Part shown: positions 1 to 64,000 of the stretch, in pieces
Position numbering within the stretch: position 1 is the stretch's first letter
How the letters are laid out: the number at the start of each line of letters is the position of its first letter
From: Sabellastarte sp. h YS-2021
Taxonomy: Eukaryota > Annelida > Polychaeta > Sabellida > Sabellidae
Assembly: GCA_964017235.1 (NCBI GenBank)
Contig: OZ024936.1
Span: 62,299,028-62,363,027, forward strand
Direction of reading: 5' to 3'
DNA: 64,000 nt
The notes under the pieces: model-generated
Told to the model about the DNA's origin: nothing
Database searches by the model: none
The model's input: only the letters and a program-made list of their open reading frames with translations
Position numbers and translations under genes: made by a program

Positions 1-112
1 CTGAAAAATACCAATTTTAAGACAAAACATCATTTTCTTTGTAAAGTTATCAGAGGTTTTAGAGGTGGCGAATTTTTTATTCCTGGCAAATTTTAGATTT
101 CTTGCTCTAATA
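1..112 (-). mobile_element. MITE fragment, GTAGAGTAAGAAAT family, cut by window edge
   Basis: This stretch is the reverse complement of the left half of the complete MITE at 42684-42914. It has the same run of phrases (GAAAAATACCAATTTT, GGTTTTAGAGGTGGC, AATTTTAGATTTCTTGCTC), with scattered differences. It lies in the intron upstream of the first visible exon of gene 1. Only part of the element is inside the window. Confidence 0.6.
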
Positions 113-228
113 TAACACTGCTTTCTTAGCATACATCTATTAACCTCTTTTAGTTTTATCACCAATTTATGAAGTCCATGCGTTCTTTACAAGTAATATA
201 TTTATAATATTTTTTCTTTTTATTACAG

Positions 229-3200
229 ACATGGAATCAAGACTTAGCCATTATGGCAGGTCTGTGGGGAGAAAAATGCCTCTGGAAACATGGGCAGCCA
301 GACTATAATAACCCACCCTACAATCCCATTGGACAGAACCTGTACATCTCATCCGGCATAATAACCGACTTTGAGGGACACATAGACAGATCCATGTTTG
401 GATGGTATGATCAGGAGAAACCATTCTATAATTTTGAGTTTCAAAACTGCACAGAAGGAGAGCAATGTGGTCATTATACACAGGTGAGAATACTGCATGT
501 TGTTTAAAAAAACTGGATGTTTTCATGGGTCAAGCCATAAGCCTTTTTCGTATTTATGTATTTTTGCAAAGATATATTGTAAGAATGAAGTTGGACAGGG
601 TGTGCTTAGTTCACCAATTAAAGATGGCCCTCTGGCAGACTAATGGCTGAGTCTAGACTTTCCTCAAGTCCTGTTGTCGTAGGTATTGTATGAGAACTGA
701 ATGTCTTTTTTCCAGAATTTGGTGCTGACAAAAAAAATTGTATTTCATCAGACAGTAGGATCATTGGTGGATTCATAATGATTACATGTATGTCAGATTT
801 GGTGGAATAAGAAATACAAAGACTTGGAGCAAGTCTAGGCCAAGTCCCATCATGCTGGATAGCCATGCTTAACACACATGCTTAAGTAAAATCTTTAGGG
901 TTTAATTGACTGTATATTCTATGGTACCACTTATTGATAAAGTGAATGTTTCATAGTACAAGTCTTTCTATACATGTATTTTCAATATTCTGTAAGTTTT
1001 CTGTATATTTGAAAACAAAAAATGAAAGAACTTGATTAAATGTTTTTAGGTTGTTTGGTCATCTTCCAAGCAGGTGGGTTGTGCTAAAGCTTTCTGTGAA
1101 ACTACAGTTGGGTTTAGTGGAAGAGATGCAACCTATGTCGTCTGTAACTATGGACCTGCGTAAGTATTACATCTTGATATGTAATCGTTGCACATCTTAA
1201 ATTAGTTCAACACTCCAAAAGCACAAAATTTAGCGGTCTAAGAGTACATGTATTTAAAATACCGCATTCCTCTGTCAAATTTGATGTTGATATATATACA
1301 CACTAACAGGCAAACCCATGTTGATATGATCTAGGTAATATTAACATGGGTTTGCCTATGTTAGTGCGTAATATCAACAAACACTATATGTCAAGAGTGA
1401 CATTAAACCCATATATACTTCATTATCTCAGAGAGTATACATTACAGTGACATTTGTAAAAATTATCTTTCATATGAAGTCTCAGTATCTTGCTGTATTT
1501 GTCTTGCAGAGGAAACTATGGTGGTCAAGATCCATATTTGAAAGGTGACGCATGTACAGAGTGCAAGTCTGGACAACACTGGTGTGATGATGGACTATGT
1601 AGAGACAGAGGTAAGGCATGCTATGTCCCTTATAGATAATGGTAATTATTTTTTACACGATTCTGAGACCAATATTACCCCAGGAGGTAATTTTAGATAC
1701 ATTAACGTAAGTAAATAAGAAAAAGTGAAATTAATTGCAGTGCAGACAAACCATTTCATTTTTAACTCCATTTAGAAGCATTCCTTCTTAAGTGGAAGTA
1801 TGTATAAGGTCTGTCAAGATGGCTAGTTAAGCAGACTATTTGTGAGATTTAACTTCAACTGTAGAGCATGTATTGTGAAATTCACATCAGTGGGTGAAAT
1901 TTGAAAAATTATGAGAAACAGACAATTTGGTGCACAGTCAAGAACAAGGTGTTTCTTTACTGGAAAATCTCACATATCTTTGCAAATTTAGTATTTCTTA
2001 CTCTGTGTGAGATAGGGCAGCCCCTAAAATGAAGACATTCTTCAATAAAAAGATTGTAAATTAGATTCCAAGTATCCAATGTCAGTGGCATACATCACGT
2101 ATTTGTTCTTACTCTGTGTTAATTGTCAGCAGTTACTAGTTAGCTAACAGATATAACAGGATCCACACAAATTTATCAAAAAGCTTTGTATTAAAACAAA
2201 TTTTTTGGATGTCTATTCATAAATTTCATCCATATTCTTATTTAAAAACTTTCTTTCTTTTTTTACAGATGAATGTCCAGATTGTGGTATGTAGTTTCTT
2301 TTCTTCACACACTCAAACCTCTAAGTAGAATTTTGTTTAATAAACTTACTGTTAAGTAGAGGTTAAAGTTTATTTAAGAGTTTTTTATTGCAGGGCCACG
2401 GTGGCAGAGTGGTAACACTCTCGCCTCCCACCTCAGAGGTCGGGGTTCGGTTCCCGGCATGGCCTCAAGTGGGAAAGCTGGTAATTGTTTGCCATTGATC
2501 GGCAGTTTACAGTACAGAACCCTAACAAACTGTATGTACTGGTTTCCTCTGCCCTTCCAACTAGCGTGCGATATGACCTGTACAGTGTTGAAAGCAATGT
2601 AAAACCCCAAATAAATAAATAAATAAAGAGTCTTTTTGTGTTACAGTTTTGCCCTATTATCGCATATTCCTTGGTGCAAAGAAGTGGCCCTTCATATTCA
2701 CATTAAAAGGGATCTGTTGTATTTAGTTTGTATAAGATTCAAAGACTGTTGTGGGAATAATTGAAGTCTTGTGTACACAAGATAAATTACTTGTATTACG
2801 AGTATTTCACGATAGAATTTTAGGTCAAATAAAAGATTTTTTTATATGCATGGTTCATGGATTATTAGTGTGACTGAAATTTGGGTAACATAACTGCATA
2901 CTGGCTGAATATCATCTATTTTCCATATTGTCTATCTGAAATAATATACATCTTATAATTACTGAATTTTTATTGGTTGTTACATACAACAAATCAGTGA
3001 GATTGTAATCCATGTGGAGCAACACAGAGTTCTCTGGGTGTTCTGTATTCTTACATTGTAACATTCATTCTCAATGTTTTCTGATCACACTTTCAAACAT
3101 TTTTACCCCACAGCCCTTAAGGGTTGTCGGGGTATTGTCCTTCTACTAATCTTAAAACAAATTTTAAATTACAAGTTGAAAGTGGGAGAAATATGAATTG

Positions 3201-6200
3201 CTAATAAATTTTGGTTAAAAAATTAAACATATGGCTTTGAGGTGAAATACAGTGTAGACTGCAGGATTTGGGGATGAATAGAAAATTGCAAATACAATGT
3301 CATGCATTTGTCTAATAGCAAATAGAAATACACACTGCTAAAGTAAAATACAAATACAGATGTGTCAAACACAAATATGACACATCAAATGTAAAAAGTA
3401 AACAGTAAATGTAAAGTAAATATTTTGTAGGTAAATAGTAACAGATGGAGCACTGTTGAAAATAAAATCATTCAATATATTCCATGTTTGGTTACTCACT
3501 GTCCTAGTTCATTATGCCTGAATTACTTCAGGGACATTTAACAGATGCCAGATTAAACCCCTTTTCTTTTAGTCTTTAAATTCAATTGCTAATCAAATAA
3601 ACTGAACAATCTCAGCAACTAACACATCAAAGTAGCTGTTTAACAATGGTTGTAGTAATTTAAAATGTCAATGCAGAAAGTGTTGTAATATCTTTAAGTC
3701 TAGCCTTCTCGCTACTGTTCTTTTCACTTTGTTTTTGTACAGAATGCAAGGCATCCTGTTTGAACTGTGGAACAGTGACTGATGAATGCTCCTGTAGTTG
3801 CCCTAAAGGATTCACTGGACCCCAGTGTGCAGGTAACAGCTTTATGACTACAAATATTTGTTATTAGCTTATTTGCTTGAATGTATTTGTGGTAGAATGT
3901 CATTCAACTTTCTATTATTTAAAAAATTAAATTTTAGATTGCTCCTTCTGTTTCACAAACTTCTATCAAAAAGGCTCGAGCCCGACAAGTGGCAAATGTT
4001 GTTGGACCTGTCCCAATATGGCCCTGACTGGTGAACGGGATGTAAAGCCCCCAACTTTGACTTTGTTATCCCAAAGAAACATCACACTCCCAGCATGTTC
4101 TGACAAAAGAGATTTTGCATTATGTAGAGTAATTTCCAGTGGCAATAGAGTGTCTTTTTAAATGCAAATTACTATAAAGCAACACACACAGACACCTACA
4201 GACAGGAAAAGTCACAGTGTAAAAATCAATATAGTGGATCGTGGCTGTCTTCACTTGTGTGTAGTTCAAATTTTAAGTTTTTGAGGTACATTACTGTAAA
4301 CATGGGGAAAGTAAACAGAGGCTGGCTGAGTTGGGCCAGCTGGTGAGCATCATGTAAACACTGATAGCCCCTAAAATGTAGATAACTGCTTGCCTCTCCC
4401 CTTTCAGTTGCTGGGTTTGAAACCCAGCCTAACCTGAATAGGCAAAGTTGATAGTTTATTGCTGGTGCCCCATGGTTTTTAGAGAAGAATCAAAACAAAC
4501 TGTATGCACTACTTTCCTCCATCTGCTCAACAATCCTTTTAGTAATACCCTTTATGGAAGTTATTAAAGTGATGTTAAACTCAAATTAACCAATCAATTT
4601 ACACATTATTGTATATTTTAAAACAGACATCTGCCAAGACAACCATGAGAGTTGTGGAGCCAACCCTGGGTGGCCGAGTTTTTGGTGTATACCACAATAC
4701 CAGTATGTCTTGGATAACTGCCCCAAACTCTGTGGTCTTTGTGGTAAGTTAGCAATATTTTAACAATACTCATAATATTTTGCTTCAGTGAATTAATTGT
4801 ATGGATAGTTGTAAATCAATAGTGTACAGAGAATAAGTATGTTTTTATAATAATAATAATAATAATAATAATAGTAGGATTTATATAGCGCAAAATTGAT
4901 ACAAATCCTCTAATGTGCTTAAGTCCAAGAAGGGAGAGCCAGGGACAGGCATGGATCGACATCTAAAAACCGCCCGCCAGGGTATAACTATAATCTAAAT
5001 CAAGAGAAATTATTCACTAAGTATTCTTTGAAAACGGGACACTTATTGGTTTTGCCGCTTGTTTTCAGATAGCCCTACATCACTGCCACTGCAGTGTTTT
5101 CTAAGTTTAATAATAATTATATCTTTCTCAATGTACAGCCTATCAAACTGATTTTTGGCAGTTATCATCTGGAGGCATGGGAAAAGTTTTGACAAGTACA
5201 AATTTGACCTTTGTCAAGGTCACATTATAAAAAAAAAATTGTTTTCTTGTAGTTCCTTTTCACCACATTTTCTCATTTTAATTTATTTTTCCAAATTAAT
5301 TTAATTAAAGGATAGAAATGGATAAAGAAATAAAAATAGCTTCTGGGCTGTGTGGATGGAAATATCTCTGTTTCATGAATGTTCCTTATGTGAAAATGAA
5401 ATGCTCTTTTGAGACCAGCAACAGTTTTATTAATTCTCATTTAGTTTATTGTGGCCATTTCCACAGCCTTAATTACAACAGAAAATAATGTGTCACCACC
5501 TTGGGTTATGGATTTTGCTTTCTGAAGCAGATGACTTTTTATGTCTAAGTGGCCTAATTGAGTTTTCACTGATATAAAATCAGAGAAGTAGTTTGCTGTT
5601 AATCAGTGGTGAATTATTAAAGAAAATTAAAATAAAATTTTGGTAATGTAATATTGGTAAAGCTTCAAAGTTTCTGTCTGTTCTTCCACCACTGCATGCT
5701 GCTAAAGTCATATTTACTCTGCTAAATCACAATTGTTTTAAGATATTCAATACAAAGAATCAACTTATTATATGGAATGTATTACTACAAATTTTTGTAA
5801 TGTTACATTATATGACAAAAGAGTGCTGTAATTTATATTATAAAATTTGATTTGCAAAAAAAAACCTTGATCAGAAAGAAAATATTTTAACACGTATTTT
5901 TTGAATGCTTATACCTTATTTTATTCTAGAACCAGCAGATGGAACACCAGTAACATGTGAAGATACAACTACTACAACTATGAAACCAACTACTACAACC
6001 ACAGAAAAACCCACAACTACAACCACAGAAAAACCCACCACTACAACCACGACAGAAAAACCCACCACTACAACCACTACAGAAAAACCTACCACAACAA
6101 CCACAGATAAAGCAACAACTACAACCACTATGGAAAAGACCACCACAACAACCACAAAACAACCCACCACAACCACATCATCTGAGCCCACAACCACCAC

Positions 6201-9200
6201 CACAGTTACTACAACCACTCAAGTGGACTGCACTGGATACTGTGACAATGGAGGTGTCTCTTCCATAGTGAACAATGAGTGCAGATGTAGATGTTCTGGA
6301 GGCTACCAAGGAGATAGATGTCAAGGTGAGTCTCTTATGTTGTGGACTATGTTTTACATAATATTTACCTACATGCAGGTGAACGTTAAAAGTAGCTTTT
6401 GCTTTAGGCCTAAATCTGTACCAGAAGCCTCTTCAAACATCTGCACAGGAAGTTTTTATTCATCAAGGACTCATATTTAGAGAGAGAAATTAGCTCACGA
6501 GACAGAGTCTGCTTAAGGTAAAAATTAGTATAATTATCTAAAAAATATGTCACATAAATTAAGTAAACTTTTTTTCGAAAATTAAAGCAAGGTTATATAG
6601 AAGTACAATGTAAATAAAATTCATTCTTTTTGAAAGTGACATTTATCCAGTTACCTTGAATTCCTGGTAAAATGGAATAATGTTTTCCCAGTCCCTTGAG
6701 ACTCAACATAATATATTCTAAATTTCATATGTTTCAGAAAGCAGAGAAGAAGCCACAGTGGGGATATTAGTAACATTGTATACTTCAATAGATCAGGTGA
6801 GTTTCTTCTGCTGTCATCATGTCTTATGACTGACATCATTGGGAAATAACATGCTTAATACAATAATTAAGGGCTGGAAATATGATACGAGTATGTTATC
6901 ACTGAAAAGTCAGCTATGATAAAGATGAATGAGGTACATACACTGAAGGTGGACACCCCTTTGCCATGTATAATAAAGATTTATCATTAAAAAGGTATTT
7001 TGACAGAGTTTCTGCTCAATTTTGTTGTATTAGAATCTGTGCAGAAATGATGGAGATATCTCATGTAAAAAAATGACTTTTTTCCTTTACTGGTGCCTGT
7101 AACTATGGATATGTTTTACAGGTATTTTTTTTTTGCTTTCTGTTGGTAATATGCACTTATTTTACAGACTATTGAGCAAAGTGGTGAATACTAAAATTAA
7201 ATTAATTCTCTTGGTGCATAATTTTAAATTTTATCACCCAACAAGACATAGAATATAGTCTGCATCCTTGGGAATCTGATTGTATTAATTTATCTTCACT
7301 GTCAATATGCACCACTTGGGTTATTTTATGATTATCTTTACTACTTGCTTCTGTTTGTTACAGTGGGAACTAATCTGGACAGTGCATATACGTCCAATCA
7401 TTGTCCGAGTTGTAAACAGTTGGTGTAACAATAACGTGATGAGATGCTGTCCTGGAGCATCTATTGAACAATCGTAAGTAACACAGAAATACCTAATCTA
7501 AATCTATAAAAATATGGCTTTGCAGGGTAATATCTTGCCACAATGTAAAAGTGGGATGTCTGCTAAACTAACAAAGAATGGGTAAAAGTGGTACACAACA
7601 ATCAAAATATATCATTCTAGTGATGTACAGTGTAACCTATTGTCATCCAAATTATTGTCTGAATGTTCCATTTTGTGTCCTCATTTCTTCTCTATGAAAT
7701 TTGTATTTCTCTACTGTTGTGCACTAAAATGCATCTTCTATTGATTAACCTTCTATTAATAAAAAAGCTATCCCAAACTGTTAGGATAATAGATTTCCCA
7801 CTGAATATCACATATTTTGTTTCTCGGGTGGCCAGTAATATCTTTGCAGAAATTTTGAAACAGTTATTTAGTAATATCAATATCAGGATTTTGTATGGGT
7901 ATTAGTAAGTTTGTAGGAATAGAAATAATTAATAATTGCCCTCAACCATCATGTTGTATCAATGTTCTATTTTTATCTTTCACAGGAGTATTGACCTAAT
8001 TTTCACTACTGTGAATCAGGTTGTGATTGGACAAGGTTATCCTCAGGAATACATTCAAAATGGCCGCCAAGTCACTGTGTCCCTTCTTTATGCTATGGGA
8101 GCCCCAGACAATGAACTCTGTACCAGCAGTCTCAACTCTGTGAACAGAAGGAAGAGAGAATTGCCAGGTAAATAAGACCTTGTATTGTTCGCTATATATA
8201 CCAAAATCATCTATGGTAACACCCATCTGTGGGTGAGAACAATCAAGCAAGAATATAAAGTAGGGGATAGGAGTTATTGATTACCTGCCTAATGTAGTCA
8301 CAAAAATCACAAATATGTAAAGAAATTTGCACAAGTCAAAGAAAAAGAAGGGGATTTCCTCACTGGCAATTTCATATTTCTTACTTTAATTTATTTCACT
8401 GTTTTCTCTTCAGCCATGACACTCTCACAAGATGCACTAATGGAAATAGTGCAGAGTGTTGAGGGTGAGATAAACGAGACCTTGTACAACTGCTGTAGCA
8501 TCACAGTGGCAGGTATAGAAGCTGCACAGGAAGACATGGAGACCACAACGGTGATGCCAGTTGATGATGATGATGATGATGATGATGATGAGGAAGACAA
8601 GAAAGGTAATGACACAGTTAAACCCTGTAAAATTTCCAACATATTTCTCTGCAATTAACTATTTTGCTACGTGTCAAATTGAGACCAGGGACATTCAAAT
8701 TGTGAGTCTATTCTTGGCTTTTAGTAAAAAAAATTGCTTTAAAGTATTTTTTTCCTAATTAGAAAGTTTATTTTATTTTTTCCATCTCGGAAAAGCCAGT
8801 TTAAAAATGGGCATTACTATTGACCGTACTGTGTAAAACATTTTACCACACTGCAAATAAAGAAAGACAACAGGTGCTTGTTTCAATATGAATTATGAAG
8901 CTTTTGCCTTTGTGGTAGTGGGTTTAAACCTCAGGTCTTATGTGGGAATGTATACAGTTGTTTACCAATGATTAGCAGTTTATAGGAGATTTTTTGCTTA
9001 CTTTTAATATTTTTACTAGTTGTATAATTTATGTTTTTTATACCACACAGGACCACTGGGTTTGGATCTGTGGATCTGGGTTGTGATTGGTATTGGAGGC
9101 TGCACTTTTGTACTGGCAACTTGCTGCATAGTTATCTGTTGCTGCTGCATGTGAGTATTTAAATTCTTCATAAATTAATGTAAATTAGTTTGGATAAGCA

Positions 9201-9777
9201 CTCTTTCTGCATACCTCACCAGCTGCATAGCAGTATTTAAAGTCTTTCATAAATTATGATAATTAGTCTTAAATAGCACTCCATCTGCAGTTATCTTCCC
9301 ATTGAACGTGGACAGGTTGCATCTATTGGTTATGTTTTATAAGATATACTTATATTCACATGGTTAAATCTCCAGATATAATTTATCCAAATATGTCGAG
9401 AAAAGAAGATTTAGTTTTGCTTATCAAAGGATTATACCATTGATATAAGAATTAAAAAAATAAAATTGTTCCGGAATAATGAACCTGCAGGAAACTGCTT
9501 CAAATTTTGCACAAGTCATATGTGTAAATAATTTATGAACAGTTAATTTCACAAAGTGATACAGTTAGCATCTGAGTGGTTAAAAGATACTGTATTTTAT
9601 TGTTACAAAAAATGTAAACTTTTTATTTCTCGGCTTCAATCAGTGCTTTTAACATTTTTCAGACGAAAAGATAACTCTAAATCCAAATCAAAGAAATATG
9701 AAGCCACAACCAGTGCACCAGTTAATGGATATGATAACAATGGATACTCCAATGGTTACCACGGTAATAAACACTGA
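229..9777 (+). CDS. Membrane-anchored CAP/SCP-domain protein with EGF-like and ShKT modules (C-terminal 614 residues)
   Basis: Thirteen exons with AG/GT borders keep one frame: 229-483, 1050-1159, 1510-1610, 2269-2286, 3743-3832, 4627-4743, 5930-6325, 6738-6796, 7364-7473, 7986-8167, 8414-8605, 9051-9150 and 9663-9777 (stop TGA). The 5' exons lie before the window. Residues 1-122 are the end of a CAP (SCP/TAPS) domain. Both family signatures are visible, GHYTQVVWSSS and YVVCNYGPAGNY, each crossing or touching a splice junction. After them come a Cys-rich stretch (CTECKSGQHWC), an EGF-like module at about 162-191 and a six-Cys ShKT module at 192-230. A Thr-rich, probably O-glycosylated linker follows (about 240-330), then a second EGF-like module at 335-362. 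Residues 363-540 match nothing I recognise; they contain RRKR (furin-like, about 473-476) and an Asp/Glu run. A transmembrane helix with a Cys-rich end lies at about 547-576, followed by a basic 38-residue tail. CAP proteins are mostly secreted. This one is predicted to be a type I surface protein; its ligand and role are unknown. The 18-bp exon at 2269 is the least certain, although its phase fits exactly. Confidence 0.86.
1286..1378. repeat. 93-bp foldback hairpin (small MITE-like palindrome)
   Basis: The arms 1302-1322 (GGCAAACCCATGTT core) and 1343-1365 are nearly perfect inverted repeats of about 21 bp. GTTGATAT at 1286 and ATATCAAC at 1371 extend the pairing. It lies in the intron between gene 1 exons 1050-1159 and 1510-1610. 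It would form a strong hairpin in the pre-mRNA. Confidence 0.8.
2393..2628 (+). mobile_element. tRNA-derived SINE
   Basis: The head resembles a tRNA gene with pol III promoter boxes: A-box-like TGGCAGAGTGG and B-box GGTTCGGTTCC. A conserved body follows, then a (AAAT)n tail ending about 2628. Imperfect flanking repeats (AAGAGTTTTTTATTG before, AAGAGTCTTTTTGTG after) look like a target-site duplication. The element at 62139-62351 is the same family on the other strand, and 8910-8985 is an old fragment. It lies in the intron after the 18-bp exon of gene 1. Confidence 0.85.
3104..3134 (-). repeat. Solo terminal hairpin of the 146-bp-array element family
   Basis: TACCCCACAGCCCTTAAGGG followed by TTGTCGGGGTA is a hairpin. 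In reverse complement it matches the hairpin ending the array element at 31825-31855 (GGGCTGTGGGGTA arm). No array adjoins it, so it is a solo or almost wholly deleted copy, in an intron of gene 1. Confidence 0.6.
3985..4075 (+). repeat. Dispersed SINE-like tail fragment
   Basis: The stretch carries GTCCCAATATGGCCCTGACT and GAACGGGATGTAAAG. The same words occur at 9985-10045 in the gene 1 3' flank, and a diverged form (CGCAATATGACCC) occurs in the complete SINE at 49097-49333. It is probably an old SINE 3' half. Confidence 0.45.
4312..4610 (+). mobile_element. Diverged tRNA-derived SINE
   Basis: A degraded tRNA-like head (GGCCAGCTGGTGAGCATCAT, and GGGTTTGAAACCC in the B-box place) is followed by the body also seen in the SINE at 2393: a 'gatagtttattgctggtgcc' block, then 'caaactgtatgcactactttcctc'. 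There is no clear tail. It lies in the gene 1 intron just before the ShKT exon. Confidence 0.5.
4843..5110 (-). repeat. Dispersed repeat with (ATA)n end, probably SINE-like
   Basis: A run of ATA/TAA triplets (4848-4874) abuts GGATTTATATAGCGCAAA and a CTCTAATGTGCTT block. This combination resembles the 3' part of a common invertebrate SINE class read on the minus strand with the triplet run as its tail. The boundary at the right is not clear. Confidence 0.35.
8910..8985 (+). repeat. Old SINE fragment (2393 family)
   Basis: The order GGTTTAAACCTC, TATGTGGGAA, TTGTTTACCAATGATTAGCAG parallels GGTTCGGTTCCC, AAGTGGGAAA, TTGTTTGCCATTGATCGGCA in the SINE at 2393-2628. Head and tail are lost. It lies in the intron before the transmembrane exon of gene 1. 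Confidence 0.5.
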
Positions 9778-11096
9778 AGCAGAGGGGTTATGTCAGTGCA
9801 ACATTCAACTATTCCAACTTTGTGTGTCCTATGTGACATTAGCAAGACGTTCAACTTCTTTTCAAACTACTGTAACAATACATTTATGTGACATCAGGAG
9901 GTCTTCAGTGGACTGCTGGGTTAGCAGGTGTGGCATCTAATCACAAGCTGTCACCTCTGTGTGGATTTGACTCTCACAAGTGACAATACTGAGGACATGT
10001 CCCAATATGACCCTGGCTGTTAAACGGGATGTAAAGTCACAACTTTTGCCTTTATGTGACAAGAGACTGACATTTATTATATATTAGTTTTTAGAGTGAT
10101 ATTAATTGATTCATTGCAATGCAAAAACTTTTTAATACTCAAAAATCTGTTTATATATATATTACAAGACATCCATTAATTAATTAAACTAGTACAAAAT
10201 GTGTGACATCTGATCATAACAAATCAATGTACTGTGCAGTGTTCTGATTTGGGGAACAAACCTGCATATTATTGAGGAAATTGCCACCTGATTTCTTAAG
10301 ACTACTTTGTGATAAGTATGTGTAACAGGTAAATATATAGCTATGAATAATAAACATCATCCTAAGTGTTGGTATGGATTTCAAAATCAATATCAAACTG
10401 TATTTCGATATCAGTTCATATTAAAATATTGTTTCTCCGCATAAAATGCATTACTTTAGGACTAAACTCGTGCATAAGTAATACTGCTATGTAATTTGAT
10501 ATTTTGTGTAACATAATGAAAACTCTAAGTATTGCAATGAAGCTTTGAAGCATCAGTGTTCCACATAAATAATGCAACCTGTAAATTAATGAACTTAATA
10601 TTCTCATGTTCTTTAAGAAAATTGATCACTATTTTCCTGGAAATGATATTGAAATTGACGCTTACTAACATTGATATTTAAAATGGTGCACAGGGTTATA
10701 TCAACACTAATTAATATACATCTATATCTTATCCATGTTCTGTATAGCATTACACCAAACATGTATTAGTCAATCAGACAGTAGAATCTCACTTTTTTAT
10801 ATTTAATCATTTTAATGCACATGATTTTGTGTGAATGACCGTTTATTTTTGTGTATCACAAATATTTATGTCAGTGTCAAAATGTCATTTAAAGATGTTT
10901 GTCATTTATTTTATTTCTTAACAGTGTATAAAGTTTGAGTATGAGTACAACTGTGATACACTTTTATATCATTGTGTACCTTTTGTAGAGCAGGAAATGT
11001 GAAATTTGCCACAGTAAATTCACCAGCAAATCCCTTCTATATCTCGACATGTTGGAAATTCTTGATACATATTTGTGTTTTATTGTGACTACTTTT
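9778..11096 (+). other. 3' UTR and downstream flank of the CAP gene
   Basis: No further coding signal is seen after the stop at 9777. The region is AT-rich and holds a SINE-tail fragment (about 9985-10045). The first clear poly(A)-signal cluster is AATAAAATAAAT near 11151, inside a MITE copy; another AATAAA lies near 12030. Which one is used cannot be told from the sequence. Confidence 0.5.
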
Positions 11097-11278
11097 GAGT
11101 AATGTAAAATTCACCACATATCTGTAATTCGCCACAGGTGGAAATACTAATAAAATAAATGAATTAAGGTGAGATTTGTTGAATGCATAGCATATTAGGG
11201 CTTTTGGAACTGAAAAATTCCAAGTTTAAGACGTGGCAAAATTTAGATTTCTGGTGAATTTTAGAATCCTTACTCTAG
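11097..11278. mobile_element. Diverged MITE, GTAGAGTAAGAAAT family
   Basis: Both ends keep decayed forms of the terminal repeat of the copy at 42684-42914 (GAGTAATGTAAAATTCACCA at the left, TTAGAATCCTTACTCTAG at the right). Internal phrases such as AATAAAATAAATGAATTAAGG and GGTGAGATTTGTTGAA are shared. A further fragment of the same end occurs near 11690-11728. The copy is older than the one at 42684. Confidence 0.55.
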
Positions 11279-11348
11279 GCCTTTAATATGCCCTGATGTA
11301 AAATATTAATTATTTTGTCTCAAAGTATAATAGGAAAACTTCCTGAAT

Positions 11349-11466
11349 GACATATACAGAAAACATAAATCATGAATGAAGATAACAATATTATACGAGT
11401 GCGAAGCATTCGCATGAGTATTATATTGTTAATCTTCATGAGTGATATATTTTCTCTGTATATGTC
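11349..11466. repeat. 118-bp palindrome / foldback element
   Basis: GACATATACAGAAAA at the left end pairs with TTTTCTCTGTATATGTC at the right end. The pairing continues inward through GAAGATAACAATATTATAC against GTATTATATTGTTAATCTTC to a 3-nt centre at GCGAAGCATTCGC. The two arms of about 57 nt have few mismatches. It lies 1.6 kb past the gene 1 stop, possibly in its 3' UTR. It is either a small foldback MITE or a long RNA hairpin. Confidence 0.8.
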
Positions 11467-11771
11467 CAATGAGGCAGGGCAACATGTTACGAAAAATTGT
11501 CTGGCTGCCCATCGGCCAGTTTCTGAGATACTGGTGAAAAAAACAGAAGTTATTGACACTTGTTATCCATGATACGGAGGTGCCGGTGTATACAAAAAAA
11601 AAATACATCCCGGTCTGTATTTCACTGTATTTAGGGCAAATACGTCACATGGTGGATAATAAAAGGGGCTGTCTCCCCAGTGGTGAATTTCACGAACTGA
11701 GGTGAATTTAGCATTTCTTACTCTTAACTCACCCATTAGCAGTCTGTTAAGTATTATACTCATTCAAAATA

Positions 11772-11903
11772 CAGTAGAAACTCTATTATCCAACCCTCTT
11801 TGGAAAGTAACAATTAGGCTGGATAGAAGAAAGCTTTAATTGAGTTGGGAGAGTGGGTTCAAGGTCAGACATTTAAAAATTTGGATAATGGAGGGTCTAC
11901 CAT
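11772..11903. mobile_element. pogo/Tigger-like MITE remnant
   Basis: The ends CAGTAGAAACTCTATTATCC and GGATAATGGAGGGTCTACCA are inverted repeats of the CAGTAGAACCTCNNTTATCC type known from pogo/Tigger elements. TA dinucleotides lie at both borders. The copy at 42966-43110 is the same family. It is non-coding and about 130 bp long. Confidence 0.6.
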
Positions 11904-12219
11904 ACTAATTCCTCAGGTATTTAGAATTACATGTTTGTTTTATAGATTAACAGGATATTGATGTATGTATCCCTCATTAGTGTGTAAATTGTGCAATCGT
12001 TTTATATAGTTTTGGGAGATTTATTTATGTGTAATAAAAAATACACCAATCAATTCTCTTATTCTCAAAATCAAAACCATACATCTCCCTTGTGTCCTAG
12101 ATAAACAAGTCTAAGTCACACTTAATCTTTGTATTAGCAGTTGTGTGGCACCGAAATGTAATTGTATATACTCATCTCCTCTACTACAGAACCGGAAGAG
12201 ATATTCAACTAATTGAAGA

Positions 12220-13314
12220 AATAGCCTGGACAGGATTTTAAAACTCATGGTCACTACCACAATTGTCAAAAGTCAAATCAAGATCAAACCATGATGTTGC
12301 ACACCTACAATGCCTTAACAATGTCCCTACCAACGATCAACCTTCTACGGTTTCAGAAATATTGTGTGCACAAAACTTTAAAGGTCAAAGTCACTATGGC
12401 AAGATCAAAGGTCAAATCAAGGTCACACCAAACGTTGCACACCTACAACCCCAACCAATATCCCTACCATGATCAATGCCCTTCACCTTACATTTGCTGA
12501 CATATAGCCCGGACAAGACATTATAGGTCAAGGTAACTACAGCAAGGTTAAAGGTCAAATTAAGCTCACATCATGACATTGCACACCTACAACGCCAAAC
12601 CAATGTCCCTGCCAAGTATCAACTTCTTACATCTTATAGTTTTTGAGATAAAGCCAGGACAAAATTTTATAGGTCAAGCTCACTACAGCAAGATCAAAGG
12701 TCAAATCAAGGTCACACCATGACGTTGAACACATACAACCAACAACCAATGTCCCTACCAAGTATCAACTTCTTACACCTTATGGTTTCTGAGATAGAGC
12801 CCGGATAATATTTTATAAGTCAAGGTCACTACGGCAAGGTCATATCAAGGTCACACTATGACGTTGCACGCCTACAACCTCCAACCAATGTCCCTACCAA
12901 GTATCAACATACTACACCTAATGGTTTCTGAGATATAGCCCGGACAAGATTTTATAGGTCAAGGTCACTCTGGTAAAGTCAAAGGTCAAATCATGATGTT
13001 GCACACCTACAACCCCTAACCAGTGTCCCTACCAAGTATCAACTTTCTACACCTTACGATTTCCAAGATATAGCCCGGACAAGATTTTATAGGTCAAGGT
13101 CACTACAGCAAGGTCAAATCAAGGTCACACCATGACATTGCACATGTACACGCCCTAAACAAAGTCCCTACCAGGTAACAATTTCCTACACCTTATGGCT
13201 TCTGAGATATAGCCTGGACAAGATTTTTTAGGTCATGGTCACTACAGCAAGGTCAAATCAAGGTCACACCATGAAGTTGCACATCTACACACCCTAACCA
13301 ATGTCCCTACAAAG
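12220..13314 (+). repeat. 146-bp tandem array, left part (AGGTCA-rich)
   Basis: About seven diverged units run here, each with the phrases 'cctaccaagtatcaacttc', 'gtttctgagatatagcccgg', 'ttataggtcaaggtcac' and 'aaaggtcaaatcaaggtcac'. The array resumes at 19473 after the DIRS element at 13315-19472 and ends near 19735. Units differ from each other much more than in the sister array at 29610-31770, so this array is older. Each unit carries several AGGTCA words. Confidence 0.85.
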
Positions 13315-16229
13315 TTGCAAATTTAATAAGTAAATTAAATTTTATAAGTTAATACCCTATCCAATGGACAATTGCTAATCCGGTCGGCGCAGACCGGCCC
13401 GCCAAACACCAGAAAAAGACATCCTGTGTTTCCACCGGCTGGCCGGTCCCACTACTGTACACTCCCCAGATAGTGTCTCATACTTCCTTCATATCTAGAC
13501 AACCTGATGTCATAGCATCTTTTTAGTTGTCTAAACCTCTTAAGAGCCCTAGTAAGCTGAAAGCGGGGTCGGAGGGAGGGTCTTGTGTGTCCATTGGATA
13601 GGGTATTAACTTATAAAAATTTAATTTACTGATTAAATTTGCAATTTTATTGTGTTAATACATCCTATCCAATGGACACTAGCTGAATAACTACCGCTTG
13701 GCTGGCGGGTAAGTTACTAGGGACTTATGTGAACTCACAAATAATAGTAAATTTTAACCTACGGTCTAGGCTGACTTCGTCAGGACCTATAGGCCCAGGC
13801 CTGGATTGATCTTAAGGTCAGGAAACCCTGTAAGGCCATCGTCTGTTACCAACAGCCGGTTACCCAGGGCTATACCAACGTAGCCCCCCCCCCCCCTTTT
13901 TAGCAGACCTGCTCTGAGGTAGGGGAAGAGAGGGATGAGCTCAGTCCCAGAAGGCAAATAAACCTCCTGAAGGAAGCATGTCATATATATATTTTTTTAT
14001 ACTATGTACATGTAGAACTATTTACACTATGTACATATATACAAATCTCCTCAATATAAGGGCCACCTGTGGATCTGCTGAGCAGCCACTACTGGGCCCA
14101 AGTGATAAAGCTCTGGATCAGCCCAAGCCACACCCTTCAGATAGAATTCTGAGAAGGTACTATGTCACTTCAGTGGTAGGCTGATAAGATTTGTTCTAAG
14201 GAAAAACCTGACTGGAATGCCTTATAAACAAAAGGCCCTGACATCATGGGCTTTAACCTGATGTAAAGTGTGGGCCTCCTCTTCAGAGAGCTCATAATAT
14301 GGGATCACAATTTGCTTGATCCAAGAGGAGATCGTGGCAGGCGAGATGTCTTTGTCAAAACCTTTCTTAAAGGAGACAAAAAACAACTCCTTATTCTGCC
14401 AAATTCTGGGGTCCTGTCCAAATAATAGCGCAATGCTCTAACCGGATAAAGGGACCCGTCAGACTTGAGGGACCTATTCAGAGTTGGGGCCAGGGCTGGT
14501 ATAACCACTGGGGCCACATTGTCTGGACCCTCTTTGGACAGCTGCTTCTTGGAAAGAGAGCTGGATGATGGATACAGGAACACCTTTGACCAGTAGGATT
14601 GGTATCTAATCTTTCTGTTTTGCCAAGCATGTATCTCACTTCTAAGCTTGCCCGACCCAAGGGCCAAGACGAAAACTGTCTTGAAGGTCAAATGCTTCAA
14701 AGAGGCCTCTTTAATTGGTTCAAAAGGAGGCTTTGACAGCTGGTGCAAGACCAGGGAGAGGTTCCAGGAGGGGATTTCCCTCTAGCCTTTGTGTCTGTCT
14801 CTGTGGAAACTATTCAGGAGACGAGTGAGATTTTCATCTTTGCTGATGTTAATGGGCGAGTTTCCCAGTTTATCAGCAATGACTGACCAGTACCATCAAT
14901 GGTGCTAGGCTGCAGTTTCCTATCCTGAAAAGGGTACATAAGGAAATCAGCAACTGACTTTACAGGGGGTGCTCTGAAGTCCACCTGATTACTGAGGCAC
15001 CACTTTTAAATATGGCCCACTTTGCCTCATTGACTGATCTGGTTGATCCTCTTTGAGGAGCCTCAATTTTTGCTGCCACTGCCTCAGAGAAGCCCTGCTC
15101 TTTGATTGCTGAGGCTCTATGAGCCATGCATGGAGATTTAGATTGTCAGATTTCTGTGAGGGATCTGACTGAAGGGCTGTGTCAACAGGTTAGGCAGAAT
15201 GGACAGGTTCAGTGGGATTTGGCTGGACACGGCCATTTGATCCCAAAACCAAGGCATGTTGGGCCACTCCGGAGCAATCAGAATGATTCTCTTGCAAGGG
15301 GGAGTCCTGCAACTTCTCCACCACTTTGTCCAATATGGCTGCTGGTGAGAAGGTGTATGCGTCCAGATCTTCCCATGGCAGACCAAGTGCATCCACTGCT
15401 GTGGCCAGGGGATCCGGTACCGGTGACACAAACAGAGGCAACTTGTTGTTGAACCTCGTGGCAAATAGGTCTATTTTTGGCCGGTGCCACCTGCTGCATA
15501 TTGTTTGGAAGACCTCTGGAAGGACAGACCACTCTGTTTGGATGGTCTGGCTTAGCCTGCTACCACGTTCAGCCGGCCTGGAATGTGTCGAGCTTGAGTC
15601 ACTTGTTTCCTGGTACACCAGGTCAAGATTCTCCAAAGCAGGGCACAAAGTGAGCCCGACCTCATGCCTCCTTCCTTGTTTATGTATGACACCACTGTGG
15701 TGTTGTCGGTGCTACAAGTATTATCTTGTCTGAGCAGAGGTCTTGGAACTTGTTTTTGAGATGCCACTGTATGGGTCTCATATGCAGCCCGCCTACTTGA
15801 ACTTGCTTTTCTGTAGTTGTTAGTAAACCTATCAAGGACATAAGCTGCCAGACCGGACAGGCAGGTAGGGATAGCAGTTTCAGTATTTTATCCTGGAGGC
15901 TCTGGAGGCAACATTTGTACTACCTAGCGTCCAGCCCCCAAGGCTTCCTAAGTTCCCAAAACAGATTTAGTCTGGACCCTACAGGCAGATTGTGTGCCAC
16001 ATTTGGGACATTTGGTAGTCTGACAAACATTTTCTGTCCCTCCGGACACTGGTCCGGTCTGGTGACAATGATCCAAGTTAACAGTGTCTCTGTTCTTGTT
16101 GTGGTCCGGTCCGATGGGGCTGACACAACTTTTCACATTTAACAGACTCTTTGCCCAGGGCCAGCAGCCTGCAAGGTGCAGCATTTACACAGTAATTGTC
16201 ATTTGTGAGATGGCTGAGCCCTGGCCGGA

Positions 16230-19207
16230 CATTTTTTTGATAGCATCAGACAACGCCACTATGTTCGGTTATCTGAACAAACAAAAGGGGGGGGGGGGGG
16301 GGGGGGGGGGGCACATGTACCTCCTAGTTTGGCGCATCTTGGCCTACTGCAATCCTTGAAATATACTCAAAAGAGACAGACATATTGTGGGTTGCTTAAA
16401 TATTATAGCCAACATCCTCTTCAGAAGGGACAGAGGCTTGGTGCATCCTGGCCCACTGCAATCCTTGAAATATACTTATAAGAGATAGACATTTTCTGGG
16501 TTGCTTAAATGTCATAGTCAATAACCTCTACAGAAGGGACAGAAGAAATTCATACAGAATGGTTCTTACTCCCTTTATGGTTCAAGACAATGTGCAAGAT
16601 TGGCACAAATCAACAATAGGTTTTTTATGCAGGTATGCTGCATCTTGGCCTACTGCAATCCTTGAGATATTCTTATATGAGCCAGATATATTCAGGGTTG
16701 TTTAAAGGTCATGACAGTCAGCCTCTCCAGAAAGGACAAAATGATACAGACAGGGTGGTCTCTTCATCTTAAAATGTTCCATTTGACTTGCATAGTTTGG
16801 CAAATACCAATGGTAGAGATGTTTGCCACCAATATGAATCACAAACTTCCATTCTATGTTGCCAGTCCCGGATGCAAATGCTCTGAACATAGATGCATTA
16901 AACATCTTGTTGGAGGTTCTGGACTGCTAGGCCTTTTGTCCTGTACCACTCATTCCAAAAATTCATTGAACAAGTGAACACCAGGTGCAAAATGATTGTA
17001 GTGGCCCCTTGGTGGCCCATGATGCATTGGTTTTGGGATCTGGTGAATCAATCAACCAAACCTCCACTACAGCTACTTCACTGGTCTCAGAAACAGCCAT
17101 TCAGTCAGAAATACCATCAGAATCTGTTGCATTGGTACCTGCATGCTTGACACCTTAACCACTCAGAATCTCTTATTTCATTTTTGAGCAAGGGGTAGAC
17201 AGATTTAGGGCATCTCAAGGACCCTCATCTTGGAAATGTATGAGTCAAGATGGGCCATTTTGAGCTCTGGTACCAACAGAATAAGGTGGTCATCTCAGAG
17301 CCTACTGTCTCAAATATACCAGATTTTTTTATCCATTTACTTACAAAAATCTGAGACCTACCACTATTGCTGGCCTCGCAGCAGCCTTAGCTGATCATTT
17401 ATATCTTTTGTGCAGGAGTTGAGCAAAAGCCTGGATCTTTATAGGCCTATTGCAAGTGTTTATAGAGAGAAGCCCACTGCTAACAGAGGTGTAGCATCAA
17501 GGGATTTGCCTTTGCTTCTGTTGGTTTCACAAAAGGCTCCTTATTAACATTTAAAGGTCAGTCTAAAAAATTTTAACTTGCAAGACTGTTGCAATGGCAT
17601 TGGCATCTGGCAAAAACAAGGTAAAGTGTATTCTGGGACTTTGGCTCCTTCAGACACAAGCCTCATTGGAAGGAGGTTATAGTTTCTCCCTCCTACCTAC
17701 CTTTTCAGCAAAGACCCATTAGCCTCAATTGGTCTAGATTGGCTCCAGTGGTCACTTCAGCTCTAGATCATTCCTGAACTCAAATTGCCTGGACACATGA
17801 TTCCTTGTCCTCTTACAGCACTTAGATCCTTCTTGGACAGGACTACAGCTTGGTGAAAAGGGAATCTCCTTCTCCCGCCTTTTAGCAAGAATCAGTTGGC
17901 TTCTGATGGCCCAGATGGCTCAAATCAGTGGTCATTCCAGCTCACAAACCATTCTTGAGCTCACGTTGGACTGATGTTGTGACACTCTGCACTCTTACAG
18001 TACTTAGTTACTAGCAAAACAGTACAAGTACTTCAAGGAGGGGAAGAATCTCTTGCTCATATCTTTTAAGGAAGGCTTGATGGAGATATCTTGAGTTCAG
18101 CTATCTCTTCCTGGATCAACCTGGCTGCATGATTAGATTGCCCGTCCTTTAATTCTGATTCTCAGAATCTATACATTGAGACACATATTACATCCATGGC
18201 TGCCTCTTTAGTTTTCAAGAGTGGGGTCTTACCTGAACAGATATCAAACTCTTGTTATTGGAAGACCCACAATTCTTTACTATATTCTACTCGAAGATGT
18301 AGCTTGGCAATCCCATGACCAGTCCATGAACGAATTGGGTCTTGTGGATTCATCTCAGCATGTAGTCAATTTTTGTGTATTTACACATGTTATTGATATG
18401 ACTCACATATTTATGTTCTCTCCAGTTATACAAGTATTGTGTCACTGACATATGTCTTTCTTAACTTACATATGTCCCCATATCTGCAGTTTATGCAGTT
18501 CAGTTTGCCTGCTTGGAGATATTCTCATTGTCAGATGATGACATCTTGTTTGGGGAGACATCCAGACATCTCCGGCCAATATCGGGTGATGGTTGATAGT
18601 GCTATATGATTTGTTGTAAAATTGTCTACAACAGCAATAGCAGCAACAATGATGACCACATCATGGATCTCTTGTTGAGGTTAGCAAATTACTTATCTGT
18701 GATGAAGAAGTAATATATAACCTAAGATGTGGCGTATGGAAGCTTATCTTATCCTCTTATCAAGTGCTTTATCTGGTGACCCATTGTCTGACAATCATCT
18801 AACAGTGTGGCCAAAACAAATACCCTCCACCTGTTATGGTTGTATTCAAGCACTTGTGAGGATAAGGTAAGGCTATTTTACGCAATAAAATGTAACAAAT
18901 TTTATTGTAATTTAACTTTTTACAAGTTAAATACTTACCTTATCCTCACAAGGATAAACCCACCCTACCTCCCCGCATAATTTGTTTTCTGGGGACCAAA
19001 AATACAATGAAGAACTCTCGACATTCGTCTGTCGACAACGACTACTGCGCAAGCGCGGACATGCGCAGACAAGGGGTCACCTCTCATGACAAGAATATTT
19101 CCTTAAAAAATTCTTGTCGGTCGATGCGTTTTGCTCCACAAAACCAAGTAAGCACTTGTGAGGATAAGGTAAGTATTTAACTTGTAAAAAGTTAAATTAC
19201 AACAAAA
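16230..19207 (+). mobile_element. DIRS-type retroelement piece (copy B), second family, nested in copy A
   Basis: On the plus strand the stretch starts abruptly inside an RNase H region (SDNATMFGYLNKQ, comparable to TDNTTVVAYINKQ in the younger copies). It runs through a DLFAT-like block (VEMFATNMNHKLPFYV) and recombinase remnants near 17500-18300. It ends with an internal complementary region (about 18853-18950) and a terminal repeat (about 18951-19207) built on GTGAGGATAAGGTAAG, unlike the CCTATCCAATGGACA ends of copies A and C. It is 5'-incomplete and heavily broken. It interrupts copy A on the opposite strand. Confidence 0.75.
16287..16311. repeat. 25-nt poly-G run
   Basis: Twenty-five consecutive G residues lie inside the nested DIRS piece, at the place where the family encodes a Gly-Gly after the RNase H core. 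Such a run can form G-quadruplexes, and its length is also prone to sequencing error. Confidence 0.9.
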
Positions 19208-19472
19208 TTTGCAAATAAGGTTGAAAATCCATCATAATGCAGAATTTTTTCTTTAAAAACTCTGGAGATGTTGAAAACATGACTGGGCAGTACATGCGCC
19301 AAACGAAAAAGATGCTATGACATCGGGTTGCCTAGACAGGAAGGAAGTACGAGGCGCCATCTGGGAAGTGCACAGTACTGGGACCGGCCAGCCAGTGGAA
19401 ACACAGGACGTCTTTTTCTGGCGTTTGGCAGGCCGGTCTGCGCCATTGGATAGGATGTATTAACGCAATTAA

Positions 19473-19735
19473 ATAACAATTTTCTACACCTTATGGTTTC
19501 TGAGATAGAGCCCGGACAAGATTTTCAAACTCAAGGTCACCACAGCAAGGTCAAATCAGGGTCACAGCATGATGTTGCGCGCCAACACCCCCTAACCAAT
19601 GTCCCTACCAAGTATCATCTTCCTACACCTTAAAGTTTCTGAGATAGAGCCCGGAAAACATTTTCCCGCTGTCTGCCAACCTGCCCATTAGGACACCATG
19701 GGTGAAAACAATACCAGGGCTGTGGGGTAACAAAT
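19473..19735 (+). repeat. 146-bp tandem array, right part and decayed terminal hairpin
   Basis: The array interrupted at 13315 resumes with 'ttttctacaccttatggttt' and continues for under two units. It then ends with the same closing text as the sister element at 31741-31857: 'gcccggaaaacattttcccg', 'caccatgggtgaaaacaata' and 'gggctgtggggtaa'. The first arm of the terminal hairpin is lost. Confidence 0.8.
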
Positions 19736-21217
19736 GTAACAGATTTCTGCATCAAGAGATTTTTTTCTTTCTAAAACTCTCCTAAAATTGTACTTCCCAA
19801 TTGTATTTCACACTCAAACACAGTGTATATTTTACAATATTTTTTTTTCAACTTAATCCTTCATGCTACCCCAGATAAACAGGTCAGTTACTTAGTCAAC
19901 AAGTTTTCATAATTGGGGTTCTCCTTTACACATGAAGACTCTTGTAGAGCACCTATTCTGCAGTTTGTTCTGTATGTTCTGGTGATTTGCGAACATCTTA
20001 AGAGAACATTTTCAACGCAATACAGAGGAACTCAATTCTCTATATTTGTATATTATTACTCAGGGAAGTCTTATTTACCTCAACTGTATAAAAAAAAAAA
20101 CCAAAAAACCCCCACAACAATGCTTTCCATATTTTATTTCACTAGTTGTTTATATAAATAGAAAGAACAAATAACAAAAAGAGTTGACAAAAACTTAACA
20201 ATTAATAAACGATGCCACATTACTCTGTACCTGACATCTAAAATCCAACTACTGAAGTTCAGTTTTCATATCAATATCAACCTATATCTACTCTGCATAT
20301 GAACTGACATTGAACCATTCTATTATGCCAGGAGATGTCTCAATGGACAGCTGTAGCCCCTCATGTACCACAAAATACAGGACAATTTGAAAAGGATCAT
20401 TAATTGAAGACAAGACTGCTATACAAGTAATCAGACTCCTTCTAATTAATATTTCAGATTAAATCTCCAAACATGTCAATATTGATCAACAAAACATAAA
20501 TATAAAGGAGTTATACATTACAGTAATATCTGGTAAATACTGCTTCACGAGTCATTACCTGCACAAAGGAGGTTATGTAATTGGCCACATGTATTTGTCG
20601 GTTTGCAAAATAACTTGAAAAATTATGGACAGTTTTTGGTGGTGATCAAAATTACTGTCTAGATCCAGGAATTTTATTAAAGGAGTTTTCATCATACCAC
20701 TCACAAGCAGTATTGCAGGTATTGGGACTTGGTGGAGTGATACATTTTCTTGTTCAAAATGACACTGAAATTAAGATGATGAGTATGACTATTAAAATGC
20801 AGGAAGCTCGATCAACTGATACTGAATTGTTTATTGTTTATTTGGGGTTTATACATGAATATGACACCTTATCCGATATCAACTAGAATCACCTCATACT
20901 GAAGTATGCTTTAATGTATTTTGACAGTTGTGAACATGTAGCACAGAAACAATACAGCTTAACAGGTAGTTGGATAACCTTCTCCATTGAACCTTTTACC
21001 ACTATATTAAATTGCTGGTAATTTAAATTATTTTTCTAGCCTCCAGAGACTGACTTTTTAAGGGTTTAACTGAAATTGGACATACTTCACAGCATACTCT
21101 TAGCTGTTTGAGTGCTCTTTTAACAATGATAAAGAGGTCACTTTTACATGGCTGTTCTATACATCAAGGTTTTTCCGAGGTATGTTGTTCATAAACAATT
21201 GGAAATTCGTGAGTTTC
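19736..21217 (-). other. Intergenic tail and probable 3' UTR of TUBGCP5
   Basis: No coding signal is seen on either strand. On the minus strand, downstream of the TUBGCP5 stop, AATAAA occurs at 20133-20138, a plausible cleavage signal that would give a 3' UTR of about 1.1 kb. A worn SINE tail in minus orientation (CCCCAAATAAACAATAAA) lies near 20825-20860. Confidence 0.45.
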
Positions 21218-24200
21218 CTATGATTTCTGCTCCAGGAATGTGATAAGAGAGAAAGCCAGTGACTCCACTGAAAATAGAAAAATATCAAAAATTATAAACT
21301 TATACTTTTCCTGATGGTCGAGCATCAGTTCACACATGCTTAATGTTTTCCAATTTAGCCATGCATACCAACTCACAGTGATTTTTAATTACTCAAATTA
21401 CTTACTGTCTTTTAAACTGACTATAATGACACAATTGTAAGACTCATTAGAACAATATCAAAGATTTATTTCAACTCTGTCACTCAATTTCAATGCCGAC
21501 ACTTAAGTTCTTCTGTCCCAACAATTTAAGTACCAAAACTAAATATTACTAAAGCATAAGTCCTGTAGTTGTATGCATGTTACTATTACTTTTCCTGTTG
21601 TACTTACAGTGGGGGAAGGAGCCTCTCTTTATGGCATTATTCAAGACTGAAGCCAGAAACTTGATACATCTCGAAAACTCCACCTCCATTTCTTTCACAA
21701 TTCTTGCACTGAAAGTAAATAAAGAACACCAAATAGAATACTTTTGCTAATTAACAAAGTCATCTGTGATAGCACGCATGGGCCCTTCACTGTGAAGACC
21801 GGAAAAGTTGGAGATGCGTGATAATGTGTGTATAGTTGATACGGGAGCATCGGTGATAGGCTATATGTCAGGTACATCTAAAAAAAAACAAACAACATAC
21901 CTCACAAAATTAGAAAATTGCAAATTTAATAAGTAAATTAAATTTTTATAAGTTAATACCCTATCCAATGGACAATTGCTTTACCGGTCGCCACGACCGG
22001 TCCCGCCAAACGACAGAAAAAGTCATTCTGTATAAAATACCGGCAGGACCGGTCACAGAGTGTACATTCGCCAGGTGTCGCCTCGTGCATACTTCCTGTC
22101 TAGACAGAATGACGTCACGGCGTCTTTTTTGTTGTCTAAACCTATTAGACCCCTAGTAAGCTGATAGCGGGGCCGGTTGGGAGGGCCTTGTCTGTCCATT
22201 GGATAGGGTATTAACTTATAAAAATTTAATTTACTTATTAAATTTGCAATTTTATTGCATTAATACATCCTATCCAATGGACAATTGCTGAATAACTACC
22301 GCTTGGTTGGCGGGTAAGTTACTAGGAAAAACTTGAGTGAACTCAAAACTAACAACGTTGAGGCCTGGGTAGTCCTGATTCAGGTAACCCACAGGACCTA
22401 AGTCGGTATCCAGAACGCCGGTTACCCGGCTGGGTTAACCGACACTGCTCCCCCCCTCTTGTTTAAGCAGTACTGCTCTGAGTGGAGGGAGAGAGGGAGG
22501 AGTTCAAACCCAAGAAATAAACCTCCCAAAGGAAGCATGGGATTTATACTTATCTAAGTATGAGTATATACAATATGTACATATTTACAAGTATATCTCC
22601 TCATTATTGGCCTTGTTAGTGGATCTGCTGAGCAGCCACAACCGGCCCTAAATGGAAAAGTTCTGAGTCAGCCCAGGCCACATCCTTCAGATAGAATTGT
22701 GTGAAGGTATTGTGAGATTTCCAGTGGCAAGCTGACAAAATTTGGTCCAAAGAGGTTCCAGATTGGAAAGCTTTAGAAGTAGCAAAAGCCCTTACATCAT
22801 GGGCTTTAACCTGATGTAGAGTGAGGGCTTGCTGGTCAGAGAGCTCATAACATAGGATCACAGTCTGTTTGATCCATGAGGAGATGGTGGCAGGTGAGAT
22901 ATCTTTGTCAAAACCTTTCTTGAAGGAGACAAAGACTAGTTCTTTGTTTTGCCTGAGATCTGAGGTCTTGTCCAAATAGTAACGCAAGGCTCTAACTGGA
23001 CATAGTGATCTGTCACCCTTGAGTGATCTATCCAGTGTAGGGGCCAGGGCTGGGACAACTACCGGGGCCACACTCTCTGGACCCTCCTTGGCCAGCTGAT
23101 TCTTAGATAGAAAGCTGGGTGAGGGGTACAAGGACACCTTAGCCCAGTCTGACTGGTGTCTGATGTTCCTGTGAAGCCAGGCATGGATCTCACTCCTGCG
23201 TTTACCCGAACCTAGGGCCATCAGAAAAACAGTCTTGAAGGTCAAGTGTTTTAGGGAGGCCTCCTTAAGGGGTTCAAATGGTGCTTTTGTCAGCTGGTGT
23301 AAGACCAGGGACAGGTTCCAGGAGGGTATACCCCTCCTACCCTTGGGTCTGTCTCTATGGAAACTATCCAGGAGACGGGTGAGATTTTCATCCTTGCTGA
23401 CATTTACTGGTACATTACCCAATTTGTCAGCAATGGCTGATCTATAACCATCTATTGTGCCTGGTTGTAATTTCCTTTCCTGAAACAAGTACAGTAAGAA
23501 ATCCGCTATAGCCTTTAGAGGTGGTGCTCTGAAGTCCACCTGATTACTGATGCACCACTTTGTAAAAATGGACCACTTTGCCTCATAGACAGATCTGGTT
23601 GATCCTCTTTGAGGAGCCTCAATTCGTGCTGCCACTGCCTCAGAGAACCCCTGTTCCTTGATTGCTGAGGCTCTAGGAGCCAGGCATGCAGGTTCAGATT
23701 CGACAGGTTCCTGTGAAGGACCTGGTTGAATGGCTGAGACACTAGGTTTGGTATGCTGGGCAGACACAGTGGGATCTGGCTTGACATTGTTACCAGGTCC
23801 CAAAACCAGGGCATGTTGGGCCACCCTGGAGCAATCAGAATTATTCTGTTGCAGGGGTAGTCCTGGAGCTTCTCCACCACTTTGCCCAAGATGGCTGCTG
23901 GTGGGAAGGCGTAAGGGTCTAGTTCCTCCCAAGATAGACTGAGAGCATCCACTGCCCAAGCTTGGGGGTCTGGTACTGGGGAGACGAAGTGTGGCAGCTT
24001 GTTGTTGAACCTGGTGGCAAATAGGTCCACTTGGGGTCTGTGCCACCGGTCGCATATTGCCTTGAATATCTCTGGATTGAGGGACCATTCTGTTTGGATG
24101 GTCTGACCCAGCCTGGATAACTTGTCGGCTATCACATTTAGACGGCCGGGAATATGTCGAGCTTTGAGTATTACTTGATGTCTGGTACACCATGTTAGTA

Positions 24201-27200
24201 TCCTCCATAAGAGGGCACACAGTGGGCCTGACTTCATTCCCCCTTCCTTGTTTATATATGCTACCACCGTGGTGTTGTCGGTAGCTATGAGAACCACTCT
24301 GTTTGCACAGAGGGTTTGAAACTCTTTTAAGGCCAGAAGGACTGCTTTTAACTCTAGGTAGTTTATGTGCAGCTTGCTCTCTGGTAGTGACCAACGTCCC
24401 CTTGCCATAAGTTCGTTTAAGTGAGCGCCCCACCCTTCTTTTGATGCGTCTGTAAAGATTTGCAGAGCATGTGCTAGAGGGTGTAGGGTTTGACCTTTGA
24501 TAACATTGTCTTCCTCCAGCCACCATTTCAGATGTGGGTGAAGTGATCTTGGAATGGTCTTGTCCAACGTTTCCGGTATCCTCCAATTGTTCTTGAGGTG
24601 CCACTGTATAGGCCTCATGTGTAATCTGCCCATATGAACCTGTTTTTCTGTGGCAGTGAGTAACCCGATCAGTGACATAAAGTTCCGGACCAGGCACACT
24701 GGAGAAGCTAATATCTCCCGTATCTTGACCTGTAGACCCTGCCAACGTTCTTGGGTGGGTCTGACCCTGCCTTGTTTCAGGTCGAACTGGTAGCCTACGA
24801 AATTGAAAATTTGTTTCGGTTCCAGCTCTGATTTTTCCTGATTCACTAACCATCCCAGGTCCTTGCAAAGTGTCACTAGGCTCTGTGTCTGTTGACGACA
24901 AACCTGGAGGGACCTGGCCCTGACCAACCAGTCGTCTAGGTACTGGTGGATCCTTATACCCTGTTTCATGGCTAGCCACTTGACCTCTTTGGCTATCACT
25001 GTGAACTCCAAAGGAGCTGTGGACAGACCAAATGGAAGTGCCTTGAATTGATAAGTCTTGCCTTGGATGTGAAAACGCATGTACTTCCTGGACTGACTGT
25101 TTATGGGTACATGGAAGTACGCGTCTTTGAAGTCTATGGAGGTCACCCACTCTCCTGTCTGGAGAGAGGTCCGTATTGTCTCTGGGGTCTCCATCTTGAA
25201 GGTTTTGGTTTTTAGAAATTTGTTTAATTTGCTCAGATCCAAGATGGGGCGCCACCGGTTGTTGGGTTTTGGTACAAGGAACAACCGGTTGTAAAACCCC
25301 AGGGATTGCGGATTTTGTACTAGTTCTACAGCATTCTTGTTTAGGAGCTGATGCAATGCCTCCAACAGGTAGCTGTTCCTGTGGGGATCTACATAACAGC
25401 TTGTTATTGTCGGTTCTCTTGTCAGATAAGGTCTGGACCGGAAGGGTAGGATATAGCCCTCTCTGAGGACTGAAACCACTTTGGGGTTGACGCCTAGGGC
25501 TGCCCATTTTTCCCAAAACTTGTGCAATCTTGACCCTACAGGAGGATGTGGTACAACAAGTGGGACATTTGTGACATTTTGTACAGAACTCAAGTGATTT
25601 ACACAGGAAACACCTTTCACAGATTTTATTGATCTTTGACGTTCGGGAATTATGCCTTTCTTTTGCGGCAACCCTCCTGCAAAAGGTACATGAGAAACAA
25701 CATGATAAGACACAGGAAACAGTCCTTTCCGGTCACTTTTAACTTTTGATCTCTCATTACACTTGACACAGAAGCCCCTGTCTGACCGGCTTGACAAGGC
25801 ATTAAAATTCCGGTCACAGGCTGAACACAGTAACTGTCATTTATATTGCTTCTGTGTCTTGGCAGGTCGTGGGACAAATGAAGAGGCACCCCTGCCCCGG
25901 TGGGATCTCTGACCACGCCTTCTGTTTCCCAGTTGTTTCCAAGCTGGTAAACCCTGTTTCCGGTCCGTATCTTGTTGTTGCCTCTGAGGCTGGGAGTACA
26001 GGTGGAAACGTTGGGTTTCCTCTGAGAGGGGCCAGCAGTACGTTTGTCCTCGAAATGTCTGATTTCTTCCTCAGCTTTGGAGATAATGTGGTCGGGGAAC
26101 AAAGCACTGAGATGAAGTGGGGCAGTTCTCAGAGAAGTTAAGGTATCTTGCTTTATGCCAATCTTGAGAAAATCCAGATAGCTGTCACGTCTCGCAAGTG
26201 TCAAGTTGGCCACATTAACAAACACCCCCTCTGACAAATCTTGCATGGTACGAGCCATTGCTTGTGTGATGCTGCGATTGAAAGTAACTAAGAAGTCCAA
26301 TTCGTCAGCAGCTTGGGTGATCTTTGAAGCAGATTTCCCTTTGGAAGTTACACTTTGGATTAACTTTAACTGAGCCACCATATTGTCTTGAACCTTGGTG
26401 AGACACCGGCTAAAAGCTGCAGCTTGATTACACATATATGATTGATCACGTGCAGCACGTTCCCACTTCCTTAAACTGTCCTGGGATACGGGTCTAGAAG
26501 CCGGTGCAGAAGGCAGAGATCTGTTTGCTATTCTGGAGAAAGTACTGTTTAATCTGGCCGGTTCATTAGTCCAATTATAAACTTTTGACCGGGAAAAATC
26601 TTTCTTTTCACAATGCATGTTGTACCATCTCAGAGTCTTAGGTGGTTTAACAAACTGGTCTCTAGATAGTCCGGCATTTTCAGAAGTACGTGATGGGTAT
26701 CCTTCTTGAACGGTTATGTTGAGCTTCTCCATTTTCCTGCATAACCATTCATCGACCGCAACTTTCACAGATACCTTTCCGGTGTGAGAAACTTTTGACC
26801 CGGTAAAGGGGTTGTCATCCTGTGAGCCAGATGAGGAATCAAATTCCGGAATGTCATTCCAAGCCATGAATGACCTAACACCTCTCAACGTTTCCCTATA
26901 ATTCTGCTCAGCAGTAAGCTCTTGATCCACCTCAGAGAAATCCTCATGATCTTGACCTGTAGAACCCAAGTCAGAAATTTCACCCTCATCAGCCAAACTG
27001 GACGGCCTGTCACTAAGGTGATCCGTAAGCATTTCCGGTTCCTCAAGGGGAACTGTAGTACCGGTTAAAGAGCTGGATTGTTGAGAGAGAGATGTAACCG
27101 GTTGAGCAGCAGGACCTGGGGGCTGGACCTCGGGTCTGCACTGCTGCAGGGAGATTAGACGTCTGCTCAGTCAGATGAACGGGTGCAGCACCAGGAGCCT

Positions 27201-30200
27201 CAACATGCTGGGTGGCCAGCACAGCACCGGGGACCTCAGCAGGTCGGGTGGCTGTCACAACATCTTTCTTGCTGGCTGCACCGGGAAGCTGCTTCTCACC
27301 GGTAACACTAGTAGACTGGTCAGGTGGAATGAAAGGCCTATCAGAAACCACTACTTCTGTACCCTTGACCGGTTCAACCGGAACTTGGAAGCTCTTTGCA
27401 AGGAATAACGCCTCAAGGCGGGCAAAACGCTCTGACCACTTATCGTCCATACATTTCAGGTCAGACTGGAAATCAACAGGCGTTTTGCTGGGTTTCTTCT
27501 TGGTAGGGGACTTGTGAGAGGACTTTTTGGCCTTTTTACTGGGAGTTTCGCCTCTATCACTAACGTCGCCCTTGCTCTCAACCTTCTGTATAACAGTAAC
27601 GTCACCCTGTAGGTAGGGGTGGCCAACTGTAGCTTCTGTTGTTCAGATAGATTGTCACAAATCTGGCACTGTTTCTTCTTAACACAAGGGTCGTCACCAA
27701 TACCCTTATCACGGCAGCGTGCACATTTAAGATGTGAATCAAACAGAGCCATAACATGGCCACACGACCCTCTCTTTTGTCCAGGGGAGGCCATAACAAC
27801 TCCAGAAGCAATAAATATTCTTTATAGAGTAAAATAAAATGAAAGTTGGTAGTAGTCTTTAAAAATTCTAACGTTACACACACACTGCAAAAAACACGTC
27901 CGTACACTCTCGCGCCAAACGAAAAAGACGCCGTGACGTCATTCTGTCTAGACAGGAAGTATGCACGAGGCGACACCTGGCGAATGTACACTCTGTGACC
28001 GGTCCTGCCGGTATTTTATACAGAATGACTTTTTCTGTCGTTTGGCGGGACCGGTCGCGCCGACCGGTAAAGCAATTGTCCATTGGATAGGATGTATTAA
28101 CGCAATAAAATATTGTATTTCAATTTAATAAATCTATGTCTGACACCCCAGTATTTGTATTTATAAAATAAATGTATTGCTCACATACAACCAATTAAAT
28201 GCATTCTACCTGCCACAGCTCAGCCATTCAAAACCCTTGAAACTTATCTGTATGTGGAATTCCCACTTTATTACAGGGTTATATTTATGTTTTGATGAAC
28301 AACTTACTTCACAAATTTAGAAAATATTGTGTTTTATTTTAATATAGGAATAAAAGACATATTATCGTGCTTCGTGGCTTTAATATTCAGCCGATCGATA
28401 GCTTAAAACCATCATAAAGTACAAGAATTTATCTTTTATTCCTATTCTAAAATGGTTACATTGATATTTGTTCAAAATAAGAGGTAAACCTTACGCAAAA
28501 ATCAAAACAAATCCAACGCCATGTTGGCTGTTCCATCAATGAAACATACATAGCGATATCTAAAGTAAAAAAGTAAGTATTTTTGTCACTCTATTTTCAT
28601 AGAATTTGTGATGTAATATTGAGAGACTGTCACTGTAGATGCTTTGAATTTGTTGTAAGCTTTAAAACAATCTGCTATTTATTAAAATCAAGAAGAATTG
28701 ACAATTTTATGAATATTTTAACAACTAATTTTACCGTGAGTTGTTTGTTTACATTTGTACGCGAAGGGACCATATGCATAGAATTCAACAGCGTTGTTTT
28801 ATATTCTATATTCGCGGTTCAAGCATTGCGCAAAAGACGTGTCTAAGGTCACTTCGCAGCATACCATTTTAGAATTTATTTTAATAATCCTTGTCTGACA
28901 CCCCAATACTTATCTTCATAAAAGTATTGCTCACCTACTGACAACAAATTAAATTTATTATACCTGCCAAAGCTCAGGCAGTCAAAACCCTTGAAACTTC
29001 TATGTGTGGGGAATTCCCACTTTATTACTTGGTTATATAGATTTATTTATATTTTGGCCATGCTTAAAATTATGCATTTTTCGTAAATTCTAGCAGATGA
29101 CAGTCAGGTAAAACATGTATAAAAATAGCATCAGAGATGCCCGTAGCCCACAGCCTTGGGAAATATTTTCAACACCATGAGATACAGAAGTACTGTACCA
29201 GTACAAACTTCAGGATACTTTCAGAGCACTGTCAGTTATATAGAGGGCCAAACAATGTTTAAATGGAGAAAAAATGTTTAAAAGAAAGATAATGCGTATA
29301 AAGATGAAGTATTAAAACAAGATAATTCAATGACAAGATGACAGCATTAATCAGTAAACTAAAATTCAACACTCTTTATATACATCTGCACTTGCGAATT
29401 ATGGTTTAGATGGTTTGAATATTACCATGCATACAGAAGTGGTAATACATTTAATGAATGCTTATGTGTGGTGTTGGAGTAAAATCTGCGGCTCACTTGA
29501 TGAAATTCTATCTCTTACAATGGGAAGTTATGAAAGTAAAATTCTTAATAAATTCTAATATGACTTTTGCTTAATCTGCATCAAAAGACAGACCCAAAGG
29601 TGCAACAAGATTTTAAAGGTCAAGGTCACTACGGCAAGGTAAAAGGTCAAATTAAGGTCACACCATGATAATACACACCTACAGCCAATAACCAATGTCC
29701 CTACCAAGTATCAACTTCCTACACCTTACGGTTTCCGAGATACAGCCCTGACGATTTTATAGGTCAAGGTCACTAAGGCAAGGTCAAAGGTCAAATCAAG
29801 GTCACACCATGATGCTGCACACCTACACCCCCAGCCAATGTCTCTACCAAATATCAACTTCCTGCACCTAACAGTTTCCGAGATAAAGCCCGGACAATAT
29901 TTTATAGGTCAAGGTCACTACAGCAAGGTTAAAGGTCAAATCAAGGTCAGACCATGACGTTACACACCTACACCCCCTAATCAATATCCCTACCAAGTAT
30001 CAACTTCCTACACCTTACGGTTTCTGAGATATAGCCCAGACAACATTTTATAGGTCAAGGTCACTACAGCAAGGTCAAAGGTCAAATCAAGGTCAAACCA
30101 TGACGCTGCACACCTACACCCCCTAAGCAATATCCCTACCAAGTATCAACTTCCTACACCTTACGGTTTCCGAGATACAGCCCTGACGATTTTATAGGTC

Positions 30201-33200
30201 AAGGTCACTATGGCAAGGTCAAAGGTCAAATCAAGGTCACACCATGATGCTGCACACCTACACCCCCTAGCCAATGTCTCTACCAAATATCAACTTCCTG
30301 CACCTAACAGTTTCCGAGATAAAGCCCGGACAATATTTTATAGGTCAAGGTCACTACAGCAAGGTTAAAGGTCAAATCAAGGTCAGACCATGACGTTGCA
30401 CACCTACACCCCCTAATCAATATCCCTACCAAGTATCAACTTCCTATACCTTACGGTTTCTGAGATATAGCCCAGACAACATTTTATAGGTCAAGGTCAC
30501 TACAGCAAGGTCAAAGGTCAAATCAAGGTCAGACCAATGACGCTGCACACCTACACCCCCTAAGCAATATCCCTACCAAGTATCAACTTCCTACACCTTA
30601 CGGTTTCTGAGATATAGCCTGGACAAGATTTTATAGGTCAAGGCCACTACGGCAAGGTCACAGGTCAAATCAAGGTCACACCATGACGTTGCACACCTAC
30701 ACCCCCTAACCAATATCCGTACCATGTATCAACTTCCTACACCTTACGGTTTCTGAGATATAGCCCAGACAACATTTTATAGGCCAAGGTCACTACGGCA
30801 AGGTCAAAGGTCAAATCAAGGTCACACCATGACGTTGCACACCTACACCCCCTAACCAATGTCCCTACCAAATATCAACTTCCCAAGCCTTACAGTTTCC
30901 GAGATATAGCCCGGACAACATTTTATAGGTCAAGGTCACTACGGCAAGGTCAAAGGTCAAACCATGACGTTGCACACCTACACCCCCTAACCAATATCCC
31001 TACCAAGTATCAACTTCCTACACCTTACGGTTTCTGAGATATAGCCCGGACAAGATTTTATAGGTCAAGGTCACTACGGCAAGGTCAAAGGTCAAATCAA
31101 CGTCAGACTATGACGTTGCACAACTACACCCCCTAACCAATGTCCCTACCAAGTATCAACTTCCTACACCTTACAGTTTCCGAGATATAGCCCGGACAAG
31201 ATTTTCAAACTCAAGGTCACTACGGCAAGGTCAAATCAAGGTCAGACCATGACGTTGCACAGCTACACCCCCTAACCAATGTCCCTACCAAATATCAACT
31301 TCCCAAGCCTTACAGTTTCCGAGATATAGCCCGGACAACATTTTATAGGTCAAGGTCACTACGGCAAGGTCAAAGGTCAAACCATGACGTTGCACACCTA
31401 CACCCCCTAACCAATATCCCTACCAAGTATCAACTTCCTACACCTTACGGTTTCTGAGATATAGCCCGGACAAGATTTTATAGGTCAAGGTCACTACGGC
31501 AAGGTCAAAGGTCAAATCAACGTCAGACTATGACGTTGCACAACTACACCCCCTAACCAATGTCCCTACCAAGTATCAACTTCCTACACCTTACAGTTTC
31601 CGAGATATAGCCCGGACAAGATTTTCAAACTCAAGGTCACTACGGCAAGGTCAAATCAAGGTCAGACCATGACGTTGCACAGCTACACCCCCTAACCAAT
31701 GTCCCTACCAAGTATCAACTTCCTACACCTTACGGTTTCTGAGATACAGCCCGGACAAACTATTTCCCGCCGCCCGCCCGGACGCCCGCCCACCCGACCA
31801 TCCGGACGCCATGGGTGAAAACAATACCCCAACAGCCATTAAGGGCTGTGGGGTAAAAAGTCTTTAAACATTCTGCAATTGAAATTTTGCTGTAAAGGGT
31901 GGACTTTTATGCATATTACACATGCTTTCAGGGATGAGTGATAATGCAAGCATGTGTGCTTTAAGTATTATAAATCAAAATTAAGTACAATATTCAGCAT
32001 CAAGTACAGACAGTTCAAAACATTCTTAAATTTAGCTCCCGTTTTAGTAGAAACAAGCATTCTGACGCATGCATTTATCTCCCGCCATATAAATTAGATG
32101 TACTAAAGATAGTGAAATATAAATTTTTGCCACGAGCTATAGGTCTGAAATTTTATTATGTTATAGCTGACCCAAAAGTAGATGACCAACATATTTGCCC
32201 AAAATTCTCTAAATGCAATAGTTTTCAAGTTACAAGTGATTTTACTCATGATGGAAGTTAGTGAAAAATCCAAAAGTAGCTATTACTCACTTAGCTATTG
32301 TGATAGACACCGAAGTTACTCACCATGTTGTAGCTATGGAAAAAGTAGCTGAATAACATATTTTAACAAGGTGCTCTAAATGTAATACTTTTCAAGTTAT
32401 AATTGATTTAGTGCATGATTTCATGAATATTAATGCATTAAAAATTATTTTAAAAATTCATAAAAAACTTTAGCATGTGAAAGCTCTCCAAAATGTAGGT
32501 GAATGAGTTATTTGAGAAATATTGGCTATCTGCAATACTTTTAGTGATAATAGGCAGTTACTCGTTTTGAGTAGGTGAGTAATTAGCTACGGATCTGAAA
32601 ATTCACTAATTGAAAGCTCTCCAAAATGTATGTGAATGAGTTATTTCAGAAATACTGGCTATCTGCAATACTTGTAGAGATAATTCGCATTTACTCATTT
32701 TGAGTAGGTGAATAATTAACTACGGGTGTGAAACTTCACCAAGTGAAAGCTCTCCCAAAAGTAGGTGAATGAGTTATTTGAGAAAAATTGGCTATCTGCA
32801 ATACTTTTACAGATAATTCACATTTACTCATTTTGATTAGGTGAATAATTAGCTACGGGTCTGGAACTTCACCATGTGAAAGCTCTCCCAAAAGTAGATG
32901 AACAAGTAATTTGATAAAAATTGGATACCCCCAATACTTTTAGAGATAATTAGCATTTACTCATTTTGAGGAGGTGAATAATTAGCTACGGCTCTGAAAA
33001 TTCACCAAGTGAAAGCTCTCCCAAAAGTAGGTGAATGAGTTATTTGATAAAAATTGGCTATCTGCAATACTTTTAGAGATAATTCACATTTACTCATTTT
33101 CAGTAGGTGAGTAATTAGCTACGGGTCTGGAACTTCACCATGTGACAGCCCTCCCAAAAGTAGATGAATGAGTTATTTGATAAAAATTGGATATCCGCAA

Positions 33201-36200
33201 TACTTTTACAGATAATTCACATTTACTCATTTTGAGTAGGTGAGTAATTAGCTACGGGTCTGGAACTTCACCATGTGAAAGCTCTCCCAAAAGTAGATGA
33301 ACGAGTAATTTGATAAAAATTGGATATCCACAATACTTTTAGAGATAATTTTTTTTTTATATTTTTATTTCTTTTTGACATTTTAAGTACATGTACAAAA
33401 TAAAAATTAAATAATAGAGGAGAAAAAAAAACAAAAAAAAAAACTGTACAGCAAGACAAAAGAATAACATATCAAAGTTAAGACACTGGTTACAAAAAGG
33501 AAAACACTGGTTACAAAACATATGCTATATATTTTTAATTGAAGTAGTTATTATTGGGAAAAATAAGACAACCAAGGAAAAAAAATATACATATATGATT
33601 ACAGATGTTTATACTGGAGATTAAAAAAGGCAGAACTATGAAGACATAAAAAGGCAAAGTTTAAGCATACCTATATAGGGTAATTCTACATGACTTCAAA
33701 TATTTGTCAGCAGATTTTGCCATATCAGCCAAATACTGTCAAACTTTTCTCTTCTAAAATTTATTCTCGACAGTTGCTTTTGTTCTTCAAATTTCTGTTT
33801 TATCTCTTTTTGGAGGGAATAAATATTTAAATCAGTCTCTTTTACTGAACGATATATATAGTGTCTTGTTAATAACAGAATGAAGTTTAGTGGCCAAAAA
33901 TTAGGATCAAAAATTGTATATCCTAGTATTTTCATACACTCGTTTAATTTAATAGAAATGGCAAGTTGATTTAGTATCCATGTCTCTAGGTTATTCCATA
34001 ACTCCTGGACTCTCTGACATTGTCCAAATAGATGCCTCACACTTTCAGTTTCTTTTTGGCAGAAAAAACATTTATCACTTTTTGAGACTTTAATTTTATT
34101 TAAATATTCTCTGGTATTTAATATATTATAAAGTATTTTGTATTGAAACCAAAAGTATTTATTGTCTTGAACAGCTTTTGAACATGCCCAAAAAATTTTC
34201 TCCCAGCTTTCATCTGGGTTGTTTACAATGTTAGACCATTTACTTTTGCAGTAAGGCGTTACTTTCTCCTGCTTCATGAAGACATGGTAAAAATTTTTAC
34301 ATACTGTTTTCGGTTTATTAAGAATGTTTACATGAAATGGAATACTTGGACAAAAATATGGAAATATATCGGATGATTTGTGTTTGTTGATAAATGCTTT
34401 TACCAACAACTTAACTCTGTAATAATCTAGAAAATTTATGGTGATTTTGTATTGTTTTTGAAGGATTGCTAAACCGATAACTACTCCATTGGAATCAACA
34501 ATATCACCAACAAGGTTTATACCACTTTTAAACCATTTATCAATAAAGAGAGTTGTGTCTGACAACTGGTTATTGTACCATAAGCAGGACTGCATAATGT
34601 CTGCATTTGCCATAACTTTTTGTTGATGACACAGCTCTTGCCAAAAGTCAAACACTTGAATCCAAAAAGTATTAAGCATTTTTTTTTGTGGTAAAGATGA
34701 CCACTCTCCTCCCATCACTGTTACTCATTTTGAGGAGGTGAATAATTAGCTACGGCTCTGAAAATTCACCAAGTGAAAGCTCTCCCAAAAGTAGGTGAAG
34801 GAGTTATTTGATAAAAATTGGCTATCTGCAATACTTTTAGAGATAATTCACATTTACTCGTTTTGAGTAGGTGAATAATTAGCTACGGGTCTGAAACCTC
34901 ACCAAGTAAAAGCTCTCCCAAAAGTAGGTGAATGAGTTATTTGAGAAAAATTGGATATCTGCAATACTTTTACAGATAATTCACATTTACTCATTTTGAG
35001 TAGGTGAGTAATTAGCTACGGGTCTGGAACTTCACCATGTGAAAGCTCTCCCAAAAGTAGATGAACGAGTAATTTGATAAAAATTGGATATCCACAATAC
35101 TTTTAGAGATAATTAGCATTTACTCATTTTGAGTAGGTGAATAATTAGCTATGGGTCTGAAACTTCACCAAGTGAAAGCTCTTCCAAAAGTAGGTGAATG
35201 AGTTATTTAAGAAAAATTGGATATCCCCAATACTTTTAGGGATAATTCACATTTACTCATTTTGAGTAGGTGAGTAATTAGCTACGGGTCTGGAACTTCA
35301 CCATGTGAAAGCTCTCCCAAAAGTAGATGAACGAGTAATTTGATAAAAATTGGATATCCACAATACTTTTAGAGATAATTAGCATTTACTCATTTCGAGT
35401 AGGTGAATAATTAGCTACGGGTCTGGAACTTCACCATGTGAAAGCTGTCCCAAAAGTAGATGAATGAGTTATTTAAGAAAAATTGGATATCCCCAATACT
35501 TTTACAGATAATTCACATTTACTCATTTTGAGTAGGTGAGTAATTAGCTACGGGTCTGGAACTTCACCATGTGAAAGCTCTCCCAAAAGTAGATGAATGA
35601 GTTATTTGATAAAAATTGGATATCCGCAATACTTTTAGAGATAACTAGAAAAAGGTTTTTGCTGACAAAAACGAAGCGGCCCTGATGAAAAAGTGTGAAG
35701 TAAGCCGTAAAAGATATCAAGATATGCATCACAAGCAATAGAAAATGTAAAGTTTAGTGCATTGTGTATGTTACCATATTTAACAAATGAAAGAACGACC
35801 ACAGCTTGACGGAAGAGAAATTGTAGGTGTGAAATTTACTTCTCAAAAGAACGTATGTCCGAAGCGCAGGAAAAATGCCTCCTAGGAAATGTACCTCCTA
35901 GAAAGAATGTCTCCTGAATATTTTGTGACCAGGAAAAATACCTCCTAAGAAAAAAAGTTCTTTCAAGTATTATAACACTACAGGTTCACATTACAACTTC
36001 AGAGGCATCTTCATTTTTCCACTTGAGTCTTATAGTCGCCAATGCCTGTCAAAAACTCACAGTCTTTTACCCATTTTGCTTAGCTGTACAAAGGTACGTA
36101 AGTTTCTCTTGTAAGGTTTTGCTGGTGCTTCTCACTGTTTTGGCTGGCTGCTCATCCTTGGCTTCCATTAACATGTTTTTGATATTATACGTTATAGGTT

Positions 36201-39200
36201 CATATGTAACATGTTTACAGGTTGAAATAACTTTTTTTCCTCAGGAGGCATTTTTTCCTAGTCACAAAATATACAGGAGGCATTCTTTCTAGGAGGCATT
36301 TTTTCCAGGAGGCATTTTTTCTGTGAGGCATTTTGTCCAGGAGGCATTTTTTTCCCAGATTCTGTATGTCCTACATTCTTTGGTAATGTTCTCGGAGAAG
36401 AGGTCTTGAGTGAAAGGGTACATTGACCACAGACATTTCTGTTCAAAATGTCATTAGTATCAGACTTAAGTATAAAACACTAATTGAATGCAGTGAACTT
36501 GTGCTTCAACTAAAAACTTAACAAAACCACTAATAAAATCCAGTGAACCAAAGTGCCTTAGACTTTTTGTTCAAAAGTTAATGATTTTGCTTCAGAGTTA
36601 TTGCTTACAAGAAAAATCAAGTTACAAACAAGTCAAGCTATAGCTCTAGAAAAATGTTACTGGATTTAGTGGGAAAGAAAAGTATGAGTTTATATATTGC
36701 AATATTTATGAATGATTTAGCAAGTGAAATTAAAAATCTAGGCTTAGGAATAAGAGTAGGAGATCATGATCCATTCCAAACTTCAATAATGCATAAAATT
36801 AAGACCAAACAAGTTACTGGACTTGTTGTAGCTGTGGAAAAAGTAGCCTAATAACATGTTTTAACAAAATACTGTGAACGCAATACTTTTCAAGTTATAA
36901 GTGATTTAGTGCATGACTGCAGGAATTTGAATGCATTAAAGTTTCAAAAATTCATTTCCCACTTGAGCTAAAATTAATTAAATGTAGAAGTCTAAGTGAA
37001 ATGGAAGAAAGAAAACAATATACATTCAAAACAACAGCATAAATATTCCACTTTTTTTTGTTCCACTTTTGCTTCACACACACATATATATCTCTATCTA
37101 TCATCTCCCTCCATCAACCCCCCACCTCCCCCACTGAGGCCATACTTTTTTTTTCCACTTGCTTTTTATGTGCACTAAAGGGGAGTTGGGGGGGGGGGTT
37201 CTTTCTGCATAGAAATACTTTCCATGATATCACAGAAAAGAATTGGGGAGAAGAAGAAAGTGACAAGTCATTCATTTCCACTCAGCTGGAGATACATAAA
37301 ATGCTGTACAAGAGAAACTGTTTATGAGAAAGTGTTTTTTTGTTTCAGGCATCTTATATTGTGAAAGAAGTCAGGTGTATACATTTGACCAATTTACATA
37401 GTCTATGTGAGCAAGTAGGTAGATCATCAACTCCTTCTACAAAACAAAAGTTGAATCAATTGAAGCTTTTTTTTCCAAAAAGGAAAAGTTATATCCCCAC
37501 AATTCCAAAAGAATGGAATCAGAAGAATGTATTTTTTTTAATCTTCCTAAAATTGGGAATTTATATTATGTGAACACTGATCAGTTGCAATATGTTAATA
37601 ACCACATCAGTGCATCATAAATTTGAAAATGTCATAACTTCATAAACTTAATAACTTCAGTGCTTCATAAATTCGAAAATGTCATAACTTCATAAACACT
37701 AAGAGATTAGGTTTGCCAGACAGCACAAATATTTTTAAGTATACATATGCCAGGTGTGGTTTTAAAAAGTGTTAAAATAAATGAGGAGGGAGCAAGAAGT
37801 ATATATTTATCATGTTAACATGGCCAAAGCCTCTTAAGTACAGGAATTTTAAGTGAAATATTATACAAAATCTTACTTTACTATAATCAATGTCAAGTTA
37901 AACAGATGTTACTGAACAGTAAATCAGTTAGGGGCTGAAAATCCTCATTTTCACATCAAGATGGCCATGACTGTACTTGTATTGGAACTTCAAGGTGGAA
38001 AGAAAATAAGAATGTCCCTAATGTCATCTTTAAAAGTGTACAAAATTTAACTGAGCTCTGCTGAAGAATACGATAGCTGGAGATTAAAAACTCCATAATT
38101 TCACTGCATTTTCACATCAAGATGGCCATGACTGTACTTGTATTGGAACTTCAAGGTGGAAAGAAAATAAGAATGTTCCTAATGTCATCTTTAAAAGTGT
38201 ACAAAATATAACTGAGCTCTGCTGAAGAATACGATAGCTGGAGATTAAAAACTCCATAATTTCACTGCAAGGTGACCATAACTTCATGCATATTGCGACT
38301 TTAAAGTGACCATAAAATGAGAATGTCCCTTTTGTCATCCTTTATAAGTGCATAAAGTTTAGCTCAGGTCAGTTGAACAATAAGATAGCTGGAGGCTGAA
38401 ACTTCATTTCTCACTGTAAGGTGACCATAACTTCATTCATATTGTGACTTTAAGGTGACCATAATATGATAATGTCCCTTCAATATCAATATATGTTAGA
38501 TATGGAAAAAGAAAAGAGCCAGACGGCTTTATTCAAATGTTATGACTTTAGGGAGGCCAAAATTATATTAACATTTTAAGGTCACCATAAAGTCGGGATA
38601 ACCCTTTGGTTTGCTATCCTTTATAGATGTGCAATGGTTAACTGAGGTCAGCCGAACAATAAGATACTTGGAGGCTGAAAACCCCCTTATTTCACTTTAA
38701 GGTGGCTACAACTCCATTCATACTGAGAGTTTAAGGTGACCATAAGTATTATTTTTATCTACTTTAATACCAGTGATAATTTCAATATAAAAAAAATGAA
38801 AAAGAAAGGAGCCAGAGGATTTTATTCCAATTTGATGACTTTAAGCAGGCCATATGTCCATTAACATTTTCAGTTTAAGGTCACCATAAAGCCAGAATAT
38901 TCCTTTGGCGAATCTTGATATATGTGCCAAGTTTGGTTGAAAAAAGTGAAAAACTAAGTGAACTGGAAGGCTAGAACCCCCTTTTTGGACATTAAGGTGA
39001 CCTTAAGATCGCAGATACAGGGCTAAAACTTCGGCATGTGAAAGATTATCAAAAAGTAGCTGAATATTAAGTTATTCCAACAAAATGCCGAAATCCCGAC
39101 TGTTTTTGAGATACAGACCAAGTACCCATTTTTAAAAAATTTACGAAAATAAAACGCCTACCATTCAGGCATCTATGGTCCGATTGATAAGAAAATCCTT

Positions 39201-42200
39201 TCCGACCTTGGAAATTTGGTCTAGAATGTACCTGATGAATTTTACAGCACAGGTGTGTGTGTTTTTTTCCGAAACGCGATGACGGGGTGTTTTGGACTTA
39301 TGCTTAAGGTTACCTTAAGTAAAGCTTAGGTCTGCGCAAAGTATCCCAAAAATTTTTCCCGCCCCTATAGTTTTAAAGAAAGATAAGAAGGAAAGAAAAA
39401 TTTGAAAGGCTAAGAAGTTATTCAAGGGAGACCATAATCCTGCGGCGGCGGCGATCAGTCGAACTTCAGTGAAAACAAATAAGCGTCCCTGACGGGCCTC
39501 TTAATTATCATTTACTCATTTTGAGTAGGTGAATAATTAGCTACGGGTGTGAAACTTCACCTTGTGAAAGCTCTCCCAAAAGTAGATGAAGCAGTTATTT
39601 GCAAAAAATTATGTCATTATTTTCCCACAAATAAGAAAATTGCTATTACTCACTTATGGCATGCAATAGAACCCCAAACTATGTACCATCTTATAGCTAA
39701 GAACAAAGTAGCTGAACAACATATTTTAGGAAAACACTCTAACTGTAATACTTTTTTAGTTACAATAGCTTTACTCAACAGTCAGAATTTCAAAGTGGCT
39801 ATTACTCAGCTATCCAAGGTGCAACAGGTCTGAAACTTTACTATGTCATAGCTTACCAAAAAGTAGATGGACAACATATTTGAAAAGATTTCCCTAACTT
39901 TAATACTTTTGAAGATATTTGACATTTACTTCTTCTGTTATTTAGCTACAAATGAGAAAATAGCTATTACTCACTTATGGCATGCAACAGAACCCCAAAC
40001 TATGTACCATCTTATAGCTAAGAACAAAGTAGCTGAACAACACATTTTAGGAAAACACTCTAAGTGCAATAGTTTTGGAGTTACAATGGCTTTACTCAAC
40101 AGTCAGAATTTCGAAGTAGCTATTACTCAGCTATCCAAGGTGCAACAGGTGTGAAACTTTACTATGTCATAGCTTACCAAAAAGTAGATGGACAACATAT
40201 TTGAAAAGATTTCCCCAACTTTAATACTTTTGAAGATATTTGACATTTACTTCTTCTGTTATTTAGTTACAAATGAGAAAATAGCTATTACTCACTTATG
40301 GCATGCAACAGAACCCCAAACTATGTACCATCTTATAGCTAAGGACAAAGTAGCTGAACAACATATTTTAGGAAAATACTCTAACTGCACTAGTTTTGGA
40401 GTTACAATGGCTTTACTCACCAGTCAGAATTTCAAAGTAGCTATTACTCGGCTATCCAAGGTGCAACAGGTCTGAAACTTTAGTATGTGATTGCTTACCA
40501 AAAAGAAGCTGGACAACATATTTGAAAAGATTTCCCTAACTTCAATACTTTTGAACATATTTGACATTTACTTCTTCTGTTATTTAGCTACAAATGAGAA
40601 AATAGCTATTACTCACTTATGGCAAGCAATGGGACCCCAAACTATGTACCATCTTATAGCTAAGGACAAAGTAGCTGAACAACATATTTGAAGAAAAAGT
40701 TGTTACTGCAATAGTTTTTGAGTTATGAGCCCTTTACTCAAAGTAGCTAAGATTGCTATTACTCACTTATCTTTAGGCCTAAGTCAATAAAACCAAAAAA
40801 ATTTTCAAGGGCATGAAAATTCATTGGGACAATTAATTTACAAAAAATCTGTAGCTGTAGTAGTTTTGGAGGAATCTGCGTGACTAACTAACACACGCAC
40901 GCACGCACGCACGCACGCAGGCATCATTTCATAATCTCCCTCCCAGGCTAAAGCCCGGCGGGAGATAATAATAAAGAGCTTTTTTGAACCGATGAACTTG
41001 CTCTGTTATCAGGGATTTACATTTTGCTTTGTATATTTATACTCAGCACTATAACTCCATGTATGACCGCACTCTAAGCCCTATTGACCCCCACCTGACT
41101 GCGCAAAGCAGACAAGGTTAATTGGGGAACTTGTATGATTAATCTTGACAAGTTTATACCTGAGGTGGTTGATTCCATCATCCCAAGTTTTCTGGAACTG
41201 TATTGCCAGATTCAACACCTTCATCACAATGTCCCTGATCATGTGGACACCACGGTGCTGAAACGAGATGGCAGTAAACTTACTGACCCACTTAAGGGGA
41301 AAAATAGCCAAAAGTTGTACAATATTTTGAGAGTAAAAAAAATGAATTCAAGGGATGAGCAAACAGGACAAATCCAGAAACCAAAAGAATTCTTCTATTT
41401 TTTTTTATTTCACTTTATCGAGACGATCATAACATATCCTTCAAACCAGTTTAAATGAACAACTTTATCCAGCAGGATAAAAGGATAAAAAAGCAAAATA
41501 AGTGGTCAAAAGCCAGCCAGTACTGCATCCTGACTGGTCTAATTCAAAAATTTTCAATAACCATGTAACAATTAAATCTCTGTGTACAAAACAGATGCAA
41601 AACAGAAATAAGAAAACTGACGAGACTGTCCCACTGGTTTAAAGAAAGACCAGTTAGTATTCTCATAGATGCATTGACTTTACCTGCAGACAGCGTTCGT
41701 GTATAGAGGAGAGGTACTTTCTGTGGACGGAAATCAGCTGGTCTAGATCTGTTGCTTTTTCTATGTCTGATTGAAACTCAAGTCCTGTACTGTGCAGAAT
41801 CTGTAAACACAACATTATTAGCATAGTATCTTAGTATCAAGACCGTTTTGGTTGAATGACGACACCTTACAACGGCATCTCAATTTTTAGCATGTTATTC
41901 TAGAAGAACATAAAATATTACAAACAATGCCCATGGTCACTTCGGCAACCTTATATGCTATCATACAACATAAGATATATAGGAGTCTAGGTTCATCAGG
42001 CCTGCAACTCAAAAATGATACAGGTCCATAGCAAAAGTTGCTAGGCCGTATTTCAATGAAGGTTAAATCGATACTGGATTTTCAAAACTGACCAATGGCA
42101 AATGCTAAAGCATAAATGGTTTAATGCTATTTCCTATAAAGTCAAACATGTAAAAATTTCATCAATTATTGTGATTAAAATAATATAATTACTTAAACAG

Positions 42201-45200
42201 TTTTCTTAAGTTATAGGATAGCCTGACCTGTTACTCTGGTAGATAGAGGTCCGTGAGTTACCAGTCTTGGACACAGGGGCAGGTATTAATTTCATACACC
42301 ACTCAAGTACAATAATTGCTTCACATTCCAGACCTGATAAATTTTATTTTTGCAATAATGCCACTTTCTGTATAACCACCAAAGCATTTAACAATGATAA
42401 TCACCCTTGTCATGATATATTGATGTAAACTGTTAACAAACGTCATAAACTTCACGCGTAGGATGTGCATCTGATGCAAGAGTTGTTTCCGAGGTAACTG
42501 TGTGGTCATGTGACTTGAATCTAGGAAACTTTCATCTACTGCTGACTTGGCAAAAAGGTCTTCCTTTTCTAAATCTGAAAATTTTCAAATTTTTAAAAAT
42601 TTTCTTGTTATAAGACGGAGAAAATACATCAGATAATTTTTAACCTTTATATGGTGATACAATATAATAGAAATACATATAATGTAGAGTAAGAAATATA
42701 AAATTCGCCAGCAATCTAAAATTTGCCACCTCTAAAACCTTAGTTAATTTTATGAAGAAAATGATGTTTTTGTCTAAAAATTGGTATTTTTCAGTTCAAA
42801 AAGCCTTAATTTACTATACTTTCAACAAATCTCACCACAATTCATTTATTTTATTAGCATTTTCACATGTGGCGAATTTCAGGTATGTGGCGAATTTTAG
42901 ATTTCTTACTCTACCATAATGTAATAATAATTACCATGAATTTCTGTTAATAATATAATGATAATGTAAAACCTCCTTTATCCAACCCTTTCGGGGGAGT
43001 CAGAATCAGGTCAGATAATAGAAAGGCTAAAGTTATAGGTTTAAATAGAGATGGGAGAATGGGTTATAGGTTAGATAATTAAAAATTTGGACAAAAGGGG
43101 TTCTACTGTAATAGTCTTTATGACACAATCTTATATAGTCATGCATAATTTGAAAAGTAGCAAACCTAAATTTCTGTCCACTAGATATCTAATGTACTTA
43201 AAATGTTTATTCAGTGTGTCTAATTGTAAAATATTACATAAGCTAACATACTATAATTACAACAAAAATATAATCTAACTAGAAATCGGCCGCCCTGTTG
43301 ATAGTAGATGCGAATAGAAACAGGATAGCATAGAAGAACACACATTATCATGTGTAATGTCCACCCATGAACCTTTTGCCCAAATTGTACAGTAGTCTTA
43401 CAAGACCCTGTTTCATTTGTAAAATATATCAATGATGCTTAAATATTTGTTAGTGTAGATGTAAATTATTTCAGCTTCATGCCTTTTTGCATTGGTTGGG
43501 TTGAAAATTTTGACGAAATCACTCTATCTGGCATGGTTAAGAAGATAGAAGCAAATTCCTGTTTTTCTATTTTTGGCAAAAATTTGAAAATTCAAAATGG
43601 CCGCCATTTTTGGGAAAAGGAAATTTTTTTGAAAATTGCCAAGAGTACATTTTCTAGATACCCTATGGGTCGAAAATTTCAACGAAATAACTCTATTTGG
43701 CACGGTTAAGGCCAGTTTGTGTTTTTCCATTTTGGGCAAAAATTCGAAAATTCAAAATGGCTGCCATTTTTGGGGAGGGGAAAATTTTTTGAAAATTGCA
43801 AAGATTACATTCCTTAGATACCCCGTGGGTTGAAAATTTCGACGAAATCGCTCTATCTCGCATGGTTAAGGAGATAGAAGCAAATTTGTGTTTTGCCATT
43901 TTTGACAAAAATTTGAAAATTCAAAATGGCCGCCATTTTAGGGGACGGGAAATTTTTTTTTAAATTGCCAAGAATACAATGCTGAAATACCTGTGGGTCG
44001 AAAATTTTGACGAAATCGCTCTATCTCGCACGGTTAAGGAGATAGAAGCAAATTTGTGTTTTGCCATTTTTGGCAAAAATTCGAAAATTCAAAATGGCCG
44101 CCATTTTTGGGGAGGGGAAAATTTTTTGGAAAATTGCAAAGATTGCATTCCTTAGATACCCTGTGGGTCGAAAATTTCGACGAAATCGCTCTATCTCGCA
44201 CGGTTAAGGAGATAGAAGCAAATTTGTGTTTTGCCATTTTTGGGAAAAATTCGAAAATTCAAAATGGCCGCCATTTTTGGGGAGGGGAAAATTTTTGGAA
44301 AATTGCAAAGATTGCATTCCTTAGATACCCTGTGGGTCGAAAATTTCGACGAAATCACTCTATCTCGCACGGTTAAGGAGATAGAAGCAAATTAGTGTTT
44401 TGCCATTTTTGGCAAAAATTCGAAAATTCAAAATGGCCGCCATTTTTGGGGAGGGGAAAATTTTTTAAAAATTACCAAGAGTACAATGCTCAGATACCCA
44501 GTGGGTCGAAAATTTTGACGAAATCACTCTATCTGGCACGGTTAAGGAGATAGAAGGAAATTTGTGTTTTGCCATTTTTGGCAAAAATTCGAAAATTCAA
44601 AATGGCCGCCATTTTGGGGGAGGGGAAAATTTTTGGAAAATTGCAAAGATTGCATTCCTTAGATACCCTGTGGGTCGAAAATTTCGACGAAATCGCTCTA
44701 TCTCGCACGGTTAAGGAGATAGAAGGAAATTTGTGTTTTGCCATTTTTGGCAAAAATTCGAAAATTCAAAATGGCCGCCATTTTTGGGGAGGGGAAAATT
44801 TTTGGAAAATTGCAAAGATTACATTCCTTAGATACCCTGTGGGTCGAAAATTTCGACGAAATCACTCTATCTCGCACGGTTAAGGAGATAGAAGCAAATT
44901 AGTGTTTTGCCATTTTTGGCAAAAATTCGAAAATTCAAAATGGCCGCCATTTTTGGGGAGGGGAAAATTTTTGGAAAAATTACCAAGAGCACAATGCTCA
45001 GATACCCTGTGGGTCGAAAATTTTGACGAAATCGCTCTATCTGGCACGGTTAAGGAGATAGAAGCAAATTGGTGTTTTGCCATTTTTGGCAAAAATTCGA
45101 AAATTCAAAATGGCCGCCATTTTTGGGGAGGGGAAAATTTTTGGAAAATTGCAAAGATTGCATTCCTTAGATACCCTGTGGGTCGAAAATTTCGACGAAA

Positions 45201-48200
45201 TCGCTCTATCTCGCACGGTTAAGGAGATAGAAGCAAATTAGTGTTTTGCCATTTTTGGCAAAAATTCGAAAATTCAAAATGGCCGCCATTTTTGGGGAGG
45301 GGAAAATTTTTTAAAAATTACCAAGAGTACAATGCTCAGATACCCAGTGGGTCGAAAATTTTGACGAAATCGCTCTATCTGGCACGGTTAAGGAGATAGA
45401 AGCAAATTGGTGTTTTGCCATTTTTGGCAAAAATTCGAAAATTCAAAATGGCCGCCATTTTTGGGGAGGGGAAAATTTTTTGAAAATTGCAAAGATTGCA
45501 TTCCTTAGATACCCTGTGGGTCGAAAATTTCGACGAAATCGCTCTATCTCGCACGGTTAAGGAGATAGAAGCAAATTTGTGTTTTGCCATTTTTGGCAAA
45601 AATTCGAAAATTCAAAATGGCCGCCATTTTTGGGGAGGGGAAAATTTTTTGAAAATTGCAAATATTACATTCCTTAGATACCCTGTGGGTCGAAAATTTC
45701 GACGAAATCGCTCTATCTCGCACGGTTAAGGAGATAGAAGCAAATTAGTGTTTTGCCATTTTTGGCAAAAATTCGAAAATTCAAAATGGCCGCCATTTTT
45801 GGGGAGGGGAAAATTTTGTTAAAATTACCAAGAGCACAATGCTCAGATACCCTGTGGGTCGAAAATTTTGACGAAATCGCTCTATCTGGCACGGTTATGG
45901 AGATAGAAGCAAATTTGTGTTTTGCCATTTTTGGCAAAAATTCGAAAATTCAAAATGGCCGCCATTTTTGGGGAGGGGAAAATTTTGTTAAAATTACCAA
46001 GAGCACAATGCTCAGATACCCTGTGGGTCGAAAATTTTGACGAAATCGCTCTATCTGGCACGGTTAAGGAGATAGAAGCAAATTTGTGTTTTGCCATTTT
46101 TGGCAAAAATTCGAAAATTCAAAATGGCCGCCATTTTTGGGGAGGGGAAAATTTTTTGAAAATTGCAAAGATTGCATTCCTTAGATACCCTGTGGGTCGA
46201 AAATTTCGACGAAATCACTCTATCTCGCACGGTTAAGGAGATAGAAGCAAATTAGTGTTTTGCCATTTTTGGCAAAAATTCGAAAATTCAAAATGGCCGC
46301 CATTTTGGGGAGGGGAAAATTTTTTAAAAATTACCAAGAGTACAATGCTCAGATACCCTGTGGGTCGAAAATTTTGACGAAATCACTCTATCTGGCACGG
46401 TTAAGGAGATAGAAGGAAATTTGTGTTTTGCCATTTTTGGCAAAAATTCGAAAATTCAAAATGGCCGCCATTTTGGGGGAGGGGAAAATTTTTTGAAAAT
46501 TGCAAAGATTGCATTCCTTAGATACCCTGTGGGTCGAAAATTTCGACGAAATCGCTCTATCTCGCACGGTTAAGGAGATAGAAGGAAATTTGTGTTTTGC
46601 CATTTTTGGCAAAAATTCGAAAATTCAAAATGGCCGCCATTTTTGGGGAGGGGAAAATTTTTGGAAAATTGCAAATATTACATTCCTTAGATACCCTGTG
46701 GGTCGAAAATTTCAACGAAATCGCTCTATCTCGCACGGTTAAGGAGATAGAAGCAAATTAGTGTTTTGCCATTTTTGGCAAAAATTCGAAAATTCAAAAT
46801 GGCCGCCATTTTTGGGGAGGGGAAAATTTTTGGAAAAATTACCAAGAGCACAATGCTCAGATACCCTGTGGGTCGAAAATTTTGACGAAATCGCTCTATC
46901 TGGCACGGTTAAGGAGATAGAAGCAAATTGGTGTTTTGCCATTTTTGGCAAAAATTCGAAAATTCAAAATGGCCGCCATTTTTGGGGAGGGGAAAATTTT
47001 TGGAAAATTGCAAAGATTGCATTCCTTAGATACCCTGTGGGTCGAAAATTTCGACGAAATCGCTCTATCTCGCACGGTTAAGGAGATAGAAGCAAATTTG
47101 TGTTTTGCCATTTTTGGCAAAAATTCGAAAATTCAAAATGGCCGCCATTTTTGGGGAGGGGAAAATTTTTTGAAAATTGCAAATATTACATTCCTTAGAT
47201 ACCCTGTGGGTCGAAAATTTCGACGAAATCGCTCTATCTCGCACGGTTAAGGAGATAGAAGCAAATTAGTGTTTTGCCATTTTTGGCAAAAATTCGAAAA
47301 TTCAAAATGGCCGCCATTTTTGGGGAGGGGAAAATTTTTTAAAAATTACCAAGAGTACAATGCTCAGATACCCAGTGGGTCGAAAATTTTGACGAAATCG
47401 CTCTATCTGGCACGGTTAAGGAGATAGAAGCAAATTTGTGTTTTGCCATTTTTGGCAAAAATTCGAAAATTCAAAATGGCCGCCATTTTTGGGGAGGGGA
47501 AAATTTTTGGAAAATTGTAGATTGCATTCCTTAAATACCCTGTGGGTCGAAAATTTCGACGAAATCGCTCTATCTCACACGGTTAAGGAGATAGAAGCAA
47601 ATTTGTGTTTTGCCATTTTTGGCAAAAATTCGAAAATTCAAAATGGCCGCCATTTTTGGGGAGGGGAAAATTTTTTGAAAATTGCAAATATTACATTCCT
47701 TAGATACCCTGTGGGTCGAAAATTTCGACGAAATCGCTCTATCTCTTACGGTTTCTGAGATATTAGCAAATTACTCAAAAGTAGTACTGAAAATACACAA
47801 TGAAGTACCTAAATGGCTATTACTCATGTACTGACAAAGCTATCAGTCCCAAATGCAATACCAAGCGAGCTATGGACATAACAATCTTGTATTCAAAATT
47901 GTAGTAAAATATCTTTAATTATTTTGGCTTAAATGCACGGAAACCAATGGGTACTGAAAATAGCTGTACTTAAGTATTACTCAGTAAGCAAAAGAGGTAC
48001 AACAGCCAAAAGCAATCCCAAGCAAGCTACTGACCCAATAAGCCTGCATACCAAATTTGGTGACAATAGCTCTAATACTTTTCCTTTAAATGAGCGGAAA
48101 CCATGCGTGACGCCGGACATCGGACGCCGGACGCCGGACATCGGACATCGGACGGCGAAAAAAGCAAAAATAATATATCCACCCCCCAGGGGGGTGGACA

Positions 48201-51200
48201 TAATTACATGTCACCAGGGTAATATTTTATGAGTTACAAATGATAATTTTTGTACACTATGCCTCTTATGCACCTGACATTGTAGATTTTGTGTCTATTT
48301 AGTTATTATCCATGTCTGGTAATTCTGTGAATCTGGATGATTGAAATGAGATATAGACAGACAAATGTAAATGGCTTTCAGACCTGTCATTGGACCATAC
48401 ATCCTGATATTGGCCTCTTAAACATCTTAATATATTCTATAAATAGATAAATAATGTCAAATGTATAGCTTAAATAAACATTTCAGACAAAATCTCACTC
48501 ACCTAAAAATCTCAGTCCATCCAGACAGAATTTGGCTCGCTTTATCTGCAGTAAGAAGGCAAACACCTGGTTGTAGATGGCTATAGCCTTCTTATTGAGT
48601 ACCACATCCACTGGCCAGGGCACCTGTCATTTATATAACAAGTACAGTTGAACCTATTTAAGAAGAGGCCTTAATTTCACAGTATGTACCATTTTGGAAA
48701 TTTAAGACAGTTGAAAATATGATTAAGTCGGTGGCATATTTTTAGTGTTAATATCTTGCCAATTCAAAAGTATAAAATGTATTCGGATTCTGGGACACCA
48801 TAACAGTTATGTCCTAATATTGTCTAAATTGTAAAGACCTATTAACAAGAAGTAGTATTCATTTAAATAATGTGAAATTTTAAATTGGCAATAATTCCAT
48901 ACAAAATAATTTTCACATTCTGTCATAAATATTTAGCCATGACAGAAATTTTAAATTGGCAATAATTCCATACAAAATAATTTTCACATTCTGTGATAAA
49001 TATTTAGCCAGGACAGATTTGATTATTACAGAGCCCCTGTTACTGCATTGCAGAATATATATTATGTACTTAGTCATGCATACAAGATCTTCTCGTGGGG
49101 GGCTCGTGGTGTAGCGGTTAGAGTGCTCCCCTTCAACCTCCGAGGTCGCCGGTTCGAATCTCGGCCCGGGTGATTCATGTTGGAAAGTTGGTAGTTACTT
49201 GCCGATGCCCGGTGGTTTACAGTGGAGAATCTTGTCAAACTAGCATGCACTGGTTTCTCCTACCATAAACTACCTGTCGCAATATGACCCTTTCTGCTGA
49301 ATGCAACGTAACACAAAATGAAAAAATAAATGAAAGATCTTCTCGTTATCACAAGCAAATTATGTGCACGACATAATATTGTGATAACAAGATGATCTCA
49401 TTATTAAAAGATAATTATATTGTACACACAGATTTGCGAGCATGATAGGAACTCTGACTTGGGACATATTGTGTGATGTTCCAAACAGGACTCTGTAGGT
49501 TATGAGTTCTAACTAGAGGATCGCTCGCAAAAAAAAAAGATAATGTTTTTGCATAGCAAAAACAAAGCGTCCCGAAAAGGATATAAAGGTGAGTGCTAAA
49601 GTATTAAGAAAATGCTTCGTTTCTAGCCTTATACTGTTGTGGCAACCAAAGTCAGCGCAGTCTGCTCTATCTAGCACGGTTTTCAAGATATATGCATTTT
49701 TGTGTTTTGCAAAAAATAAAAAAATTAAAAATGTCCGCTATATTTGGCGAGACAAAAATATTTTGAAAATTGGCATGGCTACTCTGCAGAGATACCCAGC
49801 AGGTCAAAAATTTTGTTGAGTTCGCTCCATATAGCACGGTTTTCGAGATATAAGCATTTTTGTGTTTTGCAAAAACTTTGAAAATTCAAAATGGCCACCA
49901 TTTTTGGGGAGACAAAAATTTTTGTCAAGACCACTGCCGCGGTGTGTATCTCCTGCCGAGCATTAAAGCAGAAGAAATAGCTTTTCCGAGATATTCACAA
50001 TTTTTCATTTTCCTGTGTGAAAGCTCTTCCAAAAGTAGGTGAATGAGTATTTGATAAAAATTGGGTATCCGCAATACTTTTACAGATAATTCACATTTAC
50101 TCATTTTGAGTAGGTGAATAATTAGCTATGGGTCTGAAACTTCACCAAGTGAAAGCTCTCCCAAAAGTAGGTGAATGAGTTATTTGAGAAAAATTGGCTA
50201 TCTGCAATACTTTTAGAGATAATTCGCATTTACTCATTTTCAGTAGGTGAGTAATTAGCTATGGGTCTGAAACTTCACCAAGTGAAAGCTCTCCCAAAAG
50301 TAGGTGAATGAGTTATTTGAGAAAAATTGGCTATCTGCAATACTTTTAGAGATAATTCGCATTTACTCATTTTCAGTAGGTGAGTAATTAGCTATGGGTC
50401 TGAAACTTCACCAAGTGAAAGCTCTCCCAAAAGTAGGTGAATGAGTTATTTGAGAAAAATTGGCATTCGCATTTACTCATTTTGAGTAGGTGAGTAATTA
50501 TCTATGGGTCTGAAACTTCACAGAGTGAAAGCTCTCCCAAAAGTAGGTGAATGAGTTATTTGAGAAAAATTGGCTATCTGCAATACTTTTAGAGATAATT
50601 CGCATTTACTCATTTTGAGTAGGTGAGTAATTATCTATGGGTCTGAAACTTCACCAAGTGAAAGCTCTCCCAAAAGTAGGTGAATGAGTTATTTGAGAAA
50701 AATTGGCTATCTGCAATACTTTTAGAGATAATTCGCATTTACTCATTTTGAGTAGGTGAGTAATTAGCTATGGGTCTGAAACTTCACCAAGTGAAAGCTC
50801 TGCCAAAAGTAGGTGAATGAGTTATTTGAGAAAAATTGGCTATCTGCAATACTTTTACAGATAATTCGCATTTACTCATTTTGAGTAGGTGAGTAATTAG
50901 CTATGGGTCTGAAACTTCACAGAGTGAAAGCTCTCCCAAAAGTAGGTGAATGAGTTATTTGAGAAAAATTGGCTATCTGCAATACTTTTAGAGATAAATC
51001 ACATTTACTCATTTTGAGTAGGTGAGTAATTAGCTATGGGTCTGAAACTTCACCAAGTGAAAGCTCTCCCAAAAGTAGGTGAATGATTAATTTGACAAAA
51101 ATTGGCTATCTGCTATACTTTTAGAGATAATTCGCATTTACTCATTTTGAGTAGGTGAGTAATTAGCTATGGGTCTGAAACTTCACCAAGTGAAAGCTCT

Positions 51201-53468
51201 CCGAAAAGTAGGCGAATGAGTTATTTGAGAAAAATTGGCTATCTGCAATACTTTTAGAGATAATTCGCATTTACTCATTTTCAGTAGGTGAGTAATTAGC
51301 TATGGGTCTGAAACTTCACCAAGTGAAAGCTCTCCCAAAAGTAGGTGAATGAGTTATTTGAGAAAAATTGGCTATCTGCAATACTTTTAGAGATAATTCG
51401 CATTTACTCATTTCGAGTAGGTGAGTAATTAGCTATGGGTCTGAAACTTCACAGAGTGAAAGCTCTCCCAAAAGTAGGTGAATGAGTTATTTGAGAAAAA
51501 TTGGCTATCTGCAATACTTTTAGAGATAATTCGCATTTACTCATTTTGAGTAGGTGAGTAATTAGCTATGGGTCTGAAACTTCACCAAGTGAAAGCTCTC
51601 CCAAAAGTAGGTAAATGAGTTATTTGAGAAAAATTGGCTATCTGCAATACTTTTAGAGATAATTCGCATTTACTCATTTTCAGTAGGTGAGTAATTAGCT
51701 ATGGGTCTGAAACTTCACCATGTGAAAGCTCTGCCAAAAGTAGGTGAAGGAGTTATTTGAGAAAAATTGGCTATCTGCAATACTTTTAGAGATAATTCGC
51801 ATTTACTCATTTTGAGTAGGTGAGTAATTAGCTATGGGTCTGAAACTTCACAGAGTGAAAGCTCTCCCAAAAGTAGGTGAATGAGTTATTTGAGAAAAAT
51901 TGGCTATCTGCAATACTTTTAGAGATAAATCGCATTTACTCATTTTGAGTAGGTGAGTAATTAGCTATGGGTCTGAAACTTCACCAAGTGAAAGCTCTCC
52001 CAAAAGTAGGTGAATGATTAATTTGACAAAAATTGGCTATCTGCAATACTTTTAGAGATAATTCGCATTTACTCATTTTGAGTAGGTGAGTAATTAGCTA
52101 TGGGTCTGAAACTTCACCAAGTGAAAGCTCTCCCAAAAGTAGGTGAATGAGTTATTTGAGAAAAATTGGCTATCTGCAATACTTTTAGAGATAATTCGCA
52201 TTTACTCATTTTGAGTAGGTGAGTAATTAGCTATGGGTCTGAAACTTCACCAAGTGAAAGCTCTCCCAAAAGTAGGTGAATGAGTTATTTGAGAAAAATT
52301 GGCTATCTGTAATACTTTTAAGAGATAATTCGCATTTACTCATTTTGAGTAGGTGAGTAATCATCTACGGGTCTGAAACTTCACCATGTGAAAGCTCTCC
52401 CAAAAGTACACGAATGAGTTATTTGATAAAAATTGGGTATCCGCAATAGTTTTTGAGATAATTAGCATTTACTCATTTTGAGTAGGTGAGTAATTAGCTA
52501 CGGGTCTGAAACTTCACCAAGTGAAAGCTCTTCCAAAAGTAGGTGAATGAGTTATTTGAGAAAAATTGGCCATCTGCAATACTTTTAGAGGTAATTCGCA
52601 TTTACTCTTTTTGAGTAGGTGAGCAATTAGCTATGGGTCTGAAACTTCACCAAGTGACAGCTCTTTGGGATAGCTGCTCTGCAGAGATACCCTGAAGATA
52701 AAAAATTTTGTCGAAATCGCTCTATGTAGCACGGTTTTCGAAATATTAGCATTTTTGTGTTTTGCAATTTTTGCGCAAAAATTGGAAAATTTAATAGTAA
52801 ATTAAATTTTTATAAGTTAATACCTTACCTAGTGGACAGATGCATTTGTCCGGCGCCCTGCCGGTCACGCCAAACGTTAGAAAAAAACGTCCTGAGCTGG
52901 GCTCTGGCCGGGACCGGTAGTGTCCTGTTCACTCGCCAGGTGGCTGTACAGCCTACCTGTCGGTATACTGCGCATGCGTGCGCATGCGCTCTTCCTCTTT
53001 TTGTTGTCTACCTTATGACCCCTTGTTGGTTATGATAGCGGGGAAGGTAGGGTGGGACTCCCCCTGTCCACTAGGTAAGGTATTAACTTATAAAAATTTA
53101 ATTTACTATTAAATTTTCCATTTTATTGCGTTAATACAACTTACCTAGTGGACAGATGCAGAATGACTACCCAGTGGATGGAGGGTAGCCAAACAAGGGG
53201 AACCCATAAAGATAATAGCATAGCGGGTGTGTCCGGTACTGGTTAAATAAACCAACCTTAAAAGGACTAAACACCCTGGCCCCCCCCCTGATTTTTCCAC
53301 AGGAAAAACAGCCTGTGCACCAATTCGACCCAAATGTGCAGGGAGACTAATGAGGGCATGAACTAACAATTCATGAATGAGGAAGAAGAACAGGAGCAAG
53401 GAAATACCATCCTTGATAAGCTCCTGGGTCCACTTTGGATCATGGCTATCCAGTAGCAAAGGATAGTC

Positions 53469-53506
<38 letters not shown>

Positions 53507-56500
53507 CACTAAACCCAAAAACATGTGTACACTATATACAGTCAGCCATAAGACCACTACTGATGTTCGTGGATCTGCTGAGCCGCTACCACAGGACCTA
53601 GGTGGTACAACTCGGAATCTGCCCAGGCTAGGTCCTTCAGGTAGAATTGTGTAAAAGTGTTGTGTGCCTTCCAATGGCAAGCTGATAGGATCTGGTCCAA
53701 GGAAACCCCGCCCTGGAAAGCTTTGGAAGCGGCAAAAGCCCGTACATCATGAGCTCGGACTTGATGCATATTTTGAGCCTCATGATCAGAAAGTTGATAA
53801 CACAACAACACAGTTTGCTTGATCCAGGAAGAGATAGTAGCCGGAACAATATCCTTCTGAAAACTCTTCCGGAAAGATACAAACACCAGATCTTTGCCCG
53901 AACGCAAGTCCTTGGTTCTGTCTAAATAGTAACGCAAGGCCCTGACCGGGCAAAGAGACTTGTCCTCCTTGAGTGACCTGTCCAATGATGGAGCCAACGC
54001 GGGAATGACAACCGGAGCCACAGCAGAAGGTCCGTCCCGCGCTAGCTGATTCTTCGACAGAAAACTGGGAGAGGGATATAATGAGACCTGACTCCAGTTC
54101 TCCTGATGCCTGATGTTGCGGTATAACCATGCATGGATTTCGCTCCTCCTTTTGCCGGAACCCAAAGCCAAGAGGAAAACCGTCTTAAAGGTCAAATGTT
54201 TAAGCGAGGCCTTCCGCATGGGTTCGAAAGGAGCTTTGGTCAACTGGTGGAGCACTAATGAAAGATTCCACGCAGGGACTCCCCGCCTGCCTTTCGGCTT
54301 GTCTCTATGGAAACTGTCCAACAAGCGAGTTAGGCTTTCATCCTTGCCAAAATGAACCGGGTCGTTGCCCAACATATCGGCAATAGCTGTTCTATAGCCT
54401 TCTATAGTACTGGGTTGTAACTGTCTCTCCTTAAAGAGATACAACAAGAAATCGGCCACTTGTTTCAGAGAGGGCGCCCTGAAGTCCACCTGGCTGGATT
54501 CGCACCACTTAACAAAAATGGCCCACTTTGACTTATAGACCGCTCTGGTTGAACTTCTCTGAGGAGCCTCAATTCTTGCTGCCACCTCCTCAGAGAACCC
54601 TTGTCGCCTGATGGACGAGGCTCTAGGAGCCAAGCATGCAGATTCAGATGATTCAAGTTCCTGTGGAGAAGGCCGTTGAACGGTTGAGTCAATAGATCCC
54701 TCTCTAAGGGAAGACTGAAGGGAATTTGACTTGATAGAGTGATCAGGTCCCAAAACCAAGGCATGTTGGGCCAACCTGGAGCGATTAAGATCATTCTGTG
54801 AAATTCTTGATTCACCAATTTGGATGTGACCTGACTGAGCAGGGAGACTGGGGGAAAGGCGTACACGGTCAGGTTGACCCATGGAAGGCTGAGAGCATCC
54901 ACCGCCCAAGCTGTCGAATCTGGAACTGGAGAGACAAACTTGGGAAGCTTGTGATTGAATCTGGTGGCAAAAAGATCTATCTGTGGCTGGCCCCAGTTGG
55001 AACACAAGCGATTGAACACCTGTTGGGACAGGCACCACTCGGTCTGGATCACCTGATTGTGCCGGGACAGCTTGTCTGCTATGACATTCAGTCGACCCGG
55101 AATGTGCCTGGCTCTCAGAACTATTTCTCTGGGATGGCACCAGGAAAGGAGTCTCCAGAGGAGGGCACAAAGAGAGCCTGATTTCATACCCCCTTGTTTG
55201 TTGATATAGGCGACCACAGTTGTGTTGTCGGTCGCCACCAAGACAATCTGGTTCAGGCAGAGAGGTTCGAAACTCTTGAGGGCCAGAAAAACTGCCTTGA
55301 GTTCCAAGAAGTTGATATGAAGTCGACTTTCTACGTCTGACCAAACGCCTCTTGCCGTAGAGTCCCCTAAGTGAGCGCCCCAACCTTCGTTTGATGCGTC
55401 GGTAAACAGTTGAAGGGCGTGACTTAATGGATGTAAGGGTTGGCCCCTTAAAACATTTTCCTCGTCTAACCACCAATCGAGGTGAGGTTGCAGAGAGGGA
55501 GGTAGCGGAATGACTTTCTCTAGGACCTCGGGCACCCGCCAGTGTCTTTTTAGGTGCCACTGAATGGGACGCATGTGGAGACGACCTGACCTGACCTGTT
55601 TCTCGGTGGCTGTCAAGAGTCCTATCAAGGACATGAACTGCCTTACCGTGCACCTGTCCCGGGTCTTTAAAAACAACAGTTTCTGACGCAAGCTTGCCCA
55701 TCTTTCTTGAGTTGGTAAAACCCGACCCGTCAACAGGTCGAACCGGTAACCGACGAAGGTAAAGACCTGTTGAGGATTCAGTTCCGACTTTTTGAGGTTG
55801 ACTAGCCAGCCCAGTTCGTGGCAAAGTGACAAAAGAACCTGTGTGTGAAGGAGACCAATCTCCCTCGAAGGGGCTCTCAGTAACCAGTCGTCTAGGTACT
55901 GGTGGATTCTTATACCCCTGTTCTGAGCCATAAGTTTCACCTCCTTGACTATCTTGGTGAACTCTAGAGGGGCCGTGGCCAACCCGAAGGGAAGGGCAGT
56001 GAACTGGTACGCTCTTTTGTTGAGAAAGAATCTCATGTACTTCCTCGACCGGGGGTGAATAGGGATGTGAAAGTATGCGTCGCTGAAATCCAGCGAGGTC
56101 ACCCACTCCCCTTTCTGTAGCGAGGTCCGGATGGTTTCCGGAGTTTCCATCTTGAATGTGCCGGTTTTGAGGAACTTGTTCAACCGACTCAGATCTAAAA
56201 TAGGCCTCCACTTGTTTTCCGGTTTGGGTACTAAAAACAGCCGGTTGTAGAAGGCGAGAGAAGACCGGACCAAGACTGGTTCCACTACCAACTTTCCTTG
56301 GAGAGAGATCAGTGCCTCTTTGAGGAAACGGCTTTTTACCGGATTGGCATAACTGCTCTGAATGATTGGAACCCTGGTGAGAGGAGGTCTTAATCTGAAT
56401 GGCAGGCTGTAACCCTCCTTTAGAATGGACACTGCTCGAGGGTTTGCGCCTAACCTTTGCCAAACTTGCCAAAACTTTTGAAGACGGCCTCCTACAGGAC

Positions 56501-59500
56501 CATCGTGCACAACAGTGGGGACACCTTGAACATTTTGGACAAAAAGACATGGATCGACACAAGAAACACTGTTCACATGCTTTATTTTTCTCAACACTGG
56601 TACGGGACTTAGACCTTTCTTTTGCGGAAGCCCGGTGGTAGGTACAGAAGGAGCATGAGTTGCAACATGAAAGAACACATCCTGATTTACATGATCTACT
56701 TGCCTCATGGGAAAGTCTGGATTCTGAGATGTGCGGGGTCTTGAACCTGTCTGAACTGAAGCCAGTAATTGACCCGAACTTTTTGTTAACATGTCTTTTA
56801 ATGTCTCTTGAACACTGGAACCGGCCATTTCCGGTGGAACTTGACTTAACTTTGAACAAAGAACTGGTTTGTGACAAACTACCTTGACTAAGTTTAGAGT
56901 CTGTTTTCTGCCCAACCGATTTAATGTCTTGACTACAGAGGTTGGGTTGTAATGGTAACTGTCATTTTTGTTGTTTAAATCCACGGGAGCGAGAGAAACG
57001 GGGATTACTACTACGACCCCTTCCTCTTGATCTTCCCCTGCCCCGAGCAAACTGTCGCCATGGCTGATTCGGTTCAGCTGAAGCTGTATTCCTAGAATCC
57101 CGGCGATCATAGGGCTGGAACCTATTTGGGTTTCGCCAACCAGTGCGCTGCATAGCACCCGGACCGGGTCTTGGAGCAGCACTGGTGGTTTCAGACTTGG
57201 TAATATCCTGTTCTGCAATACATATCAGGTCATCAGGGAAGAGACCATAGTTGAACAATGGGGCATTCCTAAGTCGATTCCAGGTGTCAGACTTCACTCC
57301 AGACTTTACATGATCTAAATAAGAATCACGTCTAAGAAGCACAAGATTTGCCATGTTGACGAAAAGGCTATCAGCTAGGTGCTGCAATGAAGTTCCCATG
57401 GCAATGGAGACATTTTGATGGAAAGCTAGATAGTCTTTCAGGTCGTGAAGAGCCTCTGACACTTCTTTGGGGGCCTTCCCTTTATTGAAATTCGACTGAA
57501 GGCACACTAAGCTCCGATTCATCCGATCCTGCAGTTCACTAGCACATCTGTTAAAGCCTGTTGACAATGTAGCTGCCTTCCTTGGCATTCCGTTCCCATC
57601 GACGTAGATACTCTTGGGAAATAGGTCGTGAGACAGGACCAGAAGGCGGGTAGGAAGAGGCCTTGGTAATACGTGGAAATTGTGAATTAACTTTTGCCTC
57701 GGTGTTCCTCCAACTAAAAACAGACTTGCCAGGACGCGGAGTAGTGTCAGGTCTGAGGGTGTGCATCTGATACCAACGCGCTTGCGATTTTGGCATTTTA
57801 AGGAACTGATCCTTCTTCAACCCACTTGAGTCTTGACTTCTAGAGGGATAACCCTCAGCAACTGTAGTATTTAAGCGTTCAAGTTTTTGACATAACCAGT
57901 CGTCTGGTGGCATAGCCACAGACACACGAGCTGGTCTCCTGGGAACCTTCCCCTTCCAAGGGTTGTTGCTCTTGTCGGGCTCACTGAAATCAGCCTCAAA
58001 AACCGGGATATGATTCCATCCCATAAAGGATCTGACAGACCGGACCGTCTCACGGTAATTCATATCCTCTGTAACTTCTTGTTTCTCACCAGTATCCGAC
58101 AGTTCCCCTTCATCAGGTTCAGAAGCTGAGTAACGCTCACTTTCTTCCGGTTCATATGGCAGATCAGAACACACACTAGCCTGTGAATAATCTTCCGGAC
58201 CGGTTCTGTAACTAGCACTGGCCTGAGAGTAACAGGGAGCCGGACCGGTAACTGACAGTTCCTTTGTCGGTGGACCGGTTGACTGGCCAGCCGGATGAGA
58301 GACAGGTGCTTTGGCTGGTAGAACTTGAGAGCCGGTGTCGGTCATGTCTTCAGCGGGTGCCTGTGCTGAACTTGTAGGTAGTTGTTTTGAACCGACCGGA
58401 TGTAAGTCAGCTGTAAGTTCTTGCTTGTCGGTGGGTTTCCCAGAATGTTTACCGGAGTGTCGGTGGGACTTCTTGTGTTTGTGAGATTTTTTCTTGTCCG
58501 GTTTAACATCAGACCCGTTACCATCTACAGATTCTGCCGGATGCCACACCGGACCGGTGGGTCGGGCAGAAGAAGGGTCAATGAAAGGAGTATCTGATAG
58601 CACCTTTTGAGCAGAAATTGGTTTAACTGGCATAGAGGGAGCAGTGAAAATGTTACCTCTTGAGAGAAGAGCCTCAAATCTGGCAAACTGCTCAGACATC
58701 TTGTCAGATAATGCAACTAACTGACCCGAAGTGACATAAGAGGCGTCTGACGTAGAAGCAGAAGACGCGGCAGGTGCCTGCGTGGAAGGCTGCGCAGAGG
58801 GTTGAAAATCCGGTGCTGACTGCGCAGAAGGCTGCGCAGAAGAGTTCTCTGTCGGTGCGTCAGCAGACGACAAGTCTTCCACCGGAGAAAGAACTGTCAC
58901 CTCTTTGGGGGACACTAGCAATCCTGCTTTCCTTTCCTTTCTTATTCTATAAGATGGAGTAGACAAAGTTTCCTTTTGCGCATCGGAAAACTGGTCACAT
59001 AATGAGCAAGGTTTGTCCTTAACACACGGGTCCTCCCCCAACTTCTTTTCCCTACATCTTGCACAGCGTTCGTGAAGATCGAACGCAGCCATTATATGTC
59101 CGCAAGCGCCCCTGCGTTGCCCCTTAAAATCTCCAGGGGATGCCATGAATATTCAGTAACAATTTGATATGAAAATAATGTCACTTTAAAATGTCTATCC
59201 AACTCTAAAATGTAAAACGTCTCTTTGTAAATCTTTTGACAACTTTTTTAAAATGGCGCCAAACAAAAAGAGGAAGAGCGCATGCGCACGCATGCGCAGT
59301 ATACCGACAGGTAGGCTGTACAGCCACCTGGCGAGTGAACAGGACACTACCGGTCCCGGCCAGAGCCCAGCTCAGGACGTTTTTTTCTAACGTTTGGCGT
59401 GACCGGCAGGGCGCCGGACAAATGCATCTGTCCACTAGGTAAGTTGTATTAACGCAATAAAATGGAAAATTCAAAATGGCCGCCATTTTTGGCAAGACAA

Positions 59501-62492
59501 ATTTTTTTTGAAAATTGGCATGGCTACTCTGCAGAGATACCCTGTGGGTCAAAAATTTCGTCGAAATCGCTCTATCTAGCACGGTTTTCGAGATATAAGC
59601 ATTTTTGTGTTTTGCAATTTTGCGAAAAATTCGAAAATTCAAAATGGCCGCCATTTTTTGCGAGAAATTTTTTGTCTGAAAATTGGCATGGCTACTCTGC
59701 AGAGAAACCCTGCAGGTCAAAAATTTCGTCGAAATCGCTCTATCTAGCAGGGTTTTCGAGATATAAGCATTTTTATGTTTTGCAATTTTTGCGAAAAATT
59801 CGAAAATTCAAAATGGCCGCCATTTTTGGCGAGACAAAATTTTTTTGAAAATTGGCATGGCTACTCTGCAGATATACCCTGTGGGTCAAAAATTTCGTCG
59901 AAATCGCTCTATCTTGCAGGGTTTTCGAGATATAAGCATTTTTATGTTTTGCAATTTTTGCGAAAAATTCGAAAATTCAAAATGGCCGCCATTTTTGGCG
60001 AGACAATTTTTTTTTCAAAATTGGGATAACTACTCCGCAGAGATACCCTGTGGGTCAAAAATTTCGTCGAAATCGCTCAAACTAGCACGGTTTTCGAGAT
60101 ATAAGCATTTTTGTGTTTTGCAATTTTTGCGAAAATTTCGAAAATTCAAAATGGCCGCCATTTTTGGCGAGATAAAATTTTTTTGAAAATTGGGAAAAGT
60201 ACTCCGCAGATATATCCTGCGGATCAAAAATTTTGTCGAAATTGCTCTATCTAGCACGGTTTTTGAGATATAAGCATTTTTGTGTTTTGCAATTTTTGCG
60301 AAAATTTCGAAAATTCAAAATGGCCGCCATTTTGGGCGAGACAAAATTTTTTTGAAAATTGGGAAAACTACTCCGCAGAGATACCCTGCGGGTCAAAAAT
60401 GTTGTCGAAATTGCTCTATCTAGCATGGTTTTTGAGATATAAGCATTTTAGTGTTTTGCAATTTTTGCGAAAATTTCGAAAATTCAAAATGGCTGCCATT
60501 TTGGGCGAGATAAAATTTTTTTGAAAATTGGGAAAACTACTCCGCAGAGATACCCTGTGGGTCAAAAATTTCGTCGAAATCGCTCTATCTAGCACGGTTT
60601 TCGAGATATAAGCATTTTTGTGTTTTCCTTATTTGGAAAATTCATAATGATTAATTAATCATTAATTACTCGGCCATTTCTTGACCAATCAATGCCCAAA
60701 TCTAATGATTTCCAGATTTTAATAGAATGAATGTATTTGCCAAGTTTCAGGTGAATTGATAAAATTCCTTTCAAGTTATCATCCGGACAAGCTTCCCCAT
60801 CGAAAAAAGACATTTTTGGTCATGTGACCTCTCTGATTGGTTGAAATGTCACTGCAGCATATTCAAAAAAATTCCCCAAGGCTACTGCCTAAACCTGCCA
60901 AATTTGAAAAGAATCCGCCTAACGGTTACAGAGTTATAAGGAAAAAAAAATGTGGAGCCGGCGGAGCAGGCGGAGCCGGAAGCTCTCCCATACACAAACA
61001 AGCGTCCCTTGCGGGACGCTTAAATATATATAATCTTTACCATACCTTATACTGCAAAGACAAGCCTTCTAAGGCAGTGACTGGTTGTCTAGTTTTTGTC
61101 TTGCTATCATCACCTGATATACAGATGCTTAGTCTGAAATTACAATTTTTACACATATTATTATATAGCCTTTTCCTATTTTCACTGAAAAAAGTGAAAG
61201 GAAACATATATTTTCTGAGGAAATTACCCACTGAAAAGAATGTCCTGTAAAACTGTTGCAGACCTTACTTATCATTTAAATGACCAAACTGACTCATATT
61301 ATTGTTATTTGAAATTTAAAACTACAAATGAATCTGCTCAGGGTAGATTTTCCTATTTTACTGGTACAAGAAAAAGCCAGGTAAATACCTGATAAGTATT
61401 TTATCTTAAACAGGAATTGCACTTAAGAGATGTGCTGCTTAAAACATTTAAACTATATTTAAATTAAATAAAATTACAGCTCATCTCACCTGTCCACTTG
61501 ATCAGGGTAGTGTGTGGTCAGAGCTTCCTGTAACAGCATTGTGAGATAAGACACGTCTTGCCATGTCTCTCCATGTCTCAGCTATATCAAGATAAACACA
61601 GAGGACTCAAAATCTTTTAATATTGAAATATTTCATTTTTAAAGTCATTTCTACTATGCTAAAAATTGCTGTTTTATATTGAATAACACACGCATGCACG
61701 CACACATATGATACATTTGATAATTTCCCTCTTGGGCTAAAGCCCAGCGGGAGATAATTATTTCTACTATTTTAGAAGCCTTCTATTTTCCAAACAAAAT
61801 ATGGCTCAGCTATAGCTAAGGGTGCTGGGAAGTACATAAGTATTTGCTAACGACTTTACTGGTACATCTGTACATGACTTGAGGATCAAAATTGTTCAAC
61901 AAAAGAATACTTAACTTAAATATTGGCAGTTAAGTGTAAATCTTCCTGCGGATGAAGTCACCTCCATACCATATATAAATGAAATCCAACAAAAAAGGAA
62001 AATGTACAAACAAATGAATGCAGTCATGGAAACAAAGGCTGCATTTTAATCTTCTCAGCCCATGAGTGAAAATAATATATGAGTACAGTAAACCGTTATC
62101 CAATAGTAGATATAACCTCATGTTGCATGCCTAGTTAATATATTTATTTATTTGTGGTTTTACGTCGCTTTCAACACTGTACAGGTCATATCACGACGGG
62201 TAGTTGGAAGGGTAGAGGAAACCAGTACATATAGTTCGCTAGGGTTCTGTACTGTAAACTGCCGACCAACGGCAAGCAACTACCAGCTTTCCCACAAAAG
62301 GCCTTGACGGGGATCGATCCCCGGCCTCAGAGGTGGGAGGCGAGAGTGTTAATATAAAGCTGACTTTAATTTTTCAAATTCTTCCAATTAATGTTTATAA
62401 TATATTATATTATTCTAAAAACACCTTACCTTCTCAAATATTTCTGTGTAAAAATCATACATGGTGTCACCAACTTCCATCAGATAGAACTT
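21218..62492 (-). CDS. TUBGCP5: Gamma-tubulin complex component 5 (C-terminal 299 residues, nine exons)
   Basis: GCP5 is a Spc97/Spc98-family subunit of the gamma-tubulin ring complex, which nucleates microtubules at centrosomes. Its C-terminal half (GRIP2) binds gamma-tubulin. Minus-strand exons in gene order are 62430-62492, 61490-61581, 61046-61133, 48503-48623, 42405-42574, 41684-41800, 41160-41257, 21608-21708 and 21218-21267 (stop TAG at 21218-21220). All phases join, for 900 nt in total. Diagnostic peptides, compared from memory with vertebrate GCP5, include EVGDTMYDFYTEIFEK, YKVPWPVDVVLNKK (across a junction), FVNSLHQYIMTRILHSTGLE (across a junction), LDQLISVHRKYLSSIHERC, IVMKVLNLAIQF and KRGSFPHLESLAFSL. 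Exon lengths are ordinary, but three introns are huge (19.5, 5.9 and 12.4 kb) and filled with mobile arrays. The 5' exons, encoding the GRIP1 region, lie beyond 64000. The gene converges on the CAP gene. Confidence 0.95.
21961..22128. repeat. Left inverted terminal repeat of DIRS copy C
   Basis: About 168 bp, the reverse complement of 27922-28090 with about two differences. It contains a perfect TGACGTCA (CRE-type) palindrome and ends with CCTATCCAATGGACA at the outer side. Confidence 0.92.
22195..22283. repeat. Internal complementary region of DIRS copy C
   Basis: This 89-bp block is complementary to the two outer extremities of the element fused head to head. Its first half mirrors the left edge (21914-21975) and its second half mirrors the right edge (28075-28111). 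This is the DIRS circle-junction template. Confidence 0.9.
22616..23700 (-). CDS. DIRS tyrosine recombinase region (copy C)
   Basis: The C-terminal part of a long open minus frame encodes a phage-integrase-like tyrosine recombinase, which inserts the circular DNA copy. An N-terminal SAM-like region (KWSIFTKWC, AIADFLLYLF) is followed by the catalytic set: Arg in GSGKRRSEIHAW, HDVR, then the HW pair in SACHWKSHN with the Tyr in FTQFYL. The frame stays open well upstream, but that part is a shadow of the overlapping RT frame, so the true start is uncertain. Overlap of recombinase and RT/RNase H frames is usual in DIRS elements. Confidence 0.88.
23515..25797 (-). CDS. DIRS reverse transcriptase / RNase H (copy C)
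   Basis: An open minus frame of about 760 residues. RT motifs are visible in order: FYNRLFLVPKPNNRWRPILD, SIDFKDAYFHVPI, LPFGLSTAPLEF and QYLDDWLV (YxDD box). They are followed by RNase H motifs FTDASKEGWGAHL, YLELKAVLLAL and ATDNTTVVAYINKEGG. A post-RNase H block (DLFATRFNNKL, PPAAILGKV, PGWPNMPWFWD) is the region that in DIRS1 relatives is described as methyltransferase-like; that assignment is from family knowledge. It overlaps the recombinase frame at its 3' end and the ORF1 region at its 5' end. The first Met is uncertain. Confidence 0.9.
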   Translation of the reverse strand: MSSRSDRGFCVKCNERSKVKSDRKGLFPVSYHVVSHVPFAGGLPQKKGIIPERQRSIKSVKGVSCVNHLSSVQNVTNVPLVVPHPPVGSRLHKFWEKWAALGVNPKVVSVLREGYILPFRSRPYLTREPTITSCYVDPHRNSYLLEALHQLLNKNAVELVQNPQSLGFYNRLFLVPKPNNRWRPILDLSKLNKFLKTKTFKMETPETIRTSLQTGEWVTSIDFKDAYFHVPINSQSRKYMRFHIQGKTYQFKALPFGLSTAPLEFTVIAKEVKWLAMKQGIRIHQYLDDWLVRARSLQVCRQQTQSLVTLCKDLGWLVNQEKSELEPKQIFNFVGYQFDLKQGRVRPTQERWQGLQVKIREILASPVCLVRNFMSLIGLLTATEKQVHMGRLHMRPIQWHLKNNWRIPETLDKTIPRSLHPHLKWWLEEDNVIKGQTLHPLAHALQIFTDASKEGWGAHLNELMARGRWSLPESKLHINYLELKAVLLALKEFQTLCANRVVLIATDNTTVVAYINKEGGMKSGPLCALLWRILTWCTRHQVILKARHIPGRLNVIADKLSRLGQTIQTEWSLNPEIFKAICDRWHRPQVDLFATRFNNKLPHFVSPVPDPQAWAVDALSLSWEELDPYAFPPAAILGKVVEKLQDYPCNRIILIAPGWPNMPWFWDLVTMSSQIPLCLPSIPNLVSQPFNQVLHRNLSNLNLHAWLLEPQQSRNRGSLRQWQHELRLLKEDQPDLSMRQSGPFLQSGASVIRWTSEHHL
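25650..27794 (-). pseudogene. DIRS ORF1 / gag-like region (copy C)
   Basis: The region starts with an N-terminal Cys/His motif (CGHVMALFDSHLKCARCR then CVKKKQCQIC), shared with copy D. It continues with a low-complexity charged middle and a C-terminal part with SYMCNQAAAFSRCL and HLSALFPDHIISKAEEEI. This is presumably the element's nucleic-acid-binding ORF1 protein. The region is not one clean frame in this copy. Confidence 0.75.
27922..28090. promoter_or_regulatory. Right inverted terminal repeat of DIRS copy C, likely promoter side
   Basis: The repeat lies about 130 bp upstream of the ORF1 start near 27794 on the minus strand, where DIRS transcription is expected to begin. It contains TGACGTCA, a perfect CREB/ATF-type palindrome, near 27933-27940. 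Promoter use is inference; the motif is seen. Confidence 0.6.
28129..29035. repeat. Pair of about 165-bp direct repeats flanking about 580 bp
   Basis: 28129-28290 and 28874-29035 share CTGACACCCCA, TATTGCTCAC, GCTCAG, 'caaaacccttgaaact' and 'gaattcccactttatta' in the same order. They look roughly 80-85 percent alike. The middle holds an inverted pair (ATAGGAATAAAAGA near 28345, TCTTTTATTCCTAT near 28430). It may be a small element flanked by a duplicated sequence, or a segmental duplication later split. No protein signal. Confidence 0.55.
29144..31855 (+). mobile_element. Hairpin-ended array element 1 (HINE-like), 146-bp repeat cargo
   Basis: TAGCCCACAGCC at 29144-29155 is the near-perfect inverse of GGCTGTGGGGTA at 31844-31855, the 3' arm of a terminal hairpin (31825-31855). 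Between them lie about 450 bp of unique sequence, the 146-bp array (29610-31770) and a GC-rich tract of GCCCGCC/GGACGCC words (31768-31810). The same closing tract and hairpin end the array at 19473-19735. The layout resembles non-autonomous Helentron/DINE-1 elements; no protein is encoded. It lies in the 19.5-kb intron of TUBGCP5. Confidence 0.6.
29610..31770 (+). repeat. 146-bp tandem array, about 15 units, with trimeric higher-order repeats
   Basis: Each unit contains 'tttataggtcaaggtcacta', 'caaggtcaaaggtcaaatca' and 'ccatgacgttgcacacctac'. These are followed by 'ccctaccaagtatcaacttc' and 'tttctgagatatagcccgga'. Three-unit blocks are themselves duplicated: 30841-31260 and 31261-31680 are practically identical over 420 bp, and an older block repeats at about 435 bp (29701 against 30136). 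Every full unit holds two TCAAGGTCA words and usually one AGGTCAAAGGTCA direct repeat. Confidence 0.95.
33349..34722 (-). mobile_element. 5'-truncated L1/Tx1-type LINE insertion
   Basis: The 3' end is marked by the T-rich run at 33349-33358 on the plus strand (a poly-A tail on the minus strand), and the 5' break by the return of 133-bp repeat text at 34723. Only the last third of ORF2 remains (33696-34718). The repeat text broken at 'agagataatt' resumes at 'ttactcattt', so about five target bases were lost and no duplication is seen. Confidence 0.85.
33696..34718 (-). pseudogene. LINE ORF2 C-terminal fragment (zf-RVT region)
   Basis: An open stretch of 340 residues without RT or endonuclease motifs. 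It contains text typical of the L1/Tx1 ORF2 C-terminus (LWYNNQL, DKWFKSGINLVGDIV, NKIKVSKSDKCFFCQ). It also has the zinc-knuckle pattern CFFCQKETESVRHLFGQC, i.e. C-x2-C ... H-x4-C. The Met at 34718 lies next to the insertion break and is not a genuine start. The reverse-transcriptase part is absent, so the copy is dead on arrival. Confidence 0.85.
35863..36340. repeat. Foldback with about 100-bp arms of AGGAGGCATTTTTTCC units
   Basis: The arm 35866-35965 (AATGCCTCCTAGGAAATG and following) is the reverse complement of 36228-36331 (AGGAGGCATTTTTTCCTAG and following), roughly 80-85 percent alike. Each arm is itself built of 16-18 nt units ending in AGGAGGCATT. There are about 260 bp between the arms. 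Confidence 0.7.
37925..39010 (+). repeat. 161-bp tandem array (GGTGACCATAA family)
   Basis: Two adjacent units (37951 and 38112) are nearly identical over 161 bp. Three or four older units follow with 'aaggtgaccataacttcatt', 'gagaatgtccctt' and 'gaacaataagatagctggag'. GGTGACC recurs in each unit. The array lies within hairpin element 3. Confidence 0.85.
39600..40730 (+). repeat. 321-bp tandem array, about 3.5 units
   Basis: Repeats of 321 bp contain 'tagctattactcacttatgg', 'accccaaactatgtaccatc' and 'agctgaacaacatattttag'. Because 321 is divisible by three, the same open frame recurs (KIAITHLWHATEPQTMYHL and so on). No start context, splice signal or related protein supports translation. Its sub-segments resemble the 133-bp unit ('ctgaaactt', 'aaaaagtaga', 'aatacttttga'). 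Confidence 0.9.
40893..40966 (+). repeat. (ACGC)n tract plus terminal hairpin of element 2
   Basis: The microsatellite ACGCACGCACGC (40893-40918) is followed by the hairpin at 40934-40966, with outer stem ATCTCCC/GGGAGAT. 61681-61757 repeats the same pair of features in the same order. Confidence 0.75.
42684..42914. mobile_element. 231-bp MITE with 26-bp terminal inverted repeats
   Basis: GTAGAGTAAGAAATATAAAA at the left and the inverse of TTTTAGATTTCTTACTCTAC at the right are nearly perfect terminal inverted repeats. This is the reference copy in the window. The superfamily is not recognised. It lies in the TUBGCP5 intron 42575-48502, about 110 bp from the 42405-42574 exon. Confidence 0.85.
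42966..43110. mobile_element. pogo/Tigger-like MITE remnant, second copy
   Basis: GTAAAACCTCCTTTATCCAA at the left and the inverse of GGACAAAAGGGGTTCTACTG at the right match the ends of the copy at 11772-11903. The two also share internal phrases ('gatgggagaatgggtt', 'attaaaaatttgga'). Confidence 0.6.
43357..48201 (+). mobile_element. Hairpin-ended array element 4 (HINE-like), 169-bp repeat cargo
   Basis: ATGTCCACCC at 43357-43366 is the exact inverse of GGGTGGACAT at 48192-48201, the 3' arm of a terminal hairpin with a perfect 10-bp stem (TCCACCCCCC at 48178-48187). Cargo: the 169-bp array (43490-47757), about 340 bp of two diverged longer units, and a GGACGCC/GGACATC tract (48110-48155). 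It fills most of the TUBGCP5 intron 42575-48502. Confidence 0.62.
43490..47757 (+). repeat. 169-bp tandem array, about 25 units
   Basis: Units of 169 bp contain 'tgttttgccatttttggcaa', 'cgaaaattcaaaatggccgc', 'catttttggggaggggaaaa' and 'gataccctgtgggtcgaaaa'. They end with 'cgctctatctcgcacggtta'. Near-palindromes recur in each unit: AAAATGGC-C-GCCATTTT, TTGCCATTTTTGGCAA and TCGAAAATTTCGA. Two alternating variants (ACCAAGAGTACAATGCTCAG and GCAAAGATTGCATTCCTTAG) suggest amplification in multi-unit blocks. The first two or three units are the most diverged. The many short open frames here are by-products of a low-stop unit. Confidence 0.96.
48874..49015 (+). repeat. 71-bp perfect-like tandem duplication
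   Basis: 48874-48944 and 48945-49015 are two head-to-tail copies, with only single-base differences visible near their ends (CTGTCATAAA / CTGTGATAAA). This is a recent local duplication in the TUBGCP5 intron. Confidence 0.9.
49097..49333 (+). mobile_element. tRNA-derived SINE with perfect target duplication
   Basis: It has a tRNA-like head with A-box GTAGCGGTTAGAG and B-box GGTTCGAATCT, then a body and a short A-rich AATAAATG tail. AAGATCTTCTCGT occurs immediately before (49084-49096) and after (from 49334), a 13-bp target-site duplication. The insertion is therefore fairly recent. It is a different subfamily from the SINE at 2393, though body phrases are shared. Confidence 0.92.
49640..49925 (+). 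repeat. 169-bp-type units, GCACGGTTTTCGAGATAT subfamily
   Basis: Nearly two diverged units: 'ctatctagcacggttttcaa', 'gcatttttgtgttttgcaaa' and 'ttcaaaatggccaccatttt'. They are more like the units at 59472-60630 than the main array at 43490. Confidence 0.8.
50020..52660 (+). repeat. 133-bp tandem array, about 20 units
   Basis: Units recur at exactly 133 bp in places (50161, 50294, 50427). They contain 'ccaaaagtaggtgaatgagt', 'tggctatctgcaatactttt' and 'attcgcatttactcattttg'. They are highly uniform, much more so than the sister array at 32460-35644, so this array expanded recently. One shortened unit lies near 50460. Confidence 0.95.
52670..52782 (+). repeat. 169-bp-type unit left of DIRS copy D
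   Basis: The text 'ctgctctgcagagataccct' to 'ttttgcgcaaaaattggaaa' is a partial unit of the GCACGGTTTTCGAGATAT subfamily. It continues seamlessly at 59472 ('caaaatggccgccatttttg') beyond the DIRS insertion. Confidence 0.85.
52824..53003. repeat. Left inverted terminal repeat of DIRS copy D
   Basis: About 180 bp, the reverse complement of 59262-59443. The inner end carries two overlapping TGCGCATGCG-type palindromes (about 52975-52992). Confidence 0.93.
53065..53155. repeat. Internal complementary region of DIRS copy D
   Basis: The block GTCCACTAGGTAAGGTATTA to CTTACCTAGTGGACAG is complementary to the left and right outer edges joined through ATTTTCCATTTTATT. It records the circular junction used in DIRS replication, as known for the family. 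Confidence 0.92.
53470..53501. repeat. 32-nt poly-T run
   Basis: A pure T run of about 32 nt lies just downstream (minus-strand sense, poly-A) of the recombinase stop of DIRS copy D. It may be a length-variable A tract in the element's 3' region. Confidence 0.9.
53557..54650 (-). CDS. DIRS tyrosine recombinase region (copy D)
   Basis: The C-terminal 360 residues of a long open minus frame. An N-terminal core-binding part (KWAIFVKWCESS, VADFLLYLFKE) precedes the catalytic set: Arg in GSGKRRSEIHAW, HDVRAFAASKAF, HW in SACHWKAHN and the nucleophile Tyr in FTQFYLKD. The frame further upstream overlaps RT and is probably not used; the start is undetermined. It is closely similar to the copy C enzyme along its length. 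Confidence 0.9.
54465..57218 (-). CDS. DIRS reverse transcriptase / RNase H (copy D)
   Basis: An open minus frame of 917 residues. RT motifs: FYNRLFLVPKPENKWRPILD, SLDFSDAYFHIPI, LPFGLATAPLEF and QYLDDWLLRAP (YxDD). RNase H motifs: FTDASNEGWGAHL, FLELKAVFLALKSF and ATDNTTVVAYINKQGG. The post-RNase H block follows: DLFATRFNHKLPKFVSPVPD and PGWPNMPWFWDL. The first 150 or so residues overlap the ORF1 region and may not be translated in this frame. Its end overlaps the recombinase frame by about 190 nt. Confidence 0.92.
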   Translation of the reverse strand: MQNRILPSLKPPVLLQDPVRVLCSALVGETQIGSSPMIAGILGIQLQLNRISHGDSLLGAGEDQEEGVVVVIPVSLAPVDLNNKNDSYHYNPTSVVKTLNRLGRKQTLNLVKVVCHKPVLCSKLSQVPPEMAGSSVQETLKDMLTKSSGQLLASVQTGSRPRTSQNPDFPMRQVDHVNQDVFFHVATHAPSVPTTGLPQKKGLSPVPVLRKIKHVNSVSCVDPCLFVQNVQGVPTVVHDGPVGGRLQKFWQVWQRLGANPRAVSILKEGYSLPFRLRPPLTRVPIIQSSYANPVKSRFLKEALISLQGKLVVEPVLVRSSLAFYNRLFLVPKPENKWRPILDLSRLNKFLKTGTFKMETPETIRTSLQKGEWVTSLDFSDAYFHIPIHPRSRKYMRFFLNKRAYQFTALPFGLATAPLEFTKIVKEVKLMAQNRGIRIHQYLDDWLLRAPSREIGLLHTQVLLSLCHELGWLVNLKKSELNPQQVFTFVGYRFDLLTGRVLPTQERWASLRQKLLFLKTRDRCTVRQFMSLIGLLTATEKQVRSGRLHMRPIQWHLKRHWRVPEVLEKVIPLPPSLQPHLDWWLDEENVLRGQPLHPLSHALQLFTDASNEGWGAHLGDSTARGVWSDVESRLHINFLELKAVFLALKSFEPLCLNQIVLVATDNTTVVAYINKQGGMKSGSLCALLWRLLSWCHPREIVLRARHIPGRLNVIADKLSRHNQVIQTEWCLSQQVFNRLCSNWGQPQIDLFATRFNHKLPKFVSPVPDSTAWAVDALSLPWVNLTVYAFPPVSLLSQVTSKLVNQEFHRMILIAPGWPNMPWFWDLITLSSQIPFSLPLERDLLTQPFNGLLHRNLNHLNLHAWLLEPRPSGDKGSLRRWQQELRLLREVQPERSISQSGPFLLSGANPARWTSGRPL
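56962..59146 (-). pseudogene. DIRS ORF1 / gag-like region (copy D)
   Basis: The region begins at a Met shared with copy C (MASPG) and a Cys/His motif (CGHIMAAFDLHERCARCR, CVKDKPCSLC). A Ser/Pro/Thr-rich and charged middle follows, including a basic His/Lys stretch (KKSHKHKKSHRHSGKHSGK). A C-terminal part has an Arg/Gly-rich tail (RGRGRSRGRGRSS). It is presumed to be a nucleic-acid-binding ORF1 protein. It is not a single clean frame as given. Confidence 0.75.
59262..59443. promoter_or_regulatory. Right inverted terminal repeat of DIRS copy D with NRF1-like palindromes
   Basis: It lies about 120 bp upstream of ORF1 (start 59146, minus strand). GCGCATGCGCACGCATGCGC at about 59278-59297 contains two matches to the TGCGCATGCGC-type NRF1/P3A2 consensus in tandem. 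The promoter role is inferred from position and from DIRS biology. Confidence 0.6.
59472..60630 (+). repeat. 169-bp-type tandem array, GCACGGTTTTCGAGATAT subfamily, about 7 units
   Basis: Unit starts ('caaaatggccgcc' at 59472, 59640, 59809 and so on) give 168-169 bp spacing. Words: 'aaaattggcatggctactct', 'agataccctgtgggtcaaaa', 'cgtcgaaatcgctctatcta' and 'cacggttttcgagatataag'. It differs from the 43490 array in the second half of the unit (CTCTGCAGAGATACCC in place of TTCCTTAGATACCC) and in GGCGAGAC in place of GGGGAGGGG. Confidence 0.93.
60631..60999 (+). other. Unique 3' segment of array element 5
   Basis: About 370 bp without coding signal between the last 169-bp-type unit and the terminal hairpin. 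The phrases 'gccaagtttcaggtgaattg' and 'caagttatcatccggacaag' are of the same style as the 146-bp unit. It ends in the purine-rich GGAGCCGGCGGAGC tract. Confidence 0.5.
61681..61757 (+). repeat. Solo 3' end of the element 2 family
   Basis: ACACACGCATGCACGCAC is followed about 25 bp later by the hairpin with GGGCTAAAGCCC and GCGGGAGAT. This is the same combination that ends element 2 at 40893-40966. No array adjoins it. It lies in the TUBGCP5 intron between exons 61490-61581 and 62430-62492. Confidence 0.65.
62139..62351 (-). mobile_element. tRNA-derived SINE, 5'-truncated, same family as 2393
   Basis: Read on the minus strand it gives AACACTCTCGCCTCCCACCT, a B-box-like GGGGATCGATCCC, the 'gtgggaaagctggtagttgc' body and an (AAAT)n tail at 62139-62155. 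The A-box end is missing. It shares most of its body with 2393-2628. Confidence 0.85.
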
Positions 62493-62688
62493 CTGCAATA
62501 AAATTTTATGCACATAATAAACTTGTGGCGTTCAATTTTACAAGATGCTAAAATATTTAGCCAAAATTATCAGCAACCAATTAGGGTTTACCTTCCTGTC
62601 AATAAAAAATGTAAAATACAGTTTCAAGTATATCTGACGATTCTTTTAGGAGAGTTTTTATCTGCATCCTTTATGCCCCTTTCACACT

Positions 62689-63564
62689 ACAGGTAGTACG
62701 TCCCGTGGTTAGAAGTTTTACTCGGCGCCAGAACCGCCTCCTAGGTCATCCCATTTCATCTGAGTTATTCACACTACAGACGGACAGCCACTGATTGGAC
62801 ACGGTTTCTTAACCGTCAATAATAGTAGAATGACAGTGCTACAAACAATGGTCAAGGCAAAGAAACCTCAACTCACCTTCGGTAGCTGTCAGATGAAACG
62901 ACCAATACCTTAACGCACCTTAATTCGCCGTATTTCACCAAAAGACGACCGAATGACATCCTTATGTGAAATTCATACGCACATGTGTAAAGTTGTCTGC
63001 GCATGCTTATGGTTTAAAACTTCCATAGGACTCGTAAGGTAATTGATGGTTCGCCACTGACTTGCAAGGTTGTCTACGGATGTCAGACGGTGGTCCAAGG
63101 ACAGGGAGGTTTCGCCAAACGTGGCCTACCGCAGGGATACCGCCTGTTGTGTGAAAGGGGTACTACAGCCAAAACAAAACTACTGCACAAACATTAACTG
63201 AAATTTCAGTGTAAGGCAAACATTATTTTGTGCTCATTTTTTGTATACTTATATATTTATACTCAGTGCAATATCTCCTTGCACTACAGGACTCAATGTG
63301 CTATTGGACCCATCCTGACAGCACAAGTACAGCCCAAGCTCTCAATTGCAAAGGTAAGTATTAAAACAAGACAATTCAATAGCAAGATGACAGCATTAAG
63401 CAGTAAACTAAAAATGAGGTTTAAAAAACCGTGTCCAATCAGTGGCTGTCTACCTGCATTGTGAACAACTCGGACGAAATAGGGCGACAAAATAGGGTGA
63501 CCAGGGGGCAGTTCTGTCACCGAGTAAAACTTCTAACTGTACCGCATGTAATATGAAAGGGGAA
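62689..63564. mobile_element. Non-autonomous DNA transposon with about 130-bp terminal inverted repeats
   Basis: The left arm (62689-62813: CCCCTTTCACACTACAGG, AGAAGTTTTACTCGGCGCC, 'agccactgattggacacggt') is inverse to the right arm (63424-63564). The arms look about 75-80 percent alike. A third end-like motif (GTTGTGTGAAAGGGGTAC at 63149-63166) inside suggests a nested or composite copy. The interior holds 'gtattaaaacaagacaattc', also found at 29311-29365. No transposase is seen, and the superfamily is not assigned. Confidence 0.7.
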
Positions 63565-64000
63565 ATAGATCATTGAATTAATCACAAAATATCTCTGAAA
63601 CAATATCTATAATTTTAAGATATCGCGGTGGATATATATTTTTTTCATTTTTAAGTATACCTTGGATTATTTCAAGAAAACTGATGGATATAAAAAGTAC
63701 CGGTGCCACGCTCTTTATCGCTCATGCGTTTGTAAGCGCCCATCCACAATCTTACGTTATCGCCCATAAATTGCTAATATGTCGTTTTGATGTACACTTT
63801 CTCCATAAAAACCCAATAATTGGTCAAATTTGATTAATTTATATCTATTTTTAACAAAATCTTCCTTATTTTAGTTATTGTCACCTTTTATTGTGACGAG
63901 ATTTGTTTACCAACTGCATATTTTACTTCCAGTCGGTATGTGCTAAAACGCGGTTTCCCCAAATTCGGGTTATTTTTCTCAAAACGCCCGGCTGGTTTTC
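63565..64000. other. Intron-like sequence, nothing recognised
   Basis: AT-rich, without a convincing exon on either strand. It should be the TUBGCP5 intron upstream of the exon at 62430-62492, since the preceding exons of that gene are not in the window. Confidence 0.4.

Follow-up and report, generated by a model that had tools for sequence, protein, structure and literature searches.

The DINE-1/HINE elements of Drosophila, mite and Culex are non-autonomous Helentrons (Thomas et al., 2014; PMC4067079). According to the part of that report consulted here, in mite HINEs the subTIR is separated from the 5' terminus by 2-4 nt and from the 3' terminus by 38-60 nt, and a palindrome lies close to the 3' end; DINE-1 carries an IR next to its 5' subTIR, and autonomous partners sharing the ends were identified. 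Satellite-carrying Cg_HINE elements have been described in the Pacific oyster (Vojvoda Zeljko et al., 2020; PMC7492417), where, in the sections consulted, LF consists of a subTIR, an IR and a microsatellite and RF of a subTIR and a palindrome. Each oyster satellite cluster is reported there to be consistently tied to one pair of flanks, and the origin of multi-array elements, by recombination or from a captured junction fragment, was left open; in the same sections the oyster elements were likewise not linked to an autonomous partner.

The stretch of 64,000 nucleotides analysed here (the window) lies on contig C14 of the 1.786 Gb genome that was searched. About 300 kb of sequence was read, comprising 92 loci of ~3.2 kb together with 42 pieces of 31-125 bases, so that many of the findings are based on coordinates. 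Loci were chosen as the best matches to the window copy, which biases the letters at the junctions, and some of them share flanks. Five units in the window are read as non-autonomous Helentrons of the HINE, or bivalve 'pearl'/Cg_HINE, type, with a probability of roughly 0.9. Their arrays were named S146 (unit 1), S133 and S321 (unit 2), S169a (unit 3), S169b and S133 (unit 4) and S161 (unit 5). The features are as follows, unit strands and Helentron ends being those predicted from anatomy.

29126..31855, minus strand: unit 1, probable HINE with the S146 array, predicted Helentron 5' end at 31855 and 3' end at 29126; 14 5'-side and 14 distinct hairpin-side ends compared, window included
29605..31758, plus strand: S146 array of unit 1, ~15 monomers (Tandem Repeats Finder)
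32054..40969, minus strand: unit 2, probable HINE with S133 then S321 in plus-strand order; 17 5'-side and 30 hairpin-side junctions, the window counted in each
32465..35644, plus strand: S133 array of unit 2 (32465-33350 and 34721-35644)
33351..34720, minus strand: LINE-like fragment, so judged by eye, in the S133 array of unit 2, with a T run at its low end
35645..39502, minus strand: unit 5, probable HINE, ends of the unit-4 type and S161 array; nested within S133 of unit 2
37946..38480, plus strand: S161 array of unit 5 (Tandem Repeats Finder)
39509-39610: extra partial S133 monomer of unit 2, beyond unit 5
39627..40771, plus strand: S321 array of unit 2 (Tandem Repeats Finder)
~40892-40919: (CGTG)n microsatellite adjoining the predicted Helentron 5' end of unit 2
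40934..40969, minus strand: predicted Helentron 5' end of unit 2, subTIR and imperfect complementary arm
43279..48201, minus strand: unit 3, probable HINE with S169a; the 43279 end is based on one other copy (L037)
43340-43355: predicted Helentron 3' palindrome of unit 3, ACACATTATCATGTGT on the plus strand
43497..47772, plus strand: S169a array of unit 3, ~25 monomers (Tandem Repeats Finder)
49513..61021, minus strand: unit 4, probable HINE with a composite S169-type - S133 - S169b array and a nested DIRS-like element
49545..49573, minus strand: predicted Helentron 3' end of unit 4, 9-bp palindrome with a TAT loop beside subTIR AAGCGTCCC
50017..52664, plus strand: S133 array inside unit 4, its monomers a subgroup common to other unit-4 copies
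~52785-59464, minus strand: DIRS-like retrotransposon interrupting S169b of unit 4
61000..61021, minus strand: predicted Helentron 5' end hairpin of unit 4, AAGCGTCCC TTGC GGGACGCTT on the plus strand; 5,252 exact genomic occurrences when the following AA is included

Unit 2 is thus interrupted by both the LINE-like fragment and unit 5. The unit at 35645-39503, initially called a decayed relative of the others, is real, and is a nested element with unit-4-type ends and a satellite of its own. The element at 52785-59464 is presumably a DIRS retrotransposon, with a frame that we take by eye to encode a tyrosine recombinase; a reverse transcriptase frame was confirmed in it (917 aa, RVT_1, E=1.5e-21), and a 1106-aa frame had no Pfam match. 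ARAGORN detected no tRNA.

The units resemble the oyster elements, as far as these are described in the consulted sections of PMC7492417, in having a subTIR with a complementary IR, a 3' subTIR with a palindrome, a TT-type target and genome-wide dispersal, as well as a GTCC-like microsatellite (units 1 and 3), monomers of mostly 130-180 bp and one or two arrays per element. Against that description, S133 is found here in two families with unrelated ends and relatives of S169 in two, unit 4 has a three-part array, and the subTIRs of units 2-4 measure 9-10 bp, whereas oyster subTIRs are normally 11-12 bp. Arrays in the window reach 25 monomers, compared with an oyster average of 3.6 and a longest array of 29. 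The size and variety of the arrays had been considered unusual in the initial annotation, a view that the 13 published clusters of oyster HINEs with monomers of 138-181 bp (PMC7492417, sections consulted) do not bear out. Compared with DINE-1/HINE as portrayed in the consulted part of PMC4067079, the units share a subTIR near the 5' terminus and deeper at the 3' end, a 3' palindrome and a T-rich target, and, with some of those elements, a microsatellite or tandem repeats inside; the subTIRs of 9-10 bp in units 2-4 are shorter than the 12-15 bp given there, the 3' spacing spans 18-78 nt, a broader range than the 38-60 nt given for mite HINEs, and autonomous partners with the same ends are recorded there but none was seen here within 1.5 kb of Rep domains. 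The bivalve pearl elements CvA, CvE and DTC84, compared by their descriptions only (PMC7492417, PMC5139131, in part), are similarly modular with short arrays of ~160-bp repeats. Satellite-bearing non-autonomous Helentrons are a kind already in print (oyster, 2020) and the concept is not new. The present window adds new families, a revised polarity, one cleanly empty site and a test of end pairing across the genome for one family, together with evidence of one satellite changing carrier.

The four motif pairs on which the units were first delimited are present at 29144/31844, 32077/40957, 43357/48192 and 49565/61013, and arrays of 146, 133, 321, 169 and 161 bp were recovered by Tandem Repeats Finder. 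The 3' arm was said to be the reverse complement of the 5' motif, which is exactly so in three units and holds with one mismatch in the window copy of unit 1; TACCCCACAGCC, the perfect complement of the 3' arm, is found in 11 of the 14 unit-1 5' ends. The true ends lie outside the 5' motifs, at 29126, 32054, 43279 and 49513 for units 1 to 4. Based on 20 base-composition shuffles of the window, chance matches with up to one mismatch number 0.1, 0.55, 0.9 and 3.3 for the motifs of units 1 to 4. With 3.3 matches expected by chance, the 9-bp motif of unit 4 is by itself not significant, and the question of its pairing was settled by a genome-wide test, which was carried out for unit 4 only. The 24-base hairpin AAGCGTCCCTTGCGGGACGCTTAA has 5,252 exact matches in the genome (2,637 forward and 2,615 reverse) and the motif GCAAAAACAAAGCGTCCC has 8,911 (4,553 and 4,358 on the two strands), with no match for the backwards-read control of either. 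The first 100 places by position were taken for each pattern and compared over the first 25.5 Mb of contig C1. Within 10 kb, 47 of the 59 hairpins there have the motif on the same strand and on the predicted side, against 4 on the wrong side, 0 on the wrong strand and a mean of 1.1 pairs (maximum 6) in 1,000 trials of random placement; within 20 kb the count is 51 of 59, with 9 on the wrong side and 1 on the wrong strand. The distance from hairpin to motif in the 51 pairs is 2.1-15.7 kb (median 4.9 kb). An exact partner is missing for 12 of the 59 hairpins within 10 kb and for 8 within 20 kb, and conversely, of 100 motifs, 51 lie within 20 kb of an exact hairpin and 49 do not. The ends of unit 4 are thus paired, and hairpins occurring apart from the 5' motifs, the outcome that had been put forward as telling against the units, are the minority. 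For unit 1, complete copies with both ends and the S146 array are present at L002, L004, L005 and L006. For unit 2, comparison of the two lists, which hold best matches only, returned the window pair only.

The boundaries of the units are sharp. Hairpin-end searches gave 2,843, 1,329 and 676 candidate places for units 1, 2 and 3, of which the best 40 each were scored. On the hairpin side of unit 2, all 30 loci (the window being one) are alike through GGGAGATAATAA, save for one base in one locus; at the four positions that follow, agreement drops to 77%, 80%, 60% and 30%. On its 5' side, 17 of the 18 loci examined, from 30 including the window, match in at least 24 of 29 bases, the end reading nearly always AACAAGCATTCTG, and agreement declines just outside. 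For unit 1, 12 of 14 5'-side ends start with A4-TAGCATCAGAGATG or a variant of one or two bases, those at L014 and L085 being more diverged, and AAAA follows all 14 distinct hairpin-side ends (18 rows minus two backwards-read hairpins and two window repeats). The termini of this unit are ambiguous within a run of up to 4 As on each side. The hairpin sides of units 3 and 4 were seen in 20 short junctions each, with varied flanks. Flanks are not independent in L045/L049, L022/L023/L025, L102/L103/L107 and L104/L109; most others diverge at the ends, and the homology beyond the proposed ends in all copies that would have counted against mobility was not observed. Across the junctions seen, the insertion sites are T-rich (A-rich on the plus strand). 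In the unit-3 search, 38 of the 40 best-scored places (window included) are 100% identical over 148-166 bases. Such identity suggests that the unit was active very recently, although best matches are no random sample. Sharp junctions at dozens of loci and dispersed copies support the original proposal of mobile units with fixed ends.

Empty sites, which mobility had been expected to leave, were sought with the joined flanks of three complete unit-1 copies (L002, L004 and L005). The joined flanks of L005 (124 bases) gave 1,923 candidates in a first look, of which 40 were scored, and each of these 40 places has an uninterrupted match across the junction at 92-99%. Many of the places lie in tandem repeats of ~157 bp, so this unit-1 copy sits inside another satellite. 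The two empty places that were read differ from the occupied one at the junction by the A run only, with five As at the empty places against five plus four at the occupied one. The expectation was thereby borne out cleanly for one of the three copies; the joined flanks of L002 and L004 matched only their own halves and yielded no empty site. Nested insertions were also found. Unit 5 interrupts the S133 array of unit 2 as GATAA, then CTAG...CCTCTT, then AATTATCATTTAC, where an intact monomer reads GATAATTCACATTTAC; at L060 a unit 4 interrupts S133 of a unit-2 element, and at L003 a unit 3 lies within the 5' region of a unit 1, each of these two insertions having been read on one side. Relative to the uninterrupted site there are 4 extra As at L005 and 2 at unit 5, so that a target duplication of 2-4 bp is indistinguishable from terminal As.

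When the units are read on the minus strand, the subTIR of every unit lies within ~5 nt of the terminus and is followed by the complementary arm, unit 4 starting AAGCGTCCC GCAA GGGACGCTT and unit 1 TACCCCACAGCC...GGCTGTTGGGGTA. These 5' arms are clear, being perfect or almost perfect, in units 1, 3 and 4 and imperfect in units 2 and 5, where the longest stem free of mismatches is 4 bp, and the tract after the arm is (CGTG)n in unit 2, GTCCG in unit 3, GTCCGG-like in unit 1 and GC-rich in units 4 and 5. At the other end every unit has a second subTIR, 18, 23, 78, 52 and 29 nt from the terminus in units 1 to 5, with another palindrome between it and the terminus: GCATC-TCT-GATGC in unit 1, a weak GCAT...ATGC in unit 2, ACACAT-GATA-ATGTGT in unit 3, TGTTTTTGC-TAT-GCAAAAACA in unit 4 and GTTTTTG-TCAG-CAAAAAC in unit 5 (5, 4, 6, 9 and 7 bp, respectively, the 4-bp one of unit 2 being weak). 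The initial annotation had overlooked this second palindrome. The subTIRs measure 12, 10, 10 and 9 bp in units 1 to 4, and that of unit 5 has a mismatch. The units thus display the HINE characters of subTIRs close to the 5' terminus and farther from the 3' terminus, an IR beside the 5' subTIR, a palindrome near the 3' terminus, a microsatellite and central tandem repeats, in addition to dispersed copies, sharp ends and an empty site (for one of three unit-1 copies), and the DINE-1/HINE-type layout first recognised from subTIRs, a hairpin and a microsatellite matches HINE descriptions. The polarity given with that layout does not: what was called the 3' hairpin has the anatomy of a Helentron 5' end, and the 5' motif is, by the second palindrome, the 3' subTIR. 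The anatomy therefore suggests that the units are to be read on the minus strand.

A reversal of polarity alone, with the hairpin as the Helentron 3' end and the elements on the plus strand, would still leave them HINEs. A stem-loop does occur at Helentron 3' ends (PMC4067079, part consulted), and units 3 and 4 each have a long stem of 9 bp on the hairpin side, although the other palindrome of unit 4 is 9 bp as well. This orientation is nevertheless unlikely, since a subTIR so near the terminus, nested in the IR and with the microsatellite adjoining, is what HINE and Cg_HINE 5' ends have, and the opposite end, with its subTIR 18-78 nt in and the second palindrome outside, is like their 3' ends. 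The A runs on both sides of occupied sites would also fit cut-and-paste transposons of the foldback/MITE type with subterminal inverted repeats and a target duplication from AA to AAAA, and bivalve pearl-type elements were previously filed as MITEs, as the consulted part of the literature records. Asymmetric ends, motif-side inverted repeats that are not terminal and a layout that fits HINE feature by feature make this origin distinctly improbable.

It can also be asked if blocks of satellite-rich DNA were copied by unequal exchange or segmental duplication, not by transposition, as some loci do share flanks, through duplication or through insertion into the same repeat. Most flanks are, however, unrelated right up to the ends, the exact hairpins of unit 4 are near equal in number on the two strands, and the empty site is exact to within the A run, so that such copying carries almost no weight beside transposition.

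If the units are HINEs on the minus strand, each would run from a 5' subTIR through its complementary arm, a microsatellite or GC-rich tract and one to three arrays to a 3' subTIR and palindrome, with insertion into A/T runs of AA to AAAA (TT to TTTT on the other strand). Judging from membership of the family, Rep/helicase from an autonomous element presumably copies the units by rolling-circle replication and so amplifies them; whole satellite arrays would then move as cargo and afterwards change length by gain and loss of monomers.

The arrays of unit 2 are tied to its ends. S321 adjoins the hairpin at all 30 loci retrieved by the hairpin, and S133 follows the 5' region at all 30 loci retrieved by the 5' region, 26 of which have the terminal motif (the window being one locus in each set). 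Among 12 copies, window included, the first S133 monomer is 97% identical between copies but 79-83% to monomers at other positions, and the second is 97% identical to its counterparts and 83-91% to other positions; from about the fifth monomer onward, position brings no clear advantage. Monomers at like positions being alike across copies, the array travels with the element and later changes length. A tree built from 101 S133 monomers placed the first monomers from eight of the nine unit-2 copies used in one group with a support of 0.999; the sequence of the ninth (L060) ended before its first monomer. The first monomers accordingly move as a block across unit-2 copies, in keeping with the original suggestion that satellites are dispersed as cargo.

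S133 is present in both unit 2 and unit 4, the ends of which are unrelated. Monomers of unit 4 (window, L031 and L060) are 92.5-94.5% identical between loci and 87-91% to those of unit 2, and unit-2 monomers, at 87-90% identity between copies, resemble those of unit 4 as much as they resemble each other. The unit-4 monomers thus constitute a homogeneous subgroup that looks like a sample of unit-2-like diversity, and only unit 4 has such a subgroup. Four changes of carrier are needed on the S133 tree, against 21.7 on average and never fewer than 16 when the labels were shuffled 200 times, with the proviso that monomers from the same array are not independent. Three copies of unit 4 share the start, the S169-type part, a 90-bp linker and the junction to S133 at 93-96% identity, and their flanks are 25-41% alike in gapped alignment, which amounts to no similarity; with a shared array and unrelated flanks, the composite array predates the spread of these three copies. 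S169a of unit 3 and S169b of unit 4 are 76-80% identical, monomers outside the window being few and partly truncated. At L037, a unit-3-type end (20 of 22 bases) is joined to a unit-2-like interior, 272 bases at 88-91% identity among the matches listed.

These observations raise the possibility, put forward tentatively and with somewhat less than even confidence, that satellites pass between Helentron families with unrelated ends by insertion into an array and later capture. One element would insert in the satellite array of another and later move carrying part of that array, and new combinations of ends and satellites would arise and spread in this way. The S169-S133-S169 array of unit 4 would be a captured composite with its S133 from a unit-2-like source, nested copies such as unit 5 in S133 and the unit 4 in S133 at L060 may represent intermediates of capture, and L037 may be another of its products. 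A narrow literature search found no earlier report of a satellite with more than one pair of flanks. If the units are Helentrons, this is another genome in which satellites travel inside them on a large scale, with 5,252 exact hairpins in one family alone. The oyster rule of one satellite to one pair of flanks fails for S133, and unit-4 copies keep their own S133 subgroup; because the rule is broken here, and insertion intermediates and composite products occur in one genome, the origin of multi-array elements becomes directly testable.

A search for a Rep-helicase element with the same ends had also been suggested. The Helitron-like Rep domain PF14214 has 24 matches in the genome, all above the cut-off, and 0 in 14 control genomes. 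Pfam confirmed the Rep domain on a frame of 1,187 aa, which reaches the ends of its locus, and on one of 719 aa; OTU and DUF6570 domains are present at some Rep loci, OTU at a locus other than those of the two confirmed frames. At loci L069-L092, probed within 1.5 kb on either side, no end pair of units 1-4 encloses Rep and no end of unit 2, 3 or 4 was found. At L085, a 15 of 16 match to the unit-1 motif places unit-1-type sequence beside a Rep relic. L070 and L076, 98.9% alike, were considered as autonomous partners and rejected, as the unit-5-type end lies downstream of Rep and points away, leaving Rep outside; both loci also carry S161 sequence downstream of Rep. Short pieces of unit interiors occur at Rep loci L072, L085, L090 and L091. 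In the window itself, the initial annotation lacks a lone hairpin end of the unit-2 type (61735-61758) and remnants of the unit-1 type, which lie near 3100 and at 19675-19733.

More than half of the length of unit 4, a non-autonomous Helentron (HINE) carrying satellite arrays at 49513-61021 of the window, is taken up by a single insertion in one of its 169-bp satellite monomers:

52785-59464, retrotransposon, which we take to be DIRS-like

The inserted element is flanked by inverted sequences and contains long, overlapping reading frames of 531, 917 and 1106 aa, of which only the 917-aa frame was matched by Pfam (RVT_1). Further DIRS-like fragments were observed at 21925-28108 of the window, and DIRS-like sequence seems to split a unit-1-type element at 12280-19733, which has an array of the 146-bp satellite S146 and a hairpin end. 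At 61735-61758 lies a lone hairpin end of the unit-2 type; the CACG-rich tract of such ends is present, an array is lacking, and the piece is a truncated copy or a solo end.

The elements seem often to insert into one another's repeats, since the right flanks of several unit-3 copies elsewhere in the genome (loci L097, L102, L103 and L107; L096, L105, L108 and L111) resemble, by eye, S169 (the 169-bp satellite) or unit-2 repeats. The unit-1 copy at locus L005 was inserted into another satellite with a period of ~157 bp, as judged from its flanks and matching places in the genome, where this satellite is widespread.

Two copies of a gene encoding the Helitron-like Rep domain (PF14214), located on different contigs (L070 and L076), share 98.9% identity over 3 kb and are both followed downstream by the same unit-5-type end, which represents a non-autonomous Helentron carried within or beside the Rep element.

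Two segments of the window (49098-49330 and 62140-62350) have, by eye, the appearance of tRNA-derived SINEs, with GTGGTGTAGCGGTTAGAGTGC...GGTTCGAATC in the former; no tRNA was called in either by ARAGORN. Within unit 5, 16-bp repeats CAGGAGGCATTTTTTC and their complement were seen by eye as an inverted set ~300 bp apart (35872-36352), and the copies at 36274-36352 were listed by the tandem-repeat search.
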